Source: Domibacillus indicus (GTDB lineage Bacteria; Bacillota; Bacilli; Bacillales; Domibacillaceae). Taken from it: a stretch of 64,000 nt of DNA. The notes beneath the pieces are model-generated. The model searched no databases, was not told the DNA's origin, and saw only the letters and a list, made by a program, of their open reading frames with translations. Made by a program: the position numbers and the translations under genes. Numbering within the stretch: position 1 is the stretch's first letter; every line of letters starts with the position of its first letter. Where the stretch lies: positions 186,001 to 250,000 of the forward strand of contig NZ_JAMBOO010000004.1 in NCBI RefSeq assembly GCF_023715895.1. Reading direction: 5' to 3'. Shown here one piece after another: positions 1 to 64,000 of this stretch.

Positions 1-469
1 CCCGCTGAAGCGACTGCTTTAAGGTCGTTTCTTCTTCGCCGCCAAGAGACGCCGCAAACAAGCCGATTGTATTCATTAGAAATGATTGAAAGACCATAAT
101 AATAACCGCGTATTCGAAGCCTACAGCGCCAAAAGCAAACAGCACAACGGGTGCTCCGTAATTGCCGCTGTTCATAAAAACACCGCCCAATACCATCGCC
201 GCCATTTTTTGGCGGCCGGCTTTCATAAAAAAGCCGGTAATAAGTACGACGACAATGAGGACAAGCGATAAAACGAGGCAGAAAACCGTAATGTACACGT
301 ATTCCATCGTTAATTTGTTGGCATAAAAGGTTCGAAAGGCAAGAAAAGGCGACATTAAATACAGTGCAGCCATCGAAATCGAGCGAATTTCAAATCCGAT
401 CCATTTTTGGCCGAGATAGCCGGTTAAAAAAATCAGGAATGCTGGCAGCACAATCATAAATAATTCCAA
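1..469 (-). CDS. AEC-family membrane transporter (auxin efflux carrier type), N-terminal part
   Basis: Cut by the left edge; about 156 N-terminal residues are visible on the minus strand. The product begins with a hydrophobic helix (IVLPAFLIFLTGYLG) and continues with further membrane segments. It carries the motif MNSGNYGAPV, typical of AEC-family permeases, which move organic acids or similar small molecules across the cytoplasmic membrane; the substrate cannot be told. I chose the TTG at 469 because GGAG lies 11 nt upstream. An in-frame ATG at 511 would add 14 hydrophilic residues but has no ribosome binding site. It diverges from the transporter gene at 667. Confidence 0.75.
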   Translation of the reverse strand, partial: MELFMIVLPAFLIFLTGYLGQKWIGFEIRSISMAALYLMSPFLAFRTFYANKLTMEYVYITVFCLVLSLVLIVVVLITGFFMKAGRQKMAAMVLGGVFMNSGNYGAPVVLFAFGAVGFEYAVIIMVFQSFLMNTIGLFAASLGGEEETTLKQSLQR

Positions 470-628
470 AACGAGGTCATCTCCGTCCCATTTCAACTCT
501 TTCTTTATCATACCAAAATTTTTTGTCGAAAACAGGCGAATTTCCATTCCTTGCTATAGGCGAGCGAGGCTGATTCGTGTACAATACAAGATGTTGTTTT
601 TCAGAAGTAGAGAGAAATTATCTGAAAA

Positions 629-644
629 AACCGACTAGTCGGTT
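629..644. promoter_or_regulatory. 16-bp perfect palindrome, probable repressor operator
   Basis: The sequence AACCGACTAGTCGGTT is its own reverse complement. It lies 22 bp before the start of the acetate/succinate-type transporter gene at 667, in the gap shared with the divergent AEC gene. Perfect inverted repeats of this ACCGACY/RGTCGGT type resemble operators of TetR/AcrR-family repressors; that link is inference, and no TetR gene is visible in the window. Confidence 0.5.
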
Positions 645-666
645 AAAATATATGTTGGAGGAAAGT

Positions 667-1281
667 ATGAACGAAACAAAACAAGTAAAAATTGTAACAG
701 CTGATCCGTCAGCAATTGGCTTGTTCGGACTGGCCATTGTCACACTTGTGGCCTCATCTCAAAAGCTGGGCTGGACAGATGGATTGTCTCTAGTGATTCC
801 ATGGGCCATTTTTCTCGGCGGTATTGCGCAGTTTTACGCATCTATTTTAGACGCAAAGCATAATAACACATTTGGTGCCTCTGCTTTTGCAGCATACGGC
901 CTGTTTTGGATGGGAGTCAGCTTATCATGGCTGATGAATCTAGGTGTATTTGGCCAGATCCTGCAGGAAAATGCGGATATGCACCAGCTTGGTTTTGCAT
1001 TTATCGGTTATCTTATTTTTACGGTCTTTATGACGATTGGCGCACTGGAAACAAATAAAGTGCTGTTTATCATTTTCTTTTTAATTGATTTCTTATTTAT
1101 TGGGCTGTCCCTTAGCTCATTTGGCATTATGGAGCATGCATCGCATCAGCTCGCTGCCTACTCAGAGCTGCTTATTTCACTGTTCTCGTTTTACGGAGCA
1201 GGCGCGGCTGTGCTGAACACGCATTTCGGACGCGAATTTCTTCCGGTTGGCAAGCCGTTTGGCATCATTAAAAAAGGGTAA
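667..1281 (+). CDS. GPR1/FUN34/YaaH-family acetate/succinate transporter
   Basis: A 204-residue integral membrane protein with about six hydrophobic segments. The N-terminal ADPSAIGLFGL motif is the Bacillus form of the conserved NPAPLGL signature of the YaaH/SatP family, which carries acetate and succinate with protons. The ATG at 667 is preceded by TTGGAGGAAAGT, a good ribosome binding site; the open frame extends upstream but without initiation signals. It is a single gene ending in a terminator. A 16-bp palindrome just upstream suggests repressor control. The substrate is inferred from the family. Confidence 0.8.
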   Translation: MNETKQVKIVTADPSAIGLFGLAIVTLVASSQKLGWTDGLSLVIPWAIFLGGIAQFYASILDAKHNNTFGASAFAAYGLFWMGVSLSWLMNLGVFGQILQENADMHQLGFAFIGYLIFTVFMTIGALETNKVLFIIFFLIDFLFIGLSLSSFGIMEHASHQLAAYSELLISLFSFYGAGAAVLNTHFGREFLPVGKPFGIIKKG

Positions 1282-1289
1282 AGGATGTT

Positions 1290-1321
1290 CCGTCGGCTAT
1301 TTAGCTGGCGGGCTTTTTTTT
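1290..1321 (+). terminator. Rho-independent terminator
   Basis: A nine-pair stem (CCGTCGGCT with AGCTGGCGG, two G-U pairs) and a four-base loop are followed by GC and a run of eight T, right after the transporter gene that ends at 1281. Confidence 0.75.
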
Positions 1322-1340
1322 ATGAAGTGAAAGGGCTATA

Positions 1341-2135
1341 ATGGGGGCATTGAACACGATTGGGGTGATTCAGTTGGACGCCTTGCTTGAGAAACAATAT
1401 GACATCATGGACGTCAGCCTGCTGGCGGGAAAAATTATGCTGGAAAACGGCGCCGAGACGTACCGGGTAGAGGATACAATGATGCGGATTGCCCTGTCAT
1501 ACGGTATTGAAGAATCACACAGCTTTGTAACGCCGACAGGCATCATGTTTTCGATTGAAACAGATGAACCGACAAAAACAAAATTAATGCGGATTTCAAA
1601 ACGAACGACGGATTTATATAAAGTAAGCGCGGTGAATGCCATTTCCCGGCGGATCAGTGCGGGGGAGCTGACCGTTTCCGAAGCATACAAGGAGTTGAAA
1701 GCCATTCAGAGAGCGCCCATGTTTTTTTCTTTTTTGGTACAGATTGCAGCGGCGGCTTCAACGAGCGGCTGTTTTGTGATTTTATTGAAAGGGTCATGGG
1801 ACAATATGATTCCGGCGATGCTGTCTGGAGCACTTGCTTATTTTCTTCTATTAAAAGTAGCCGATATCGTCCCGACGATGTTTTTCTCCGAATTTATTGC
1901 GGCTCTTGCCGGCGGCGCGGCTGCATACGTGTTTTTCCGGCTCGGGCTGGGCAGTGATCTTGATCGAATTATTGTGGGTACACTGATTCCGCTTGTTCCC
2001 GGCTTGTTAATTACAAATGCGGTCCGTGACTTAATGGCCGGCCATTTTCTTTCCGGACTGGCCAAAGGAGCAGAAGCGCTGTTAACCGCTCTTGCCATTG
2101 GAACAGGAATCGCTGTTGTCATGACGTTTATTTAA
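1341..2135 (+). CDS. Threonine/serine exporter family protein, ThrE N-terminal half (YjjP-like)
   Basis: A 264-residue protein. Residues ~20-130 form the soluble N-terminal domain of the ThrE family (motif LAGKIMLENGAETYRVEDTM), followed by about four or five membrane segments. In many bacteria ThrE is split into a larger YjjP-like and a smaller YjjB-like subunit, and the next gene is the partner. The family exports threonine and serine, or succinate in E. coli YjjPB. The ATG at 1341 follows GAAAGGG with six-base spacing; a later TTG at 1374 is a weaker alternative. The two genes are 13 bp apart and surely one operon. Confidence 0.85.
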   Translation: MGALNTIGVIQLDALLEKQYDIMDVSLLAGKIMLENGAETYRVEDTMMRIALSYGIEESHSFVTPTGIMFSIETDEPTKTKLMRISKRTTDLYKVSAVNAISRRISAGELTVSEAYKELKAIQRAPMFFSFLVQIAAAASTSGCFVILLKGSWDNMIPAMLSGALAYFLLLKVADIVPTMFFSEFIAALAGGAAAYVFFRLGLGSDLDRIIVGTLIPLVPGLLITNAVRDLMAGHFLSGLAKGAEALLTALAIGTGIAVVMTFI

Positions 2136-2148
2136 GGAGGATGCGGGC

Positions 2149-2601
2149 ATGACCGTTTTAACAAATATGTTTTTCAGTTTTGTGGCAGCCGCAAGCTTCG
2201 GGATTATGTTTAATGTGCCGAAAAGCCTGCTGTTCAAGTGCGGCACCGTCGGTATGGCCGGCTGGATGGTGTATTATTTTTTATCCGAGCACAGCATTGA
2301 TTCGCTGCCCGCAACGATTGCTGCTTCCTTTACCATCGCATTGATCGGCCATGTATACGCGAGGGTGTACAAAACGCCGGTTATCATTTTTACGATTGCC
2401 GGGATTATTCCACTCGTTCCTGGAGGCACGGCGTATCGGGCGATGCGTTCGTTTGTACAAAACGATTATAATGCCGGCATTAATCTGGCGGCAAAGGCAT
2501 TTATGATTTCGGGTTCTATTGCACTCGGACTGATCTTGTCCGATGTATTTTACCAGCTGATTTTGCGGAAAAAAGCGCCTGCCGAAAAAAAGCAGGCATA
2601 G
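2149..2601 (+). CDS. Threonine/serine exporter, ThrE C-terminal half (YjjB-like)
   Basis: A 150-residue protein with four or five hydrophobic helices. The motif ITIAGIIPLVPGG-like (IFTIAGIIPLVPGGTAYRAM) is typical of the ThrE_2/DUF3815 family. It is the small membrane subunit paired with the preceding YjjP-like protein, which carries its own PLVPG motif, as expected from the internal duplication of ThrE. AAGGAGGATGCGGGC gives a strong ribosome binding site. The last residues are Lys-rich (KKAPAEKKQA). Exported substrate inferred from family only. Confidence 0.85.
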   Translation: MTVLTNMFFSFVAAASFGIMFNVPKSLLFKCGTVGMAGWMVYYFLSEHSIDSLPATIAASFTIALIGHVYARVYKTPVIIFTIAGIIPLVPGGTAYRAMRSFVQNDYNAGINLAAKAFMISGSIALGLILSDVFYQLILRKKAPAEKKQA

Positions 2602-2615
2602 AAAGAAGGGGCACT

Positions 2616-3527
2616 TTGCAAAAAATAAAACCATACTTACTGCTCATTTTAGTGATGATGATTTGGGGGTTTAACGTCCCGCTCATAAAAATATTAGTCA
2701 GCACAGTCGAGCCGGTGACGATCACCGCATTTCGTATTTTCACGGCATCACTTGTTGTATTTATTATTTTGACCAGAATGGGAAAAGTTCATTGGCCCGC
2801 TATTTATCATTGGAAGTATATTTTGGGCGGCGGCTTGTTTAATGTTTTTTTTCATCACTTGTTTTTAGGGCTTGGCGCTGCTGGAACAAGCTCTGTTCAT
2901 ACAGGCATTATATTGGGACTGGGCCCAATTTTAACGGCCTTCATGTCCGTTCTTTTTTTCCAGCGGGGATTGTCCGCGCTACGGGTGCTTGGCTTTTTAA
3001 CGGGAACAGCCGGTGTGCTGGTGACCGTACTGGGCGGAGGTGCTGGATTAGGAGGATTTGTGCTTGGCGATTTGTTTATTTTCTTCTCGATTACAGCCCA
3101 GGCCTTCAGCTTTATTTTAGTAAGCCGCGCTGCGCGTGATATCGATCCGCTTTTGTTGACCGGTTATATGCAGCTGTTCGGTTCATTAGGACTGTTTATG
3201 ACGAGCTTTCTCTTAGAGCCGAATGGCCTCGCATCGCTTCAAAACGTCCATTTCCAAACCGTCATTGTGTTCCTTGTCTCTGCAGTCGGAGCAACAGCGG
3301 TCGGCCATTTAGTGTACAACAATACGATTACAAAAATCGGCCCGGCCGAAGCGGCGATTTTTTTAAACTTAAATACTTTTTTCTCAATCGTCGGATCTGC
3401 GGTAATTCTGGGGGAACCGATTTACTATTACCACTGGCTCGGGCTGCTGCTGATTGTGCCGGGTGTGTTAATGGGATCAGGCGCACTGGAAGAAATGATT
3501 CGCAGGCGCAGGCGCGCTGTAAGATAA
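2616..3527 (+). CDS. EamA/DMT-superfamily transporter
   Basis: A 303-residue protein with ten hydrophobic segments in two five-helix EamA repeats (about 5-140 and 150-290), the normal size for drug/metabolite transporters. The N-terminus (LLILVMMIWGFNVPLIKILV) is typical. It likely exports an amino acid or another metabolite; the substrate cannot be predicted. The TTG start at 2616 follows GAAAGAAGGGG. It lies 14 bp after the ThrE pair and so is probably the last gene of that operon, which would make an amino-acid-export role plausible. It ends at a strong bidirectional terminator. Confidence 0.8.
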   Translation: MQKIKPYLLLILVMMIWGFNVPLIKILVSTVEPVTITAFRIFTASLVVFIILTRMGKVHWPAIYHWKYILGGGLFNVFFHHLFLGLGAAGTSSVHTGIILGLGPILTAFMSVLFFQRGLSALRVLGFLTGTAGVLVTVLGGGAGLGGFVLGDLFIFFSITAQAFSFILVSRAARDIDPLLLTGYMQLFGSLGLFMTSFLLEPNGLASLQNVHFQTVIVFLVSAVGATAVGHLVYNNTITKIGPAEAAIFLNLNTFFSIVGSAVILGEPIYYYHWLGLLLIVPGVLMGSGALEEMIRRRRRAVR

Positions 3528-3530
3528 ACA

Positions 3531-3573
3531 AAAAAGCCCGGCTTCTGTTTTTAAAACAGAAGCCGGGCTTTTT
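3531..3573. terminator. Bidirectional terminator between convergent genes
   Basis: A 21-bp perfect inverted repeat (core AAGCCCGGCTTCTG) has an A-run on one side and a T-run on the other, so it can stop transcription from both the EamA gene and the convergent FhuF-like gene. Confidence 0.9.
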
Positions 3574-4299
3574 TTAAAGTGTTTGCGCGGTTTCACAGTT
3601 TTTCTTTTTCAAAAGCGGACAGTATGGGCATTTCTCGCACCCTGGCACTTCCTTGTATAAGCAGCACGTCAGCCGGCTGAAGTTTGCCATCGCCTCCTCC
3701 GGTTTCTGCTTGCGTAAAAAACGTTCATATTGCGGCAGAAGCGCAAGGTCGCGGGTATCCTTTAAAATATGCACATACATCCAAAGCGCATAACCGAAAA
3801 TATTTTCCCGGGAAATTACTGCCGGCAGCTTCGCTTCTTTCGCAATCATTTGGATCACCGGCTCGGCCATCCGGTTCAGCAAAAAGTCCGCTCCTTCGTC
3901 ACCGCAGGAAATCCAGTTTTCATGCTTCAGCCGAAATAAAAGAGGCCATCCGTCTCCGCCTCCCATGACGATCTCCACTTTATCAGGATCACCGTCCCAT
4001 ATGCGCCGCTCTTTTGAAAAAACGGCCAGGTGGCCGGCAAGAAACAGCCCATACCGCCGCATAAACATCGATGCCGCTGCTGGAAGAGACGTTACTTTTA
4101 AGTTCTGCTCCGCCGAAGCCATCAGCAGCTGTGCATTACCTGCCCATTCTGTTACGGTTCCCATTGCTTCGCCTTCATTTCCAAACGCAAACATAGCACG
4201 GTCCACGCCGGCCGCCCCCTTTTTTTCTTTATTATAAATGAATGTCATTCTCACAATCAATGTAAGCCGTCCGCCGTGTCGTTCGCTTCTTTCTTTCAT
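3574..4299 (-). CDS. FhuF-like (2Fe-2S) protein, putative ferric-siderophore reductase
   Basis: A 241-residue protein whose C-terminus holds the pattern CC-x8-C-x2-C (CCLYKEVPGCEKCPYC). This is the cluster-binding signature of FhuF, which reduces Fe3+ bound to siderophores; the same fold occurs at the C-terminus of IucA/IucC-like proteins. A third CxxC-like element (CPLLKKKNC) follows. The ATG at 4299 has no clear ribosome binding site, and internal starts (MTFIYNKEKK) are possible. It diverges from the Cys-rich small gene at 4332 with only 32 bp between. No siderophore genes are nearby, so the substrate is open. Confidence 0.65.
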   Translation of the reverse strand: MKERSERHGGRLTLIVRMTFIYNKEKKGAAGVDRAMFAFGNEGEAMGTVTEWAGNAQLLMASAEQNLKVTSLPAAASMFMRRYGLFLAGHLAVFSKERRIWDGDPDKVEIVMGGGDGWPLLFRLKHENWISCGDEGADFLLNRMAEPVIQMIAKEAKLPAVISRENIFGYALWMYVHILKDTRDLALLPQYERFLRKQKPEEAMANFSRLTCCLYKEVPGCEKCPYCPLLKKKNCETAQTL

Positions 4300-4331
4300 A
4301 CCGTGTGAGTAAACGAAAGGAGTGGCAGCAG

Positions 4332-4484
4332 ATGAAAAAATGCGGCTGTCGTCGATGCGGTTGCAAAAAAGATCCTAACTTCCGTCCTGAAAAAAAATCG
4401 AGTGAAAAGGGAGAAGAGAGCGGACGGGCGAAAAGAAAAGCAGCATCTTCTGAGAAGAAAAGTTCTTTATCTAAAAAAAGATAA
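4332..4484 (+). CDS. 50-residue Cys- and Lys-rich protein, function unknown
   Basis: ATG at 4332 follows AAAGGAGTGGCAGCAG, a good ribosome binding site, and a strong terminator follows the stop. The product starts MKKCGCRRCGCKKDP, giving a C-x-C-x2-C-x-C cluster in the first 11 residues that could bind a metal ion or Fe-S cluster. The remainder is basic and low-complexity (KRKAASSEKKSS). It is divergently paired with the FhuF-like gene. I do not recognise the family. The signals at both ends make it more than a chance frame. Confidence 0.6.
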   Translation: MKKCGCRRCGCKKDPNFRPEKKSSEKGEESGRAKRKAASSEKKSSLSKKR

Positions 4485-4487
4485 GAG

Positions 4488-4537
4488 AAAAGCAGGTATT
4501 TAGGAGTGTTTTACACTGCTCAATACCTGCTTTTTTC
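4488..4537 (+). terminator. Rho-independent terminator
   Basis: AAAGCAGGTATT pairs with AATACCTGCTTT around an inner AGTGT/ACACT stem and is followed by six T, directly after the small Cys-rich gene. Confidence 0.85.
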
Positions 4538-4683
4538 ATATTTTTTTAAATTTTTGTTAGAAAATCTGACAATTCGCAACATTAAGGCAGAGTTTATGGT
4601 ATATTAAATTCATCAGATAAACAAAGTTGTTCAAAAATAAACAAATGAACAATATTGTATAAATAGAAAAGGAGGTACATAGA
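4538..4683 (+). promoter_or_regulatory. Upstream region of the proline-utilisation operon with an inverted repeat
   Basis: This AT-rich gap holds a 6-bp inverted repeat, TTGTTC (4627-4632) and GAACAA (4647-4652), spaced by 14 bp, a possible operator. TATATT (around 4600) and TATAAA (4658-4663) are possible -10 boxes but lack convincing -35 boxes. I see no -24/-12 sigma-54 promoter. AAAGGAGG sits 9 bp before the first gene. Promoter assignment is weak. Confidence 0.35.
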
Positions 4684-5595
4684 ATGGAACTAATGATGCG
4701 TAACGTATTTCAATTCATTGGACAAAATCAATCAGCCAATAAATTAGCAAAGAAATATGGACTGCGTTTCGGTGCCGGCCGGTTTGTTGCCGGGGAAACG
4801 ATCAGCACGGCCATTCAGGCAGTAAGAAAATTAAATGCAGAAGGCAAAGTGGTCACGCTGGACCATTTAGGCGAGTTTGTTTTTACAGAAGAAGAAGCAG
4901 CCGAATCAACCGCTATGTGTATCCAAACACTTGATGCCATTGCTGAAGCGGGTGTTACATCGAATCTATCATTGAAGATGACATCGCTTGGTCTTGATAT
5001 CAGTAAAGAGCTGTGCATGCGGAATATGCGGAAAATTTTAGACCGCGCCGTACTTCACAATAATTTTGTCCGAATTGATATGGAAGATTATGCACACGCC
5101 CAAATCTCTCTTGATATTTATAGAGAGCTTCGCCTTGATTACGATAACGTCGGAATTGTTATTCAAGCGTATTTATATCGTACGGAGCAGGACATTGCAG
5201 ACTTAAACGAGCAAAGAGCTAATCTTCGCCTCGTAAAAGGCGCTTACAAAGAGTCGCCGGAGGTTGCATTTCCAGAGAAAAAAGATGTAGACGAAAATTT
5301 CAAAAAAATCATCAAGCAGCATCTGCTGAATGGAAATTATGCGGCTGTAGCGACACATGACGAGGACGCTGTCGCTTACACGAAAGAGCTTGTCCGCGCA
5401 CATAACATTCCGAAAGAGCAATTTGAATTTCAGATGCTGTACGGAATTTGTGAGGATCTGCAAAACAAGCTGGTAGAAGAAGGCTACAAAGTCCGTGTAT
5501 ATGTACCATACGGAAATGACTGGTTTGGATATTTTACAAGACGGCTGGCAGAACGCCCGGCAAACGTCTGGTTTGTACTAAAAAACTTATTTTAA
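4684..5595 (+). CDS. putB: Proline dehydrogenase
   Basis: A 303-residue FAD-dependent enzyme oxidising L-proline to 1-pyrroline-5-carboxylate, passing electrons to the respiratory chain. The length equals the Bacillus monofunctional PutB. Conserved elements of the TIM-barrel are visible: SLKMTSLGLD, RIDMEDYAHA, VIQAYLYRTEQDI, LRLVKGAYKES, ATHDEDAV, FEFQMLYGI and the C-terminal VRVYVPYGNDWFGYFTRRLAERP. The ATG at 4684 has AAAGGAGG nine bases upstream; ATG 4693 is a less likely alternative. First gene of putB-rocA-putP-gdh, with short gaps, so the product is handed to the next enzyme. Confidence 0.95.
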   Translation: MELMMRNVFQFIGQNQSANKLAKKYGLRFGAGRFVAGETISTAIQAVRKLNAEGKVVTLDHLGEFVFTEEEAAESTAMCIQTLDAIAEAGVTSNLSLKMTSLGLDISKELCMRNMRKILDRAVLHNNFVRIDMEDYAHAQISLDIYRELRLDYDNVGIVIQAYLYRTEQDIADLNEQRANLRLVKGAYKESPEVAFPEKKDVDENFKKIIKQHLLNGNYAAVATHDEDAVAYTKELVRAHNIPKEQFEFQMLYGICEDLQNKLVEEGYKVRVYVPYGNDWFGYFTRRLAERPANVWFVLKNLF

Positions 5596-5614
5596 TTAAA
5601 AGGAGACGGTAAAG

Positions 5615-7183
5615 ATGACAACTACAATCGAGCGCACACCATTTAAAAACGAGCCATTCACAAACTTCGCAGATGAAGCAAACAAAAAAGCGATGCAGGA
5701 TGCACTGGCAAAAGTAAAAAGTGAACTTGGCGGTACATTCCCGCTTGTTATTGGCGGAAAACGAGTAGAAACAGAAGAAGTACTAACATCTATTAATCCA
5801 GGGAACACAGATGAAATTGTCGGCTACGCATCAAAAGGAACATCAGAGCATGCAGAAGCAGCAATGCAGGCGGCACTAGCAGCATTTGAATCATGGAAGC
5901 ACACAGCACCGGCAGAGCGCGCTGAGTATTTGTTCAAAGCGGCAGACTTGATGCGCCAGCGCAAGCATGAATTCTCTGCAGCGCTTGTATACGAAGTAGG
6001 GAAAAACTGGGCAGAAGCAGATGCAGATACAGCAGAAGCGATTGATTTTATGGAATTTTACGCACGTGAAATGATCCGTTTAAGCGAAACGAGCAAGCAC
6101 CAGCCATTAACACAAGTAGAAGGGGAAAAAACAGAGTTAACGTATATTCCGCTTGGTGTTGGCGTCGTGATTTCACCATTTAACTTCCCGCTGGCGATTA
6201 TGGCTGGAACAACGGTTGCTTCGATTGTGTCAGGGAACACAGTGATCTTAAAGCCGGCAGATTCTGCTCCAATCGTTGCGGCGAAATTTGTTCAGCTGAT
6301 GGAAGAAGTCGGCCTGCCGGATGGCGTTCTTAACTTTGTACCGGGCGATGGCATTGAAGTAGGAGAATACTTGGTAGAGCATCCGAAAACAAGATTTATT
6401 TCCTTCACAGGCTCTCGTGCTGTTGGCTGCCGTATTTACGAGCGTGCTTCAAAAGTACAGCCAGGCCAATTATGGCTGAAGCGTGTCATAGCTGAAATGG
6501 GCGGAAAAGACGGCGTCGTCGTAGATGAAACAGCGGATCTAGATGCGGCAGCAGCGGCAATTGTTGCTTCAGCATACGGCTTCCAGGGTCAAAAGTGTTC
6601 AGCGGGCTCCCGTGCGATTATCGTTGAATCTGTTTATGACGAAGTGGTTGAAAAAGTAGTCGCGCTTACGAAAGAACTTCAAGTGGGCCTTCCGGAAGAA
6701 AATGCATCAATCGGACCGGTAATTGATCAAAAATCATTCGATAAAATTATGGGATACATTGAAATCGGCAAATCAGAAGGCGTTTTAAAAACAGGCGGCC
6801 AAAAAGCGGAAGGAAACGGCTATTATATCGAGCCAACGATTTTCGCAGATGTAGATCCAAAAGCGCGTATTATGCAGGAAGAAATCTTCGGCCCTGTACT
6901 GGCAATAGCAAAAGCGGCGGACTGGAAAGAAGCGATTGCGATTTACAATGACACAGAATACGGCTTAACAGGCGGATTCTTCTCTAAAGAAGAAGATCGT
7001 TTGAGCTATGCACTTGAAAATATGCATTGCGGTAACTTGTATTTAAATAAAAAGTGCACAGGCGCTTTGGTTGGCGTGCACCCGTTTGGCGGATTTAATA
7101 TGTCCGGCACGGATTCAAAAGCGGGCGGGTATGATTACCTTCTTCTCTTCACGCAAGGGAAAATGCTGGCACGCAAGCTGTAA
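5615..7183 (+). CDS. rocA: L-glutamate gamma-semialdehyde (P5C) dehydrogenase
   Basis: A 522-residue aldehyde dehydrogenase that oxidises glutamate semialdehyde to glutamate with NAD+. The catalytic Cys328 lies in GFQGQKCSAGSRA and the general base Glu294 in VIAEMGGKD. The C-terminal signature VGVHPFGGFNMSGTDSKAGG is typical of RocA/PutC enzymes, as is the length of about 515. It lies 19 bp behind putB, and AAAGGAGACGG is its ribosome binding site. Here it works in proline rather than arginine breakdown, so putC would be an equally good name. Confidence 0.95.
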   Translation: MTTTIERTPFKNEPFTNFADEANKKAMQDALAKVKSELGGTFPLVIGGKRVETEEVLTSINPGNTDEIVGYASKGTSEHAEAAMQAALAAFESWKHTAPAERAEYLFKAADLMRQRKHEFSAALVYEVGKNWAEADADTAEAIDFMEFYAREMIRLSETSKHQPLTQVEGEKTELTYIPLGVGVVISPFNFPLAIMAGTTVASIVSGNTVILKPADSAPIVAAKFVQLMEEVGLPDGVLNFVPGDGIEVGEYLVEHPKTRFISFTGSRAVGCRIYERASKVQPGQLWLKRVIAEMGGKDGVVVDETADLDAAAAAIVASAYGFQGQKCSAGSRAIIVESVYDEVVEKVVALTKELQVGLPEENASIGPVIDQKSFDKIMGYIEIGKSEGVLKTGGQKAEGNGYYIEPTIFADVDPKARIMQEEIFGPVLAIAKAADWKEAIAIYNDTEYGLTGGFFSKEEDRLSYALENMHCGNLYLNKKCTGALVGVHPFGGFNMSGTDSKAGGYDYLLLFTQGKMLARKL

Positions 7184-7196
7184 GAGTGAATCTCGA

Positions 7197-7240
7197 GCTG
7201 CCTTTCTGGCTTTTCAGGTCTTGAAAGGCAGCTTTTCTTT
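7197..7240 (+). terminator. Terminator or attenuator between P5C dehydrogenase and PutP
   Basis: A 10-bp perfect stem (GCTGCCTTTC / GAAAGGCAGC) is followed by TTTTCTTTT. Because downstream genes lack an evident promoter, it is more likely a partial terminator that lowers putP and gdh expression than a full operon end. Confidence 0.65.
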
Positions 7241-7263
7241 TATCAAAAGGGGGAGAAGGAGAA

Positions 7264-8727
7264 ATGGATATCCAATTACTTATTCCAATTGGCATATACA
7301 TGGTGGGGATGCTGTTGATCGGCTACGCAGCGTACAAACGAACATCGAATTTATCAGATTACATGCTTGGGGGCCGCTCGGTTGGACCGGCTGTTACAGC
7401 TCTTAGTGCAGGCGCTTCTGACATGAGCGGATGGCTGTTAATGGGGCTTCCCGGGGCAATGTATGTACAGGGGCTGAGTGCTTCCTGGATTGCGATCGGT
7501 TTGACGATCGGCGCTTTTTTAAACTGGCTGTATGTCGCACCTCGTTTACGTGTGTACACGGAGCTTGCGAACAATTCAATGACCATTCCATCTTTTTTGG
7601 AAAACAGATTTGGGGACCGCTCTAATTTGCTCCGGCTGACATCCGGACTTGTCATTATCGTCTTCTTTACGTTTTATGTATCATCAGGCATTGTTTCTGG
7701 CGGCGTGCTGTTTGAAACCTCGTTTGGGGTCGATTACAAAGTCGGTTTATGGATTATTGCCGGTGTTGTCGTCGCATACACATTATTTGGTGGGTTTTTA
7801 GCCGTCAGCTGGACGGACTTTGTTCAAGGACTTATTATGGTAAGCGCTCTCATTTTAGTGCCGATCGTAACCATTATGAAAATTGGCGGCATCGGCCCGG
7901 TTTTTACAGAAATGAATGCGATGAACCCAGATCTGTTTAATATTTTTACCGGGACAAGCGTTCTTGGCATCATTTCATTAATGGCATGGGGACTCGGCTA
8001 TTTCGGGCAGCCCCATATTATTGTCCGCTTTATGGCCATCACCTCTGTGAAAGAAATTAAAAAAGCACGCAATATCGGCATGAGCTGGATGATTTTCTCG
8101 GTCGGCGGCGCGATGCTGACGGGGTTCCTTGGTCTCGCTTATTACTCGCAGCAGCAGGGAGAGCTTGCCGATCCGGAAACCGTCTTTATTACATTGAGTG
8201 AAATTTTGTTCCATCCATTTATAAGCGGCTTTTTGCTGGCGGCATTGCTGGCGGCTGTCATGAGTACAATTTCTTCGCAGCTTCTTGTGACGTCAAGCTC
8301 ATTGACAGAAGACATTTACAAAACGTTTTTCCGCAGGTCTGCATCCGACAAAGAATTGATGCTGATCAGCCGCGGTGCTGTGTTGGCAGTTGCTGTTGTG
8401 GCTGTTGGCCTGGCACTTAATAATAACAGTACGATTCTTTCGCTTGTCGGCTATGCATGGGCAGGGTTCGGTGCTGCATTTGGTCCGGTTATTTTAATGA
8501 GTTTGTATTGGAAACGAATGAACAAATGGGGAGCACTTGCTGGTATTATCGGCGGCGCGGTAACGGTTATCGTTTGGGCAAGTATTCCGTCTTTGGCGGG
8601 ACTGCTGTATGAAATAATCCCAGGCTTCTTTGTCAGCACCGTCGCTGTCTGGGCAGTCAGCCTGATGACACCAGCGCCAAGCGCGCATTTAACCCGCTCA
8701 TATGAAAAATACGAGGAAACGGCATAA
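7264..8727 (+). CDS. putP: Sodium/proline symporter
   Basis: A 487-residue SSS-family transporter with about 13 membrane helices, importing proline with Na+. The N-terminal SDYMLGGRSVGPAVTALSAGASDMSGWLLMG region (positions ~36-66) is the PutP hallmark and holds Na+/proline-contact residues. Its length matches the 470-490 norm. GGGGGAGAAGGAGAA precedes the ATG. It follows the two catabolic genes and is separated from the GDH gene by 17 bp, so import and breakdown are encoded together. Confidence 0.95.
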   Translation: MDIQLLIPIGIYMVGMLLIGYAAYKRTSNLSDYMLGGRSVGPAVTALSAGASDMSGWLLMGLPGAMYVQGLSASWIAIGLTIGAFLNWLYVAPRLRVYTELANNSMTIPSFLENRFGDRSNLLRLTSGLVIIVFFTFYVSSGIVSGGVLFETSFGVDYKVGLWIIAGVVVAYTLFGGFLAVSWTDFVQGLIMVSALILVPIVTIMKIGGIGPVFTEMNAMNPDLFNIFTGTSVLGIISLMAWGLGYFGQPHIIVRFMAITSVKEIKKARNIGMSWMIFSVGGAMLTGFLGLAYYSQQQGELADPETVFITLSEILFHPFISGFLLAALLAAVMSTISSQLLVTSSSLTEDIYKTFFRRSASDKELMLISRGAVLAVAVVAVGLALNNNSTILSLVGYAWAGFGAAFGPVILMSLYWKRMNKWGALAGIIGGAVTVIVWASIPSLAGLLYEIIPGFFVSTVAVWAVSLMTPAPSAHLTRSYEKYEETA

Positions 8728-8744
8728 AAGAAAGGATGAATCCA

Positions 8745-10004
8745 ATGATCGCGGCAGCAAAAACAGAGCAGCTTAATGTACTTGAACGTACACAACTTGT
8801 GATGGAGCAGGCACTGAGTAAAATGTCCTACGGAAAAGACGTCTACGAATTGTTAAAAGAACCGCAGCGCTTACTGACGGTCCGAATTCCGGTTCGAATG
8901 GATGACGGTACTACGACTGTTTTCACCGGCTGGCGCGCCCAGCACAATGATGCGGTTGGCCCAACAAAAGGCGGCATTCGTTTTCATCCGGACGTAACCG
9001 TAGAAGAAGTGAAGGCGTTGTCGATCTGGATGAGTATGAAATGCGGCTTGGCCAACCTGCCGTATGGAGGTGGTAAAGGCGGCATTCAATGTGATCCGCG
9101 GGCTATGTCGATGGGTGAACTCGAACGCCTCAGCCGGGGGTATGTCCGGGCGATCAGCCAAATTGTCGGACCGACAAAGGATATTCCGGCACCGGATGTA
9201 TATACCAATGCACAAATCATGGCCTGGATGATGGATGAATACAGCCACATTCGCGAATTTGATTCACCAGGGTTTATTACCGGTAAACCGCTTGTACTCG
9301 GCGGTTCACTTGGACGGGATTCCTCAACGGCTAAAGGTGTGACCATCGTCATGAAAGAAGCTGCTCGTCTCGCTGGTTTTTCTGTGCAGGGAGCACGGGT
9401 GATCATTCAAGGCTTCGGAAATGCGGGCAGTTATCTGGCCCAGTTTCTTTATAAAGAAGGCGCGATTATCGTCGGTGTATCTGATGCATACGGTGCTCTT
9501 TATGACCCTGATGGACTCGATATTCCGTATTTGCTTGACCGCCGCGACTCATTCGGAACGGTTTCAAATTTAGTAGAAAACTGCATTACAAATGAAGAGA
9601 TGCTGCAAAAACCATGTGATATTCTTGTGCCGGCAGCCATTTCGAATCAGCTGACAGCAGCCAATGCGCCTCACATTCAAGCAAAAGTGGTAGTGGAAGC
9701 GGCCAATGGTCCGACGACGCTGGAAGGAACGAAAATCCTCACCGAACGAGGTATCCTTCTTGTGCCGGATGTACTGGCAAGCGCCGGCGGCGTGATTGTC
9801 TCTTATTTTGAATGGGTGCAGAACAATCAAGGCTACTACTGGACAGAACAGGAAGTAGATGAAAAGCTTGAAGCGATCTTAACAGCTGCTTTTACAAATG
9901 TGTATAACACAGCCCAGCAGCACGAAACAGATATGCGCCTTGCCGCTTACATGGCGGGGCTGAAGAAAATGGTTGAAGCTTGCACGTACCGTGGATGGGT
10001 TTAA
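8745..10004 (+). CDS. rocG: NAD-specific glutamate dehydrogenase (RocG/GudB type)
   Basis: A 419-residue enzyme deaminating glutamate to 2-oxoglutarate and ammonia. The glutamate-binding segment KCGLANLPYGGGKGG, the catalytic region GPTKDIPAPDVYTN and the Rossmann motif GFGNAGS are all present, and the sequence ends in RGWV like the Bacillus enzymes. I place the start at ATG 8745, eight bases after AAAGGA; the ATG at 8736 abuts that site and cannot use it. As fourth gene of the proline cluster it completes proline to 2-oxoglutarate. In B. subtilis rocG is a separate sigma-L unit, so this linkage is unusual. Confidence 0.93.
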   Translation: MIAAAKTEQLNVLERTQLVMEQALSKMSYGKDVYELLKEPQRLLTVRIPVRMDDGTTTVFTGWRAQHNDAVGPTKGGIRFHPDVTVEEVKALSIWMSMKCGLANLPYGGGKGGIQCDPRAMSMGELERLSRGYVRAISQIVGPTKDIPAPDVYTNAQIMAWMMDEYSHIREFDSPGFITGKPLVLGGSLGRDSSTAKGVTIVMKEAARLAGFSVQGARVIIQGFGNAGSYLAQFLYKEGAIIVGVSDAYGALYDPDGLDIPYLLDRRDSFGTVSNLVENCITNEEMLQKPCDILVPAAISNQLTAANAPHIQAKVVVEAANGPTTLEGTKILTERGILLVPDVLASAGGVIVSYFEWVQNNQGYYWTEQEVDEKLEAILTAAFTNVYNTAQQHETDMRLAAYMAGLKKMVEACTYRGWV

Positions 10005-10005
10005 T

Positions 10006-10036
10006 AAAGGAGCGCCCTTTGGGTGCTCCTTTTTTC
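10006..10036 (+). terminator. Terminator of the proline-utilisation operon
   Basis: AAAGGAGC-GCCC and GGGT-GCTCCTTT form a hairpin with a TTT loop, followed by a T-run, directly after the glutamate dehydrogenase stop codon. Confidence 0.8.
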
Positions 10037-10077
10037 TACTGAAAAAGATAGATAAAGGAGAAAGGAAGGGATACGGG

Positions 10078-10929
10078 GTGTCTTTTAAAATAGGCTTTCG
10101 CACAGTGAAAACAGCTGTGGCTGTGTCAGCAGCGATTGCCGCCGCAGGGTTTCTTCAGCTTGAGTTTTATGTATCGTCCGCAATCATTACAATCTTATGT
10201 GTACAGCATTCACGTCAGAAGTCGCTTCAAAGCGCCCGTGACCGCTTTTTTGCCTGCATGCTGTCGATCCCGTTTTCGTTTGTTTTTTTCGAAGGATTTG
10301 GCTACCATCCGCCTGTGATCGGCGCCCTGCTGCTGGTTTTTATTCCATTGACGGTTATGCTGAAAATCAATGAAGGCATTGTGACGAGTACGGTCATTCT
10401 CCTGCATATTTACGCATTTGGCCATATGACAGCAGCGGTTGTGTTAAATGAAATCGGCCTCGTGGTGATTGGTATTAGCGCGGCGCTGCTGGTGAATTTG
10501 TATATGCCGGGGCTTGAACGCCAGCTCGCCCTTCAAAAAGAAACAATTGAAGCACGCTTTAAACATCTGCTCATTGACGTTGTTCTGTCACTGCGGGACG
10601 GAAATCCTTGCTGGAAAGAGGCGGATCTTTTCCATACGGCCCATTTAATCAAAGAAGCGCAGAAATTGGCAGCACGGGAGCAGGAAAACCATTTTGGCCG
10701 TTCAGATGACAGCTTCTGTGCTTATTTTGATCAGGCTGAGCAGAAGCTGGCTGCGCTGCGCCGCTTTCTGGACGTCGTTCCGCTTCATGAATCGAACGAA
10801 GAACTGGCAGATTGGATCGAATCATTCAGCTATGGCAGCGAAATAAAAGACGGGAAACCCCCTCAGCCTGCCCGCCTTCTTCTTGCTATTTGGGAGATGA
10901 ATCAGTTTATGGGCCAGCACCCCCGGTAG
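10078..10929 (+). CDS. Aromatic acid exporter family protein (FUSC/ArAE_1, YqjA-like)
   Basis: A 283-residue protein. The first ~140 residues form about five membrane helices beginning MSFKIGFRTVKTAVAVSAAI, the typical start of the ArAE_1 family; the last ~130 residues are soluble and helical. The family is related to p-hydroxybenzoate efflux proteins, but Bacillus members have no proven substrate. The GTG at 10078 follows AAGGAAGGG by seven bases. Upstream in-frame codons run back through the preceding terminator and are not credible. It lies between the GDH gene and a regulator, each separated by a terminator-like hairpin. Confidence 0.75.
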   Translation: MSFKIGFRTVKTAVAVSAAIAAAGFLQLEFYVSSAIITILCVQHSRQKSLQSARDRFFACMLSIPFSFVFFEGFGYHPPVIGALLLVFIPLTVMLKINEGIVTSTVILLHIYAFGHMTAAVVLNEIGLVVIGISAALLVNLYMPGLERQLALQKETIEARFKHLLIDVVLSLRDGNPCWKEADLFHTAHLIKEAQKLAAREQENHFGRSDDSFCAYFDQAEQKLAALRRFLDVVPLHESNEELADWIESFSYGSEIKDGKPPQPARLLLAIWEMNQFMGQHPR

Positions 10930-10934
10930 AAAGG

Positions 10935-10983
10935 ACCCTTCCTTTTATGGTAAGTTAAATAAAAAGGAAGAAAGGGTTTTTTT
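10935..10983 (+). terminator. Terminator whose 3' arm carries the next gene's ribosome binding site
   Basis: CTTCCTTTT (10938-10946) pairs with AAAAGGAAG (10962-10970), with ACC/GGT extending the stem past an AAA bulge, and seven T follow up to the ATG at 10984. AAAGGG (10971-10976) is the ribosome binding site of that gene, so the hairpin could both end the upstream transcript and restrict translation from read-through RNA. Confidence 0.6.
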
Positions 10984-12459
10984 ATGGAACGCATCACCTT
11001 TCAGACGGTTCATCCGGACACAGCAGCGGCCGATGCAGGGCAGCAGCTGTCAAACTGCCATTGTATCGTCATTCAAAAAGGCGAGAATTATTATACAATC
11101 GAACAGCACGAAGCGGGCCTGCTTTCAGGAGAGGGCACCATTGGTGAATGGCTGGAGAAAAGCGGCTGGCTTCCATCATCAGCGGTTCAGGCCGAAGGAG
11201 AAGGCGATTGGGATTGGCGCCGGCCTGTTCTTTACGTACGGGACAACGGCATTGACCAGATCGTCACCCCGGCTATGCGGATCCGCCTTTTAACCGGGTA
11301 TTTTCATACACTGGCCGAAACGATTAATGATTCCGTGACGGCAGTTGACAGAGAAGGAACCGTTCTTTTCTGGAATACAACGGCTGAAGAAACGTACGGC
11401 ATTTCCCGGGAAAAAATTATCGGGCAAAAAATCGGTGACCATTTCCAGGCCGAGTCGGTTGTACTTAACAGTGTTCTTCAGCATGGCCAGATCGTCCGGG
11501 GGGAATATCACCGTCCGAATGAGACCAACCACGTGCTCATTAACGCTTCTCCGGTTGTGGTAGATGGGAATATAGCTGGCGGCATTGCGACCGAGCACGA
11601 TATTACCAATATGATGAAGCTGAATGACGAGCTCGATTCAGCGCTGCCCATGCATATACAGGCGAAAGATCCTTTTTCCTCTATTACGGGCAGTGATCCG
11701 AAGCTTGCGGCTTCTCTGGAAGCTGCGCGAAAAGCAGCGCACGCCAACATGCCGGTTCACTTAACGGGCGAACCGGGCTCCGGGAAAGAAATGATGGCCC
11801 AGGCGATTCATTTCAGCGGCTCCAAAGCAGCCGAGCCGTTTGTTGCGATGAACTGCAGCGTGGTACCGGAATCATTGCTTGAAATGGAGCTGTTCGGCTA
11901 CGGAAACGACAGCCAGACGGGCAAGCTGAATCAAGCGTGGGGCGGCACACTGTTTATTGGAGATATCGACAAGCTGCCAGCACCGCTTCGGGACCGGCTG
12001 TTTGCTTCAACAGAGCACGTCCGGCTTATTACCGCCTCCAGCAGCCCGATCGTACTCGATCAAACAATGGCGATCACCATTGACATTCCGCCGCTTCGAA
12101 ACCGGAAAGAAGATATTTTACCGCTCGTAGAAACCTTCTTAAAAGAATTCAGCGCCAAATACAACAAACCAATGGATACGATCAGTCCGGATGCGGCGCT
12201 TATGCTCACTGAGCATGAATGGCCTGGCAACGTACGCGAGCTCCGCAATGTCATCGAACGCTGCGTCCTGCTTGGCGACGGGCCGGTACTCACCAAAAAG
12301 CACCTGCCGGAGGATATGGCCCGCCCCGCTAAAACAGATGAGGCGGCCGCCATTGAGCAGGCACTGCAAAAAACATACGGCAACAAATCCGCAGCCGCCA
12401 CCCTGCTCGGCATTTCCAGAGGCACGCTTTACAATAAAATGAAAGAATATGGACTTTAA
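10984..12459 (+). CDS. PAS/AAA/Fis-type regulator related to sigma-54 activators, ATPase motifs degenerate
   Basis: A 491-residue regulator. Residues ~105-215 form a PAS domain, ~230-440 an AAA+ domain with Walker A GEPGSGKE (262-269), and 457-491 a Fis-type helix-turn-helix (NKSAAATLLGISRGTLYNKM). It resembles RocR-type activators. However, the stretch after ELFGY lacks the GAFTGA motif that touches sigma-54, Walker B reads GGTLFIGDID instead of the usual LDEI, and the FREDLYYRL arginine-finger region is deleted. It therefore probably acts without sigma-54, like TyrR. Position next to the proline cluster suggests it controls that cluster or the exporter-like gene; this is inference. Confidence 0.8.
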   Translation: MERITFQTVHPDTAAADAGQQLSNCHCIVIQKGENYYTIEQHEAGLLSGEGTIGEWLEKSGWLPSSAVQAEGEGDWDWRRPVLYVRDNGIDQIVTPAMRIRLLTGYFHTLAETINDSVTAVDREGTVLFWNTTAEETYGISREKIIGQKIGDHFQAESVVLNSVLQHGQIVRGEYHRPNETNHVLINASPVVVDGNIAGGIATEHDITNMMKLNDELDSALPMHIQAKDPFSSITGSDPKLAASLEAARKAAHANMPVHLTGEPGSGKEMMAQAIHFSGSKAAEPFVAMNCSVVPESLLEMELFGYGNDSQTGKLNQAWGGTLFIGDIDKLPAPLRDRLFASTEHVRLITASSSPIVLDQTMAITIDIPPLRNRKEDILPLVETFLKEFSAKYNKPMDTISPDAALMLTEHEWPGNVRELRNVIERCVLLGDGPVLTKKHLPEDMARPAKTDEAAAIEQALQKTYGNKSAAATLLGISRGTLYNKMKEYGL

Positions 12460-12468
12460 CAAAAGAGC

Positions 12469-12501
12469 CAGTTTCCTGCTGAGGCGGGGAGCTGTTTTTT
12501 T
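12469..12501 (+). terminator. Rho-independent terminator
   Basis: An eight-pair stem, CAGTTTCC with GGGAGCTG including G-U pairs, and a ten-base loop are followed by seven T, ten bases after the regulator's stop codon. Confidence 0.6.
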
Positions 12502-12508
12502 ATTTTTC

Positions 12509-12636
12509 GACCGGAAAATGGCTCTCCTGAGCCGGAAAAATAACTTTTGGGCCGGAAAATATCTGTTCAAGGCCGGATTATAATTTTTCCGGCTTAAACA
12601 AACGCCATTCTGGACCAGAATAAAAAAATCCGGCCT
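12509..12636. repeat. Phased CCGGA repeat array, copy 1
   Basis: CCGGA occurs at 12511, 12532, 12552 and 12573 (steps 21, 20, 21), each with an A/T-rich run after it. Inverted units follow at 12588 (TCCGG), 12609 (degenerate TCTGG) and 12629 (TCCGG), steps 21 and 20. The direct half and inverted half could pair into one long imperfect hairpin. It fills the gap between the regulator and the Nudix gene. A second array of the same design is at 21661-21761, including the shared stretches TTTCCGGCTTAAAC and AAATCCGGCCTA. Confidence 0.7.
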
Positions 12637-12717
12637 AACAGTACTTAGGTGTATTCTTATTGAAAGGTAATATTTCCTTGTAAACCGAAAACGTTAATAG
12701 TAAGGGAGCCAATTAAA

Positions 12718-13113
12718 ATGAAAAAAACAGTCCGTGTAGTAGGAGCGGTCATTGAAAATGAAAAAAACGAAATTTTATGTGCATTACGTTCTCCAGAAAT
12801 GACGCTACCGAACTTATGGGAGTTTCCAGGAGGGAAAATTGAAGCAGGTGAAACACCTGAAGAAAGCTTAAAGCGTGAAATTCAAGAAGAGTTAGCTTGC
12901 GAGATTGAAGTAGGAGAGAAAATTGAAGAAGTCATGCATGAATATGAGGCAGTGATCGTGAATTTATTAACCTATCGCTCTTGTATTTTAAGCGGAATTC
13001 CTAAAGCCGAAGAACATGCAGAATTGCGGTGGGTCTCACGTGATCGATTGAATGAATTAGAATGGGCACCTGCTGACATTCCTACGATTACTCAACTTAT
13101 GAACGGATATTAA
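12718..13113 (+). CDS. MutT-like Nudix (deoxy)nucleoside triphosphate pyrophosphohydrolase
   Basis: A 131-residue protein with a complete Nudix box (GGKIEAGETPEESLKREIQEEL, seen from about residue 37; GX5EX7REUXEE pattern). Preceding residues LPNLWEFPGG match MutT/CtfA-type sanitising enzymes that hydrolyse 8-oxo-dGTP or other damaged nucleotides. The closing segment ELRWVSRDRLNELEWAPADIP is also typical. The start has AAGGGAGCC upstream. The gene is visibly more A/T-rich (AAA, GAA, TTA codons) than its neighbours and is flanked by a repeat array and a non-coding gap, which could mean separate acquisition. Confidence 0.85.
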   Translation: MKKTVRVVGAVIENEKNEILCALRSPEMTLPNLWEFPGGKIEAGETPEESLKREIQEELACEIEVGEKIEEVMHEYEAVIVNLLTYRSCILSGIPKAEEHAELRWVSRDRLNELEWAPADIPTITQLMNGY

Positions 13114-13522
13114 TTCTGCTAAAGCGAGAGATCGCTATGCTGAGTAAAGTAAAGGAACTCTACGACGAAGAAAGCACAGACCATGCTACATTTGTGGCAA
13201 GGTCTGTGTAGTCTTTATTAAAGAGAGAAAAAAGTAGTTTAATAGAAAAGTTGCCGAATTGGTTTAACTATACAGCTTTCCCCGTTTTTCTTCCATTTCC
13301 ACCTCCTATAGAACCCCTCCAGCTAAGTTTCTCTCATAATTGTATATGTAAATTTATTACATTTAATAACTATCTGAATAGTCATATTTCCAACCTTAGA
13401 TCATGTTATAATCATCCTAATATGGAACATAAAAAGAGGTTTGTAAGCGCTACCTTTTTTTGAAAAAGAACATAAGAGATTTATTTCTTTAAAAGACCAT
13501 TATGTTAACCAGGAGGGACATC
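13114..13522 (+). promoter_or_regulatory. Non-coding gap with hairpin, extended -10 promoter and weak cre-like site
   Basis: This gap has no convincing gene. At 13175-13208 CACAGACC/GGTCTGTG flanks TGCTACA/TGTGGCA, giving a nearly perfect 15-pair hairpin before TAGTCTTTATT, a probable terminator for the Nudix gene. TGTTATAAT (13404-13412) is an extended -10 promoter for the kinase gene, with a poor -35. TGTAAGCGCTACCT (13442-13455) matches the cre consensus with two mismatches and lies downstream of the likely start site, so CcpA repression is possible. Confidence 0.45.
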
Positions 13523-16500
13523 ATGGAGATATTCAAAGGGAAGCCGGTTAATCAAAGCTGTTGTTCAAACGACGTCTCGACAGATGAAATGGCGTCTATT
13601 ATAGATTTACATACATGGATGATTAAAACGCTCGCCAGCGGCGATTCACTGCAGACAACGATACAAGCACTGACATTAAAGCTTGAGGAGCATTTTCAAC
13701 GGAAAACACACTGTTCTCTTTTAATGGTGAATGAAGAAAACAGGCTCACTGTAGAATATGCACCAACTCTTCCCCAGGCGTATCAGCAGGCGATTCATCT
13801 TATTGAAGCAGGACCGAAAATAGGCTCTTGTGGAACAGCTGCCTTCCGAAAAGAAACGGTTATTTCATCTGATATTGGGAATGATCCGCTTTGGGAGGAT
13901 TATCGCGAGGATGCGCTCCATTTCGGGCTCAAAGCCTGCTGGTCCAGCCCGATTTTGGTAGAGAACCAGGTGGTTGGCACATTTGCGGTTTACCATTCAG
14001 ACATTTGTACACCAGCTGCCCATGAAATCGAAATGCTCGAAACCTGCGCCAGTCTGGCAGGGCTTGCGATTGAGCGGGACCGGCGGATCAAGCTGGAACG
14101 GCAGCTGCAGGAAAGCGAGCAGCGGTTTAAATCGTTGTTTGATTACTATCCTGACTCTGCTTATATTTTTTCACTAGAAGGTCATTTCCTAGATTTTAAT
14201 CAAGAATCAGAGCCGCTATCCGGCTATAGAAAAGAGGAGCTGCTCGGGAAAAGCTTTCTTCCGTTCATTGCCTCTCAAGATAGAGAAAGAGTATGGGGTC
14301 ATTTTAATGAGGCAAAGAAAGGCAGCGTTCAGCATTATGAATGTAGGGTTGAACATAGAAAAGGAAATCAGTTAATTGTAAGCTTGACCAATGTTCCAAT
14401 TATGGTGAATGGCGAGGTTGTAGGCGTATACGGGATCGGCCGAGATGTTACCCGAGAGAGAGAACTGGAAGATGAACTGATTACGACTCATCAAGAAATG
14501 GAACACCTGTTTAAAAACCACTCAGGACTTATTTTTAAATATAAAAAAGAAAATGGGCAGTTTATCCATACATTTGGAGAAGGACAGCTGCTCAAGCGAA
14601 TGGGTTTAAAGATCGAAGAAGCGATTGGAAAAACGCTGTATGACTTTTTCCCGGCGGAGCTTGCCGCAAAAAAAGAGAAAATATATCAAATAGGCTGGGA
14701 AGGGAAAGAAGCAGCCTATGAAGTGGGGATACACGACATTCACTATAGAGCGATGCTGAATCCAGTTTTTAAAGATGGACAAGTCGTTGAAGTCATTGTC
14801 ACATGCAATGATATTACAGAGCTGAAAAAAGCCCATGAAGAGCTGCGTGAAACGAAGGAGCTGCTGGAATCTTTCATAAATAATACAGCGGATGCGATCG
14901 TAACGGTGAACGATCACGGCCAGATCACCTATGTGAACGAGGCGTATGTGGATTTATTCGGCTGGTGGGAAGACGAGCTGCTAGGCAAAGAGATTTTGAA
15001 TGTGCCGAACCACTGTAAAGAAACATTCGCTCGTCTTACCGAGCTTACCTTTTCAGAAAAAAAGGTAAACCAGTTTGAGACGGAGCGGCTAAGTAAAGAC
15101 GGAAGAATTATTCCGGTCAGTGTGACACAATCTCCGCTTAAAGATAAAAGTGGAACGGTAACCGGAGCATCTGCCATCATCCGGGATATTAGCGAGCAGA
15201 AGAGGACAGAACGAGAGCTGGAGGAAAACAAGCAGCGTTACCAGTCCCTTTTCTACTGCAATCCAGATCTTGTCTACAGTATGGATGTGAATGGAGCACT
15301 GCTGAATACGAACCTTTCATTTCATAGAGTATTAGGCTACACGCCTGAGCAGGTGAAAGGGATGAGCTGGGAAAAATTTATAAAAGAGCGATCTTTTAAT
15401 GAAACGGAAAAATATTTTGAGAGAGCTTTACAGGGAACGCCGCAATCTTATGAAACAGTCGGTATCCATCAAAACGGCCAGGAAGTAATGGCGCATGTAA
15501 CGAATATGCCGATTATGGTAGACGGTCAAATTGTCGGCGTTTATGGAATTGTAAAGGATATAACCGAACAGAAGAAAGCGCAGCAGGAAATTCTTTCGTT
15601 AAAACAACAAATGGAGCTGGTATTGGATTCAATAGGGGACGGCATTTACGCCATGAATGAAAACTGGGAAATCACTTTAATCAACCCGGCGGGCGCAAAA
15701 ATGCTTGGTTATGACGTGGGAGAACTTTTAGGCAAAACACCAAAAGATACATTCAAGCATCTATATGATCTTGAATGTTGTATGTCCTATCAAACACTCC
15801 TTGATGGGAAGAATCGCCATGTAACAGATGAGCTCTTTTTTAGAAAAGACGGTACCAGCTTCCCTGTCGACTATATCTGTTCCCCTATCCTGGAAAACGG
15901 AGAAATTCGGGGAGTTGTGGTTGCTTTTAGAGATATTTCAGAGAAGAAAATGGCAGAAGAATATTTGCTGAAATCAGCCAAATTAGAAATGGCCGGACAA
16001 CTGGCAGCGGGAGTGGCTCATGAAATTCGAAATCCACTCACGTGCATTCAAGGATTTATTCGATTATTGGAAGAAACGGACAAGCGTGAGCCAGAATACT
16101 TCTCGATTATAAGATCAGAATTTGAGCGGATTGAAGGCATTATTAGTGAATTCTTGGCCCTCGCTAAACCGCAGGCGCTGAACTTTCAGAAGAATGATAT
16201 CGAGCTTATCCTTATGCAAACCATCCATTTAATGAATGCCCAGGCGATTATGCATAACGTGGAGATTGTTACGGTGATAGAGGAGGGTCTTCCTTTATTT
16301 CAATCCGATAAACATCAGCTGAAGCAGGTGTTTATTAATGTGATAAAAAATGCGATTGAGGCCACTGCTTCTCAAGGAACATTGACCATTACCTGCAAAA
16401 AAACGAGGTCCCATCTCCATATAGAGTTTCAAGACCAGGGAGAAGGAATTTCACCGGAAAGAATCAAGCATCTGTTTGAACCTTTTTACTCTACTAAAGA

Positions 16501-16636
16501 AAAAGGAACGGGTCTGGGACTGATGGTCAGCTATAAAATTATCGAAGAGCACAAAGGAATGATGCGGGTTGAAAGTGAAGAAGGAAAAGGGACAACGGTT
16601 CATATTCTTCTTCCTCTTGCATCCCGACTGTTATAA
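13523..16636 (+). CDS. Cytoplasmic multi-PAS sensor histidine kinase (sporulation-kinase-like)
   Basis: A 1037-residue protein without membrane helices. Order: GAF domain ~30-185; five PAS domains beginning near 197, 326, 446, 568 and 694; HisKA with phospho-acceptor His833 in AAGVAHEIRNPLT; HATPase with N-box NVIKNAIEA (~940), DQGEGIS and GTGLGL (~995). The H-box and kinase core resemble Bacillus KinA/KinE-type kinases feeding the Spo0F phosphorelay. No response regulator is adjacent, which fits an orphan phosphorelay kinase. The ATG at 13523 has GGAGG six bases upstream; an ATG at 13502 lacks one. The signal sensed is unknown. Confidence 0.88.
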   Translation: MEIFKGKPVNQSCCSNDVSTDEMASIIDLHTWMIKTLASGDSLQTTIQALTLKLEEHFQRKTHCSLLMVNEENRLTVEYAPTLPQAYQQAIHLIEAGPKIGSCGTAAFRKETVISSDIGNDPLWEDYREDALHFGLKACWSSPILVENQVVGTFAVYHSDICTPAAHEIEMLETCASLAGLAIERDRRIKLERQLQESEQRFKSLFDYYPDSAYIFSLEGHFLDFNQESEPLSGYRKEELLGKSFLPFIASQDRERVWGHFNEAKKGSVQHYECRVEHRKGNQLIVSLTNVPIMVNGEVVGVYGIGRDVTRERELEDELITTHQEMEHLFKNHSGLIFKYKKENGQFIHTFGEGQLLKRMGLKIEEAIGKTLYDFFPAELAAKKEKIYQIGWEGKEAAYEVGIHDIHYRAMLNPVFKDGQVVEVIVTCNDITELKKAHEELRETKELLESFINNTADAIVTVNDHGQITYVNEAYVDLFGWWEDELLGKEILNVPNHCKETFARLTELTFSEKKVNQFETERLSKDGRIIPVSVTQSPLKDKSGTVTGASAIIRDISEQKRTERELEENKQRYQSLFYCNPDLVYSMDVNGALLNTNLSFHRVLGYTPEQVKGMSWEKFIKERSFNETEKYFERALQGTPQSYETVGIHQNGQEVMAHVTNMPIMVDGQIVGVYGIVKDITEQKKAQQEILSLKQQMELVLDSIGDGIYAMNENWEITLINPAGAKMLGYDVGELLGKTPKDTFKHLYDLECCMSYQTLLDGKNRHVTDELFFRKDGTSFPVDYICSPILENGEIRGVVVAFRDISEKKMAEEYLLKSAKLEMAGQLAAGVAHEIRNPLTCIQGFIRLLEETDKREPEYFSIIRSEFERIEGIISEFLALAKPQALNFQKNDIELILMQTIHLMNAQAIMHNVEIVTVIEEGLPLFQSDKHQLKQVFINVIKNAIEATASQGTLTITCKKTRSHLHIEFQDQGEGISPERIKHLFEPFYSTKEKGTGLGLMVSYKIIEEHKGMMRVESEEGKGTTVHILLPLASRLL

Positions 16637-16765
16637 AGTTTAAAAGAAATTGTGGCTTGTAAATAAAGGACTTTCGAACGTCTGTGTGGAAAAAGAATGA
16701 TGTATAGAAGCAGTACCTTCCACCGATTGCTGGAAGAATGAATATGAGAAACAGGAGTGATTGGA

Positions 16766-17179
16766 ATGGCGGTTCAGCCATATTTAGTGTTTGATGGAAA
16801 CTGCGAGGACGTTCTTTCTTTTTATGAAAATGTATTCGGCACAAAAGCAAAGCGAATGACATTTGGAGAAGCGCCGCCGCATCCAGATCACCCACTGCCG
16901 GAAGAAGCGAAAAGCCGCATTATGCATGCGAATTTGGAAGTAGAGGGTACAACGCTTATGTTTTCCGATACGTTTCCGGGCACGCCGTATGCACCGGGCA
17001 GCGCAATCAGCCTGGCGCTCGTTGGCTCGGATATGGACAAGCTTCGTTCTTATTTTGAAGGACTGGCTGTAGGTGGTACAGTGACGATGCCGCTTCAGGA
17101 AACGTTCTGGAGCAAGCTGTATGGGCAGGTCCGCGATCCGTTCGGCATTGACTGGCAGATTAGCTATAGTGAACAATAA
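16766..17179 (+). CDS. VOC-family (glyoxalase-like, PhnB type) protein
   Basis: A 137-residue protein with two beta-alpha-beta-beta-beta modules of the vicinal-oxygen-chelate fold (AVQPYLVFDGNCEDVLSFYE at the start, GQVRDPFGIDWQISY at the end). It belongs to the PhnB/3-demethylubiquinone-like subgroup, whose members are mostly of unknown activity. AGGAG lies eight bases before ATG 16766; a GTG at 16757 overlaps that site and is rejected. Single gene convergent with helD, sharing its terminator. Role cannot be predicted further. Confidence 0.8.
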   Translation: MAVQPYLVFDGNCEDVLSFYENVFGTKAKRMTFGEAPPHPDHPLPEEAKSRIMHANLEVEGTTLMFSDTFPGTPYAPGSAISLALVGSDMDKLRSYFEGLAVGGTVTMPLQETFWSKLYGQVRDPFGIDWQISYSEQ

Positions 17180-17180
17180 G

Positions 17181-17222
17181 AAAAAACGTGCCCTGGCCTA
17201 AAATGGCCGGAGCACGTTTTTT
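17181..17222. terminator. Bidirectional terminator between VOC gene and helD
   Basis: AAAAAACGTGC...GCACGTTTTTT with an inner TGGCC/GGCCG-type stem; it has an A-run on the left and T-run on the right and overlaps the stop of the convergent helicase-like gene. Confidence 0.9.
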
Positions 17223-19548
17223 AGTTTTCGATAATTGTATATGTTTGGGGCTCGACGGCCTGCATAAGCGGTGTTTCTTTTCCTGACGAAAACAGGTGAA
17301 GCTCATGCATGGCGCGGGTGCAGGCAGTATAAAACAAGTTTCTCTCCCATTCCCGTCCGTATACATCTTCAGATATGTTAAAAAGAAGAACCGCATCAAA
17401 CTCGATCCCTTTCGCTAAATAAGCAGGAATGACAACCAGCCCCTGCTCAAACGTGTACGTTTCCTGATCGAGTAGTTGGGCGGGAATGTGAGACGACAGC
17501 CATGCGTGTACACGCTGGCTCTCCTGCATCGTTCTACAGATCACAGCGATCGTCTGATGATGGTCTCCTTCAAGCATTGAGCGAATACGCGTTAATAGCT
17601 TTTGCTGAAGGTCATCTTCGTGATTCGCATATGTTAAAGTCGGTTTTGTCCCTTCCCGGTTAAACGCTTCAATTTGTTCGCCGCCTTCGATCAATTGCCG
17701 TGTAAATTCGACGATCGGCCGGGTGGATCGGTAACTGCGCGTTAGTGTAATTTTTTCATACGATTCCTTGTTGTCCGGTGTGTCTGTTAAAACGGATGAT
17801 TCATTTAAGGCCTGCACAAAGATGGACTGGTTTACATCTCCCAGCAGCGTCATTTTGCTGTATGGAAACAGTGTTTTTAAATACGCAAGCTGAAAGGGTG
17901 AATAATCCTGTGCTTCATCAATAAAAACGTGGCGGATATGGGAAAAAGACTTTTTCCCTTTCAGTTGGTCTTGAAAATACAAATAAGCGGTGGCGTCTTC
18001 CCAGTCAAGGGTGTGCTGGTCCAGTGTCTCGAGTGTCTTGGCACAAACAGAAGCCCAAATAGGCGGGGCCGTCTGCGTACGTGTCTCGAACAGCTGCCGG
18101 AAATTGGCTCTTTCATCCACAAAGCCAAGCCGCTTTATCTTGTTCCTTAAAGGCTGGAATTGTTTGCGTACGACGCTTTTGCTTAAAATACGCCACTCCA
18201 TGTCTACATCGTTAAAGGTATCTTCTTCCTTGGCCTGTTTTTTCTGGCGCGCCCGGTACGCGTTTAAAAAATCTTCTTTATCTAAAAGCTCCACTTCGTC
18301 CCGCACCCATTCTTCGTTTTGTTCAAGCCGCTCCAGTTTTTGAAGCTTTTTCAGCAGCCATTCCGATACAAGCTCTAACCGGTTCGGCAGCAAAATGGAA
18401 GTGGCTAATGTATAAAAGTGCTCTCTTATTTCTTCCGAAGAAATGAGAACTTTATCTCGAAAGACAATGTCGTGAAAAAGGAGGCCTTTCTGCGACAGAG
18501 AAGTGAGATAATCATCAATAATCTTTTTAAAATCGAGACTCGCTTTAAATTGAACAGATGCTGCTTCAGCAGGATTCTCCTGCTCTGCTCTCTCCAGCAA
18601 AAACTGTTCCAGCTGTTCAAACGGGCTTTGAACGGTGAAGGCATTACCAATCCGGTCCTCTACATATTCTTTATAGGTTGTCTGGAGAATATTTTCCTCT
18701 CCGAGTTCAGGCAGTACCGTAGACACATAACTATTGAAAAGGGGATTGGGCGAAAATAGAAGCATATTTTCTGCCCGCAATGTCCGGCGGTTGGCGTACA
18801 GCAAAAAAGCAATACGCTGCAGCGCGGCCGATGTTTTTCCACTGCCGGCTGCTCCCTGCACGATCAGCGTCTGGCTTTTTTGATTGCGGATAATTTGATT
18901 TTGCTCCCTTTGAATGGTGGCGACGATATTTTTCATTTGCGCGCTTGATTTTCCGCCCAAAACCGCCTGCAAAATATGATCGCCGATCGTTAAGCTTGTA
19001 TCGAATTGGCCGGTAATCTCCCCCTGCTGAATGATAAACTGCCGTTTTAGCGATATCTCTCCTTCAATCCGGCCTTCCATCGTATCGTAAGCAGCGGACC
19101 CTGTTGTGTAATCGTAGTACATGCTTGAAATAGGGGCCCGCCAGTCATAAATTAAAAAATTCTCCTGTGCTTCATCCATTAAGGAAGCGATGCCAATGTA
19201 AATAGGTTCCGGCTTCGGTTCGCCGGATTCCTGGAAATCAATGCGGCCAAAATAAGGGGAACGGCGCAGCCGATCCAGCTTTTTCAGCTCGTTAAACAGC
19301 TGCCTGTGGCTTCTTTCTCTTTCCTGAAGCAATTCGGCCTGCTGCTTAATGCCGGCTTGTGTTTCAATGACATCATCTGGCTCGTCCATATTAACCGTGA
19401 CATCTGCCCAAAAGTTTTTGCGAAGACCGATAATACCTTCTTTCAAAGAGCCTGTTTTTTCTTTGATGTCTTCTTCCTTTCGGTCGATCAGATCAATCAC
19501 TTCGTTTACACGCTGCTGTTCTTTCAGTTGTTCTGTTTCCTGGTTCAT
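17221..19548 (-). CDS. helD: HelD, RNA polymerase-associated UvrD-like ATPase
   Basis: A 775-residue protein, the same length as Bacillus HelD. The first ~90 residues form the N-terminal coiled-coil arm that enters the RNA polymerase secondary channel. Walker A is GAAGSGKT (232-239); other SF1 motifs are visible: FIDEAQDYSPFQ (Walker B), LLGDVNQSIF, LTRSYRSTRPI and VVIPAYLAKGIEFDAV. HelD frees stalled RNA polymerase from DNA and recycles it using ATP. The ATG at 19548 lies between divergent helD and the aldo/keto reductase gene. It is more likely this than a DNA-repair helicase, given the N-terminal arm. Confidence 0.93.
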   Translation of the reverse strand: MNQETEQLKEQQRVNEVIDLIDRKEEDIKEKTGSLKEGIIGLRKNFWADVTVNMDEPDDVIETQAGIKQQAELLQERERSHRQLFNELKKLDRLRRSPYFGRIDFQESGEPKPEPIYIGIASLMDEAQENFLIYDWRAPISSMYYDYTTGSAAYDTMEGRIEGEISLKRQFIIQQGEITGQFDTSLTIGDHILQAVLGGKSSAQMKNIVATIQREQNQIIRNQKSQTLIVQGAAGSGKTSAALQRIAFLLYANRRTLRAENMLLFSPNPLFNSYVSTVLPELGEENILQTTYKEYVEDRIGNAFTVQSPFEQLEQFLLERAEQENPAEAASVQFKASLDFKKIIDDYLTSLSQKGLLFHDIVFRDKVLISSEEIREHFYTLATSILLPNRLELVSEWLLKKLQKLERLEQNEEWVRDEVELLDKEDFLNAYRARQKKQAKEEDTFNDVDMEWRILSKSVVRKQFQPLRNKIKRLGFVDERANFRQLFETRTQTAPPIWASVCAKTLETLDQHTLDWEDATAYLYFQDQLKGKKSFSHIRHVFIDEAQDYSPFQLAYLKTLFPYSKMTLLGDVNQSIFVQALNESSVLTDTPDNKESYEKITLTRSYRSTRPIVEFTRQLIEGGEQIEAFNREGTKPTLTYANHEDDLQQKLLTRIRSMLEGDHHQTIAVICRTMQESQRVHAWLSSHIPAQLLDQETYTFEQGLVVIPAYLAKGIEFDAVLLFNISEDVYGREWERNLFYTACTRAMHELHLFSSGKETPLMQAVEPQTYTIIEN

Positions 19549-19737
19549 TCTCCAAACACATCCCGTTTTTCAAAGTTTTGCCTTCTACTTATTCTATATC
19601 ACCTTTTCATGCTTTACTCAAACAACGTATGCACGGCTTGAACATAGTATTTCCAAAAAAACGGTCTGGATCGCATTCCGGGCAATTTTATGATTCAATG
19701 AGAGAGAGTGTACATACTGAATAAGGGAGATGGTTCT

Positions 19738-20715
19738 TTGAAAACGTTACCGATTCAAAAGCACGGAGTAAACGCAAGCCGGCTTGTACTTGGCTGTATG
19801 GGATTCGGCGGAGGCTGGAGCCGCGATGCTATTACCGAGGAGCAGGTCAAGCAGGCACATGAAGCAGTGGATGCGGCACTTGAGTCCGGTATTAACTTTT
19901 TTGATCATGCGGATATCTATGCATATGGAAAAGCGGAGGAAGTATTTGGCCGTGTCTTAAAGGAGCGTCCATCACTGCGCGACGACATTTTAATTCAGTC
20001 TAAAACAGGAATTACGTTTCCGGATAAAGAAGCTGGGCTGCCGACACGCTACAATTTTTCAAAAGAATACATTTTAAACAGTGTCGATGGTATCCTTTCG
20101 CGGCTGGGTACGACGCACTTGGACACACTGCTTCTGCACCGGCCGGATGCGCTAATGGAGCCGGAAGAGGTAGCAGAAGCGTTTCATCAGCTGAAATCGT
20201 CTGGAAAAGTGCGTTATTTTGGCGTCTCAAATATGAGTGCCGGGCAAATTAAGCTGCTGCAAAGTGCGATCAGTGACCGCATTGTTGTGAACCAGCTGGA
20301 AATGAGCCTGCATAAAATCGGGTGGCTCGAATCCGGCGTGCATGTAAATCAGCCGGCATTTTGTGAAACGATTTTTCCAGAAGGCACACTTGAATACTGC
20401 CGGATGGAAAACATCCAAATCCAAGCCTGGGGTCCGCTGGCACAGGGAATGTACTCGGGGGCGCCACTTGAAGACAAACCGGAGACGGTGCAGGAAACAG
20501 CCGCACTCGTAAAGAGAATGGCAGAGGAAAAGAACACGACTACAGAAGCGATCGTACTTGCCTGGCTGATGAAGCATCCGGCCATGATTCAGCCGGTGAT
20601 CGGCACAACGAGCCCGAAACGAATTCAGGCTTCGGCAAAAGCAGTGGATGTAGAAATGAGCCGGGATGAATGGTATACCCTTTATGTCGCATCACGCGGC
20701 GTGAATTTGCCATAA
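19738..20715 (+). CDS. Aldo/keto reductase (YdhF-like)
   Basis: A 325-residue TIM-barrel NADPH oxidoreductase. Catalytic Asp and Tyr lie in INFFDHADIYAYGKAEEVFG, catalytic Lys in ILIQSKTGI, and His in LDTLLLHRPDALM; VRYFGVSNMSAGQ is the family signature. It resembles E. coli YdhF; the natural substrate is unknown. TTG 19738 is chosen because AAGGGAGA lies eight bases upstream; a GTG at 19708 precedes the ribosome binding site and is rejected. Single gene, divergent from helD, with its own terminator. Confidence 0.85.
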   Translation: MKTLPIQKHGVNASRLVLGCMGFGGGWSRDAITEEQVKQAHEAVDAALESGINFFDHADIYAYGKAEEVFGRVLKERPSLRDDILIQSKTGITFPDKEAGLPTRYNFSKEYILNSVDGILSRLGTTHLDTLLLHRPDALMEPEEVAEAFHQLKSSGKVRYFGVSNMSAGQIKLLQSAISDRIVVNQLEMSLHKIGWLESGVHVNQPAFCETIFPEGTLEYCRMENIQIQAWGPLAQGMYSGAPLEDKPETVQETAALVKRMAEEKNTTTEAIVLAWLMKHPAMIQPVIGTTSPKRIQASAKAVDVEMSRDEWYTLYVASRGVNLP

Positions 20716-20719
20716 AGAA

Positions 20720-20747
20720 AACCTGTGCCAAGAGCGCAGGCTTTTTT
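20720..20747 (+). terminator. Rho-independent terminator
   Basis: CCTGTGC pairs with GCGCAGG (one G-U) and is followed by CTTTTTT, just after the aldo/keto reductase stop codon. Confidence 0.65.
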
Positions 20748-20850
20748 CAAGAGAGATCGGTCTTTTCCAAAAAGAAAGAAATGGATTTGCCGCCGCTCCG
20801 CCGCTCGTTTATCATAAAAAGTAGATTGCATAGACAGGAGAGTATGGGAA

Positions 20851-21660
20851 ATGTACAAATTAATTGCGATTGATATGGATGGCACGCTTTTAAACGACCA
20901 CCATGAAGTAACCGATGAAGTGCGCAGCGCCCTTGATGAAGCTCGGGAACGCGGTGTGAAGGTGGTTCTTTGCACAGGCCGTCCGCTTGCCGGCGTGCGC
21001 CGCTACTTAAAGGACCTTCGTCTTGAAGATGAAGAGGATTATGTGATTGCCTATAATGGTGCTATCGTGCAAAACACACATACAAATGAAGTAGTGTTTA
21101 AGCAGTCGCTTGGCTATGAAGATTTCCGCGCACTGCATGATCTGAGCCTGACGCTTGATACGCCGATGCACTTTTTTGATGCAGAGTATTTATACACGAC
21201 GAACAAACTGATCAGCCCGTATACCGTACATGAAGCGTTTATTACGAAAATTCCATTTCTTCATACAACGGTAGAAGAAGTGCCGACTGACATTGCCATG
21301 CCAAAGGTCATGTATATTGATGAGCCGGAACGTCTGGACCGGACCATTGCGGCGATTCCTGCTGAAATCAATGATAAATACATGATGGTGAAAAGTGCAC
21401 CGTTTTATTTGGAGATTTTACATCGCGAAGTCAGCAAAGGAAATGCGGTGAAACGTTTGTCTGAGAAGCTGGGCATTAAACAGGAAGAAGTCATGACAAT
21501 CGGTGACAACGGAAACGACCTGTCGATGATTCAGTTTGCAGGCTGCGGCGTAGCGATGGAAAATGCGATTCCGATGGTAAAAGAAGCGGCTGATTTTCAA
21601 ACAAAATCCAACAACGAGCATGGAGTGGCCCATGCGATTCGTGAATTGGTGCTTGTGTAA
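20851..21660 (+). CDS. Cof-type HAD-IIB sugar phosphatase (YidA-like)
   Basis: A 269-residue phosphatase. HAD motif I is DMDGTLLND (~8), motif II is LCTGRP (~44) and motifs III/IV are in KRLSEKLGIKQEEV and TIGDNGNDLSMI. The cap domain between identifies the IIB (Cof) class, which dephosphorylates sugar phosphates or FMN/PLP-like compounds. AGGAGAGTATGGGAA precedes the ATG. The stop codon runs straight into the second CCGGA array, which separates it from the convergent dehydrogenase gene. Confidence 0.88.
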   Translation: MYKLIAIDMDGTLLNDHHEVTDEVRSALDEARERGVKVVLCTGRPLAGVRRYLKDLRLEDEEDYVIAYNGAIVQNTHTNEVVFKQSLGYEDFRALHDLSLTLDTPMHFFDAEYLYTTNKLISPYTVHEAFITKIPFLHTTVEEVPTDIAMPKVMYIDEPERLDRTIAAIPAEINDKYMMVKSAPFYLEILHREVSKGNAVKRLSEKLGIKQEEVMTIGDNGNDLSMIQFAGCGVAMENAIPMVKEAADFQTKSNNEHGVAHAIRELVLV

Positions 21661-21761
21661 GGCCGGATAAAAAGAATGTAGACCGGATTTTTACCTGCGA
21701 TGGCCGGAAGAAGAAGTTTCCGGCCATCAGCGAAAATCCGGCCTATTTGTTATGTTTCCGG
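21661..21761. repeat. Phased CCGGA repeat array, copy 2
   Basis: Between two convergent genes, CCGGA is found at 21663, 21683 and 21704 (steps 20, 21) and inverted TCCGG at 21719, 21737 and 21757 (steps 18, 20). Read on either strand, the first unit begins within a few bases of a stop codon (TAAGGCCGGA on plus; TAAGCCGGA on minus). The two halves can pair (GGCCGGAT with ATCCGGCC), so it may act as a shared transcription end. The design matches 12509-12636. Confidence 0.7.
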
Positions 21762-21762
21762 C

Positions 21763-22647
21763 TTAAACCAGAGGTTTTCGTTCGCCCGCCAGCAGTAAAT
21801 AAATAGCCTGCGTTCCTTTATCGTCGTGGCCCTGCTCCGACAGTTTGTCGTACAGCGATTTAGCGAGCGTAAGGCCTGGTGTGTTCATGCCCATGGCCTC
21901 AGCTGATTCGATTGCAATGTTCATGTCTTTAATAAAATGCTTAATGTAAAAGCCAGGTTCAAAATCACCTTTGATCATGCGCGGCGCAAGATTTGCCAGT
22001 GACCAGCTGCCAGCGGCTCCGCTTCCGATGCTGCCAAGCACCTGCTCTGGATCAAGTCCTGCTTTTTCCGCATATACAATCGCTTCTGCGACACCCATCA
22101 TGTTCGACGCAATGGCGATTTGATTGCACATTTTCGTATGCTGGCCTGCACCGGCCGGTCCTTGAAGAATAATGTTTTGCCCCATTGCTTCGAGGACGGG
22201 TTTTACTGCGTCAAAATCAGCTTGATCCCCGCCGGCCATAATCGTTAATGTACCGTTTTTGGCGCCCACATCCCCGCCCGATACCGGTGCATCCAAGACG
22301 TGAATGTCTTTCTTTTTGCCTTCTTCATACAGTTTCTCAGCTAAAAGGGGGCTTGAAGTCGTCATATCAATGGCATACGATCCCGGTTTAGCGTTTGATA
22401 AAATGCCATCCTCTCCGAGATAAACGGCTTCTACATCACTCGGATAGCCGACAATCGTAATGATTACATCGGCTGCCTGCGCTACTTCTGCCGGTGTATC
22501 TTTCCAGACAGCGCCTGCGTCGAGCAGTTCCTGCGCCCGTGCTTTTGTCCGGTTATAGACGACAACCGGGTAGCCTGCCTTCATTAAATGGCCGGCCATG
22601 CTTTTTCCCATTACACCTGTTCCGATAAATCCAACCGTTTTGCTCAT
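21763..22647 (-). CDS. 3-hydroxyisobutyrate dehydrogenase-like NAD(P) oxidoreductase (YkwC-like)
   Basis: A 294-residue beta-hydroxyacid dehydrogenase. The Rossmann motif GFIGTGVMGKSMAGHLMKAG opens the protein, the substrate-binding signature DAPVSGGDVGAKNGTL lies near residue 120 and the catalytic Lys in GAGQHTKMCNQIAIASNM. The class includes 3-hydroxyisobutyrate, tartronate-semialdehyde and succinic-semialdehyde reductases; the exact substrate is open. Length and GSGAAGSWSL motif match Bacillus YkwC. AAGGAGTCGATTACAT precedes the start. Single gene, convergent with the HAD phosphatase. Confidence 0.85.
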   Translation of the reverse strand: MSKTVGFIGTGVMGKSMAGHLMKAGYPVVVYNRTKARAQELLDAGAVWKDTPAEVAQAADVIITIVGYPSDVEAVYLGEDGILSNAKPGSYAIDMTTSSPLLAEKLYEEGKKKDIHVLDAPVSGGDVGAKNGTLTIMAGGDQADFDAVKPVLEAMGQNIILQGPAGAGQHTKMCNQIAIASNMMGVAEAIVYAEKAGLDPEQVLGSIGSGAAGSWSLANLAPRMIKGDFEPGFYIKHFIKDMNIAIESAEAMGMNTPGLTLAKSLYDKLSEQGHDDKGTQAIYLLLAGERKPLV

Positions 22648-22767
22648 ATGTAATCGACTCCTTCCAAAAATTGCTTCCTTCTTTATTGTACCAAAAAAGC
22701 CGGGCGGTTGTTTTAGATTTTACTGTAAGTGGTAAAATGCTAAAGATAAGAAAAGGAGGAGCACAAA

Positions 22768-23559
22768 ATGAAAGATGTCCAAACGAAACGGGTAGTGCTC
22801 CGTTTTCATAAAGGAACAGCAGAGCAGACGGAAGACCGCATTGTGACCGAGCAGCCGGTAACGGTCAAAATAAATGGAAACGAGTTTGTTACCATGGTGT
22901 GTACCCCGTCTTACATAGAAGATATGGTTATTGGTTATTTAGCGTCAGAAGGTGTTATCCGCCGTTATGAGGATATCAAGCAAATGCGAATAGACGATTC
23001 GGGCTTTGTTCATGTAGAGCTGGCGCGTATAAATCCATTTTTTGAACAGCTCCAAAACAAGCGGTATGTCACATCGTGCTGCGGCATGAGCCGGCAGGGA
23101 TTCGTGTTTGCCAACGACGCGCTTACCGCGAAAAAAATGCATGATATTCATGTGAAAGCAACACCGGATCTTTGTTTTTCGTTGATGAAGCAGATGCAGG
23201 AAGATGCGGATGTGTTTAAAGAAACAGGCGGTGTTCACAACGCAGCGCTTTGCGATGAATCCGGTATTTTGCTGCATCGAATGGATATTGGCCGGCATAA
23301 CGCTCTCGATAAATTATATGGATATTGCCTGCGGAATGGCGTATCGACGAGGGGGAAAATTCTTGTGTTCAGCGGCCGGATTTCCTCGGAGATCTTGCTT
23401 AAAGCAGCCAAGATCGGCTGTGAAATGGTTTTGTCAAAATCAGCGCCAACAGAATTGGCCCTGCAGGCAGCCGAAGAACTCGGCATTACCACGGTTGGCT
23501 TTATTCGGGGCGGCTCTATGAACGTGTATACCGGGCCTGAACGAATCATCTTGCGTTAA
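22768..23559 (+). CDS. fdhD: Formate dehydrogenase accessory sulfurtransferase FdhD
   Basis: A 263-residue protein required to insert a sulfido ligand into the molybdenum bis-MGD cofactor of formate dehydrogenase, taking sulfur from a cysteine desulfurase. The functional cysteines are in TSCCGMSRQG (~106), and GGVHNAALCDE, DIGRHNALDKL and VFSGRISSEILLKAAKIG are conserved family blocks. GGAGGAGC precedes the ATG. It is upstream of fdhF but a promoter, cre-like site and terminator lie between, so the two are in related but separate transcription units. Confidence 0.93.
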   Translation: MKDVQTKRVVLRFHKGTAEQTEDRIVTEQPVTVKINGNEFVTMVCTPSYIEDMVIGYLASEGVIRRYEDIKQMRIDDSGFVHVELARINPFFEQLQNKRYVTSCCGMSRQGFVFANDALTAKKMHDIHVKATPDLCFSLMKQMQEDADVFKETGGVHNAALCDESGILLHRMDIGRHNALDKLYGYCLRNGVSTRGKILVFSGRISSEILLKAAKIGCEMVLSKSAPTELALQAAEELGITTVGFIRGGSMNVYTGPERIILR

Positions 23560-23593
23560 AAAGGGCCCTTTGCTATAATAGATAACGCTTACA
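23551..23593 (+). promoter_or_regulatory. Promoter with overlapping cre-like site ahead of the formate dehydrogenase operon
   Basis: TTGCGT (23551-23556), a 17-bp spacer and TATAAT (23574-23579) with an extended TG form a promoter starting inside the fdhD end. On the minus strand, 23593-23580 reads TGTAAGCGTTATCT, one mismatch from the cre consensus TGWAANCGNTNWCA, at the expected start site, so CcpA could block transcription when preferred sugars are present. Confidence 0.6.
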
Positions 23594-23807
23594 TGAAAAG
23601 GCTTCCTTCGGTGATGAAGGAAATAGAAAACGAGCCACCTCGTTTTTCTATCATGATAGTAATGGCATTTCTTTCGACGGGAAACGAAAGAAGCAGACAG
23701 CATGCTCACAGGAGCATGCTGTCTTTTTTTGTTTATTTCTATTCCCGAAAGGGTATTTTTACAAAGTCTTTTGAAATGATAGAAAATGTTAAAAATGGGC
23801 AGGCACA
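23594..23807 (+). promoter_or_regulatory. Structured 5' leader of fdhF with an internal terminator (candidate attenuator)
   Basis: About 210 nt of leader RNA hold three hairpins: TTCCTTC/GAAGGAA (23603-23622), ATAGAAAACGAG/CTCGTTTTTCTAT (23623-23651) and TTCTTTCG/CGAAAGAA (23669-23692). CTATCATGATAG (23648-23659) is a palindrome that competes with the second hairpin. A terminator follows at 23695-23730. Such exclusive pairings suit a riboswitch or attenuator. I could not match it to the molybdenum-cofactor or any other riboswitch consensus I remember. Confidence 0.4.
23695..23730 (+). terminator. Strong intrinsic terminator inside the fdhF leader
   Basis: AGACAGCATGCTC pairs perfectly with GAGCATGCTGTCT (13 bp, four-base loop) and is followed by seven T, about 105 nt before the fdhF start. 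It may instead end read-through from fdhD. Confidence 0.85.
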
Positions 23808-23837
23808 ATGATCATGAAAAAGAGGGGAGTTCTTGCT

Positions 23838-26795
23838 GTGACCGATTACGTAAAGGTGACGATTAATGGGCAGAAAATGAGTATTCCAGGAGACGTATCT
23901 ATTTTGCAGGCACTTCAAGAGCAGGCGGTAGAGGTGCCGCATGTTTGTTATCATCCGCAGCTGGGTGCCATTGAAACGTGTGATACGTGTTTGATTGAAG
24001 TGAATGGGGAATTTGTCCGCTCTTGTTCTACTCCTATTGAAGACGGGGATGTCATTGATACCGCTTCGGGTGAAGTAAAGCGGGTTCAGAATATCGCGAT
24101 GGACCGGATTTTGCATAATCATGACTTGTATTGCACGGTCTGTGATTACAATAATGGACGCTGTGAAGTGCACAATACCGTTAAACAAATGAAAATTGAG
24201 CATCAAAATGAACCTTATGAAGAAAAGCCATACGCAGTCGACAATACAAACCCTTTTTACCGTTATGATCCGGATCAGTGCATCCTGTGCGGACGCTGTG
24301 TAGAAGCGTGTCAGGATTTGCAGGTAACTGAAACGCTGTCCATTGACTGGAGCCTGGAGCGGCCGCGTGTTGTGTGGGATGATGGGCGTCCGATTAACGA
24401 ATCTTCATGCGTATCGTGCGGACACTGTTCTACTGTCTGCCCATGTAACGCCATGATGGAAAAGGGAATGGTCGGGGAAGCCGGCTTTTTGACAGGCATT
24501 AAACAAGATACGCTGAAATCCATGATTGAATTGACGAAAAATGCAGAAACAGGCTTTAGTTCCATTATGCCAATTTCTGATGTGGAAGCAGCGATGCGCC
24601 AGACGCGCATTAAGAAAACAAAAACGGTCTGCACATATTGCGGTGTTGGCTGCAGCTTTGAAGTATGGACGAAAGACCGGCATATTTTAAAAGTGGAGCC
24701 GACAGTGGAAGCACCGGCAAATGGTGTATCTACCTGTGTAAAAGGAAAGTTCGGCTGGGATTTTGTTAACAGCGAGGATCGTCTGACAAAACCGTTGATT
24801 CGAGACGGCGAAACATTCCGCGAAGCGGAATGGGAAGAAGCTCTTTCACTGATCGAATCGAAATTTAAAAACATAAAAGAAACATATGGTCCTGAATCAA
24901 TGGCCTTCATTTCTTCTTCAAAATGTACAAATGAAGAATCATACTTAATGCAAAAACTTGCCCGCGGCGTCATCGGCACAAACAACGTCGATAACTGCTC
25001 ACGCTACTGCCAGACACCAGCAACAGTCGGGCTGTTCCGGACAGTCGGTTACGGCGGTGACTCTGGTTCTATCACGGATATTGAACAGGCCGGCCTCGTG
25101 ATGATTGTCGGTGCGAACAGTGCTGAGTCCCACCCTGTACTCGCTACACGGGTTAAACGGTCCCATAAATTGTTTGGCCAAAAGCTGATTGTTGCAGATC
25201 TTCGGAAAAACGAAATGGCAGACCGGGCTGACTTGTTTATTCAGCCAAAAGCCGGTACCGATCTTGTCTGGCTCTCAGCAGTCACGAAATATATTGTGGA
25301 CCAGGGCTGGGCTGATGAAGAATTCCTGCAAAAGCGGGTCAACGGCATTGAAGAATATATTGCCAGCATTCAGCCATATACACTCGAGTACGCCGAGCAA
25401 GTAACCGGTATTTCACAGCAGGAACTGATTACGATTGCCGAAACCATTCACAACACAAAATCAACGTGCATTCTTTGGGCAATGGGTGTTACACAGCACG
25501 TGGGCGGAAGTGACACAAGTACAGCCATTTCGAACCTGCTGCTCATTACCGGCAACTACGGAAAACCAGGTGCCGGAAGTTATCCGCTGCGCGGCCATAA
25601 CAATGTGCAGGGTGCAAGCGATTTTGGCAGTATGCCGGACCGATTCCCGGGCTACCAAAGCGTGAAGGATGACGCTGTCCGCGCTAAATATGAAAAAAGC
25701 TGGGGTACAAAAATTCCAGCGGAGCCAGGCTTAAACAACCATGAAATGGTGTCCGGCATCCATGCAGGCAACGTGAAACTGATGTACTTAAAAGGCGAAG
25801 ACATGGGCTTAGTAGATTCAAATTTAAACTACGTTCATTCCGCTTTTGAGAAACTGGATTTCTTCGTGGTACAAGATATTTTCTTGTCCAAAACGGCTCA
25901 GTTTGCCGACGTCGTTCTGCCAGCTTCCCCGTCTTTTGAGAAAGAGGGCACATTTACAAATACAGAACGCCGTATTCAGCGCTTGTATCAAGTGTTCGAG
26001 CCGATGGGCGATTCAAAACCGGACTGGCAGATCATCATGGAAATAGCAAACCGACTTGGTGCCGGATGGGAATACACGCATCCAGGCGAAATTATGGCTG
26101 AGGCAGCAAGCCTGATGCCGATTTATTCAGGTGTCACCTATGACCGCCTTGAAGGCTTTAACAGTCTGCAGTGGCCGGTAGCGGAAGACGGGACTGACTC
26201 ACCGCTGCTCTTTAAAACACTGTTCCCGTTCCCGGATGGCAAAGCACGGCTTTATCCGGTCGATTGGAGCGAGCCGCTCCAATACGAGGAAGAATATGAC
26301 CTTCATGTCAACAATGGCAGGCTTTTGGAGCACTTCCATGAAGGGAACATGACGTATAAATCTGCTGGTATTTCTTCAAAAACACCGAGCGTCTTCTTGG
26401 AGGTATCGCCGGAGCTTGCGGCCGAGCGGGGGCTTGAAGACGGAACCGTTGTCCGGCTGACATCACCGTATGGAAGCGTAAAAGTTCCATGTCTTGTCAC
26501 AGACCGAGTGAAAGACAAAGAAGTGTACCTGCCGATGAACAGCCAGGGAGAAGGCGCGATCAACTATTTGACGAGCAGTTATGCTGACAAAGATACGGAT
26601 ACGCCGGCTTACAAAGAAATCAGTGCGAAAATGGAAATCTTATCAGCCAAGGGAGACAACCCATTGCCAAGCATCAATCACCGCAACGGCAATCCGCAGC
26701 CGCAAATCGGCGTACAAGTCGAGAAAAAATGGGCGCGGCCGGATTATGTGTTCCCTGGTGACTTGGTAACGAAAGGAGTGTCGAAGCGTGGCTAG
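23838..26795 (+). CDS. fdhF: Formate dehydrogenase catalytic subunit (YjgC/FdhF type)
   Basis: A 985-residue cytoplasmic molybdoenzyme, the length of Bacillus YjgC. A [2Fe-2S] domain uses Cys37, 48, 51 and 63. Next come ferredoxin-type cysteines (CILCGRCVEAC, CVSCGHCSTVCPC), the [4Fe-4S] motif CTYCGVGCSF and the bis-MGD domain. The Mo ligand is a cysteine in NNVDNCSRYCQ, not selenocysteine. It oxidises formate to CO2. GTG 23838 is chosen because AGGGGAG lies nine bases upstream; the ATG at 23808 has no ribosome binding site. It overlaps the DUF1641 gene by 8 bp and works with FdhD and the FNT channel. Confidence 0.93.
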   Translation: MTDYVKVTINGQKMSIPGDVSILQALQEQAVEVPHVCYHPQLGAIETCDTCLIEVNGEFVRSCSTPIEDGDVIDTASGEVKRVQNIAMDRILHNHDLYCTVCDYNNGRCEVHNTVKQMKIEHQNEPYEEKPYAVDNTNPFYRYDPDQCILCGRCVEACQDLQVTETLSIDWSLERPRVVWDDGRPINESSCVSCGHCSTVCPCNAMMEKGMVGEAGFLTGIKQDTLKSMIELTKNAETGFSSIMPISDVEAAMRQTRIKKTKTVCTYCGVGCSFEVWTKDRHILKVEPTVEAPANGVSTCVKGKFGWDFVNSEDRLTKPLIRDGETFREAEWEEALSLIESKFKNIKETYGPESMAFISSSKCTNEESYLMQKLARGVIGTNNVDNCSRYCQTPATVGLFRTVGYGGDSGSITDIEQAGLVMIVGANSAESHPVLATRVKRSHKLFGQKLIVADLRKNEMADRADLFIQPKAGTDLVWLSAVTKYIVDQGWADEEFLQKRVNGIEEYIASIQPYTLEYAEQVTGISQQELITIAETIHNTKSTCILWAMGVTQHVGGSDTSTAISNLLLITGNYGKPGAGSYPLRGHNNVQGASDFGSMPDRFPGYQSVKDDAVRAKYEKSWGTKIPAEPGLNNHEMVSGIHAGNVKLMYLKGEDMGLVDSNLNYVHSAFEKLDFFVVQDIFLSKTAQFADVVLPASPSFEKEGTFTNTERRIQRLYQVFEPMGDSKPDWQIIMEIANRLGAGWEYTHPGEIMAEAASLMPIYSGVTYDRLEGFNSLQWPVAEDGTDSPLLFKTLFPFPDGKARLYPVDWSEPLQYEEEYDLHVNNGRLLEHFHEGNMTYKSAGISSKTPSVFLEVSPELAAERGLEDGTVVRLTSPYGSVKVPCLVTDRVKDKEVYLPMNSQGEGAINYLTSSYADKDTDTPAYKEISAKMEILSAKGDNPLPSINHRNGNPQPQIGVQVEKKWARPDYVFPGDLVTKGVSKRG

Positions 26796-27399
26796 AGCAA
26801 TCACGGCGATACGCCGCTTAGAAATCAGTGAGGAAGAACAGCGCCGCCGGGACCTTGAAGAATTAGGAACATTGCTCATCGAACACAAAGAAGTCATTAA
26901 AGATTTTCTGCATATGCTGAATAAAATTCAAGACCGCAGCGGCCTGGATGTGGTGACCGGCTTGTTTGATAAAGGCGATGAGGTACTCGATGTGCTGGTT
27001 AAAGCAACGGACAAGCCTGAAGTCGCGAAAATCATTAAAAACAGCTTGCTTCTGCTTGGCTCGCTTGGAAAAATCAACATTGAAGACATGAATCCATTTA
27101 TTGATAAAATCAACGGCGGCTTACATCACGCTGTCCGCTCAGAGAATAAAGAAGCCGGCTACGGTTCCATACTTCGGACCTTAGCCGCTCCGGAAACAAA
27201 AGAAGCGCTCGTATTTCTTCTTTCGTTCCTCAAAGGAATGGGAGCAGGTGCGCCGCAGCCTGTGCCAAAGAAGAAAAAAGGGAAAAAGAGCTGGCTTTTA
27301 GCCGCAGGCCTGTCACTTGCCAGCGTCGTTCTTTTATCGAAGCAGTCAGATAAAACAGATTCGGAATCTCCCGAGTACGACGTCGTTCATCATCAGTAA
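26788..27399 (+). CDS. DUF1641 protein, formate dehydrogenase partner (YjgD-like)
   Basis: A 203-residue protein starting at GTG 26788, with AAAGGAG upstream inside the fdhF end; the 8-bp overlap implies translational coupling. Residues ~20-160 form the helical DUF1641 domain, always encoded beside YjgC/YrhE-type formate dehydrogenases and thought to be an accessory subunit, though its biochemical role is not established. The C-terminus is unusual: a lysine cluster (KKKKGKKS) followed by a hydrophobic stretch (WLLAAGLSLASVVLL) that could anchor the enzyme to the membrane. Confidence 0.85.
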   Translation: MARAITAIRRLEISEEEQRRRDLEELGTLLIEHKEVIKDFLHMLNKIQDRSGLDVVTGLFDKGDEVLDVLVKATDKPEVAKIIKNSLLLLGSLGKINIEDMNPFIDKINGGLHHAVRSENKEAGYGSILRTLAAPETKEALVFLLSFLKGMGAGAPQPVPKKKKGKKSWLLAAGLSLASVVLLSKQSDKTDSESPEYDVVHHQ

Positions 27400-27401
27400 A
27401 A

Positions 27402-27449
27402 AGAAAAAGCAGTGCGTTTAAGAATACGGGTTGAACGCACTGCTTTTCT
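27402..27449 (+). terminator. Terminator between DUF1641 gene and FNT gene
   Basis: AGAAAAAGCAGTGCGTT pairs with AACGCACTGCTTTTCT over a 14-base loop; the T-rich 3' end is short, so partial read-through into the FNT gene is likely. Confidence 0.65.
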
Positions 27450-27472
27450 ATTACAGACCAGGAGGGCTTCAG

Positions 27473-28261
27473 ATGGCTTATTATCCCCCTAAGAAAATTG
27501 CCCAGGTGGCCATAGAAGCAGGTAAAACAAAAACAGAGCTCCCGCTTCCTCAAATGCTTGTATTAGGATTTTTAGGAGGCGCCTTTATTTCAATTGGATA
27601 CTTGTTAGCGATCCGGGTATCAGCTGATGTTCCGCATGAATGGGGATCGTTTGCTTCTTTTTTAGGCGCAGCCGTTTTTCCGCTTGGCCTTATTTTAATT
27701 CTCATTGGCGGAGCAGAACTGCTGACCGGCAATATGATGGCCATTCCAATGGCATTTCTGGCTAAAAGAGTGACCATTTCAAGATTGCTGCATAATTGGT
27801 TTTGGATTACGATCAGCAACTTTATCGGTGCCCTGTTTGTCGCATATTTTTTTGGCCACGTAGTTGGACTGACAGAAACCGGCCCATACTTGGAGAAAAC
27901 CGTTTTAACCGCCCACGCAAAAGTAGATACAGCTTTTTGGCCGGCTTTCATTTCCGGCATCGGCTGCAACTGGCTTGTAGGGCTGGCTGTCTGGCTCGCG
28001 TACGGCGCAGACGATATTGGCGGGAAAATTCTGGCCATCTGGTTTCCGATTATGGGCTTTGTCGCGATCGGATTCCAGCATATTGTCGCCAACATGTTTG
28101 TGATTCCGGCAGCAATTTTTGCCGGAGAGTTAACCTGGATGGACTTTCTGCGAAACTTTGTACCGGTATACTTGGGAAATGCCGTCGGCGGTTTTGTTTT
28201 TGTTGCCATGGTGTATTGGATTGCTTACGTACCGAGAAGCTCCGTACCGGCCGATAAATAA
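27473..28261 (+). CDS. Formate/nitrite transporter (FNT) family channel
   Basis: A 262-residue membrane protein with six helices in the FNT arrangement. It shows the conserved GAELLTGNMM segment (~83) and FISGIGCNWLVGLAVWLAYG (~160), which line the formate/nitrite pore. Its place behind formate dehydrogenase points to formate. GGAGGGCTTCAG precedes ATG 27473; a codon further upstream lies inside the terminator hairpin. It closely resembles the YrhG group of Bacillus. Confidence 0.92.
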   Translation: MAYYPPKKIAQVAIEAGKTKTELPLPQMLVLGFLGGAFISIGYLLAIRVSADVPHEWGSFASFLGAAVFPLGLILILIGGAELLTGNMMAIPMAFLAKRVTISRLLHNWFWITISNFIGALFVAYFFGHVVGLTETGPYLEKTVLTAHAKVDTAFWPAFISGIGCNWLVGLAVWLAYGADDIGGKILAIWFPIMGFVAIGFQHIVANMFVIPAAIFAGELTWMDFLRNFVPVYLGNAVGGFVFVAMVYWIAYVPRSSVPADK

Positions 28262-28304
28262 TATAAAAAACCACTCTCTTCATGAAGAGAGTGGTTTTTT
28301 ATAT
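28261..28304. terminator. Bidirectional terminator (44-bp palindrome)
   Basis: ATATAAAAAACCACTCTCTT and its exact complement form a complete palindrome centred on CATG, with A-run and T-run flanks, shared by the convergent FNT and HAD genes. Confidence 0.92.
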
Positions 28305-29083
28305 TAATCAAGCAGTCCAACCATTTTTAAACCGTTTAAAATCCCGTCTGCATCAACATTGGTCGTCACATGCTTGGCGGCATTGACCGCTTCTGGGTGT
28401 CCATCGCCCATTGCTACACTGTTTGCCACCATTTTCAGCATTTCTACGTCATTTAAGCCGTCCCCAAATGCATAAATATCTTCTGGTAAGATGCCAAGTT
28501 TATCAATGACTTTTTGAATTCCTTTGGCTTTTGATCCGCCAGCAGGCACGATATCAACAGAGACGGGATGCCAGCGGACAAAATCAAACTCAGGAAACGC
28601 TTTTTCATATTCTTTGTCTTCCGGGTCCTGGCAGAACAACAGAGACTGATACAGGTCGCGCCCTTCATGGTAGGTCGGGTCATGCTCAGGGAAGTAATTG
28701 ATTTTTAGTGAGCTAATACCCGTTGTAACATGCTCGTGTTCAGGCGTGTTGGCTTTCATATCTTCATGATCCATAAACACAACAGGATGCTTTCGTTCAA
28801 CGGCTACATCTGTTAAGCGGAGTAAAGCTTCTTTATTAAGCGGATTTTTATAGAGCGGTTCTCCTTTGAAAACAACATACTGACCGTTGTAGCTGACGAA
28901 TGTTTCAATACCCAGCTCCTTGCGCAGACCTTCGAACATGAATGGCGCACGCCCTGTGGCAATCGCTACTTCATGGCCGCGCTCTTGAAGCTCGCGGATA
29001 GCCTGCCCGGTAGAAGCCGGCAGCTTTTTGTCATGATCGTACAATGTGCCGTCTATATCAAAAAAAATAATTTTTTGGCTCAT
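28304..29083 (-). CDS. Cof-type HAD-IIB phosphatase (YkrA-like)
   Basis: A 259-residue phosphatase with HAD motif I FDIDGTLYD, motif II AIATGRAP, and motif IV FGDGLNDVEML, with the IIB cap between. The preserved blocks FVSYNGQYVVF and MGDGHPEAVNAAKHVT match the Bacillus YkrA group, whose substrates are not defined. AAGGGGATTTTT gives a ribosome binding site before ATG 29083. Single gene, convergent with the formate channel gene and divergent from the aco-like operon. Confidence 0.87.
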   Translation of the reverse strand: MSQKIIFFDIDGTLYDHDKKLPASTGQAIRELQERGHEVAIATGRAPFMFEGLRKELGIETFVSYNGQYVVFKGEPLYKNPLNKEALLRLTDVAVERKHPVVFMDHEDMKANTPEHEHVTTGISSLKINYFPEHDPTYHEGRDLYQSLLFCQDPEDKEYEKAFPEFDFVRWHPVSVDIVPAGGSKAKGIQKVIDKLGILPEDIYAFGDGLNDVEMLKMVANSVAMGDGHPEAVNAAKHVTTNVDADGILNGLKMVGLLD

Positions 29084-29156
29084 AAAAATCCCCTTCGCGT
29101 TTTATTTTCCCTTTATATACTAGCAAACGAAAGTCAATCGAACAATTGAAACATTA

Positions 29157-29170
29157 TGTAAACGCTTTTA
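29157..29170 (+). promoter_or_regulatory. cre-like (CcpA) site upstream of the aco-like promoter
   Basis: TGTAAACGCTTTTA differs from the cre consensus TGWAANCGNTNWCA at one defined position. It lies 40 bp upstream of the -35 box of the aco-like operon. B. subtilis aco genes are under CcpA repression, so carbon control is plausible. Confidence 0.5.
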
Positions 29171-29209
29171 ATTTTCAGAAAAGTAATCGCTTTATTTTCG
29201 CTTAACCTC

Positions 29210-29238
29210 TTGACGAAAAGAAGAGAAGGTTATATGCT
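29210..29238 (+). promoter_or_regulatory. Sigma-A-type promoter of the aco-like operon
   Basis: TTGACG (29210-29215), 17-bp spacer, TATGCT (29233-29238). There is no -24/-12 sigma-54 element, unlike B. subtilis acoABCL. Confidence 0.65.
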
Positions 29239-29240
29239 AT

Positions 29241-29276
29241 TTACAAATGTAACACATACGAACAAAAGTAAAAGGG
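29241..29276 (+). promoter_or_regulatory. Putative SorC-type operator, copy 1 (aco-like operon)
   Basis: A 36-bp element begins 2 bp after the -10 box and ends 10 bp before the first start codon. It holds a direct repeat, ACAAATGTAA (29243-29252) and ACAAAAGTAA (29262-29271), 19 bp apart. 32 of 36 positions are identical to 43625-43660, which sits at the same distances from its own -10 box and start codon. Two SorC regulators are encoded just after this operon. Confidence 0.6.
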
Positions 29277-29286
29277 AGGAACAATC

Positions 29287-30270
29287 ATGGTAACCAAATT
29301 AAACCTGCCCACTTCGATCACGGATGAAAAACTAAGAGACTTATACAAAGAAATGTGGATGATCCGTTATTTTGACGAGAAAGTAGACCAGTTTTTTGCG
29401 AAGGGGCTTATTCATGGAACGACGCACCTTTGTGTCGGACAGGAAGCATCAGCGGCTGGCTCGATCGCTGTACTCGAGCCTCGGGACAAAATTGTCTCTA
29501 CACACCGGGGTCACGGGCACTGTATTTCCAAAGAAGGCGATGTTAATAAAATGATGGCTGAGCTGTTCGGTCGTGAAACCGGTTACTGTAAAGGAAAAGG
29601 CGGCTCGATGCACATTGCAGACGTAGAAAAAGGCAACTTGGGTGCAAACGGGATCGTAGGCGGCGGCATTCCGCTTGCAGTTGGAGCAGCCCTGACATCC
29701 AAAATGAAAAATGAAGACTATGTAGTGCTTTGTTTCTTTGGAGACGGGGCGTCCAATGAAGGAAGTTTCCATGAATCGGTCAACCTTGCGGCTATTTGGG
29801 ATTTGCCGGTTGTGTTTATTTGTGAAAATAACCAGTACGGCATGTCGGGCCCGGTCAAAGACATGACCCGCGTTGAACATATTGCAGACCGCGCGAAAGC
29901 ATACGGAATTCCGGGAGAGATTGTAGACGGCTGTGACATGATCGACATTATGAACAGCGTAGACAACGCTGTGCGCCGGGCGCGTGAAGGCGGCGGGCCG
30001 ACGTTGATTGAAATGAAAACATACCGCTGGAAAGGCCACTCAAAAAGCGATGCGAAAAAATACCGTACACGTGAGGAAGAAAATGAATGGAGAGCGAAGG
30101 ACGGCATTAAGCGGTTTAAGGAAGCGCTGATTACCTCAGGTGTTTTAACAGAAGAAGAAGCGAAAGCCTTGCAGGAAGAAGCCAATCAGGAAATTGAAGA
30201 AGCGGTGCGATTTGCGGAAGCGAGTCCAGAACCGTCCATTGATACTTTAGAAGAAGACGTATACGCGTAA
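29287..30270 (+). CDS. acoA: Acetoin-type 2-oxo-acid dehydrogenase complex E1 alpha
   Basis: A 327-residue thiamine-diphosphate enzyme subunit. The ThDP/Mg motif [20 protein letters not shown] starts near residue 154, and [32 protein letters not shown] and [14 protein letters not shown] are conserved in AcoA and related E1 alphas. With AcoB it cleaves acetoin (or decarboxylates a branched or C3 2-oxo acid) and passes the acyl group to E2. Family resemblance to AcoA is strongest, but its neighbours are polyol genes, so the true substrate is open. First gene of acoA-B-C-L-sorC. Confidence 0.88.
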
Positions 30271-30290
30271 AAACAGGAGGGGTGGAGACC

Positions 30291-31298
30291 ATGACAACAG
30301 CTACGCCAGCAACAGGAAGAGAAATTACGTATCTAGAAGCCGTTCGGGAAGCCATGAGCCAGGAAATGCGCCAAAACAGCGATGTATTTATTCTTGGAGA
30401 AGACATAGGCGTATACGGCGGCGCGTTCGGTGTAACGCGCGGCATGATTGAAGAATTCGGTCCGGAGCGCGTGCGCAATACGCCGATTTCAGAAGCAGCA
30501 ATTTCTGGTGCAGCGGTCGGGGCGGCTTTGACAGGGATGCGTCCGATTTTAGAACTGCAATTCTCGGACTTTATTACAATTGCCATGGACCAGATGGTCA
30601 ACCAGGCCGCCAAAACACGTTATATGTTTGGCGGTAAAGGAAAAGTGCCAATGGTGCTTCGCACACCGGCTGGGTCTGGAACAGGCGCGGCTGCCCAGCA
30701 CTCGCAAAGCTTAGAAGCGTGGATGGCGCACATTCCAGGATTGAAAGTGGTTCAGCCTTCTACAGCCTACGATGTAAAAGGACTTTTAAAGGCAGCGATG
30801 GATGACGACAATCCGGTTGTGTTCTATGAACATAAGTTACTATATAGAACATCCGGTCATGTGCCGGAAGAACAATACTCTATTCCGCTCGGAAAAGCTG
30901 ATGTAAAGCGGGAAGGAACAGACGTAACGATTGTGGCAACAGCCATTATGGTGCATAAAGCGCTCGAAGCAGCCGCAGAGCTTGAAAAAGAAGGCATTAG
31001 CGTTGAAGTTATCGATCCGCGCACGATCGTGCCGCTGGACGAAGAAACGATTATTGAGTCTGTCAAGAAAACGGGGCGTCTCATTGTAGTACATGAAGCG
31101 GTAAAGCGCGGCGGCATCGGCGGAGAAATCGCCAGTATGATTGCGGAAAGTGAAGCATTTGACTATCTGGATGCGCCGATCAAGCGCCTGGGCGGATTGG
31201 CTGTGCCGATTCCGTACAATCCGACACTTGAAAAAGCGGCGATTCCTCAGGTACCGGATATTATTGCAGCAGTAAAAGAAACGGTGAAAAACAAGTAA
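30291..31298 (+). CDS. acoB: Acetoin-type dehydrogenase complex E1 beta
   Basis: A 335-residue transketolase-like subunit pairing with AcoA. Visible blocks: [39 protein letters not shown] (binds ThDP aminopyrimidine through the Glu), [22 protein letters not shown] and the C-terminal domain with [16 protein letters not shown] start at ATG 30291, eight bases after AGGAGGGG; an in-frame GTG at 30282 overlaps that site. It follows acoA by 20 bp and precedes the E2 gene by 15 bp. Confidence 0.9.
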
Positions 31299-31313
31299 GA
31301 AGGAGGGAGAACG

Positions 31314-32645
31314 ATGGCTAAAGAAATTTTTATGCCAAAGCTGAGCAGCACGATGGAAACAGGAACCCTCCTTCAATGGTTTAAGGAAGAGGGAGACAGC
31401 GTCGAGATTGGCGAGCCGCTTTTTGAAATTATGACGGACAAAATCAATATTGAAGTAGAGTCATATGATGAAGGCGTTTTATTAAAGAAGTACTTTGGAG
31501 AAGACGACCAGGTGCCGGTCAATCATGTGATCGGTTATATTGGAACCGAAGGGGATGACGTGCCACAAGAAGCGCCAGGGGTATCCGGTGCTGAAACAGA
31601 AGAAGCTGCTCCAACAGAAAATCCAGAGCCGCAGCTTGTTGCAGTGGGAAGTGCAGAAACAGTAATCACGGACGAAAAGCCGCGGGCTACACCGGCCGCT
31701 CGGCATCTTGCCCGGACAGAAGGAATCGAGCTTCGTGAGGTACAGGGAAGCGGCCCGAACGGACGCGTGCATAAAAAAGACGTAACCGCTCACGCAGAGG
31801 GCAGTCCGGCCGAGGCGAAAGCAACACCGCTTGCCCGCAAGGTTGCGGCAGGAGAAGGTGTCGATTTGTCCACTGTGCAGGGAAGCGGCGCCAATGGCAA
31901 AGTCGTGAAGCAGGATGTGATTTCCGCCAAACGCACAACAGCGCCTGCTGCGGATACATCGACGCGCAAAAAAATGTCGGGTATGCGTAAAGTGATCGCT
32001 GAACGTATGGTACAAAGCAAGCAGACAGCACCTCACGTCACGATGACGAGCGAGATTGATATGACAAAAGTAAAAGAACTGCGTGCATCGCTTCTGCCGG
32101 TTGTGGAAAAGCAGACGGGCTTCCGCTTGTCATACACAGAAATTTTAATGAAAGCAACAGCCGCAGCTCTAGCACGGCATCCAGAAATCAACGTATCGCT
32201 TGAAGGCGATGAAATCGTCCAGCACGGCCACGTTCACCTTGGCCTTGCCGTAGCGGTGGCGGACGGCTTAATGGTGCCGGTCATTAAAGATGTGCTCGCT
32301 AAGGGGCTGGCGGAGCTGACACAGGATGCAAAAGAAATCAGCCAGCGGGCGCGTGAAAATAAGCTGCTCCCTGATCAAATGAAAGGGTCCACGTTTACGA
32401 TCAGCAATGTTGGTATGTATGCCGTTGATATGTTTACGCCGGTCATTAATCAGCCGGAAAGCGCCATCTTAGGCGTAGGACGGATGCAGGACAAGCCAGT
32501 CGCGGTAAACGGAGCGCTTGAAATCCGGCCAATGATGACACTCAGCTTGTCATTTGACCACCGTGTGATTGACGGGGCACCGGCAGCCGCCTTTTTAACG
32601 GAGCTGAAAGACATTTTAGAAAATCCATATGAGCTGCTTGTATAA
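31314..32645 (+). CDS. acoC: Dihydrolipoyl acyltransferase E2 with tandem subunit-binding domains
   Basis: A 443-residue E2 core protein. The lipoyl domain is 1-78, with the lipoylated Lys43 in MTDKINIEVES. Two peripheral subunit-binding domains follow in tandem, about 125-160 (ATPAARHLARTEGI...GSGPNGRVHKKDV) and 169-205 (ATPLARKVAAGEGV...GSGANGKVVKQDV). The acyltransferase domain ~215-443 has catalytic His416 and Asp420 in DHRVIDG. Most bacterial E2 proteins have one such binding domain, so the duplication is noteworthy. It transfers the acyl group made by AcoAB to CoA. Confidence 0.9.
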   Translation: MAKEIFMPKLSSTMETGTLLQWFKEEGDSVEIGEPLFEIMTDKINIEVESYDEGVLLKKYFGEDDQVPVNHVIGYIGTEGDDVPQEAPGVSGAETEEAAPTENPEPQLVAVGSAETVITDEKPRATPAARHLARTEGIELREVQGSGPNGRVHKKDVTAHAEGSPAEAKATPLARKVAAGEGVDLSTVQGSGANGKVVKQDVISAKRTTAPAADTSTRKKMSGMRKVIAERMVQSKQTAPHVTMTSEIDMTKVKELRASLLPVVEKQTGFRLSYTEILMKATAAALARHPEINVSLEGDEIVQHGHVHLGLAVAVADGLMVPVIKDVLAKGLAELTQDAKEISQRARENKLLPDQMKGSTFTISNVGMYAVDMFTPVINQPESAILGVGRMQDKPVAVNGALEIRPMMTLSLSFDHRVIDGAPAAAFLTELKDILENPYELLV

Positions 32646-32657
32646 GGAGTGTAACTG

Positions 32658-34043
32658 ATGACATCATACGATATTGTCGTTGTAGGAGGCGGACCGGGGG
32701 GGTATGTCGCGGCGCTTCATGCAGCGGAGCTTGGCAAAAGGACAGCATTAGTAGAACCAGATTTTTTAGGCGGCACATGCTTGAATCGCGGCTGTATTCC
32801 GTCTAAAACGCTGCTCAAGCATGCAGAAATCATAGAATCGATCGAAAAAGCAAAGAACTGGGGTATTGAAACCGGGGAAATGACGCTTTCGTTCGATAAA
32901 ATGAAAAAGCGGAAAAATGACGTGATTGAACGGCTGCGCGGAGGCATTGCGTTTTTGCTGAAACAGGGCAAAATCGATGTTTATAACGGCTTTGGCTCTG
33001 TTAAGGAAGGCGGGCGTGTAGCGGTCAAAACGGAATCCGGTGAAGAAACGATCCAGGCGGCGAAAGTGATCGTCGCCACCGGTTCAACACCGGCTGTGCC
33101 GCCGATTCCCGGCCTTGACTTAGTCCGCTTTGATACGAGTGACACGATTTTTGATATTCCAGAGATTCCAAAGTCCGTCGTCATTATCGGCGGAGGGGTG
33201 ATTGGTGTAGAATTTGCCTGCATCTTCGCTTCTCTCAAGTCAAAGGTCACGATCGTGGAAGCAGCGGATCGAATTGTACCGACAGAGGATGCAGAAGCAG
33301 CCAAGCTGTTAACGAAAGCGCTGAAGAAAAAAGGCGTCGCGGTTCAAACAAAAGCGAAAGTGCAGTCGGTACGGGAAGAAAACGGGATCAAAATCGTCAC
33401 CTGTGTGGATGCGAAAGAAAAAGAGTTTGAGGTGGAAGCTGATACACTGCTTGTCAGCACAGGAAGACGGCCGAATGTATCTGCAGCCGGTGAGCTGAAC
33501 CTGGACATGAACGGGCCGTTTATCGCTGTAAACGAGCGAATGGAAACGAGCAGTCCTAACGTTTACGCGGTCGGCGATGTAATCGGCGGCTGGCAGCTGG
33601 CCCACGCGGCAAGCGCGGAAGGAGTCGTGGCGGCAAACAATGCAGCCGGCGTCCCGGATGTAATCGACTACAAAGTGATGCCGCGCTGTATTTATACACT
33701 GCCGGAAATTGCGGGTGTTGGCTTAACAGAAGACGAAGCAAAAGCGCAGGGGATAGACGTACGGGTTGAGAAATTTGATTTTGCCGGAAGCGGCAAAGCG
33801 CTGGCAGCCGGCGAGCCGGAAGGATTTACGAAGATCATTTACGAAGCGAAGTACGGTGAAATCATCGGCGTGGTGATGGCCGGCCCGCATGTAACGGAAA
33901 TGATCTCTGAGGCCTCTGCCTTTATGTATTTAGAAGGCACAGTGGATGAAGCAGCCAAAATGATTCATCCGCACCCAACGATCTCGGAAACATTTTTTGA
34001 AGCAGCGGTTCACGCGGTCAATAAGCTGAAGAAGCAGGCATAA
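32658..34043 (+). CDS. acoL: Dihydrolipoyl dehydrogenase (E3)
   Basis: A 461-residue flavoprotein that reoxidises the E2 lipoyl group with NAD+. FAD-binding GGGPGGYVAALHAAELG opens the protein; redox-active Cys41 and Cys46 are in GGTCLNRGCIPSK; the NAD-binding GGGVIGVEFA and the second FAD motif NVYAVGDVIGGWQLAHAAS follow; the catalytic His-Glu pair is in HPHPTISE near the C-terminus. Normal length. It lies 12 bp behind acoC, and 20 bp before the SorC gene, so it belongs to the same transcript. Confidence 0.93.
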   Translation: MTSYDIVVVGGGPGGYVAALHAAELGKRTALVEPDFLGGTCLNRGCIPSKTLLKHAEIIESIEKAKNWGIETGEMTLSFDKMKKRKNDVIERLRGGIAFLLKQGKIDVYNGFGSVKEGGRVAVKTESGEETIQAAKVIVATGSTPAVPPIPGLDLVRFDTSDTIFDIPEIPKSVVIIGGGVIGVEFACIFASLKSKVTIVEAADRIVPTEDAEAAKLLTKALKKKGVAVQTKAKVQSVREENGIKIVTCVDAKEKEFEVEADTLLVSTGRRPNVSAAGELNLDMNGPFIAVNERMETSSPNVYAVGDVIGGWQLAHAASAEGVVAANNAAGVPDVIDYKVMPRCIYTLPEIAGVGLTEDEAKAQGIDVRVEKFDFAGSGKALAAGEPEGFTKIIYEAKYGEIIGVVMAGPHVTEMISEASAFMYLEGTVDEAAKMIHPHPTISETFFEAAVHAVNKLKKQA

Positions 34044-34063
34044 CCAAAAAAGGAGGCATGAAC

Positions 34064-35005
34064 ATGGGAGGGGACGAACAAAAGCTGATGGTGAAAACCG
34101 CTTCGCTTTACTACCACGATGAATGGACACAGGCGCAAATTTCCAAGCAAATCGGCATGTCCCGTCCCATTGTCTCCCGGCTGCTTCAGCGGGCAAAGGA
34201 TGAGGGAATTGTCGAAGTGTTTATTAAGGATGAAACGGTTCACACAGTTGCCTTGGAACAGCGGCTTGAAGCGGTATACGGCCTTGACGAAGCAGTCGTC
34301 GTACCTCAAAGCCGGGCGCAGGGCCATTCTATGAAAAGTGCTGTTGCAGCAGCCGGTGCGTACTATGCCGCTAAAAAAACCAGGAATGTGAATCGTCTCG
34401 GTATTTCCTGGGGAACCACCGTGGCGGAGCTCGTAAAGCATTTTCCGTTTGATAAGCGTCCGGATTTGCACATTGTCCCGCTTGAAGGCGGAATGGGAAG
34501 AGCATCAATCGATATTCACGCGAATCACCTGGCTTATGAGCTGGCGAAAAAAAGCGGCGCCTCCTGTTCGTATTTATATGCGCCGGCGATTGTGGATTCA
34601 GAAGAAATGAAAGATCACTTTATGAAGATGGCTGACATTAAAAGTGTACTTCATGAAGGAGCCAGTGTGGAAATGGCGATTATCGGCGTAGGCAATCCGC
34701 ACAAAGATTCGACGCTTGAGAAAGTAGGCTACCTTCGTACAGAAGAAGCGGAATCTCTTAAAGAAGCAGGAGCAGCGGGTGATGTTGGATTCCGTTTTTT
34801 TAATGACCACGGCTCCGCCGTTGATCACCCTTTTAACAACAGAGTGGTCGGCATTCCGCTTGAGCAGCTTAAACAAATTCCATCCGTCATGGCAGTGGCA
34901 GATGGAACGAATAAACAAAGAAGCATGAAGGGTCTTCTCGCAAGCGGAATCGTCAACATATTGGTCGTTGATGAAGGTTTGGCCATGACGCTTCTGAACA
35001 ATTGA
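34064..35005 (+). CDS. SorC-family sugar-binding transcriptional regulator 1
   Basis: A 313-residue regulator. The N-terminal helix-turn-helix (QAQISKQIGMSRPIVSRLLQ, ~24-43) is followed by the SorC effector domain (~60-310; LGISWGTTVAEL, PLEGGMG, IIGVGNPHKDSTL), which binds phosphorylated sugars in the family. It is last in the aco-like operon, where AcoR would sit in B. subtilis. ATG 34064 lies seven bases after GGAGG; ATG 34058 is too close. It is a close paralogue of the next gene, with nearly the same recognition helix, and probably binds the element at 29241 and 43625. Confidence 0.85.
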   Translation: MGGDEQKLMVKTASLYYHDEWTQAQISKQIGMSRPIVSRLLQRAKDEGIVEVFIKDETVHTVALEQRLEAVYGLDEAVVVPQSRAQGHSMKSAVAAAGAYYAAKKTRNVNRLGISWGTTVAELVKHFPFDKRPDLHIVPLEGGMGRASIDIHANHLAYELAKKSGASCSYLYAPAIVDSEEMKDHFMKMADIKSVLHEGASVEMAIIGVGNPHKDSTLEKVGYLRTEEAESLKEAGAAGDVGFRFFNDHGSAVDHPFNNRVVGIPLEQLKQIPSVMAVADGTNKQRSMKGLLASGIVNILVVDEGLAMTLLNN

Positions 35006-35023
35006 TTGAGGCGCTTACAAAAG

Positions 35024-35053
35024 AACACATCTGAAACAAGGTGTGTTTTTTTC
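35024..35053 (+). terminator. Terminator of the aco-like operon
   Basis: AACACATC pairs with GGTGTGTT (one G-U), eight-base loop, then a T-rich run. Confidence 0.75.
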
Positions 35054-35094
35054 TTCCTTTTCTCAAAGAAAACGCTCTCATTTTTGCATGTAAT

Positions 35095-35128
35095 TGTTAT
35101 AATAAAATAGAAAGAGACGTATTACGTC
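35095..35128 (+). promoter_or_regulatory. Extended -10 promoter and palindrome upstream of the second SorC gene
   Basis: TGTTATAAT (35095-35103) is an extended -10 element; the -35 region is poor. GACGTATTACGTC (35116-35128) is a perfect palindrome around a central T lying just downstream of the expected start site, a likely operator for autoregulation. Confidence 0.5.
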
Positions 35129-35172
35129 CTGTCAAAACATTATCTATGACATAAACAAAAAGAGGGGTTTCA

Positions 35173-36117
35173 ATGTTAAGCTGGGAAGAGCGCCGTCAAC
35201 TTGTGAAAGTGGCGAATTTATATTATACGGAAGGCTGGACACAGCAGCAGATTGCCAAAAAAATCGGGGTATCCCGTCCAGTGATTTCTAAAATGCTGCA
35301 GCGGGCAAAAGACGCCGGCATTGTAGAAGTGTACATAAAAGACGAAAGTGTGCATACGGTAGAGCTGGAGAAAGGATTGGAAGAAAAGTTCGGTCTTCAA
35401 GATACGGTCGTGGTTCCATCGGTCGGTTTTACACCAGATATGGTACGCCGTGCGGTCGGGCAGGCCGCCGCTCATTACGTGTCGCGTCATTTAAAAACAG
35501 ATGTGGAGCGGCTCGGCATTTCCTGGGGGACGACACTGTCTGAATTTGTAAAGGAATATCCATTTGAACGGCGGGAGAATATGAATATTGTGCCGCTTGT
35601 CGGCGGCATGGGAACAAAAAGTGTAGAGATTCATGCCAACCAGCTGGCGTACGAGCTGGCGAAAAAAATGAACGGCACCTGCTCATACTTGTACGCACCT
35701 GCCATTGTAGAATCAGTCGAATTAACCGAGCGGCTCGTACAAATGCAGGATATTGCCCAGGTGCTCGAAGAAGGAAAAAATGTAGAGGTAGCGATTGTCG
35801 GAATCGGGAACCCGCATAAAGGATCTACGATGAAAGACATCGGCTATATTCATGAAACAGATATCCAAAGCTTGAAAAAAGCAGGCGCCATCGGAGACAT
35901 CGGTTCCCGCTTTTTCGATCAGGATGGTGTCCCGATTGAACATGAATTAAACAAGCGGATTATCGGCCTTCGGCTGAGAGACTTAAAGAACATTCCGTAC
36001 GTGATCGGCATTGTCGAGGGAACCTACAAAGCGGAAAGTATCGAAGCGGCCTTGAAAGGCGGCTACGTACAAACGCTCATTACCGATGAACAAACCGCAT
36101 TAGCTCTTTTAAACTAA
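35173..36117 (+). CDS. SorC-family sugar-binding transcriptional regulator 2
   Basis: A 314-residue paralogue of the preceding regulator. The helix-turn-helix is QQQIAKKIGVSRPVISKMLQ; the recognition helix differs from regulator 1 only by conservative changes. The effector domain repeats the blocks LGISWGTTLSEF, PLVGGMG and IVGIGNPHKGSTM. It has its own promoter and terminator and sits between the aco-like operon and the galactitol-type PTS genes. GAGGGG precedes ATG 35173. Which sugar phosphate it senses is unknown; shared DNA recognition with regulator 1 is inference from the helix. Confidence 0.85.
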   Translation: MLSWEERRQLVKVANLYYTEGWTQQQIAKKIGVSRPVISKMLQRAKDAGIVEVYIKDESVHTVELEKGLEEKFGLQDTVVVPSVGFTPDMVRRAVGQAAAHYVSRHLKTDVERLGISWGTTLSEFVKEYPFERRENMNIVPLVGGMGTKSVEIHANQLAYELAKKMNGTCSYLYAPAIVESVELTERLVQMQDIAQVLEEGKNVEVAIVGIGNPHKGSTMKDIGYIHETDIQSLKKAGAIGDIGSRFFDQDGVPIEHELNKRIIGLRLRDLKNIPYVIGIVEGTYKAESIEAALKGGYVQTLITDEQTALALLN

Positions 36118-36133
36118 ATCATTGCTGTTTAAG

Positions 36134-36160
36134 CTGCCGGAGGTTTCTGGCAGTTTTTTC
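36134..36160 (+). terminator. Rho-independent terminator
   Basis: CTGCCGGA pairs with TCTGGCAG (one G-U), loop GGTT-type, followed by six T, 16 bp after the second SorC gene. Confidence 0.75.
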
Positions 36161-36212
36161 ATTTGTTTCGTTTCAGCACAATTGTGTACAAAGCGATGGA
36201 TAAAAACTGTGA

Positions 36213-36226
36213 TGAAAACGCATACA
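36213..36226 (+). promoter_or_regulatory. cre-like (CcpA) site upstream of the PRD regulator gene
   Basis: TGAAAACGCATACA matches the cre consensus TGWAANCGNTNWCA at all but one defined position (A for T at position 10). It lies 51 bp before the start codon, suggesting glucose repression of the galactitol-type PTS region. A second palindrome, CACAATTGTG, is at 36177-36186. Confidence 0.45.
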
Positions 36227-36276
36227 TTTTGAGGGAAAATCGTGATAGCATGTAATTAAGCAAGGAGGTCATATTG

Positions 36277-38382
36277 ATGTATCTGGACGAAAGAAGCAGC
36301 TTATTGTTAAAAGACCTCGTTTTCAATCCTCATGTTAAAAACAAGGATTTAGAGGAAAAGTACGGGCTGAGCCGGCGTCAGGTTGGTTACAGTATTAACA
36401 AAATTAACAGCTGGCTGACTTCAAATAATTTGCCTGTTATTGAAAGGGCAAAAAATGGATTTTTTATCATTCAAACAGAAGTCCGCTCTTACTTCAAAAT
36501 GGATCATCAAGCAGAGGCCGCCGGGCAGCCGTACATTTTTTCTGAGAATGAACGGGCAGAGCTCATCTTACTTATGATTTTAAGCAAAAGGGAGGAATTG
36601 TCGCTTATCCATTTTACGAGTGCTCTATGTGTAAGCAAGAATACCATTTTAAATGATTTGAAAATGGCTCAAACGCTGCTGCAGCCGCACGGTCTTGAAG
36701 TAGGTTACTCCCGGCAGAGCGGGTACGAAATGATCGGAAGTGAAATTCAAAAAAGAAAATTTCTGATTCATCTTGTGCAAAGAATACTTGAAAAAGAGCA
36801 TGGAGAATGGGCTCTTGAAAGTGTCAAAGAAATTCATAAACAAAGAAAAGTGGATATTCAGCAATGGCTTGAGCAAGTAGAACAGCAGCTGAATTTAACG
36901 TTTACCGACGAAAAAATGAAGCAGCTTCCTTACGTCCTTGCGATTACACTGGAGAGAATTGAGCAATTTGAACGAATTGATGCGGCATTTTGTATTCATT
37001 ACGAGGAACTGTCAGATACGAAAGAATATCAGGCGGTCGAGCTGCTTTTGCAAGGTGATGAAACCATTCCAAGGGAAGAGCGGCTGTTTATCGCCTTAAA
37101 TCTCCTGGCATCCAATGTTTCTTCCTATGAGGTCCTGACAGATACAGATCTTCCTGAGCTCGTAAAAGCAGTAGAAACCACCTTGCATTTGTTTGAAAAA
37201 AATGCCTGCATTGAGCTAAAGGAAAAAGAAAACTTAACCCGGCTTATTTTTATTCACATGAAGCCGGCTTATTACCGGATCAAGTATCATCTGACCACTT
37301 CTAACCAGTATGCCGAAAAAATCGATGCAGAATTTGGAGAACTTCATTTTTTAATTAAGCAGTCTATCGCGCCGTTAGAAGAACTGATTGGAGAGCCTAT
37401 TCCAGAAAGTGAGATCGTCTACTTAACGATGTTTATAGGGGGATGGCTCGAACGGCAGGGGGACCGGATCGACAGCAAAATACGGGCGGTCGTGGTTTGT
37501 CCAAACGGGTTGTCAGTTTCAAAGCTGATGAAACAAACACTTCAAACCATTTTTCCGGAGTTTTTATTTTGGGATTCTCTATCGATCAGGGAATTTCAGC
37601 AGTATACGCGCGAGTACGAATTGGTTTTTGCCCCGCATGTACTGCTGACGGATAAACCCCTGTTTATTGTAAAGCAGCTGCCGACGGAAGAAGAGAAAAT
37701 GCAGCTTAGGAAGCGGGTGATGCAGGAGTTATATGGATATGTGCCATCCGCCTTGAATGTGGAAGAAATTTTTTCAATTATTCACAAGCATGGCCAGATC
37801 AAAGACGAAAAAAAGCTGAAAAAAGAATTACAGACACTGCTCGAGGCGAAGCAGGCAGGGATTCAAACGCTGAAAAAACAGGAGCGGCTTGACTTGACCC
37901 ATTTTATCAACGAAAGCACGCTGACCATTGTCCCGTCTGTGTCCGATTGGAAAGAGGCCATCCGCCTGGCCGCAGCTCCGCTCGTTCAAGCCGGGAAAAT
38001 CGAGCCGGAATATACAGAAGCGATGATCAAAGAACACAACTACGAAAACCCTTATATGGTTTTGGGAAAACATGTCGCTATCCCTCATGCGAGCCCGGAA
38101 AAAGGCGTGCACGAAACAGCGATGGGCCTGCTGTGCGTCGAGGATGGTGTGCCATTTTCAGACCATTTTCATATTCATTTAGTGGTCGTGATTGCGGCAA
38201 AAGACAAAGAAAAGCATATTCGAGCATTGTTTCAGCTTTCACAGCTGGCGCTTGAGCACGAAGAAGTTCAGCGAATAGCAAAAGCAAAAAGCAAAGCGGA
38301 CGCTGCCGGGAGAATTAAAATGTATATAGAAAAGGGTGAGCAAAATGGACAGTCACATTACCTTAACGAAACAGCTGATTGA
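36277..38382 (+). CDS. BglG/MtlR-type PRD regulator with PTS EIIB and EIIA domains
   Basis: A 701-residue PTS-controlled regulator. Order: two N-terminal helix-turn-helix modules (~1-150), two PRDs (~170-400), an EIIB-like domain with Cys408 (AVVVCPNGLSVSKLM) and an EIIA-like domain with His604 (HVAIPHASPEKG). Such proteins activate PTS operons when their domains are phosphorylated appropriately by HPr and EII components; MtlR and LicR are models. The ATG at 36277 is eight bases after AAGGAGG. The gene overlaps the following EIIA gene by 38 bp, so it surely controls that galactitol-type system. Confidence 0.88.
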   Translation: MYLDERSSLLLKDLVFNPHVKNKDLEEKYGLSRRQVGYSINKINSWLTSNNLPVIERAKNGFFIIQTEVRSYFKMDHQAEAAGQPYIFSENERAELILLMILSKREELSLIHFTSALCVSKNTILNDLKMAQTLLQPHGLEVGYSRQSGYEMIGSEIQKRKFLIHLVQRILEKEHGEWALESVKEIHKQRKVDIQQWLEQVEQQLNLTFTDEKMKQLPYVLAITLERIEQFERIDAAFCIHYEELSDTKEYQAVELLLQGDETIPREERLFIALNLLASNVSSYEVLTDTDLPELVKAVETTLHLFEKNACIELKEKENLTRLIFIHMKPAYYRIKYHLTTSNQYAEKIDAEFGELHFLIKQSIAPLEELIGEPIPESEIVYLTMFIGGWLERQGDRIDSKIRAVVVCPNGLSVSKLMKQTLQTIFPEFLFWDSLSIREFQQYTREYELVFAPHVLLTDKPLFIVKQLPTEEEKMQLRKRVMQELYGYVPSALNVEEIFSIIHKHGQIKDEKKLKKELQTLLEAKQAGIQTLKKQERLDLTHFINESTLTIVPSVSDWKEAIRLAAAPLVQAGKIEPEYTEAMIKEHNYENPYMVLGKHVAIPHASPEKGVHETAMGLLCVEDGVPFSDHFHIHLVVVIAAKDKEKHIRALFQLSQLALEHEEVQRIAKAKSKADAAGRIKMYIEKGEQNGQSHYLNETAD

Positions 38383-38824
38383 ACTTCAAGCAAATCACCG
38401 CTCAAGCTCAGCTGTTATTGAGCACTTGTTTGAAAAACTGCATACACACCAGTATGTAAAAAAGTCTTTTTTAGAAGCCGTGTTGAAGAGGGAGGAAATC
38501 TACCCGACCGGATTGCCGCTTTCAAAAATGGGTGTGGCCATTCCGCACACGGACTCAGAGCATGTATTGAAGCCGGCTATCGCGGTCAGTGTCCTGCAAA
38601 ACCCGGTTGTGTTCAATATGATGGGCAGCCCGGACACACAAATTAGTGTCGATATTGTACTGATGCTGGCAATCTCTGATCCGAAAAAGCAGCTGGCCAT
38701 GCTGCAGCGGCTGATGAATGTTTTTCAGGATGAACAGGCGATGGAAGCCATTAAAAATGCCGAGGCAGAAGAAAAAATTGTCGAGCTGCTGAATAATAAA
38801 TTGCAGCTTATCGAAATAAAGTAA
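38345..38824 (+). CDS. gatA: PTS EIIA, galactitol/fructose-mannitol type
   Basis: A 159-residue phosphocarrier. The accepted phosphate goes on His68 in MGVAIPHTDSEHV. It passes phosphate from HPr to the EIIB at 40293. AAAGGG lies eight bases before ATG 38345, inside the end of the regulator gene. Order regulator-IIA-IIC-IIB is that of GatABC-like systems. The imported polyol is likely galactitol or a relative, but substrate choice within this family is hard to read from sequence. Confidence 0.85.
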   Translation: MDSHITLTKQLIELQANHRSSSAVIEHLFEKLHTHQYVKKSFLEAVLKREEIYPTGLPLSKMGVAIPHTDSEHVLKPAIAVSVLQNPVVFNMMGSPDTQISVDIVLMLAISDPKKQLAMLQRLMNVFQDEQAMEAIKNAEAEEKIVELLNNKLQLIEIK

Positions 38825-38866
38825 GATGAAAGCGCTTCAATCTCATATTAATCAGGGGGTGTAAAC

Positions 38867-40273
38867 ATGATTAAAGATGTTGTGGATTTTGTATTAGATT
38901 TAGGGCCATCCATTATGCTTCCCATTATTATGCTTGCGTTTGGACTTATTTTAAAACAGGGATTTAATAAGTCGTTCCGAGCGGCTTTAACCATCGGTAT
39001 CGGCTTCGTCGGAATTAATCTTGTGATTGGTCTGCTTATGGAAGCGCTCGGGCCTGCCACACAAGCCATGGTCAAATCATTAGGACTCAGCCTGGACATC
39101 CTGGATGTCGGCTGGCCGATCGGCGCGGCTATTTCATTCGGTACACCGGTGGCCCCGCTTATGATTCCGCTTATTCTCATATTGAATGTAATTATGCTTT
39201 CGTTAAACTGGACGAAAACATTGAATGTCGATATTTGGAATTTCTGGCACCTTATTTTCGCTGCTTCTATTGCGTACTATGCGTACGACAATATGCTGCT
39301 CGCTATTGTAGTCGGCCTGGTTGTTTCCGCGATTACCTTGAAACTGGCGGACTGGACGGCTCCGACAATCGAGCATCACTTCGGGTTGAAGGGTGTATCG
39401 ATGGCCCATTCCGAAACCGTTAACTTTGCACCACTCATGTATGCATCTAACCGAGTCATTGACAAAATACCTGGACTGAATAAGCTGCATGCCGATCCTG
39501 AAACCTTGAAAAAACGCTTTGGTATTTTCGGCGAACCGCTTGTTATGGGGCTTGTGTTAGGGATGTTAATTGGCCTTCTTGGCGGATATGACGCGAAAGG
39601 CGTTCTGACGCTGGGCGTGCAAATGTCAGCTGTCCTCATTTTAATGCCGCGAATGGTTGCCCTGCTGATGGAAGGGCTTATCCCGATCTCGGAAGGCGCG
39701 CGCGATTATATTAACCGGAAATTTCCCGGGAAAAACGTATACATTGGGCTTGATACAGCCATCGTCATCGGGCACCCGGCTAATATGGCTGTAGCGCTTT
39801 TAATGGTTCCGATCACAATCCTGCTGGCGGTGATTCTGCCTTACAACAACATGCTTCCATTTGCTGATTTATCCGTGCTTCCATTTACCGTTGTCTGGGC
39901 AGTTGCTGCTGCTAGAGGCAATATTATTCGCGGATTGATTAACAGTATCTTTACGCTGATGATTGTGTTCTTTTTGGCAACAAACCTGGCAGATCTTGCA
40001 ACGACGATGGGACGTGCAGTCGGCTTTGCTTTCCCTGAAGGGGCCACATTAATTTCAGGGATTGACCTTGGATCACACGTTCTTCCATGGATTATCCTTC
40101 GCCTGCTTGATCCGTCTAATCCTTATTTCTTTGCCGCAATCGGCGCAGCCGTTGTGTACGCATTGCTTTGGTACTGGGTACGCAACGATATCCGCAAGCA
40201 GTACGCCAAGGAAATGGGCCTTGATGCACAGCAGGAAAATGGAGCAGATAAAAAGCTTGAAAACATTAATTAA
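38867..40273 (+). CDS. gatC: PTS EIIC, galactitol type
   Basis: A 468-residue permease with about ten to twelve membrane helices, length normal for GatC (~450). Family blocks include LKQGFNKSFRAALTIGIGFVGINLVIG near the start (residues ~29-55), FGTPVAPLMIPLIL and NVYIGLDTAIVIGHPANMAV. It carries the polyol across the membrane while EIIB phosphorylates it. GGGGGTGTAAAC precedes the ATG. The short gap before it (38825-38866) has TGAAAGCGCTTCA, a cre-like palindrome missing one base. Confidence 0.9.
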   Translation: MIKDVVDFVLDLGPSIMLPIIMLAFGLILKQGFNKSFRAALTIGIGFVGINLVIGLLMEALGPATQAMVKSLGLSLDILDVGWPIGAAISFGTPVAPLMIPLILILNVIMLSLNWTKTLNVDIWNFWHLIFAASIAYYAYDNMLLAIVVGLVVSAITLKLADWTAPTIEHHFGLKGVSMAHSETVNFAPLMYASNRVIDKIPGLNKLHADPETLKKRFGIFGEPLVMGLVLGMLIGLLGGYDAKGVLTLGVQMSAVLILMPRMVALLMEGLIPISEGARDYINRKFPGKNVYIGLDTAIVIGHPANMAVALLMVPITILLAVILPYNNMLPFADLSVLPFTVVWAVAAARGNIIRGLINSIFTLMIVFFLATNLADLATTMGRAVGFAFPEGATLISGIDLGSHVLPWIILRLLDPSNPYFFAAIGAAVVYALLWYWVRNDIRKQYAKEMGLDAQQENGADKKLENIN

Positions 40274-40292
40274 TTATTAGGGGGAATAAAGA

Positions 40293-40571
40293 ATGGCAAA
40301 AAAAATATTGGTTTCATGCGGAACAGCAGTCGCTACGTCAACGGTTGTCGCTAAAAAAGTAGAAGAGACATTGAAAAGCAAAGGGTATGACGTCGTTGTC
40401 GAGCAATGTAAAGCATCAGAGGTTCCTTATAAAGCAGCAGGTGCCGATGTGATTGTCACGACTACGCCAATCAGCGATGCGGGAAGCACGCCTGTTATTC
40501 AAACCATTTCCTTTCTAACAGGTGTTGGAATCGACACAGATATCGAAAAAATTATTCAGTACTTGGGATAA
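40293..40571 (+). CDS. gatB: PTS EIIB, galactitol type
   Basis: A 92-residue protein with the phosphorylated Cys9 in ILVSCGTAVATSTVV, the P-loop of the GatB family. It receives phosphate from EIIA and gives it to the sugar bound by EIIC. GGGGGAATAAAG precedes the ATG, 19 bp behind gatC. A small hairpin follows it. Confidence 0.92.
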   Translation: MAKKILVSCGTAVATSTVVAKKVEETLKSKGYDVVVEQCKASEVPYKAAGADVIVTTTPISDAGSTPVIQTISFLTGVGIDTDIEKIIQYLG

Positions 40572-40578
40572 AAAGGCG

Positions 40579-40602
40579 GAGGGGAGACTCTCCCCTCTTC
40601 TT
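40579..40602 (+). terminator. GC-rich hairpin between gatB and downstream genes
   Basis: GAGGGGAG pairs with CTCCCCTC over a three-base loop, followed by TTCTT. Poor T-run, so it may act as an mRNA-stability element or partial terminator within the operon. Confidence 0.45.
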
Positions 40603-40627
40603 ATGATGCGATGGGGAGGTGTTTTCG

Positions 40628-41062
40628 ATGTCTATTTACACGTACAGCAAATCATCAAAAAACATGACAATCTTTTTGCCGGTATTGGTTATGGCCGGCC
40701 TCTTCGCCTGGGCCGTCTATGGATTGCTGTCAGAAAACAGGTTTCCGTTAAATGAGCTGATTCTATATACAATGCCGGTGCTTCTTTTGTCTTCTTTTAT
40801 CGGGCTTCACAATCCATCGAGTGTAAAAGTGACCGACCAGTCGATTACCTTCAGCGGCTTTGGCCGAAGCCACACGTACACATGGGAAGAAGCGGGGGTT
40901 ATTTTTGTCCGGAAGTATGAGTATGTAGGAAAGACGTTTATCCGGCTTGGCAAGCCGCGCATTTTAGGCGGCAGATACTGGATTACACATGAAATGAATG
41001 ACTATAAGGAGCTCCTCAGCTTTTTAGAACAGAAAAGCCAAAAGGACGTGAAAAGAGCATGA
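40628..41062 (+). CDS. Uncharacterised membrane protein with PH-like C-terminal domain
   Basis: A 144-residue protein of no family I can name. Residues ~15-33 and ~45-60 are hydrophobic helices. The rest (PSSVKVTDQSITFSGFGRSHTYTWEEAG and following, residues ~67-135) has the strand pattern of a bacterial PH-like (bPH/YdbT) domain. GGGGAGG is eight bases before ATG 40628. Its stop overlaps the start of the dehydrogenase gene as ATGA, so it is co-translated with polyol metabolism genes, which is unusual for such proteins. Confidence 0.7.
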   Translation: MSIYTYSKSSKNMTIFLPVLVMAGLFAWAVYGLLSENRFPLNELILYTMPVLLLSSFIGLHNPSSVKVTDQSITFSGFGRSHTYTWEEAGVIFVRKYEYVGKTFIRLGKPRILGGRYWITHEMNDYKELLSFLEQKSQKDVKRA

Positions 41063-42087
41063 AGGCATCCGTTTTCTATGATAAACAAACCATTCAATAC
41101 GAACAGCGGGCCATTCCGGAAATAGGACCTGGAGAAGTGCTGTTAAAAATGGAAGTGTGCGGACTGTGCGGCACGGATATTCACAAGGTGCTTGACGAAT
41201 CCGTACCAGAATCAAGCATTCTCGGCCATGAAGTATCCGGTACGATTGTAAAAACAGGACAAGGGGTTTCGAACTTTAAAGAAGGAGACAGGGTATTCGT
41301 GGCTCATCATGTACCTTGTTTTACATGCCATTACTGCCAGCGGAAAATGTATACCCTGTGCAGGCAGTTTAAAGAAACCAACCTGGATCCAGGAGGCTTC
41401 TCCGAATACATTCGTGTACCAGAGCTTCATGTTAAGCACACGATGGGAAAACTGCCAGACAGCGTCACCTTTGAAGAAGGAGCACTTGTCGAACCCGTTG
41501 CCTGCTGCCTGCACGGATTTGAATCGATTCAAGTCAAGCCGGGAGACTCGCTTCTTATTTTAGGAGCCGGCCAAATTGGCTGTCTGCAGGTTCAAATTGC
41601 CCGTCATCTTTTAGCCGGACAAATCATGGTCAGTGATATTAATCCCTATCGGCTTGAACAGTCTCTTCAGTTTGGTGCAGATCATGCGGTTAACAGTAAA
41701 GAAGAAGACCTGCTCGATACGGTGATGCGTTTGACGAACGGAAACGGAGCAGACCACGTGATTATCTCTGCAGGGATAGGCAGCCTGCTTCCTCAAGCAA
41801 TGGAATGCGTGCGAAGAGGCGGCACGATTCTTGTTTTTGCTCCGTTTAAAAAGGAGTTTGTACAAATACCAGCTGAACGATTTTTTAATGATGAAATTAA
41901 AATCATCGGCTCCTATTCATCCAACCCTTATAACTATGAAAGTGCGCTTCAAATGATTCAACAAGGGATCATTCAAGCAGATAAAATGGTGACCCATCGT
42001 TTTCCGCTTTCACAGCTGCATGAAGCGATCCGCTGTGCACACGATGCGAATGAAAAAGTGCTCAAGGTACTCATTACCCCTTCATAA
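41059..42087 (+). CDS. Zn-dependent medium-chain dehydrogenase, galactitol-1-phosphate 5-dehydrogenase-like
   Basis: A 342-residue polyol dehydrogenase. Catalytic zinc ligands are Cys37 (GLCGTD) and His57-Glu58 (GHEVSG); the structural zinc uses Cys87, 90, 93 and 101 (PCFTCHYC...LC); NAD-binding is LGAGQIGCLQ. In GatD-like enzymes this oxidises the imported polyol phosphate to a ketose phosphate. Its place after the galactitol-type PTS supports that role; a sorbitol- or threonine-type dehydrogenase is the alternative. Translation is coupled to the upstream membrane protein by an ATGA overlap. Confidence 0.85.
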   Translation: MKASVFYDKQTIQYEQRAIPEIGPGEVLLKMEVCGLCGTDIHKVLDESVPESSILGHEVSGTIVKTGQGVSNFKEGDRVFVAHHVPCFTCHYCQRKMYTLCRQFKETNLDPGGFSEYIRVPELHVKHTMGKLPDSVTFEEGALVEPVACCLHGFESIQVKPGDSLLILGAGQIGCLQVQIARHLLAGQIMVSDINPYRLEQSLQFGADHAVNSKEEDLLDTVMRLTNGNGADHVIISAGIGSLLPQAMECVRRGGTILVFAPFKKEFVQIPAERFFNDEIKIIGSYSSNPYNYESALQMIQQGIIQADKMVTHRFPLSQLHEAIRCAHDANEKVLKVLITPS

Positions 42088-42098
42088 GGAGAAGTGTT

Positions 42099-42770
42099 AT
42101 GAATATTACATTGCAGGAAAAAACGGTACTGCTGATTGGGGGAATCAGTCCAATCAATCAAGCTCTTTGTGAAGCACTGGCTGAAGCAGGTGCCGAAGTA
42201 TGGCATCAAGTGTTTCAAGAAAAAGAAGCCGTGATGAGCCCCTCCAGCAAAGTTATTGCAGCAGATGTTCGCCAGCCGAACAAAGTGAAAAAATTGGCAG
42301 AATGTATTTTGGAAAAAGATAAAAAGATTGATATTTTAATTCATTCTTTTCCAGCCCCTCCAGCCCGTTCTCTTTTGGAGACGGATCCAGAAGAATGGCT
42401 GTCTTTGTTCCAGTACCACGTGGATGTTCCTTTTCTGACGTGCCGGGAGATCATGCCTCGCATGGCAAAAGCACACGGCGGCATTGTAATCAATATTTCA
42501 TCATCCGCAGCGGTGACAGGTGAAGGGGGTCCTCCTTTTGCCGCGATAAGCAGCACGTTACAATCGATGACGCGCGGACTGGCTCGTGAGTATAAAGAGC
42601 AAAACGTACGTGTCAGCGGCATAGCACCTGCTTTTTTGGCAAAAGGCGAAAAAGAAAATGAGCAGGTCATTTCTTCAACAGTTGCCATGACGCTGCTGCT
42701 TTGTTCAGACTATGGAGGCTATATAAGTGGCGAATCGATTCTCGTTGATGGAGGGAAAAGCGTTGGATAA
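42099..42770 (+). CDS. SDR-fold protein lacking the catalytic Tyr and Lys
   Basis: A 223-residue short-chain dehydrogenase homologue. The fold is clear: NISSSAAVTG after the third strand and GYISGESILVDGGKSVG at the end. But the nucleotide-binding glycines are reduced to IGGISPINQ, and the catalytic YxxxK position reads FAAIS (in GPPFAAISSTLQS), so Tyr and Lys are both absent. It probably does not reduce or oxidise anything alone and may be a partner of the intact SDR that follows, whose start overlaps this stop by 8 bp. Function otherwise unknown. Confidence 0.8.
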   Translation: MNITLQEKTVLLIGGISPINQALCEALAEAGAEVWHQVFQEKEAVMSPSSKVIAADVRQPNKVKKLAECILEKDKKIDILIHSFPAPPARSLLETDPEEWLSLFQYHVDVPFLTCREIMPRMAKAHGGIVINISSSAAVTGEGGPPFAAISSTLQSMTRGLAREYKEQNVRVSGIAPAFLAKGEKENEQVISSTVAMTLLLCSDYGGYISGESILVDGGKSVG

Positions 42771-43491
42771 TGTACTCATCATTGGAGGTGCTGCAGGCAT
42801 TGGACGTCAGATTGCTTTAGACTTTGCCGAAAAAGGATGCTGTACAGCTGTGGCGGATATTGACCAGTCAGCTTTAACAGACATGACCCAGCAAAATCAA
42901 ATATATGGATTTAAAGCAGATGTCAGCTCATGGGACAGCGTCTCGGAAATGATCGAACAGGTTATCGATAAGATAGGAAGCATTGATACGCTTGTGTTTT
43001 CGGCAGGCATAACGAAAAAAGGGGAGCTGGAAGAAACAAACTGGGCTTTATGGGAAAAAACAATGGCCGTTAATTTACATGGTCTGTTTTTCAGCATCAA
43101 AGCCGCCGCGCCGCACATGATAGGCAGAAAAAAAGGGAAAATCGTTATTATCGGCTCTGGCTCTGCTATTACAGGATCAGGAGGAGGCATTCAATATTAC
43201 GCCTCAAAAGGCGGTGCATTTGGCCTTATGAGATCGCTTGTGAAAGAGCTTGGAGAACACCAAATTAATATTAATGTGATCGCCCCGAGAGTCATTGAAT
43301 CACAAATGCTTGATTCACTTTATCCAACGGACGAGCTAAAACAAACGGTCAGGAATAAAATCCCAATCGGGAGACTGGGCAGGCCGTCCGATATTTCTGA
43401 ACTGGTGCAGTATCTTAGTTCAGCTCAAGCGGATTATATTCATGGCCAAATCTTTCTTCTTGATGGCGGAAGAACGTATCAAGGAAACTAA
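42763..43491 (+). CDS. SDR-family NAD(P)-dependent oxidoreductase
   Basis: A 242-residue classical short-chain dehydrogenase. Cofactor motif GGAAGIGRQIA, active-site Ser in VIIGSGSAITGSGGG, Tyr and Lys in YYASKGGAFGL and the C-terminal GQIFLLDGG are intact. TTG 42763 is used, with GGAGGG seven bases upstream inside the preceding gene; a longer reading from 42727 has no ribosome binding site. It is probably a polyol or ketose(-phosphate) oxidoreductase of the galactitol-type pathway, possibly paired with the degenerate SDR upstream. Confidence 0.83.
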   Translation: MDNVLIIGGAAGIGRQIALDFAEKGCCTAVADIDQSALTDMTQQNQIYGFKADVSSWDSVSEMIEQVIDKIGSIDTLVFSAGITKKGELEETNWALWEKTMAVNLHGLFFSIKAAAPHMIGRKKGKIVIIGSGSAITGSGGGIQYYASKGGAFGLMRSLVKELGEHQININVIAPRVIESQMLDSLYPTDELKQTVRNKIPIGRLGRPSDISELVQYLSSAQADYIHGQIFLLDGGRTYQGN

Positions 43492-43493
43492 TA

Positions 43494-43556
43494 AAAAGGA
43501 AACACGCTATTTTTGCAACGGTTCAACCCTGTTGCAAAAATAGCGTGTTTCCTTTT
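43494..43556. terminator. Terminator with a 26-bp perfect inverted repeat
   Basis: The stretch 43494-43519 (core ACACGCTATTTTTGCAAC) is exactly complementary to 43531-43556, with an 11-base loop (GGTTCAACCCT). It ends in TTTT and closes the galactitol-type operon. The stem is much longer than termination needs. TGAAAAATTTTTCA, another palindrome, follows at 43560-43573. Confidence 0.8.
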
Positions 43557-43592
43557 GTCTGAAAAATTTTTCATAAAATCTGTGGATTACTG

Positions 43593-43622
43593 TTGACTTT
43601 AATTCATAGGATGGACTACAAT
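43593..43622 (+). promoter_or_regulatory. Sigma-A-type promoter of the glucitol-type operon
   Basis: TTGACT (43593-43598), 18-bp spacer, TACAAT (43617-43622). Confidence 0.65.
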
Positions 43623-43624
43623 CA

Positions 43625-43660
43625 TTACAAAGGTAACATATAAGAACAAATGTAAAAGGG
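43625..43660 (+). promoter_or_regulatory. Putative SorC-type operator, copy 2 (glucitol-type operon)
   Basis: A 36-bp element with direct repeats ACAAAGGTAA (43627-43636) and ACAAATGTAA (43646-43655), 19 bp apart. It begins 2 bp after the -10 box and ends 10 bp before the gutM start, exactly as in copy 1 at 29241-29276, with 32 of 36 identical bases. Confidence 0.6.
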
Positions 43661-43670
43661 GTGATCTTCA

Positions 43671-44039
43671 ATGTGGGGTTATCTTCTTGCGGGGTTTGTC
43701 GTTTTATGGCTGCTTCAAATTTATTTGACAATGCGTCAGATGAAGCATTATCGAATGACGATTCAACATATGAGCAGAAGAGAAAGCGGTTACTTGGGTG
43801 TTGGTGTTGAGAAAAAGAAACTTGGTTCCGGTACCGTGCTGATTCTTGTTACAAATGAACAAGGGATTGTTGAAGAATGCCGGGTCATGAGCGGTGTCAC
43901 GGTTTTTGCTAAATTCAAAAAATGTAAGCGGTTTATAGGTCAGCATATTTCCGTACTGCATGATGAACAATGGGAAAAGTCGCTCGAAATGGCCACTGAT
44001 AAAATCAAACAGCAAATGAATACAGCTGTAACCGTTTAG
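43671..44039 (+). CDS. gutM: GutM/SrlM-like glucitol operon activator
   Basis: A 122-residue protein starting with a single hydrophobic helix (LLAGFVVLWLLQIYL), then a basic region and the GutM domain (SGYLGVGVEKKKLGSGTVLILV). In enterobacteria GutM activates the srl operon with the repressor GutR; its membrane helix is typical and its mechanism poorly known. Here it is first of the glucitol-type operon, 34 bp ahead of EIIC. A repressor of GutR type is not adjacent; the SorC proteins may fill that role. Confidence 0.85.
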   Translation: MWGYLLAGFVVLWLLQIYLTMRQMKHYRMTIQHMSRRESGYLGVGVEKKKLGSGTVLILVTNEQGIVEECRVMSGVTVFAKFKKCKRFIGQHISVLHDEQWEKSLEMATDKIKQQMNTAVTV

Positions 44040-44073
44040 TTTTCATTATACAAGAAAGAGGAGGGAATGTAAG

Positions 44074-44607
44074 ATGGACTTTTTGGTAAAATTTGCAGAA
44101 GGATTTATCGGGATGTTCGAAAAAGGCGGAGAAACCTTTATGGGCATGTTTACCGGTATCATTCCGACACTCATTTGTTTGATTCTAGCTGTAAACGCTT
44201 TAATTAAAATTATCGGGGAAGAACGGATTGACCGCTTCGCCCGTAAAACAACGAAAAATATTATTTTGCGCTATACGCTGTTTCCACTCCTGGCCGTCTT
44301 CTTCCTCACAAACCCGATGGCTTATACATTTGGGAAGTTCCTGCCAGAGCGCCAGAAGCCGGCATTTTATGATTCAGCTGTTTCACTCGTTCACCCGATC
44401 ACCGGACTTTTCCCGCACGCCAATGCAGCGGAGCTGTTCGTGTACATGGGAATTGCCCAGGGGATTACGACGCTTGGCCTTTCAACAGGACCACTGGCCA
44501 TCCGGTTTTTCCTTGTCGGCATGATTGTCATTTTAATCCGCGGGATTTTAACAGAACGCATTACCATTGCCATGATGAAACGTCAGGGGATTTCCGTAAC
44601 GGACTAA
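44074..44607 (+). CDS. srlA: PTS EIIC, glucitol/sorbitol type
   Basis: A 177-residue membrane protein with about four helices, the usual size of SrlA/GutA. Family blocks are FAEGFIGMFEKGGETFMG at the N-terminus, NPMAYTFGKFLPERQKPAFYD in the middle (residues ~77-97), and HPITGLFPHANAAELFVYMG. It forms the channel with the IIBC protein that follows. AGAGGAGGGAATGTAAG precedes the ATG. Confidence 0.92.
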   Translation: MDFLVKFAEGFIGMFEKGGETFMGMFTGIIPTLICLILAVNALIKIIGEERIDRFARKTTKNIILRYTLFPLLAVFFLTNPMAYTFGKFLPERQKPAFYDSAVSLVHPITGLFPHANAAELFVYMGIAQGITTLGLSTGPLAIRFFLVGMIVILIRGILTERITIAMMKRQGISVTD

Positions 44608-44628
44608 CGAAGAGAGGGGGAGAAGCAC

Positions 44629-45666
44629 ATGTCTGAAAATCAAGCAGTAAATCCATCATATAAAGCAGTCAAAATTACCAAAGGCAGCAACGGATGGGGA
44701 GGGCCGCTCGTCATCCAGCCGGATGAGCAGAAAAAGTATGTTGTATCCGTTACTGGCGGAGGGATTCACCCGGTTGCCCAGTGTATTGCCGATTTAACCG
44801 GTGCACAGGCCGTTGACGGCTTTAAAACATCGATTGACAAAGAGGAAATGGCCTGCGTCCTCATCGACTGCGGCGGTACAGCACGCTGTGGTGTGTATCC
44901 TAAAATGGGTGTATTGACGATCAATTTAACACCTACATCGCCATCCGGCCCATTAATGAAATTTATTAAAGAAGACAATTTCGTTTCAGGCGTCAGAGAG
45001 CCGGACATTCAGCCGGCAGATGGAGCCCCAGCATCGTCCGTTACTGCGGCAGCTCATCCGAAAAATGCCCAGCAGCTGAAAGCAGAAGCGCGTGAAAAAG
45101 TCGCGCAGATGAAAACCAGCAGCGGTGAACCGCGCAAGCAGAACATCATCGAAAAGCTGGGCCGTTCGATGGGCGGCGTTATCGGGGTGCTGTATCAGGC
45201 AGCACGGGAAACGATTGAGCAGGTATTGAAAAACATCATCCCATTTATGGCGCTTGTCAGCACCTTGATCGGGATTATCCTGTACACAGGTATTGGCGAC
45301 ATTATTGCCAACTTTGTATCGCCGCTTGCCGGCAATATCTTCGGGCTTCTCGTTCTGTCGGTGATTTGTGCCGTGCCGATCCTGTCACCGCTGCTCGGGC
45401 CGGGTGCCGTTATTGCCCAGGTCGTCGGTGTACTCGTCGGAGTGGAAATCGGCAAAGGGAATATCCCGCCAAGCCTCGCTCTTCCTGCCCTGTTTGCGAT
45501 TAACCCGCAGGTAGGCGCAGACTTTGTGCCAGTAGGCTTAACACTCGGGGAAGCAAAACCGGAAACAGTAGAAGTTGGGGTGCCGGCTGTTTTAATGTCA
45601 CGTTTAATTACAGGGCCGCTTGCGGTCGTGATTGCATACTTCTTTAGCTTTGGCTTATACGAATAA
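44629..45666 (+). CDS. srlE: PTS EIIB-EIIC, glucitol/sorbitol type
   Basis: A 345-residue protein. The N-terminal EIIB domain (~1-125) has the Cys-containing [17 protein letters not shown], where the phosphocysteine lies; a charged linker (~130-180) leads to the second membrane domain (~195-345) with [20 protein letters not shown] and [17 protein letters not shown]. Matches SrlE in order and size. It phosphorylates the polyol as it enters. GAGAGGGGGAGAAGC precedes ATG 44629. Confidence 0.92.
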
Positions 45667-45704
45667 TAGGAGGGGTCACTTTGAGCGTACTTGGAGGCGT
45701 AAAA

Positions 45705-46079
45705 ATGAAAACGATTTATCAGTCAACGGTTACAGAGCTTGGTGCAGACGTGGAGATGTTTGCGGAAGAAAAAATGCTCATTATTTTCAATGAAAGTGCA
45801 CCGAAAGACCTGCGTGACATCGCGGTTGTGCACAGCATTGCGCCGCTTGAAGGTGTGATTGAAGCGGGCGATATTCTGACTTTTGGCGATCAGGCGTACA
45901 AGGTGACGTTTGTAGGGGACAAAGTAAACGAAACGGTTGCAGAGCTTGGCCACTGCACAATTACGTTTAACGGAGCGGATCATGCAGATCTGCCAGGAAC
46001 GCTTTGTGTAGAGGATAAAGACATGCCGGTCATCTCGGTATCAACAACGATTACATTTCAAAAGCCTGAGGGGGCCTAA
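45705..46079 (+). CDS. srlB: PTS EIIA, glucitol/sorbitol type
   Basis: A 124-residue phosphocarrier of the GutB/SrlB family; the phosphorylated His is probably in DIAVVHSIAPLEG. I choose ATG 45705 (MKTIYQSTVTELG), which has GGAGG seven bases upstream and aligns with the family N-terminus; a TTG at 45681 also has AGGAGGGG nearby and would add eight residues. It ends 2 bp before the oxidoreductase gene. Confidence 0.9.
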   Translation: MKTIYQSTVTELGADVEMFAEEKMLIIFNESAPKDLRDIAVVHSIAPLEGVIEAGDILTFGDQAYKVTFVGDKVNETVAELGHCTITFNGADHADLPGTLCVEDKDMPVISVSTTITFQKPEGA

Positions 46080-46081
46080 AC

Positions 46082-47371
46082 ATGTTGGGACTTAACCGAA
46101 AACTGATGCAGCTTGAGAAAGAAGGAAAGGAAATTAAAGTCGGCTTGATCGGCTGCGGCCAAATGGGACGCGGCATGATTTCGCAAATTGAAAGCATGAA
46201 GGGCATGCGTGTAGCCGCAACAGCCGACTTGAAAACAGATATTATTCAAAATGCGTACATGACAGCCGGTGTGGAGCCGCAGCATATCGTTACCACAACA
46301 GAAATCGAAACAGCAGAAAAAGCATTAAGAGAAAACAAAGTGGTGGCCACTACCGATGTGTCTATGGTGATCGCGCTGCCGGGCATTGATGTTATTGTAG
46401 ATGCAACAGGCATCCCGAACCTTGGTGCTGAAATTGCCTGGAAAACGATTATGAACAAAAAGCATATCGTTATGCTGAATGTAGAAGCGGATATTACAGT
46501 CGGTCCACTGCTTCATCAAATGGCAGAAGCAAGCAGCGTTGTTTATACAGGATCTGCTGGTGATGAGCCAGGCTGTATTATGGAGCTGTATGACTTTGCC
46601 GATGCGCTTGGCTTTGACATCGTTGCTCTTGGAAAAGGAAAAAACAACCCATTAAACTATGAAGCAAATCCAGATTCAGCGGCAGCAGAAGCAAAAGAAA
46701 AAGGCTCAAGCCCGAAAATGCTCGCTTCCTTCCAGGATGGAACGAAAACAATGGTTGAAATGAACGCGGTCGCAAATGCAACAGGGTTTTTACCGGATAA
46801 ACCAGGCATGCATGGCCCGGAAGGCACGGTGAAAGAGCTGCCGGATATTTTCCGTCTGCAGGAAGAAGGCGGCATTTTAAAAAGTAAAAAGATTGTCGAC
46901 TATGTAAATGGCGTTGCGCCGGGCGTCTTTGCCATCATTTCTTCCGAAAAAGAAGAAGTAAACCATGAAATGCAGTACTTAAAAATGGGCCCGGGACCAA
47001 ATTATATTCTGTTCCGCCCTTACCACTTAACGAGCTTAGAAACGCCGCTTTCTGTGGCTCGGGCATATTTGAACCAGTCAGCCACCATCGCACCTTGGCA
47101 TGGCCTGCAGGCAGAAACCGTCGCAACAGCGAAAAAAGATCTGCAGCCAGGTGACCGCCTTGATGGCATCGGCGGATTTACGGTATACGGCACGCTGTAC
47201 AGCCAGGAAGAATCCAAAGCCGCCAATGCTTTCCCAATCGGACTTGTAGATCCGAATGTGGTCGTAAAACGTGCAGTGAAAAAAGGCGATATTTTAACGT
47301 ATGATGATATCGAACAGGAGCGGGAGTCAACGATTTGGAAGCTGCGCTCGCTTCAAGCACAGAGCTTTTAA
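46082..47371 (+). CDS. NAD-binding oxidoreductase with C-terminal SAF domain, polyol operon
   Basis: A 429-residue protein related to homoserine dehydrogenases. Rossmann motif VGLIGCGQMGRGMI (~20-33), a catalytic-type region around VYTGSAGDEPGCIMELYDF and ALGKGKNNPLNYEANPDS, then a C-terminal SAF domain (VKRAVKKGDILTYDDIE, ~395-412). Such proteins accompany glucitol-type PTS operons but I know of no proven substrate. It takes the place that sorbitol-6-phosphate dehydrogenase (SrlD) holds in E. coli, so the imported compound may not be sorbitol. Last gene of gutM-srlA-srlE-srlB. Confidence 0.75.
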   Translation: MLGLNRKLMQLEKEGKEIKVGLIGCGQMGRGMISQIESMKGMRVAATADLKTDIIQNAYMTAGVEPQHIVTTTEIETAEKALRENKVVATTDVSMVIALPGIDVIVDATGIPNLGAEIAWKTIMNKKHIVMLNVEADITVGPLLHQMAEASSVVYTGSAGDEPGCIMELYDFADALGFDIVALGKGKNNPLNYEANPDSAAAEAKEKGSSPKMLASFQDGTKTMVEMNAVANATGFLPDKPGMHGPEGTVKELPDIFRLQEEGGILKSKKIVDYVNGVAPGVFAIISSEKEEVNHEMQYLKMGPGPNYILFRPYHLTSLETPLSVARAYLNQSATIAPWHGLQAETVATAKKDLQPGDRLDGIGGFTVYGTLYSQEESKAANAFPIGLVDPNVVVKRAVKKGDILTYDDIEQERESTIWKLRSLQAQSF

Positions 47372-47383
47372 GGAACGAAAGGG

Positions 47384-47411
47384 GGGATGCTGCCGTATAC
47401 CGGGGCATCCC
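47384..47411 (+). terminator. Possible terminator of the glucitol-type operon
   Basis: GGGATGC and GCATCCC form a 7-bp stem with a 14-base loop 12 bp after the stop, followed by TTCAATTGTTTTG. The T-run is weak. Confidence 0.4.
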
Positions 47412-47434
47412 TTCAATTGTTTTGAACAGCTTGG

Positions 47435-47463
47435 TTTACCGGTCCCCCTGATTGGCATATAAT
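47435..47463 (+). promoter_or_regulatory. Sigma-A-type promoter of the zinc-ribbon gene
   Basis: TTTACC (47435-47440), 17-bp spacer, TATAAT (47458-47463), 38 bp before the GTG start at 47502. Confidence 0.6.
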
Positions 47464-47501
47464 AGAGAGGGAAAGAAATAGGTGTGAAGGAGTGAGGCTT
47501 A

Positions 47502-47834
47502 GTGAAAATTTCCGAAATGGAAGCCGGCCTTTATTGCACGCGTTGTCATGATGAAACCATTCATCGGGTTGTGTATGTAAACAATAAAATTCAAAGCATT
47601 GAATGCGAGGAATGCCATCGGCTGACTGGCATGAAAATCGATGCGAAAAAAGAATTATATAAAGAAATGTACGACCGTATTTCAACAAAGCCTTCACGAA
47701 TGACACAGGAATATAAGCAGGACTTAAGCAAGTTTGTTTCCGGTATGCCGCTGCGGGTGATCAGCAAGCCATACAGACTCATCAAATATGTTAACGAAAC
47801 GAGAAAAGTACTCAAACAGTCTAAACATTCTTAA
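47502..47834 (+). CDS. Small zinc-ribbon-like protein (Bacillus 'bh protein' type), function unknown
   Basis: A 110-residue protein. Two CxxC pairs, CTRCHDE and CEECHRL about 25 residues apart, form a probable zinc ribbon; the C-terminal half is basic and helical (KPYRLIKYVNETRKVLKQSKHS). Similar proteins are common in Bacillaceae without known function; the name is from memory. GTG 47502 follows AAGGAGTGAGGCTTA. It has its own promoter and terminator. Confidence 0.75.
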   Translation: MKISEMEAGLYCTRCHDETIHRVVYVNNKIQSIECEECHRLTGMKIDAKKELYKEMYDRISTKPSRMTQEYKQDLSKFVSGMPLRVISKPYRLIKYVNETRKVLKQSKHS

Positions 47835-47838
47835 CGCA

Positions 47839-47872
47839 GGCGGTATGCTTTTGAAGCAGCCGCTTTTTTTTG
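47839..47872 (+). terminator. Rho-independent terminator
   Basis: GCGG...CCGC with inner GCTT/AAGC stem and a TTG loop, followed by eight T, right after the zinc-ribbon gene. Confidence 0.8.
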
Positions 47873-47893
47873 TGCTCAAAAAAGACGGCCCAC

Positions 47894-48769
47894 TTATTTG
47901 TGGCCGTCTGGTTCGATATGAATATGAGTCAAGCGGATGCCATGCTCCTGCAGCAGGGCTTCCTCTACATACTCGGTAATATCATGGCTTTCGATTACGT
48001 TTAAACCCGGGTCTACAAGAAGAACAACGTCTACAAGCGTAATGTTTCCGTGCGAGCGGGCTTTAATGCTCGGCACACCGCGGACACCCGGTACTTTTTC
48101 AACAGTTTTCTGCATCCCTTTTAATTCATTAAGGTCAAATGCATCCGTCAGGGCAAGAGATGCGTCAGAAAAAATATCCCAGGCGGTTTTTAAAATAATA
48201 AGGCCGACCACAAAAGCAGTGAGCGTATCAAGCCAGCCAAGGCCCAGGCGCGATCCGATAATCCCGACAAAGGCTCCTACGCTGACAAGAGCATCTGAAC
48301 GGTTATCATGGGCAGCCGCTAAAATAGATTGGCTGTTAATTTTTTTGGCAAGCCGCCTGTTGTAGAGGTAAACGCCATACATGACCAGTGCAGCACCCAG
48401 AGCTGTCCAGGCGGTGAACATATCAGGTGTTTCATGATTCGCCTCAAACAGGGACTGTCCTGCTGAAAGCAAGACTTGAATGGCAACGGATGCCATAATA
48501 AAAGCGGCTAAAAGAGAAGCAACCGTTTCTGCACGAAAGTGGCCATACCGGTGATTTTCATCCGGCGGTTTACGGGCAATGCGCAGGCCGATCAAAATAG
48601 CGACGGAAGCGATAATATCCGTTGAGTTATTTAAACCATCTGCTTTCAGCGCTGCGGAATTGCCGATCCAGCCGACGGTCAGCTTTACTGCGGAAAGGAA
48701 TAAGTAGGCTGCGATGCTGATCCATGCACCGCGTTCTCCTTTTTTTAAATCTTCGTATGCTGTTTCCAC
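47894..48769 (-). CDS. Cation diffusion facilitator (CDF) family metal exporter
   Basis: A 291-residue membrane protein. Six helices occupy ~15-205; metal-binding Asp and His residues are in LKADGLNNSTDI (helix 2) and AAHDNRSDALVS (helix 5), the D/H pattern typical of Zn/Mn/Fe exporters. The C-terminal cytoplasmic domain (~215-291) ends in a His-containing segment (GIRLTHIHIEPDGHK). GTG 48769 follows CTGGAGGAACCACAG. It diverges from the ZIP transporter gene, so metal export and transport genes share a control region. Confidence 0.9.
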   Translation of the reverse strand: METAYEDLKKGERGAWISIAAYLFLSAVKLTVGWIGNSAALKADGLNNSTDIIASVAILIGLRIARKPPDENHRYGHFRAETVASLLAAFIMASVAIQVLLSAGQSLFEANHETPDMFTAWTALGAALVMYGVYLYNRRLAKKINSQSILAAAHDNRSDALVSVGAFVGIIGSRLGLGWLDTLTAFVVGLIILKTAWDIFSDASLALTDAFDLNELKGMQKTVEKVPGVRGVPSIKARSHGNITLVDVVLLVDPGLNVIESHDITEYVEEALLQEHGIRLTHIHIEPDGHK

Positions 48770-48881
48770 CTGTGGTTCCTCCAGAAAAGTTAATGTTTAT
48801 ACTATACCAGCCCTCATTCGGGTGGGTCTACGGCAACATGATTGCCGCTGGCTTAACAAGTTGCCCCTGTACTACAATTAT

Positions 48882-48899
48882 TCTTTTTTGCAAAAAAGA
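48882..48899. promoter_or_regulatory. 18-bp palindrome between divergent metal transporter genes
   Basis: TCTTTTTTGCAAAAAAGA is its own reverse complement and is followed by AATTGCAAAACAATT-like sequence with a second TTGCAA. It may be the operator of a metal-sensing repressor acting on one or both genes. No regulator gene is adjacent. Confidence 0.4.
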
Positions 48900-48958
48900 G
48901 AGTCAATTGCAAAACAATGGGGAAAAGAAAAAAGAATAACAAATAGGCGGTGAAAACA

Positions 48959-49762
48959 ATGGAAACATTCAGCAGCCTGCACCCCGCGCTGCAGGCGTTA
49001 GCCGGCGGCATGATCAGCTGGGGAATGACAGCGCTTGGTGCAGCGGTCGTGTTTTTCTTTCGTAATATTAAAGAATCCATCATGAAAATGATGTTAGGAT
49101 TTGCAGCGGGTGTGATGATTGCCGCTTCTTTTTGGTCGCTGCTGGCACCAGCCATTGAATTCAGCGAAAAAAGCGGACAGATTGCCTGGCTGCCGCCGGT
49201 AATCGGCTTTTTGCTGGGCGGCGTTTTTATTCGTCTGCTTGATGTCGTTGTGCCGCATGTGCACATCGGGCGGGAAAAAGGAGAAGGCCCATCTACACAA
49301 TTGAAAAAAACGACGCTCTTATTTTTAGCGATTACGCTTCATAATATTCCAGAAGGACTTGCCATTGGTGTGGCATTTGGAGCGGCTTCGATGAATATGG
49401 ATGGAGCCACTATAGCGGCTGCTCTGGCGCTTGCTTTTGGAATCGGCATTCAGAATATGCCGGAAGGAGCGGCGGTGTCAGTACCGCTTCGCGGAGAAGG
49501 AATGTCACGGATGAAAGCATTTAACTACGGACAGGCTTCGGCGCTCGTTGAGCCGATTTCAGCTGTTATTGGAGCGGCAGCGGTCCTGTTTATTCAGCCT
49601 ATTTTGCCATACGCCCTTGCTTTTGCTGCAGGAGCCATGATTTTTGTCGTGGTCGAAGAGCTGATTCCGGAAGCAGAATCCTCGCGCAACACAGACCTTG
49701 CCACAATGGGTGTTATGGTCGGTTTTGCCCTGATGATGGTGCTCGATGTCGCGCTCGGATAA
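48959..49762 (+). CDS. ZIP-family metal transporter
   Basis: A 267-residue membrane protein with eight helices. The metal-transport motifs are LHNIPEGLAIGVAFG (helix 4) and FGIGIQNMPEGAAVSVPL (helix 5), plus VVEELIPEAE late in the protein, as in GufA/ZupT-like ZIPs, which bring in Zn2+ and other divalent ions. ATG 48959 follows AGGCGGTG; a GTG at 48950 overlaps that site. Divergent from the CDF exporter gene. It is followed by a long non-coding stretch with a terminator. Confidence 0.9.
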   Translation: METFSSLHPALQALAGGMISWGMTALGAAVVFFFRNIKESIMKMMLGFAAGVMIAASFWSLLAPAIEFSEKSGQIAWLPPVIGFLLGGVFIRLLDVVVPHVHIGREKGEGPSTQLKKTTLLFLAITLHNIPEGLAIGVAFGAASMNMDGATIAAALALAFGIGIQNMPEGAAVSVPLRGEGMSRMKAFNYGQASALVEPISAVIGAAAVLFIQPILPYALAFAAGAMIFVVVEELIPEAESSRNTDLATMGVMVGFALMMVLDVALG

Positions 49763-49775
49763 TAAGAAAGCAGAA

Positions 49776-49909
49776 GGTACCTGGTTATCAGCGACAAGCA
49801 TAAGGAGCTGACTATGAAGAGTAAAGGATAAAACGCAGCATCCTGCTGCAACGCCTTTGTGACTCACGTTTTGTGATGATGGTGCCTGGAGCTGGATAAG
49901 GCCCGTACC
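49776..49909 (+). ncRNA. Candidate structured RNA downstream of the ZIP gene, unassigned
   Basis: The ends pair over a long interrupted helix: GGTAC (49776-49780) with GTACC (49905-49909), GG with CC, TTATC (49785-49789) with GATAA (49895-49899), AGC with GCT. Inside, AAAGG/CCTTT (49823, 49854) encloses GCAGCA/TGCTGC, and TCAC/GTGA (49864, 49873) forms another hairpin. A terminator follows at 49925. It matches no RNA family I remember and could also be the structured 3' end of the ZIP mRNA. A five-codon frame after AAGGAG (49814) is probably chance. Confidence 0.35.
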
Positions 49910-49924
49910 TGATACCGATAAAAG

Positions 49925-49969
49925 AAAAAACAGCCCTATTCTCAGTGGAGAACAGGCGCTGTTTTTTTT
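49925..49969 (+). terminator. Rho-independent terminator
   Basis: AACAGC/GCTGTT and TTCTC/GAGAA stems, separated by a small internal loop, are followed by eight T. Ends the ZIP transcript and the candidate RNA. Confidence 0.8.
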
Positions 49970-50049
49970 CTTTTTAGCTCATAAAAAATAATCAGGCTTA
50001 AGCCGGGCAAATAAATAGAAGGTTTTCGTTCCACATTTTCGTCTGTCAA
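49942..50049 (-). CDS. Possible 35-residue small protein, low confidence
   Basis: A minus-strand frame starts at TTG 50049 with a strong GAGGAGG nine bases upstream. The product (MTDENVERKPSIYLPGLSLI... 35 residues) has a short hydrophobic centre and a basic end. Against it: it runs through the opposite-strand terminator, and a 12-bp hairpin lies just upstream. It may be a remnant. Confidence 0.22.
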   Translation of the reverse strand: MTDENVERKPSIYLPGLSLIIFYELKRKKTAPVLH

Positions 50050-50070
50050 CGGTGATTCCTCCTCGTCCGA

Positions 50071-50099
50071 GCAAGTTCATACGTTCAGTATGAACTTGC
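50071..50099. repeat. Perfect 12-bp inverted repeat
   Basis: GCAAGTTCATAC and GTATGAACTTGC flank a five-base loop (GTTCA). No T-run on either side, so not a typical terminator. It lies between the effector-binding protein gene and the small minus-strand frame. Confidence 0.6.
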
Positions 50100-50144
50100 G
50101 GAGAAGGATTGTCAGCGAGTCTGTTAGAATTCCTTCCAAACAAT

Positions 50145-50612
50145 TTAAACCGCTTCTTCAGCTGCTTCGCTGCGTTTATTCGCCAGCCGCCAGTATAAAT
50201 GATGTTGTTCACCGTGTATGGTTACATGAATCCGAAATTCATTAGGATCAAGCCGTATATGATGCTCGCGTGCCCATGCCAAAATAAACCGAAATCCGTT
50301 TTTCACATCTTTCTCTTGTCCGTCAAGCTCAAGTAAGGCATAGGAACCAGCTGGAATCGTTAAACTCGACATGCCGGACGGAATAATGTCGATATGGCTC
50401 ACTTCCATGGCGATGCAGTGCGTATACAACTGGCCAGCCCGCTTCAAGCAAATGTCCATTAAGTAGCCGTCTGTTTGAGAGGGAATTTGGCTGGCTGTTT
50501 CTAAAAACCGTTTTTTCCATTCAGGGCGCATAGCAGCAATTTCTTCTTCTGTACCGCTCATTTCAAATCCCACTACCGTGATTGCACGTACATCTACAAG
50601 TTTCGGGTTCAT
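50145..50612 (-). CDS. GyrI-like / effector-binding domain protein
   Basis: A 155-residue protein with the SHS2 fold of the GyrI/AraC effector-binding family: an N-terminal strand (LVDVRAITVVGFEMSG), the central IIPSGMSSLTIPAGSYALLEL strand region (residues ~88-110) and a C-terminal helix-strand with FRIHVTIHGEQHHLYWRL. Stand-alone members bind small hydrophobic or cationic molecules; some hydrolyse cyclopropanoid toxins. ATG 50612 has AAAGGAGCTGAGATC upstream; the frame extends further but without a site. Partner and ligand unknown. Confidence 0.65.
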   Translation of the reverse strand: MNPKLVDVRAITVVGFEMSGTEEEIAAMRPEWKKRFLETASQIPSQTDGYLMDICLKRAGQLYTHCIAMEVSHIDIIPSGMSSLTIPAGSYALLELDGQEKDVKNGFRFILAWAREHHIRLDPNEFRIHVTIHGEQHHLYWRLANKRSEAAEEAV

Positions 50613-50725
50613 GATCTCAGCTCCTTTTTCCCTTCTTTTCCCGCTTTTAAATGTTTTCACACCGTTTCCTAAGGGAATAGCAATTGTAAAAACAATGAAC
50701 AAAAGTTATACAAGAAAGGCTCCTT

Positions 50726-51135
50726 ATGAAAACAAATATATGTATTTCAGGCGGCGGTGTCTGATCTTTTAATCGGCATGCAGCTTACGCAAAGCGGCGT
50801 CGACATGATCGCTGCCGAAAGAGACGCTGCGCCTTTGATGGACTGAAATGGCATACAACCATTGCTTTCTAACCCTCACATTTCCCCAGCCTGAAAGCAT
50901 AACAGAAGGCGAAATGATTGTAGGCGGTCATTCCTTTCCTGGATTTTTTTCTCTTCCTGATTTACAGGTGCGCACGGTACTCCTTATTAAAAAAGAAGAA
51001 TACAAAGAGATGAAGCGGAGTGGGCCGCTTTGTGCAAACGGGGGTTTGCCTGGAACTGTCCTGCCGAAAGCAAACGGCGCAGAGCATCTATATACAGACG
51101 GTGATGACTATCTTTGGAAAAACAGGGGGAAGTAA
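50726..51135 (+). pseudogene. Decayed FAD-dependent monooxygenase, frameshifted and deleted
   Basis: ATG 50726 with AAAGG upstream opens MKTNICISGGG, the usual start of the FAD-binding fold, then hits a stop. A different frame continues SDLLIGMQLTQSGVDMIAAERD, as in LLLGMLLARSGVRVIVLER of flavin monooxygenases, and stops at 50845. A third segment (50848-51135) has GEMIVGGHSFPGFFSLPDLQVRT-VLLIKKEEY, like the substrate-domain strands of the same family. The C-terminal FAD motif is missing. The parts in order but in different frames indicate a dying gene just ahead of the methyltransferase gene. Confidence 0.5.
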
Positions 51136-51136
51136 C

Positions 51137-52135
51137 ATGATTGCTGAATACCGAAAAATGTGGGAAGCACGAAATTGGCTGAAGAAAAATGAACCCTTTT
51201 TGCCGACATGGCAGGCATATGTCGGCTACCGGCTTGATTTGTTTCATAAACTCGCAGGCGGCGCGACACTCGAATCGCTTGCAGAAGACTACGGCTATGA
51301 AGAAACGCTTCTAAGTTCCTGGGCCGATACAGGAATTGTGCTGGGCCATTTAAAACAGGACGGCGGCCGGCTTGTTCCTTCTAAAAAAATGCTGAAGTTT
51401 TTTTCACAGGAAAGTGATCACTCGGTTGGTGAGCTGCTCAAAGAATTATTTGAAATGCATATGCCTTCCTTGATGAACTATCCCCAAATGATTACATCCA
51501 ATCAAAAGGGGCGGTTTAACGGAGAGGATTTTGGCAAAACAGTTGCGGCCACCTCCGCTTTAATTGAAAAAAGAGCATTTGGACATGTACTGTCGGAGAT
51601 AAATGCACAAAAACCGCGCTGGGTGCTGGATATTGGCTGCGGAACGGGCGGCTATTTAATAAAACTGGCCGATAAAATAAAACAAGGAACTTTCGTTGGG
51701 GTGGACATCAGTAAAGAATGCATTGAAGAAGCACGCCAAAAAGTCCGGAAGAAGAGCCTGGGGGAAAAAGTAAAGTTTTATTATGCAGATATCAATACGT
51801 GGGAAGTGCCAAGCCGTTTTTTTGATGTGATCATGATGAATAACCTTCTTCATTACTATTCACAGGATGCGCGAAAAGAGCTGCTCGCCCGTGTTTCAAA
51901 GCTGATCAGCCAAAACGGGACCGTTATTATGATTACCCCCCTTTATCTGGAACGGGGCGGACAGCGCTTTTCAGCTGCGTTTAATTCATTTATGGAAGCG
52001 CATGAAAATTTATACCCGCTGCCAAGAAAGGATGAACTTATCCGGGATGCAGAGGAAGCGGGGCTCCAGCTAAAATCGATTAAAACGGTCGTGCGCGAAG
52101 GAAGCTGGTATTGTGTAAATTTTTCAAAAAAATAG
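51137..52135 (+). CDS. SAM-dependent methyltransferase (class I)
   Basis: A 332-residue protein. An N-terminal helical dimerisation-like region (~1-140, with AYVGYRLDLFHKLAGGATLESLA) precedes the Rossmann domain with motif I VLDIGCGTGGYLIKLA (~160) and acidic VGVDISKECIEEAR, then IMMNNLLHYYSQDAR. The arrangement is like O-methyltransferases of secondary metabolism. ATG 51137 follows GGGGGAAGTAAC. It lies directly behind a decayed flavin monooxygenase, so the pair may be the remains of a small tailoring pathway. Substrate unknown. Confidence 0.75.
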   Translation: MIAEYRKMWEARNWLKKNEPFLPTWQAYVGYRLDLFHKLAGGATLESLAEDYGYEETLLSSWADTGIVLGHLKQDGGRLVPSKKMLKFFSQESDHSVGELLKELFEMHMPSLMNYPQMITSNQKGRFNGEDFGKTVAATSALIEKRAFGHVLSEINAQKPRWVLDIGCGTGGYLIKLADKIKQGTFVGVDISKECIEEARQKVRKKSLGEKVKFYYADINTWEVPSRFFDVIMMNNLLHYYSQDARKELLARVSKLISQNGTVIMITPLYLERGGQRFSAAFNSFMEAHENLYPLPRKDELIRDAEEAGLQLKSIKTVVREGSWYCVNFSKK

Positions 52136-52173
52136 ATATACTGAAGGAAACAAACTAAAGTGAGGCGGATAAA

Positions 52174-53004
52174 ATGGCAATTGGGTACTTGAACGGGAAA
52201 ATCATAAACTCAGATGATCCCGTGCTGCCGATTGATGAGCGCGGACATCAATTTGGTGACGGAGTGTATGAATATATTCGTGTTTATGGCGGGCATCCTT
52301 TTATGATGAAGGAGCACCTGGACCGCTTTTTTAAAAGTGCTGAAGCGATCAAACTGAATCTGGATCATTCACGTGAAGACATTGAAGAGATTACAGCCGG
52401 CTTGATCAAGAGAAGCGAGCTGTCTGATTGCGATATATACATGCAGGCCACACGCGGCATCGCTCCGCGCAACCACTTGTTTCCGAATGTGCCCGCGTCG
52501 ATTTCCATGACGGTCAAGCCGTTCCGGGCGATGGATGAAACGCTGCGGGAAAATGGCGCCAGCATCAAGCTTCTGCCTGACGAACGATGGCAAAACTGCT
52601 GGATTAAAACACTCAACCTTTTGCCGAATCTCCTGGCGAAGCAGGAAGCGTTTGAAGCTGGTGCATTTGAGGCAGTGCTCGTCCGTGATGGTGTGGTAAC
52701 AGAAGGATCAAGCTCTAATTTATTTCTCGTCAAAGAAGGAGAATTAATTACTCCGCCTGCGACAAAGCATATTTTGCACGGTATTACGCGCATGGCTGTG
52801 ATGGATATCGCTGGAGAGCTTGGCATTCCGGTAAAAGAGGAGACATTTGCACCCGATGCTGTTTTGAAAGCGGATGAAGTGTTTTTAACGAGTACCGGGA
52901 TTGAGATTGTGCCGGTTACAACTGCAGATGACCAAAAGATCGGCAGCGGAAAGCCAGGCGACATAACGAAAAAAATCTACGAAGCTTTTATGAAACGAGT
53001 TTAA
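52174..53004 (+). CDS. dat: D-amino-acid transaminase (class IV aminotransferase)
   Basis: A 276-residue PLP enzyme. Lys145 (NCWIKTLNLLPNLLAKQ) is the Schiff-base lysine, at the same number as in Bacillus D-amino-acid aminotransferase. The RGIAPRNH motif (94-101) that binds the D-substrate carboxylate is conserved, as are EGSSSNLFLVKEG and ITR-x-AVM. It makes D-glutamate/D-alanine for the cell wall or uses D-amino acids for nitrogen. AGTGAGGCGG precedes the ATG. Single gene with its own terminator. Confidence 0.9.
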   Translation: MAIGYLNGKIINSDDPVLPIDERGHQFGDGVYEYIRVYGGHPFMMKEHLDRFFKSAEAIKLNLDHSREDIEEITAGLIKRSELSDCDIYMQATRGIAPRNHLFPNVPASISMTVKPFRAMDETLRENGASIKLLPDERWQNCWIKTLNLLPNLLAKQEAFEAGAFEAVLVRDGVVTEGSSSNLFLVKEGELITPPATKHILHGITRMAVMDIAGELGIPVKEETFAPDAVLKADEVFLTSTGIEIVPVTTADDQKIGSGKPGDITKKIYEAFMKRV

Positions 53005-53006
53005 GA

Positions 53007-53036
53007 CAAAGGCCCTTTAACAGAGGGCTTTTTTTA
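53007..53036 (+). terminator. Rho-independent terminator
   Basis: GGCCCT/AGGGCT hairpin with TTAACAG loop, followed by seven T. Confidence 0.8.
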
Positions 53037-53042
53037 TTTATG

Positions 53043-53058
53043 TACAGAATTTTCTGTA
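53043..53058. promoter_or_regulatory. Inverted repeat upstream of the carbamoyl-amino-acid hydrolase gene
   Basis: TACAGAA and TTCTGTA flank a central TT. It lies about 95 bp before the start codon and may be an operator for pyrimidine catabolism. It does not fit the TnrA consensus that precedes preT and the asparaginase gene. Confidence 0.4.
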
Positions 53059-53153
53059 AATGATCTATTCAATTTTTTTTATCTGTGCCATAATAAGAAA
53101 CATGATTTATTGATTGCGTTATTTTTTAAAATATTTTTAAGGGAGGATGCAAT

Positions 53154-54380
53154 ATGAATGATCAAAAACTAAAGATTAATGGTGCACGTCTGCAGGAATC
53201 ACTTGAAACGTTTGCCGGGTTTGGCCGGACAGCTCGAAACGGTGTGACACGGCTCGCTTTATCGGAAGAAGACCGCCTTGCACGCAATTATTTTCGCACA
53301 TGCTGTGAAGAGATGGGCCTTTCCTTATCGGTGGACGATATGGGCAACATGTATGGGATGCTCCCGGGCCGTGAAAACAAACCGCCGGTTGTCATGGGTT
53401 CTCACCTTGACTCTGTTAAAAAAGGCGGACGCTTTGACGGTGTGCTCGGTGTAGCAGCGGGGCTTGAAGTCATGCGGACTTTAACAGAAAACGGCGTAAA
53501 GCCAAGTGTGCCGGTTGTCGTCATGAATGTGACTAATGAAGAAGGCGCCCGCTTTGAACCGTCGATGATGTCCTCCGGTGTACTTTCCGGAAAGTTTAAC
53601 AAAGAAGAAATGATGGCCAAAAAAGATGTAGAAGGCATCACGTTTGGAGAAGCATTGCGATCGATTGGTTATGAAGGCAAAGTGGAAAACAGGATGAAAG
53701 AAGCGGCAGCTTTCTTGGAATTACATATTGAGCAGGGGCCGATTTTAGAAAGAGAGAAGCTGTCGATTGGCATCGTTGAATGTGTGCTCGGTATGGTCTG
53801 TTATGAAATTGAAGTAGCAGGTGAATCGGACCACGCTGGCACTACGCCTATGTCAATGCGCAGCGATGCCTTGTTTGCGGCGGTGGATTTAATCAAAGAA
53901 GCGAGAGAAAAGCTGGCTGGGCTTGGTGATGACCTCGTTTATACGATTGGACGGATGAACGTGTCGCCGAACATTCACACAGTCATTCCGAACAAAGTGG
54001 TTTTTTCATTGGAAGCAAGGCATACTTCCGCAGAAATGATCCAAAAAGTAGAGGACATCATTCGGGAGATGCAGGGGTCTGCCGAAAGAGCAGCATGCAA
54101 TGTGAAAGTTCAAAAATTGTGGGGACGTGAGACGGTCTGGTTTGAGCCGGCGCTCTGCGATGCTTTTGAGCAGTCGGCTGCTTCACTCGGTTTTTCTCAT
54201 AAGCGGATGGTGAGCGGAGCAGGGCACGATGCGCAGTTCATGGCTTCTTACATTCCGTCGGCGATGATTTTTGTGCCGAGCGTAAATGGGAAAAGCCATG
54301 ATGAAGACGAATTAACGTCCTGGGAAGACTGTGAAAGAGGCGTGAATGTGCTGCTTGAAACGGTCCTTACTTTGATTTGA
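53154..54380 (+). CDS. Zn-dependent N-carbamoyl-amino-acid hydrolase (beta-ureidopropionase type)
   Basis: A 408-residue M20-family amidohydrolase. Metal ligands: His84 (MGSHLDSVKKGGRFDG) and Asp95, Glu in NEEGARF, His in FLELHIEQGPILE, and the late GAGHDAQF. The length and motifs match hydantoin-utilising carbamoylases, allantoate hydrolases and bacterial beta-ureidopropionases. With dihydropyrimidinase and PreTA nearby, cleavage of N-carbamoyl-beta-alanine to beta-alanine, CO2 and NH3 is most likely. GGGAGGATGCAAT precedes ATG. Separated from preT by two opposing genes. Confidence 0.88.
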   Translation: MNDQKLKINGARLQESLETFAGFGRTARNGVTRLALSEEDRLARNYFRTCCEEMGLSLSVDDMGNMYGMLPGRENKPPVVMGSHLDSVKKGGRFDGVLGVAAGLEVMRTLTENGVKPSVPVVVMNVTNEEGARFEPSMMSSGVLSGKFNKEEMMAKKDVEGITFGEALRSIGYEGKVENRMKEAAAFLELHIEQGPILEREKLSIGIVECVLGMVCYEIEVAGESDHAGTTPMSMRSDALFAAVDLIKEAREKLAGLGDDLVYTIGRMNVSPNIHTVIPNKVVFSLEARHTSAEMIQKVEDIIREMQGSAERAACNVKVQKLWGRETVWFEPALCDAFEQSAASLGFSHKRMVSGAGHDAQFMASYIPSAMIFVPSVNGKSHDEDELTSWEDCERGVNVLLETVLTLI

Positions 54381-54420
54381 AAAAAGGGCTCGATCACTTA
54401 TAGTGATCGAGCCCTTTTTT
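54381..54420. terminator. Bidirectional terminator overlapping the end of the convergent small gene
   Basis: AAAAAGGGCTCGATCACT and its complement flank TAT; A-run on the left, T-run on the right. The last codons of the minus-strand gene ending at 54394 lie within the stem. Confidence 0.9.
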
Positions 54421-54771
54421 AAAGATTTCTAAAATGATATCATGCTGGGTTTTGCTCATCACATGCTGGCGAATTTCATTCAGTTCCGCAACGAGGCCGG
54501 CATCTAAATGCAGGTTGACGGTTTTTCCTTTGTCGGCCTGCTGCACATCAAAGCCGCCTTCACGTTTTTTTACCTGTCCTTCAAGCACGATAATGTCGCC
54601 AAAAGGAACACTGTCCGGCACTTGAATCATACTGCCTTCAAAAAAGATCTCTTTGGCATCTTCTGAAAAAGAAATGGCCAGCGAATGCCCGCTGTTACGG
54701 TTTTCATTCCGGATAAGCCGCGCTTTTTCCTGGTTGTCTCGTGTATTTTGAATGGAAATTTTGGCCTTCAC
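54394..54771 (-). CDS. Small protein with ribbon-helix-helix-like C-terminus, function unknown
   Basis: A 125-residue protein. The C-terminal part (KTVNLHLDAGLVAELNEIRQ and following) has the strand-helix-helix pattern of ribbon-helix-helix DNA-binding proteins; the first ~80 residues form strands of unknown fold (SLAISFSEDAKEIFFEGSMI). It follows the 174-residue helix-turn-helix gene by one base and is surely co-translated. The pair sits against the grain inside the pyrimidine cluster. I do not recognise the family. Confidence 0.6.
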   Translation of the reverse strand: MKAKISIQNTRDNQEKARLIRNENRNSGHSLAISFSEDAKEIFFEGSMIQVPDSVPFGDIIVLEGQVKKREGGFDVQQADKGKTVNLHLDAGLVAELNEIRQHVMSKTQHDIILEIFKKGLDHYK

Positions 54772-54772
54772 G

Positions 54773-55297
54773 TTACACCCCTCCCCCTCGCAAGCAAGAT
54801 TCTTTAACCCCTTTTTGTATAGTAAAGGTTGATTCTATCTGCACTGTATAATGAAACTCCCCTTGTTGAAGAACGGAATCCATCACCATCGCACGCTCCG
54901 ATCCAATCCATACCTGGTCCAGCACCTCAAAAGCAGGGGCCAAATAGCCTTTTTCAAACAAGAAATGATACACACTTTCCTTCGGATAGATAAACCGCTT
55001 CTTGCCCTGTTTTGTGCGGAGCGCCGGGAATGCCTGCTTTTCATCCAGCACCTCGCCAAGATAGCCTTCATCTGCCCATCTTTTGATTGTGGACATATTT
55101 AATTCACGGCCCGTGTGCTGCCGGATGAGCTCGATGATTTCTTTGGATGAGACGAACTGTTTACGCTCTTCTTCCTGCTCGGAAACAGCCGCCAGCTGGC
55201 CGCGAAGCTGTTCAAGCTGAGACTCATATTCATTGATTCGCTGCTCCAATTCGTTCCTGTTCACATGTGTCACTTCTTCCGTTGGTATTCTCTTCAT
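54773..55297 (-). CDS. Coiled-coil protein with MerR-like helix-turn-helix, function unknown
   Basis: A 174-residue protein. Residues ~15-45 form a coiled coil (NELEQRINEYESQLEQLRGQ), then a helix-turn-helix-like segment (SSKEIIELIRQHTGRELNMS...IKRWADEGYLGEV) of MerR/excisionase style, and a C-terminal alpha/beta part. The ATG at 55297 has a poor site; a GTG 33 bases later is possible. It diverges from preT, sharing a 136-bp region with a TnrA-like box, so it could be a local regulator. The function is not known. Confidence 0.6.
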   Translation of the reverse strand: MKRIPTEEVTHVNRNELEQRINEYESQLEQLRGQLAAVSEQEEERKQFVSSKEIIELIRQHTGRELNMSTIKRWADEGYLGEVLDEKQAFPALRTKQGKKRFIYPKESVYHFLFEKGYLAPAFEVLDQVWIGSERAMVMDSVLQQGEFHYTVQIESTFTIQKGVKESCLRGGGV

Positions 55298-55320
55298 CCT
55301 ACACTAAAATAAAGTTCGTT

Positions 55321-55372
55321 TGTCAGAAAATATACCAAAAATGATGTGCGCGTTTTTTGTTTGCTGTATAAA
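55321..55372 (+). promoter_or_regulatory. TnrA-like box and -10 element upstream of preT
   Basis: TGTCAGAAAATATACCA (55321-55337) fits the TnrA consensus TGTNANAWWWTMTNACA with one mismatch. Its centre is 38 bp before TATAAA (55367-55372), putting it near -50, the usual place for TnrA activation. No good -35 box is present, as expected for an activated promoter. An almost identical box with the same spacing lies before the asparaginase gene. Confidence 0.6.
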
Positions 55373-55433
55373 TATTTTAAGATGCAATCAATAAATAATC
55401 AATAGACAGAAAACATGCAAGGGGGAACGAACG

Positions 55434-56816
55434 ATGCACATGAATCGAATGAAGAACCGTTCTGTTTCACTAACGGACCTGTCTCAAAATTTTCTCGAAA
55501 TTGAACCTGATTTAACGGCCAAGGAAGCAATGGATGAAGCAAATCGCTGCTTGTATTGCTATGACGCACCTTGTATTACAGCTTGTCCAACCTCGATTAA
55601 CATTCCGTCGTTTATTAAAAAAATTGCTTCAGGCAATTTGAAAGGGTCGGCCAAAGTGATTATGGAAGCCAATCCGGTCGGGGCAAGCTGTGCGCGTGTT
55701 TGTCCGACAGAAGAATTGTGTGAAGGTGCCTGTGTCCTTAACCACGCGTCACAGCCAATTATGATCGGCAACCTCCAGCGGCATGCCACTAACTGGGCGA
55801 TACATAATCACGCGCAGCTGTTTAAGGCGGGAGAGAAAAACGGAAAGTCGGCCGCGATTATCGGCGGCGGTCCGGCGGGGCTGTCCGCAGCGCGTGAACT
55901 GGCGCGCCTTGGATTTGAAGTTACCATTTTCGAAGCGAAGGAAAAAGCGGGCGGCCTTGATACTCATGGCATCGTATCTTTCCGTCTTCCGCAGCGCGTA
56001 TCCATGTGGGAGGTCGAGCAGGTGGAGAGCCTGGGCGTTACCATTCGTACAAACACCATTGTGGGCCGCGATATCAGTCCGGACGACATTTTGGAGAGCT
56101 ATGATGCTGTGGTGCTCGCGGTTGGAATGGCCAGTGTTCCGCCTATCGGCATCCAGGGAGAAGGGGCCAAAGGCGTTTACGATGCGATTGAATTTGTAGA
56201 ATCGACGAAAATACCGCCGATGGATACCCATTTGATCGGAAAGAAGGTAGTCGTCATTGGTGCTGGCAACACGGCGATTGATGCAGCGACATGCTCGGTC
56301 CGGCTCGGTGCCGCCGATGTGAAAATGCTGTATCGGCGAACTGAAGCCGAAATGACCGCTTATGAATTTGAGTATGAATTTGCCAAGCAGGAAGGAGTGG
56401 AGTTCCGCTGGCTTACACAGCCGGTTGGAATTGTACAGGATGAGAAGGGGGCAGTTAAAGGCGTAACGTGTATCCGAATGGAGCTTGGCGCTGCTGATGA
56501 ATCCGGCCGCTGCCGGCCCGTACCGGTTGAGGGTTCCGAGTTTACCGTCGAAGCGGACACGGTCATTCGTGCGATTGGGCAGAAGCGTTATACCGGCTTG
56601 ATTGAAGCGTTTGGGTTAACTCATAAATGGGGCACCGTGAAAGTGGACCTGGACACACTCCAGACCTCTAATCCGAAAGTGTATGCGGCGGGAGATGTGA
56701 TTTTTGGTGACGGGCAGGGGGATGCGATGGTCGTTACAGCAGCAGAACAGGGAAAACGGGCGGCTTACTCGATTTACAAACAGCTTGTCGGCTCTGGCAT
56801 GGCGCAAACATCTTAA
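55434..56816 (+). CDS. preT: NAD-dependent dihydropyrimidine dehydrogenase, small subunit PreT
   Basis: A 460-residue FAD/Fe-S electron-transfer subunit related to GltD. N-terminal [4Fe-4S] cysteines CLYCYDAPCITACP and CARVCPTEELCEGAC (~35-100), FAD motif IIGGGPAGLSAARELARLG, NAD(P) motif VVIGAGNTAIDAAT and closing VYAAGDVIFGDGQGDAMVV. It passes electrons from NAD(P)H to PreA, which reduces uracil or thymine. AGGGGGAACGAACG precedes ATG 55434. First gene of preT-preA-hydA-permease. Confidence 0.92.
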   Translation: MHMNRMKNRSVSLTDLSQNFLEIEPDLTAKEAMDEANRCLYCYDAPCITACPTSINIPSFIKKIASGNLKGSAKVIMEANPVGASCARVCPTEELCEGACVLNHASQPIMIGNLQRHATNWAIHNHAQLFKAGEKNGKSAAIIGGGPAGLSAARELARLGFEVTIFEAKEKAGGLDTHGIVSFRLPQRVSMWEVEQVESLGVTIRTNTIVGRDISPDDILESYDAVVLAVGMASVPPIGIQGEGAKGVYDAIEFVESTKIPPMDTHLIGKKVVVIGAGNTAIDAATCSVRLGAADVKMLYRRTEAEMTAYEFEYEFAKQEGVEFRWLTQPVGIVQDEKGAVKGVTCIRMELGAADESGRCRPVPVEGSEFTVEADTVIRAIGQKRYTGLIEAFGLTHKWGTVKVDLDTLQTSNPKVYAAGDVIFGDGQGDAMVVTAAEQGKRAAYSIYKQLVGSGMAQTS

Positions 56817-56831
56817 AAGGAGGAGATTTAG

Positions 56832-58094
56832 ATGGCAGACTTACGTATAAACTTTGCAGGGATTCAATCACCTAACCCGTTTTGGCTGGCATCCGCACCG
56901 CCGACCAATTCCGGCTATCAGGTGCAGCGGGCGTTTGAAGCCGGCTGGGGCGGCGCCGTATGGAAAACACTCGGTGACCCGATTATTAATACATCCTCCC
57001 GGTTTGCGGCGCTGCACTTTAACGGCCAGCGTGTCGCAGGCTTTAACAATATCGAGCTCATTACAGACCGGCCGCTCGAAGTGAATTTAAAAGAAATTTA
57101 CGAAACGAAAAAAAGGTTTCCCAATCATGCTGTCATCGCTTCCTTGATGGTTGAACCGAAGCAGGAAAAGTGGCATGAAATTGTGAAAAAAGTAGAAGCC
57201 GCCGGCGTGGACGGGCTCGAATTAAACTTCGGCTGCCCGCATGGCATGGCAGAACGCGGCATGGGTGCGGCGTCCGGACAAGTGCCGGAGCTGGTGGAAA
57301 AGCAGACGATGTGGGCCAAGGAAGCCGCCCGTACACCGGTTATCGTCAAGCTGACACCAAACATTACCGATATTACGGCCACTGCCTGGGCGGCTGTACA
57401 GGGCGGGGCGGATGCGATCAGCATGATTAATACGATCAACAGCCTCGCCGGCGTGGATCTGGATTCGTGGAATACGATTCCGCACGTGGCAGGAAAAGGA
57501 GCACATGGCGGCTACTGCGGCCCGGCCGTAAAGCCAATTGCTTTAAATATGGTGGCGGAATGCGCACGCAACCCGGAAATTAACGTTCCGATCTCGGGCA
57601 TTGGCGGCATTGGCACATGGAAAGATGCGGCCGAGTTTATCTTAATGGGCGCTGGCAGCGTTCAGGTATGTACAGCGGCAATGCACCACGGGTTTAGCAT
57701 TGTCGAAGATATGATCGACGGCTTAAGCAATTATCTCGACAGCAAAGGACTTGCTTCGGTTGAAGAGTTAATGGGCCGGACCGTTCCGCGTTATTCCGAC
57801 TGGGGCAATCTCGACTTAAATTACAAAGTGGTCGCCCATATCAACCGCAATACATGCATCAACTGTAATAAATGCCATATCGCCTGCGAAGATACAGCAC
57901 ATCAATGTATCGAGATGCTGACGTCTTCAGATGGCAGCAAATATTTGCAGGTTCGTGAGGAAGACTGTGTCGGCTGCAATCTTTGCTCCATTGTCTGCCC
58001 GGTGGACGGCGCCATCGACATGATGGAAATTCCAAGCGGCCCGCCAATCACTTGGAACGAACGCCAGGCGGCCATTAAACAGCCAATTGCTTAA
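56832..58094 (+). CDS. preA: NAD-dependent dihydropyrimidine dehydrogenase, catalytic subunit PreA
   Basis: A 420-residue FMN barrel with a C-terminal ferredoxin domain. FMN and substrate blocks: WLASAPPTNSGYQ, LNFGCPHGMAERGMG, VIVKLTPNITDI, ISMINTINSLAGVD, ISGIGGIGTWKDAAEF. Fe-S motifs CINCNKCHIAC and CVGCNLCSIVCPVDG are at ~337-385. By remembered alignment with mammalian DPD, the catalytic Cys loop (LACGQ) reads AASGQ here, Ser148; this would need an alignment to confirm. It reduces uracil/thymine to the dihydro forms. AAAAGGAGGAG precedes the ATG, 15 bp behind preT. Confidence 0.92.
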   Translation: MADLRINFAGIQSPNPFWLASAPPTNSGYQVQRAFEAGWGGAVWKTLGDPIINTSSRFAALHFNGQRVAGFNNIELITDRPLEVNLKEIYETKKRFPNHAVIASLMVEPKQEKWHEIVKKVEAAGVDGLELNFGCPHGMAERGMGAASGQVPELVEKQTMWAKEAARTPVIVKLTPNITDITATAWAAVQGGADAISMINTINSLAGVDLDSWNTIPHVAGKGAHGGYCGPAVKPIALNMVAECARNPEINVPISGIGGIGTWKDAAEFILMGAGSVQVCTAAMHHGFSIVEDMIDGLSNYLDSKGLASVEELMGRTVPRYSDWGNLDLNYKVVAHINRNTCINCNKCHIACEDTAHQCIEMLTSSDGSKYLQVREEDCVGCNLCSIVCPVDGAIDMMEIPSGPPITWNERQAAIKQPIA

Positions 58095-58113
58095 AGAAAA
58101 GGAGCGGATAAGC

Positions 58114-59526
58114 ATGAAAAAAATCATTAAAAACGGCGTCATTGTAACGGCAGTGGATCAATACGAAGCGGATCTGCTCATTGAAAACGGAAAAATCACC
58201 CAAATTGGTGCTGCGCTGGAGGAAGCGGCAGATGAAGTGATTGATGCAAAAGGTGCTTACCTGTTCCCAGGCGGTGTTGATCCTCATACACATCTAGACA
58301 TGCCGTTTGGCGGTACAGTCACAGCAGATGATTTTGAAACGGGGACGATGGCAGCCGCGTTCGGCGGCACAACGACCATCATTGACTTCTGTCTGACAAA
58401 CAAAGGGGAGCCGCTGCAAAAAGCGATCCGTACGTGGCATGAGAAATCAAAGGATAAAGCCGTCATTGATTACGGCTTCCACCTGATGATTGGGGAAGTC
58501 AATGACGCGGTGCTGGCGGAGATTCCAGAGGTGATTGAAAAAGAAGGCATTACGTCCTTCAAAGTATTTATGGCGTATAAAAATGTGTTTCAAGCAGATG
58601 ACGCAACGCTGTTTCGTACACTGCTCACAGCAAAGGAGCATGGCGCTCTCGTGATGGTTCATGCGGAAAACGGTGATGTGATCGATTACCTCGTAAACGA
58701 CGCCCTGGAAAAAGGGCATACGGAACCGATTTACCACGCGCTTACACGCCCGCCGGAAGTAGAAGGAGAAGCAACCGGACGTGCAGCCGCGCTGGCCGGC
58801 CTGGCAAATTCCCAGCTGTACGTTGTGCATGTGTCGTGCGCGGAAGCTGCCCATAAAATTGCAAAGGCACGCCAAAAAGGCTTTCAAGTTTGGGGCGAAA
58901 CATGTCCACAATATTTGCTGCTCGATCAACATGATTTAGAAAAGCCGGATTTTGAAGGCGCTAAATACGTCTGGTCACCGCCTCTTCGTGAAAAGTGGAA
59001 CCAGGATGTACTGTGGGACGCACTGAAAAATGGCCAGCTGCAAACGATCGGCTCTGACCAATGTTCTTTTAACTTTAATGGGCAGAAGGATCTCGGACGG
59101 GATGACTTCTCAAAAATTCCAAACGGGGGCCCGATCATCGAGGACCGATTCAGCCTGCTGTTTTCGGAAGGAGTGAAAAAAGGGCGCATTTCCATTCACC
59201 AGTTTGTTGATCTCGTGTCGACCCGCTCAGCAAAACTATTCGGCCTGTTCCCGCAAAAAGGCACGATTGCGGTCGGCAGCGATGCGGATATCGTCATTTT
59301 TGATCCAAACAAAGAGCGGGTGATCTCTGCCGAAACCCATCATATGAACGTCGATTACAGCGCCTTTGAAGGAATGAAAGTAACAGGTGAGCCCATCTCC
59401 GTACTTTCACGTGGTGAATTTGTCATCCGGGAAGGAGAATTTACCGGCAAGCCGGGAAGCGGACAGTACATTAAAAGAAGCCGCTATAACAGTATGCAGG
59501 CACGTCAGGCTATCATTGCCCAATAA
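58114..59526 (+). CDS. hydA: Dihydropyrimidinase (D-hydantoinase)
   Basis: A 470-residue cyclic amidohydrolase with binuclear zinc. His58 and His60 (GGVDPHTHLDMPFGG), carboxylated Lys150 (GITSFKVFMAYK), VMVHAENGD and LYVVHVSCAEAA supply the metal ligands and substrate loop. It opens dihydrouracil to N-carbamoyl-beta-alanine, the step between PreTA and the carbamoylase at 53154. ATG 58114 follows AAAGGAGCGG; a TTG at 58087 overlaps the preA end without a site. Confidence 0.93.
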   Translation: MKKIIKNGVIVTAVDQYEADLLIENGKITQIGAALEEAADEVIDAKGAYLFPGGVDPHTHLDMPFGGTVTADDFETGTMAAAFGGTTTIIDFCLTNKGEPLQKAIRTWHEKSKDKAVIDYGFHLMIGEVNDAVLAEIPEVIEKEGITSFKVFMAYKNVFQADDATLFRTLLTAKEHGALVMVHAENGDVIDYLVNDALEKGHTEPIYHALTRPPEVEGEATGRAAALAGLANSQLYVVHVSCAEAAHKIAKARQKGFQVWGETCPQYLLLDQHDLEKPDFEGAKYVWSPPLREKWNQDVLWDALKNGQLQTIGSDQCSFNFNGQKDLGRDDFSKIPNGGPIIEDRFSLLFSEGVKKGRISIHQFVDLVSTRSAKLFGLFPQKGTIAVGSDADIVIFDPNKERVISAETHHMNVDYSAFEGMKVTGEPISVLSRGEFVIREGEFTGKPGSGQYIKRSRYNSMQARQAIIAQ

Positions 59527-59554
59527 TTATCCAATGAAAGAGGAGGAATCATAA

Positions 59555-61033
59555 ATGAAAGAGCCCAGCCGTTATTTAAAATCGCCGGATTTGCTGCCGA
59601 TTGCTCACCGTGACCGTAAAATTGGGACGTTTGGTTTTGCGCTTATGTGGATTGGGATGGCGGTTGTGCTGGCTGCTTTTGCCATCGGCGGAGCGGCGGT
59701 GGAACAAATGCCGCTTTCATGGGTGCTTGCCGCCTCTTTTATCGGCTGTGTGCTGATTGGCCTGTTTATTTCCATTATTGCAGATATCGGGATCGAGCAT
59801 GGGCTGTCTTTCCCCGTTTATATGCGGGCGCCGTTTGGAACAATCGGAACACATATCCCATCAGCGATCCGCGGTATTGCCGCATCCATGTGGTTCGGAA
59901 TCAACACGTATTTCGGCGCTATGGCGATCAACGGTATTTTAAATGTGATGTTTGGCTTTGACAACTGGTTCGTCTGCTTTTTAGCTTTTGTGGCGGTGCA
60001 GGTCGCCAATACGATTATTGGGATCAAATCGATTGAGAAATTTGCAGATTTAGCTGCGCCTATTATTATTTTAATTTCACTCTGGATGTATGTCACACTT
60101 GCCGACCAGGCGGCGGCTGCCGATAAAAATGTTTGGTCCTGGGTGGAAAACCCGCTTACCGGCGGTTTGCTGTTTAATGCTTTTATGGTCGTGGTTCTTG
60201 GAAATATGGGGTATTGGTCGACGCTGGCGGCCGATATTTCTTCGATTTCCCGTTTTATTAAAGCGCCGCAATTTGAGCGGAACTGGATCAAACGCAATAA
60301 AAGTGTGCTGGTCGGCAGTTTAATTGCCATGCCGCTTACGCAAACCTTTGTAGTAGCGATTGGCGGTGTTGCTTTTATTGCAGTCGGCAACTATGATCCG
60401 GTTGCCGCCTTGCAGGAAACATCCAGCGGGCTTGTGCTGGCTGTTTTGCTGCTGCTTATCGTTTTTGCCCAGTGGTCCACGAATACAGCAGCCAATCTTG
60501 TACCGGCTGCCACTGTGTTTTCAAACATTGGCGGCCCGAAAGTACCGTTTTATGCAGGTGTAATCGCAGCAGGCGTGATCGGTATGGTCACCCAGCCGTG
60601 GAATTTATTTAACGTTTTAATGCCGTTTCTGCTCGTTGTCGGCGGGGTGCTTTCCGCCATTGTCGGCATTTTGTTTGCAGACTATTATTTGATCCGCAAA
60701 CGCCGTGTGAATGTGCCGGACTTGTATGAAATGAAAGGGCAGTACCGTTATCATTACGGCGTGAACTGGGCCGGCATTATTTCCTGGGTAATAGGCGGCA
60801 CGCTTGCTGTCATTTTTTCAACCTATTCGTTTTTTGTCGGCTTTGCGGTCGGCGCCGCTGCATATTATCTATTAGCGAAGTTTTGGTGGTTCCGCTCATA
60901 CAAGCAGGCTGAGCTGGAAGACCCAAGTGACGACAAATACCTTGGCGTGACGGTCGGCCGTGATTGGACCATTCCATCAGAAAGCGAAACCGCAGCTGAT
61001 GAACTGCCGCCGGCTGCGATTGAAAAATTGTAA
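59555..61033 (+). CDS. NCS1-family nucleobase/allantoin/hydantoin permease
   Basis: A 492-residue transporter with about twelve membrane helices. N-terminal signature (IGTFGFALMWIGMAVVLAAF) and FNAFMVVVLGNMGYWSTLAADISSISRF-type blocks (residues ~210-235) are typical of NCS1 cation symporters for uracil, cytosine, allantoin or hydantoins. In this operon uracil/thymine or dihydropyrimidines are the likely cargo. GAGGAGGAATCATAA precedes the ATG. Confidence 0.9.
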   Translation: MKEPSRYLKSPDLLPIAHRDRKIGTFGFALMWIGMAVVLAAFAIGGAAVEQMPLSWVLAASFIGCVLIGLFISIIADIGIEHGLSFPVYMRAPFGTIGTHIPSAIRGIAASMWFGINTYFGAMAINGILNVMFGFDNWFVCFLAFVAVQVANTIIGIKSIEKFADLAAPIIILISLWMYVTLADQAAAADKNVWSWVENPLTGGLLFNAFMVVVLGNMGYWSTLAADISSISRFIKAPQFERNWIKRNKSVLVGSLIAMPLTQTFVVAIGGVAFIAVGNYDPVAALQETSSGLVLAVLLLLIVFAQWSTNTAANLVPAATVFSNIGGPKVPFYAGVIAAGVIGMVTQPWNLFNVLMPFLLVVGGVLSAIVGILFADYYLIRKRRVNVPDLYEMKGQYRYHYGVNWAGIISWVIGGTLAVIFSTYSFFVGFAVGAAAYYLLAKFWWFRSYKQAELEDPSDDKYLGVTVGRDWTIPSESETAADELPPAAIEKL

Positions 61034-61049
61034 AAAGGGGTGAGGGAGA

Positions 61050-61307
61050 ATGTCCGATTACAAAGGGTTTATAAAAGAAAAGGAAGCCATCGATGCACTC
61101 ATCGATGACGGCTATCGGATTATCGCGGTAAGAGAAACGCTTGAAGGGGATTTTATCGAGTTTGAACGGCATATTGAACGAAAGGAACTACACCTTTTAA
61201 CAGCTGATGCACGCAAATACATTGGAACGCTCATTGTCGAAGCAAAAAGGGGAAGCAAAAACTCATACGGAGGCACATATGAAGAAGCGGGTGCAGCAGG
61301 ATCCTGA
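61050..61307 (+). CDS. 85-residue protein at the end of the pyrimidine catabolism operon, function unknown
   Basis: ATG 61050 follows AAAGGGGTGAGGGAGA, 16 bp behind the permease. The product (DALIDDGYRIIAVRETLEGD, FERHIERKELHLLTADARKY, residues ~15-58) has alternating strands and helices, an acidic N-terminus and a small Gly-rich tail. I do not recognise it. Good start, codon use like the neighbours and a strong terminator after it support a real gene; its location suggests an accessory role in pyrimidine use. Confidence 0.7.
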   Translation: MSDYKGFIKEKEAIDALIDDGYRIIAVRETLEGDFIEFERHIERKELHLLTADARKYIGTLIVEAKRGSKNSYGGTYEEAGAAGS

Positions 61308-61343
61308 CCGCTTTCTCATGGAAGGTGCGCAGTAAAAGATCTC

Positions 61344-61390
61344 AAAACAGCCTTTATCCGTTTTACTTATACGGATAAAGGCTGTTTTCT
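61344..61390 (+). terminator. Terminator of the pyrimidine catabolism operon
   Basis: AAAACAGCCTTTATCCGT pairs with ACGGATAAAGGCTGTTTT over a short loop, followed by CTGTTT. Confidence 0.85.
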
Positions 61391-61421
61391 GTTTGAAAAA
61401 CGAAAACACAAATAAAATTGA

Positions 61422-61473
61422 TGTCAGAAAATGTTACATGAAATGATGATTAAACATGTAAAGCGTATATAGT
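61422..61473 (+). promoter_or_regulatory. TnrA-like box and -10 element upstream of the asparaginase gene
   Basis: TGTCAGAAAATGTTACA (61422-61438) fits TGTNANAWWWTMTNACA with one mismatch. Its centre is 38 bp before TATAGT (61468-61473), identical to the spacing before preT. B. subtilis ansZ is known to be activated by TnrA during nitrogen limitation. Confidence 0.65.
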
Positions 61474-61517
61474 GAAAATTGTACAATATATTCGTAGCAG
61501 TGGAGGGAGACGGTTTG

Positions 61518-62639
61518 ATGAAGCTTAAAAAAATGATTGGTGCATCTGTTATGTCTGTTTGTTTATTAGCTCCAGGAGCAGGGGTTTATACGGGTTTACC
61601 CGTACAGGCAGCTACAACGACTGCTTCTACAACGGTTAAAAGTGCAGACACCGATCTGCCAAACGTAAAGATTTTAGCAACAGGCGGTACGATCGCAGGC
61701 TCTTCTGCGAGCAATACGGATACAACGGATTACAATGCCGGGGAACTCGGTGTGGAAACCTTGATCAAAGCTGTTCCGGAAATGAAAAAGCTGGCTGATG
61801 TGAGCGGAGAGCAGATTGTCAACGTCGGCAGTCCGGAAATTAACAACGATATTTTACTGAAGCTTGGCAAGCGTATTAATACGCTGCTTGCGTCCGATGA
61901 TGTGGATGGAATTGTCGTCACACACGGGACAGATACATTAGAAGAAACAGCTTATTTTCTTAATTTGGTCGTGAAAAGCACAAAGCCGGTCGTGGTGGTC
62001 GGTGCGATGCGTCCGGCTACAGCCATTAGCGCTGATGGGCCGATGAATTTATATAATGCTGTGAAACTGGCGGCAAATCCATATGCGAAGAAAAAGGGCG
62101 TTATGGTCGCGTTTAACGACCGAATTGGTGCAGCGCGTTACATAACAAAAACAAACACAACAGCTCTCGATACATTTAAATCCTTAGAGCAGGGCTATTT
62201 AGGCGGTTTTGCAGGTGAAAGTGTTTATTTCAGCTCCATCTTAAATAAGAAGCATACGACACAGACTGCTTTTGATATTTCAAAAATTGAAAAGCTTCCT
62301 CAAGTAGATATCTTATATTCTTACCAAAATGAAGGAAGATATTTGGTTGATGCCGCTGTGGAAGCAGGAGCCAAAGGGCTTGTTGTAGCGGGCTCTGGTA
62401 ATGGGTCCATGTCGAGTATCGCAAGAGAAGGAGTGAAAGATGCGGCAGAAGAAGGAGTAGCGGTTGTCCGCTCTACACGCACAGGCAGCGGAGTTGTCAC
62501 ACACAGTCCTTCAGACGACAAAGACGGCCTTGTTTCTGCCGATTCCTTAAATCCGCAAAAAGCCCGTATTTTGTTAATGTTAACTTTAACAAAAACGAGC
62601 GATCCGAAGAAAATCCAGCAGTATTTCGATAAATACTAA
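61518..62639 (+). CDS. ansZ: Secreted type II L-asparaginase
   Basis: A 373-residue enzyme. Residues 1-31 form a signal peptide (KLKK, hydrophobic core, VQA-A cleavage site); Cys15 is not in a lipobox, so secretion rather than lipid anchoring is likely. Catalytic Thr58 is in [11 protein letters not shown] and the second Thr/Asp pair in [14 protein letters not shown]. It deamidates external asparagine (and perhaps glutamine), releasing ammonia. ATG 61518 follows GGAGGGAGACGGTTTG. Single gene with a TnrA-like box and its own terminator. Confidence 0.93.
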
Positions 62640-62650
62640 AACAACATTCA

Positions 62651-62699
62651 AATAAAAACCTGTCCCTCTTTCGAAATGAAAGAGCGGCAGGTTTTTATT
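62651..62699 (+). terminator. Rho-independent terminator
   Basis: AATAAAAACCTG and CAGGTTTTTATT enclose CTCTTTC/GAAAGAG; T-rich 3' arm, after the asparaginase gene. Confidence 0.88.
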
Positions 62700-62834
62700 G
62701 CTTTCCGTTCATTTTAAGGTGAGATTTTCTGCCAATAACTGAAATCTATTTGGGTGAATGTGGTAAGCTAGACTCAATTTTACATTGCAACGTTTGCCTG
62801 CCGGTCAATAAAGCGTGAAATGGAGGCTGGGAGA

Positions 62835-63347
62835 ATGAAAAGAATGGGTTATCGTGGAGTGAGTTTTAGAGAAGCGAAACGTGTAGTCGCTACTCAATGT
62901 TACGAGCGGGTGGAAAGGCGGCAGTTTGAAGACGGCGTTCAAGCGCGGTCTATTTTTGGTCCTGGCCTTTATTTAATCAGCGATGCAAAGCTTGCTGCCC
63001 ACTATGCATTTTGTCACGCAGAAGCAGAAGGAAGCAGCCGGGCAGCCGTGTTAAAGCAGGACATCCAGCTGGATCGGCCTATGGTTATTAACTGCCGGTA
63101 CACGGAAACAGATCTTAGGCGGGATGCACTTGAGTGGAAATATGCCGAAAGAGCGGTGCCTGTTGTTCGCCCGGAACACGTTCATGCATGGATTGGCCGG
63201 ATCACCAAAGACTATCTTCTGGCTCACTCTTTTGATGGAATTGTGTATCACGTGGACGATACGGTTATTTATTATGTTGCTTATTTTCAAGAAAAACAGA
63301 TCCATGGCATTGATCTCGCTTTTACATTTACAATGACTGGTGCATAA
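62835..63347 (+). CDS. Putative ADP-ribosyltransferase-like protein, function unknown
   Basis: A 170-residue protein. MGYRGVSFREAKRVV near the start and FGPGLYLISDAKLAAHYAF at ~45-63 resemble the YHGT...FG.GlYlt-d...A..YA pattern of PARP/DUF3990-type ADP-ribosyltransferase folds; a Tyr-rich stretch (HVDDTVIYYVAYFQEKQIHG) near the C-terminus could hold the third motif. Catalytic competence is unclear and the match is from memory. ATG 62835 has GGAGG eight bases upstream. No antitoxin-like partner or secretion signal is next to it. It stands alone between two secreted-enzyme genes. Confidence 0.5.
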   Translation: MKRMGYRGVSFREAKRVVATQCYERVERRQFEDGVQARSIFGPGLYLISDAKLAAHYAFCHAEAEGSSRAAVLKQDIQLDRPMVINCRYTETDLRRDALEWKYAERAVPVVRPEHVHAWIGRITKDYLLAHSFDGIVYHVDDTVIYYVAYFQEKQIHGIDLAFTFTMTGA

Positions 63348-63421
63348 AACAGTTTGTTCAAGCGTAAAAGCTCATTCTTTTGATACAATAAGGAGAAGAA
63401 TGAGTAAAGGAAGTGGCGCGT

Positions 63422-64000
63422 ATGATCAGACGGGCTTTGCTGTTGTTCTTTTTTGTTTTCGGCAGTATCGCCGGCCCTGGACAGGCGGCGGCCATCCATT
63501 ATATAGCGATTGGTGATTCGCTTGCAGCGGGCCAGACGCCGAACCGGGAAATTGGAGCAGGGTATGCAGATATGATTGCGCTTGCGATCCGGCCGGATTC
63601 TTATTCAAAGGAGCTGGCGATTCCCGGCTACACGGTAAGTCAGGTGATCAGCCAGGTGGAAAGTGCGGCGGGGAAAAAAGCCATTCAGTCGGCTGACCTC
63701 ATTACCATTTCAGCGGGTGCGAATGACCTGCTGCCGCTTATTCAAAATGATCCGAAGCGCGGGCTGCTTACCTTTAACGCAGTAACGGCTGCTTTTGCCT
63801 TAAATGGCGTGAGGGAAAACTATGCGGTGCTGCTTGAGAAAATTAAAGCACTGAACCCGCAGGCGGATATCTATGCAATGGGTTATTATTTCCCGTATCC
63901 TCATGTGTTCGACCAGCACAAGCCGGCCGTTAGTGAGCAGCTGAACCTGCTTAACCAGATCATTAAACAAGAAGCGGAGAGAGCGGGTGCCGTCTTTGTT
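63422..64000 (+). CDS. Secreted SGNH/GDSL hydrolase, N-terminal part
   Basis: Cut by the right edge; 193 residues visible. Signal peptide 1-25 (LLLFFFVFGSIAGPGQAAA). Block I with the nucleophile Ser is IAIGDSLAAGQ, block II region is AIPGYTVSQV, and block III is SAGANDLLPL; the His/Asp block lies beyond the edge. These enzymes hydrolyse esters of lipids, acyl groups or cell-wall sugars outside the cell; Bacillus relatives include lysophospholipase-like L1 esterases. AAAGGAAGTGGCGCGT precedes ATG 63422. Confidence 0.85.
   Translation, partial: MIRRALLLFFFVFGSIAGPGQAAAIHYIAIGDSLAAGQTPNREIGAGYADMIALAIRPDSYSKELAIPGYTVSQVISQVESAAGKKAIQSADLITISAGANDLLPLIQNDPKRGLLTFNAVTAAFALNGVRENYAVLLEKIKALNPQADIYAMGYYFPYPHVFDQHKPAVSEQLNLLNQIIKQEAERAGAVFV

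Follow-up and report, generated by a model that had tools for sequence, protein, structure and literature searches.

A probable shared 36-bp operator joins a dehydrogenase operon to a glucitol-type PTS operon in Domibacillus indicus and may govern methylerythritol catabolism

The locus studied here, a 64,000-nucleotide stretch of the Domibacillus indicus genome (hereafter the window), raises the question of why an operon for an E1-E2-E3 dehydrogenase complex and a distant operon for a glucitol-type PTS should be preceded by nearly the same DNA element. A preliminary description had reported that the two elements agree at 32 of 36 bases, and this is exact: they align on a single diagonal with an offset of 14384, and when all same-strand 36-mers of the window lying 36 bp or more from each other were compared, no further pair had 32 or more identities. 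The motif ACAAAnGTAA is indeed present twice in each element, with starts 19 bp apart, and the reported geometry is found at both operons, each element beginning 2 bp past a -10-like hexamer (TATGCT and TACAAT, respectively) and stopping 10 bp ahead of the ATG. No such pair arose in any of 20 order-1 Markov random windows, and the core pattern, allowed up to three mismatches, occurred twice in the window against a shuffle mean of 0.00. Each ACAAAnGTAA furthermore lies within an imperfect palindrome (TTACAAATGTAA; GAACAAATGTAA). Going by its letters, the element is a tandem of two palindromic half-operators and goes beyond mere direct repeats (Table 1).

Table 1. Promoters, operators and genes of the two operons and of the region between them (positions in the window).
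Feature	Position	Strand	Remarks
Promoter 1	29210..29238	+	-35 TTGACG (29210-29215), 17 bp, -10 TATGCT (29233-29238); read from sequence
Operator 1	29241..29276	+	tandem palindromic half-operators TTACAAATGTAAC..GAACAAAAGTAA
E1 alpha, TPP-dependent dehydrogenase	29287..30270	+	TIGR03182 394.5 bits, cut-off 393.85
E1 beta	30282..31298	+	NF006667 416.5 bits, cut-off 321
E2 dihydrolipoyl acyltransferase	31314..32645	+	profile match
E3 dihydrolipoyl dehydrogenase	32658..34043	+	TIGR01350 541 bits, cut-off 408.8
SorC1, SorC/DeoR-type regulator	34058..35005	+	PF04198; 14 bp past E3; nearest solved relatives Lmo0547, DeoR, SorC
SorC2, SorC1 paralogue	35173..36117	+	groups with gut-side SorC on C115
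Galactitol-type branch	36274..43491	+	PRD/Mga/EIIA regulator, GatA, GatC, GatB, 147-aa protein, Zn alcohol dehydrogenase, two SDR proteins
Terminator-like inverted repeat and short T run	43494..43556	+	between SDR gene and promoter 2; read from sequence
Promoter 2	43593..43622	+	-35 TTGACT (43593-43598), 18 bp, -10 TACAAT (43617-43622); read from sequence
Operator 2	43625..43660	+	TTACAAAGGTAAC..GAACAAATGTAA
GutM	43671..44039	+	PF06923 97.1 bits, cut-off 25
SrlA, glucitol-type EIIC	44074..44607	+	NF049923 248.6 bits, cut-off 150
SrlE, glucitol-type EIIB(C)	44629..45666	+	NF049924 497.6 bits, cut-off 400
SrlB, glucitol-type EIIA	45681..46079	+	TIGR00849 110.2 bits, below cut-off 189.55
DRL / DXR-II-type oxidoreductase (DXP reductoisomerase-like)	46082..47371	+	2 bp past SrlB, last gut-operon gene; PF21135 (DRL_cat) 232.9 bits, cut-off 27

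At up to three mismatches the host genome (5.1 Mb) contains exactly four sites, before two E1-E2-E3 dehydrogenase operons and two glucitol-type PTS operons, and the reversed control none. The earlier count of two sites and two SorC genes needs correction to four sites with four SorC neighbours, and an origin of the pair by chance or from a repeat element is ruled out by the window scan, the shuffles, the Markov windows and this genome control. A public scan yielded 46 sites, all of them ahead of a cluster gene on the same strand and 40 with a gene within 60 bp; the first labelled gene was that of E1 alpha (E1a) in 41 cases, GutM in two, GatA in two, and an SDR gene followed by E1a in one. When 49 sites were aligned, the top-scoring promoter was found to stop 4 bp short of ACAAA in 41 of them.

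Within the order, the operator is present in 32 of 397 genomes, with no control match in any of them. Most cluster loci were fetched because of the site, and the site-independent test is a survey of the same 397 genomes guided by E1a, in which 36 genomes have an orthologue at 69% identity or more. The element is found at up to two mismatches in 31 of these 36 and in one of the 361 others, and in the remaining five (G070, G212, G247, G268, G292) E1a or the gut operon is preceded by a weaker element, with 3-5 mismatches. Thus no relative was seen to have kept operons and regulators and lost the element, the case named beforehand as a refutation. The E1a orthologue is present in 31 of the 32 genomes that match one 31-bp operator pattern (n=397), which makes the operator a handle for genome searching. 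Six weaker E1a matches (52-64% identity: G126, G191, G226, G227, G268, G309) are excluded by the 69% line; G126 and G268 stay among the 36 through a closer copy, and the other four lack both operator and DRL by the thresholds applied. Locus by locus, a script counted a site at up to four mismatches near the called start of 27 of 33 E1a genes, as against 2 of 375 control genes. Three loci where the gene was called from a start upstream of the site (L093, L102, L106) were added by eye, and at L098, L157 and L158 the site precedes the gut operon and not E1a. With both included the site is present at 33/33 loci, of which 28 were fetched for holding it, and hence are no independent test, and five (L154-L158), which do count as one, through DRL. 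At L107 the E1a gene is present though the gene caller missed it.

The PTS operon bears on what the regulon may be for. It resembles the glucitol PTS (srlA-srlE-srlB with gutM) in that EIIC and EIIB score above their NCBIfam cut-offs and GutM above that of Pfam, whereas EIIA and GutM fall below the NCBIfam ones. Sorbitol-6-phosphate dehydrogenase was not found in the operon (GutM-SrlA-SrlE-SrlB-DRL), DRL standing in its place, and the two SDR genes precede the operon, on the other side of the terminator-like repeat. Glucitol is an unlikely substrate. DRL matches PDB 3UPL/3UPY at E=4.2e-107, is 43% identical to Brucella abortus DXR-II over the aligned part, and keeps all seven key residues (K191, K193, T229, E174, F178, R320 and Y322; numbering checked on the 3UPY chain). 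The Brucella enzyme is described as biosynthetic, whereas here DRL closes a PTS operon and an ordinary Dxr is also present in the genome. The proposed tie between polyol uptake and a dehydrogenase takes on another meaning with DXR-II as the last PTS-operon gene.

On the dehydrogenase side, E1 alpha, E1 beta, E2 and E3 are encoded in a single operon, as in an acetoin dehydrogenase complex. Layout and family are those of the acetoin (aco) and pyruvate dehydrogenase complexes; here, by contrast, the predicted complex sits with PTS, DRL and SorC genes. Its promoter looks sigma-70-like in the aligned sites, and Bacillus aco is under AcoR/sigma-54 control. There is precedent for the chemistry in the available text of PMC3424233, according to which 1-deoxyxylulose is made by the E1 of pyruvate dehydrogenase, and aceE mutants make DXP in vivo.

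We favour, with some reserve, a regulon for catabolism of 2-C-methyl-D-erythritol (ME) under a SorC/DeoR-type operator. Plants and bacteria both make ME, a branched sugar alcohol with five carbons, and 2-methyltetrols arise abundantly from isoprene oxidation in air. The glucitol-type PTS would import ME as its 4-phosphate (MEP), DRL working in reverse would convert MEP to deoxyxylulose phosphate (DXP), and E1-E2-E3 would handle DXP (CH3-CO-CHOH-R) the way acetoin dehydrogenase handles acetoin, yielding acetyl-CoA, glyceraldehyde 3-phosphate and NADH from DXP, CoA and NAD+. Related methyl- or deoxy-polyols would enter at the same point through the galactitol-type PTS, Zn alcohol dehydrogenase and SDR proteins. 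A SorC/DeoR-type repressor tetramer (dimer of dimers) would sit on both palindromic half-operators, which would cover the likely transcription start just past the -10 box, and would block the E1-E2-E3-SorC1 and GutM-SrlA-SrlE-SrlB-DRL operons until released by a phosphorylated intermediate. Since cells with the MEP pathway always contain some DXP and MEP, an effector of this type would need a threshold.

The regulon joined by the operator appears to be undescribed so far. Among the best matches listed in the open-licence literature there was no description of this regulon or of ME catabolism, and no paper on bacterial breakdown of methylerythritol or 2-methyltetrols; in the available part of PMC6529453, methyltetrols appears in the reference list only. 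We lean just slightly towards the wider claim of an undescribed and widespread Firmicutes ME pathway, in which DXR-II reverses the first committed isoprenoid step and an acetoin-dehydrogenase-type complex cleaves DXP, with one SorC operator in Bacillales. If true, this would account for the presence in many Firmicutes of a second, unrelated DXP reductoisomerase, and for the retention of DXR-II by some bacteria without the remaining MEP pathway. Work on DXR-II has so far treated it as an isoprenoid enzyme, and a catabolic role would account for its distribution.

The same operator and SorC control could also serve another branched or deoxy polyol, on which DRL would perform an analogous reductoisomerisation, the complex cleaving the resulting 1-deoxyketose phosphate. 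DRL comes in two types, each with PTS and SorC types of its own (scores of at least 560 as against about 370-440), and galactitol-type PTS and sugar dehydrogenase genes recur next to the complex, suggesting several related substrates. We nonetheless hold this to be unlikely, if worth keeping in mind: among the seven DXR-II residues kept by DRL are T229 and R320, named for divergence from DLO1/DLO2, and the function reported for DXR-II, in the text available, is DXP/MEP conversion.

A rather improbable alternative is that the complex works on pyruvate or another 2-oxo acid, as an additional dehydrogenase induced together with polyol uptake to deal with the pyruvate formed, and that DRL is incidental. 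The NCBIfam label of E1a and E1b is indeed pyruvate dehydrogenase, and the nearest solved E1 chains are those of the mitochondrial enzyme, but the genome already has a separate E1 alpha above the pyruvate dehydrogenase cut-off (479 bits, C104) as well as two more, and in a tree with very long branches and open forks all three are separate from most cluster E1 alpha. Nor does DRL look incidental. It was found (at 190 bits or more) in 35 of the 36 genomes with an E1a orthologue and in 5 of the 361 others (p=1e-43), and in 30 of the 32 operator genomes against 10 of the other 365 (p=4e-34), p values that are only indicative as the 397 genomes are treated as independent. In one of the two operator genomes without DRL (G173, G245), the latter, the genes after the site did not match the cluster, and the site may be a chance match. 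Each of the 20 DRL genes of type A that were examined (phmmer score of at least 560) has E1-E3 genes within 20 kb. Elsewhere in the phylum, outside the order, 20 of 39 DRL places were fetched down the score list, skipping close kin and contig ends; SrlE is present in 15 of these neighbourhoods (not in L188, L189, L190, L193 and L199) and E1 beta in 11, the other nine being without E1 beta of the cluster type. The neighbourhoods without SrlE or E1 beta, and two with a XylB-like kinase, speak against the ME reading, as do the two operator genomes without DRL; L182 brings along a lipoyl synthase and a PTS enzyme I of its own, which speaks for it.

That DRL is a back-up isoprenoid enzyme, placed in a PTS operon by accident, agrees with its published functional label. 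In the available text of the 2013 family survey (PMC3847144), eleven DXR-II proteins are reported able to produce MEP, which is the biosynthetic direction; the survey also reports Firmicutes with both DXR types and two in which DXR-II is the sole gene from either isoprenoid pathway, and finds nothing in their ecology that sets DXR-II carriers apart save an over-representation of animal pathogens. Outside the order, 15 of 35 DRL genomes lack Dxr and have IspF, and in these DRL therefore probably serves biosynthesis, alone or additionally. Within the order, by contrast, an ordinary Dxr scores above its cut-off in 36 of 40 DRL genomes, and the remaining four have neither Dxr nor IspF but do have HMG-CoA reductase; on this gene content, isoprenoid synthesis in this order does not require DRL. 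The linkage of DRL to gut PTS and E1-E3 genes is moreover too regular for an accident, and we give this explanation very little credence.

With ME catabolism still as the preferred reading, what would bind the operator? As described earlier, two paralogous SorC genes lie between the elements and encode closely similar recognition helices (MSRPIVSRLLQ and VSRPVISKMLQ). Both proteins have the PF04198 sugar-binding effector domain (222 and 265 bits, cut-off 27), and the nearest solved SorC effector domain to both is that of Listeria Lmo0547 (PDB 4R9N), with the effector domain only being matched; we take the neighbours of Lmo0547 to be a glucitol-type PTS and a DXR-II gene. DeoR is like them in its near-identical recognition helix and sugar-phosphate effector domain. 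The SorC1 helix matches ISRPTVSRLLQ of DeoR, including equivalents of the base-contacting R34 and R39, while SorC2 has K at the R39 position. In the available text of PMC11229326, the DeoR operator of B. subtilis dra-nupC-pdp, ATTGAACAAAATTTCAATTACCAATTTACATATGTTCAA, lies at -60 to -21. It has the letters GAACAAA and TTTACAnATGT and the two half-operators in common with our element, which is placed just past the -10 box, is spaced at 19 bp as against about 22 bp by our count and has two more symmetric half-operators. DeoR also differs in governing nucleoside use. Since half-site letters, two-part layout and recognition helix all resemble the DeoR system, SorC/DeoR-type repressors probably read the element. 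A CopY/BlaI-type operator, which TTACAnnTGTAA resembles, was set aside, as a DeoR-type SorC suits both the half-site letters and the genes nearby.

A comparison among gut operons points the same way. None of the nine beside SorC clade B (helix SRSLISKYL; a supported set of 13 rows in a 58-row tree) has the element, the best match having at least nine mismatches. For this control a script listed nine type-B GutM genes, from which L111 was dropped (contig end, wrongly typed, 0 mismatches), and L166 was added, whose PTS scores as type A but which adjoins a clade-B SorC (12 mismatches). Taken with the sites in relatives and the DeoR likeness, SorC control of both operons, suggested before, is well supported by comparison, with four sites and four SorC genes to be accounted for and not two and two. 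That the element is instead bound by another regulator, such as the PRD/Mga/EIIA protein encoded between the two operons (36274-38382), or acts in an RNA leader, much of it being transcribed as it lies largely downstream of the likely start, is hardly credible, given that several site-bearing loci (for example L103, L105 and L117) have SorC but no PRD protein in the fetched stretch, that the half-site letters resemble the DeoR operator in the text cited, and that clade-B gut operons lack the site.

For the galactitol-type branch, an operator of its own was not found in the window. Its 147-aa protein had no family match in profile searches, and an alignment of five rows suggests a small membrane protein.

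The positions given in the preliminary description for the two 36-bp elements, which it read as a shared operator, are exact, and the elements match at 32 of 36 bases. A scan of the whole window revealed no second same-strand 36-mer pair at 32/36 or better, and none of 20 Markov-1 random windows held a same-strand pair at 32/36, so that chance is indeed a poor explanation. The like geometry was also borne out: at both sites a TTGAC -35 box and a -10 box (TATGCT or TACAAT) are followed by 2 bp, the element, 10 bp and the ATG.

Positions in the window of the two elements and of the genes discussed
Feature	Positions	Context or basis
Operator 1	29241-29276	before E1a-E1b-E2-E3-SorC1
E1a	29287-30270	
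SorC1	34058-35005	
SorC2	35173-36117	
147-aa protein	40619-41062	
Operator 2	43625-43660	before GutM-SrlA-SrlE-SrlB-DRL
DRL/DXR-II protein	46082-47371	last gene of gut operon; PF21135; PDB 3UPL/3UPY, E=4.2e-107

We searched the draft genome (5.08 Mb including the window; closest named record to the window E1a, Domibacillus sp. PGB-M46, 98%) with the pattern TTACAAANGTAACN6GAACAAANGTAA at up to 3 mismatches. It yielded exactly four matches, all of them perfect; the reversed control pattern gave none at the same threshold. Two are the window sites; the others lie on contig C115, before a second E1a gene (93% identical to the window E1a) and before a second SrlA-SrlE-SrlB-DRL operon, each operon with a SorC gene close by. 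The genome thus has two copies of the regulon, with four operators and four SorC genes in all, and the proposal of two sites and two regulators holds for the window but not for the genome. In the C115 gut operon (about 12.6-12.9 kb), where no gutM match was found, a second operator-like stretch, TGAACAAATGACTATATTTGAACAAATGTAA, follows the operator and precedes srlA, which looks like a duplication of the leader. Genes of 888 and 272 aa directly adjoin the second E1-E3-SorC operon (C115, about 23.4-26.9 kb); judged from their first residues, they resemble pyruvate phosphate dikinase and the regulator of that enzyme.

The suggested motif search in relatives also turned up the element. The 29-bp core, searched as an exact match in 84,980 species with one genome apiece, occurred at 46 sites in 45 stretches, about 0.1 being expected by chance at equal base frequencies by our own arithmetic. 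All titles were of Bacillus-like genera (Bacillus, Virgibacillus, Oceanobacillus, Domibacillus, Brevibacillus, Paenibacillus and others). All 46 sites lie upstream of a cluster gene on the same strand, at more than 60 bp in six cases; the first labelled gene is E1a (41), GutM (2), GatA (2) or an SDR gene followed by E1a (1). The consensus upstream of 49 distinct sites is TTGAC-17-TATGAT, with the -10 box ending 4 bp before ACAAA in 41 of them. With no more than 2 mismatches allowed, the site was found 43 times, in 32 of 397 Bacillales genomes, and the control pattern had no match. A test independent of the site used the window E1a as query (orthologues at 69% identity or more, 36/397 genomes): the operator is present in 31/36 orthologue genomes versus 1/361 others (p=9e-40, indicative only, because the genomes are related). 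The remaining five (G070, G212, G247, G268, G292) have forms that differ at 3-5 positions, upstream of either E1a or the gut operon; loss of the element from relatives that keep E1a was therefore not seen. One genome (G213) has weaker sites (3 and 2 mismatches, at about 8.9 and 13.0 kb of its locus) before other genes, one directly upstream of two SDR genes, which suggests a wider regulon there.

The operator is new, but of a known type. Bacillus subtilis DeoR, a SorC-family tetramer of solved structure, has the two-part operator ATTGAACAAAATTTCAAT-TACCAA-TTTACATATGTTCAA (PMC11229326). Half-sites of these kinds recur in the element as TTACAAATGTAA and GAACAAATGTAAA, at a spacing of 19 bp, and the recognition helix of SorC1 is nearly that of DeoR. 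At the gut operons beside a separate SorC clade (clade B; helix SRSLISKYL, 13 rows, support 100/100) the element is at background in 9/9 cases (at least 9 mismatches), which would tie it to the other SorC proteins. Judged on these comparisons, an operator and SorC regulon is very probable. Trees of the SorC proteins sort those of Domibacillus into two supported groups with four members each: SorC1 and its C115 homologue fall into the group of the E1-E3 side, SorC2 and its C115 homologue into that of the gut side, so that the split between the regulators looks older than that between the regulon copies. Slight operator differences run parallel to it: in Domibacillus genomes 5/5 E1a sites read ACAAATGTAA..ACAAAAGTAA and 4/4 gut sites ACAAA[AG]GTAA..ACAAATGTAA. 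The position equivalent to DeoR R39 is arginine in SorC1 and lysine in SorC2. Partial specialisation of the regulators, or mixed tetramers, is possible.

DXR-II converts DXP (deoxyxylulose phosphate) to MEP (2-C-methyl-D-erythritol 4-phosphate). The last gut-operon product is 43% identical to 3UPL/3UPY and keeps K191, K193, T229, E174, F178, R320 and Y322, the residues named for DXR-II (PMC3847144); sorbitol-phosphate dehydrogenase is ruled out for this gene. At a threshold of 190 bits or more, DRL occurs in 35/36 E1a-orthologue genomes versus 5/361 others (p=1e-43) and in 30/32 operator genomes versus 10/365 others (p=4e-34), both values again indicative for related genomes. Five of these ten are the weaker-site genomes; the other five have a second DRL type or a distant one, with no E1-E3 genes in the surrounding sequence retrieved.

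Acetoin (CH3-CO-CHOH-CH3) is split by its dehydrogenase into acetyl-CoA and acetaldehyde, and the ordinary Dxr reaction is reversible. The equivalent cleavage of DXP (CH3-CO-CHOH-CHOH-CH2-OP) yields acetyl-CoA and glyceraldehyde 3-phosphate, both central metabolites. The PTS would phosphorylate methylerythritol to MEP, DRL in reverse would convert MEP to DXP, and the E1-E2-E3 complex would cleave DXP in the manner of acetoin dehydrogenase, a series that gives every enzyme of both operons a task. A TPP-dependent E1 can form the bond in question: pyruvate dehydrogenase makes 1-deoxyxylulose, and aceE mutants make DXP in vivo (PMC3424233). We lean slightly towards this pathway as written. No description of the regulon, or of catabolic use of DXR-II, was found in the open-licence literature, and the paper on the DXR-II family (PMC3847144) has no instance of PTS, catabol- or reverse in its main text.

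Besides DRL the genome encodes ordinary Dxr (540 bits) and IspF, as well as one further E1 alpha over a PDH cut-off and two more E1 alpha. Of the 40 genomes of the order with DRL, 36 have Dxr over the cut-off. The exceptions (G168, G217, G304, G381) have neither Dxr nor IspF and possess HMG-CoA reductase, which makes it improbable that DRL supplies a MEP pathway in them; three of these four carry the operator and E1-E3 cluster. Outside the order, 15/35 DRL genomes lack Dxr yet have IspF, an argument against regarding the family as catabolic throughout. In these genomes DRL may have a biosynthetic or a dual role, and recruitment of a catabolic DRL into isoprenoid synthesis, or the reverse, may have taken place.

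In the phylum survey DRL was found at E 1e-45 or better in 37/398 genomes. Within 20 fetched neighbourhoods (of 39 DRL places outside the order), SrlE is present in 15 and E1 beta in 11. One locus (L182), reading SorC-GutM-SrlE-SrlB-DRL-E1a-E1b-E2-E3-lipoyl synthase-(108 aa)-PTS enzyme I, unites uptake, isomerase, complex, cofactor and phosphoryl donor; at other loci DRL has an XylB-like kinase near by (L188 and L190) or, at L189, a split transketolase. A further locus of the Domibacillus genome (C66:61000-90000) contains two more DRL genes; these belong to the second type and are accompanied by a third set of gut PTS genes and a SorC of clade B, and the operator is absent there. The 147-aa protein of the window has no family match and is probably membrane-bound; other clusters conserve it next to ADH and a galactitol-type PTS.
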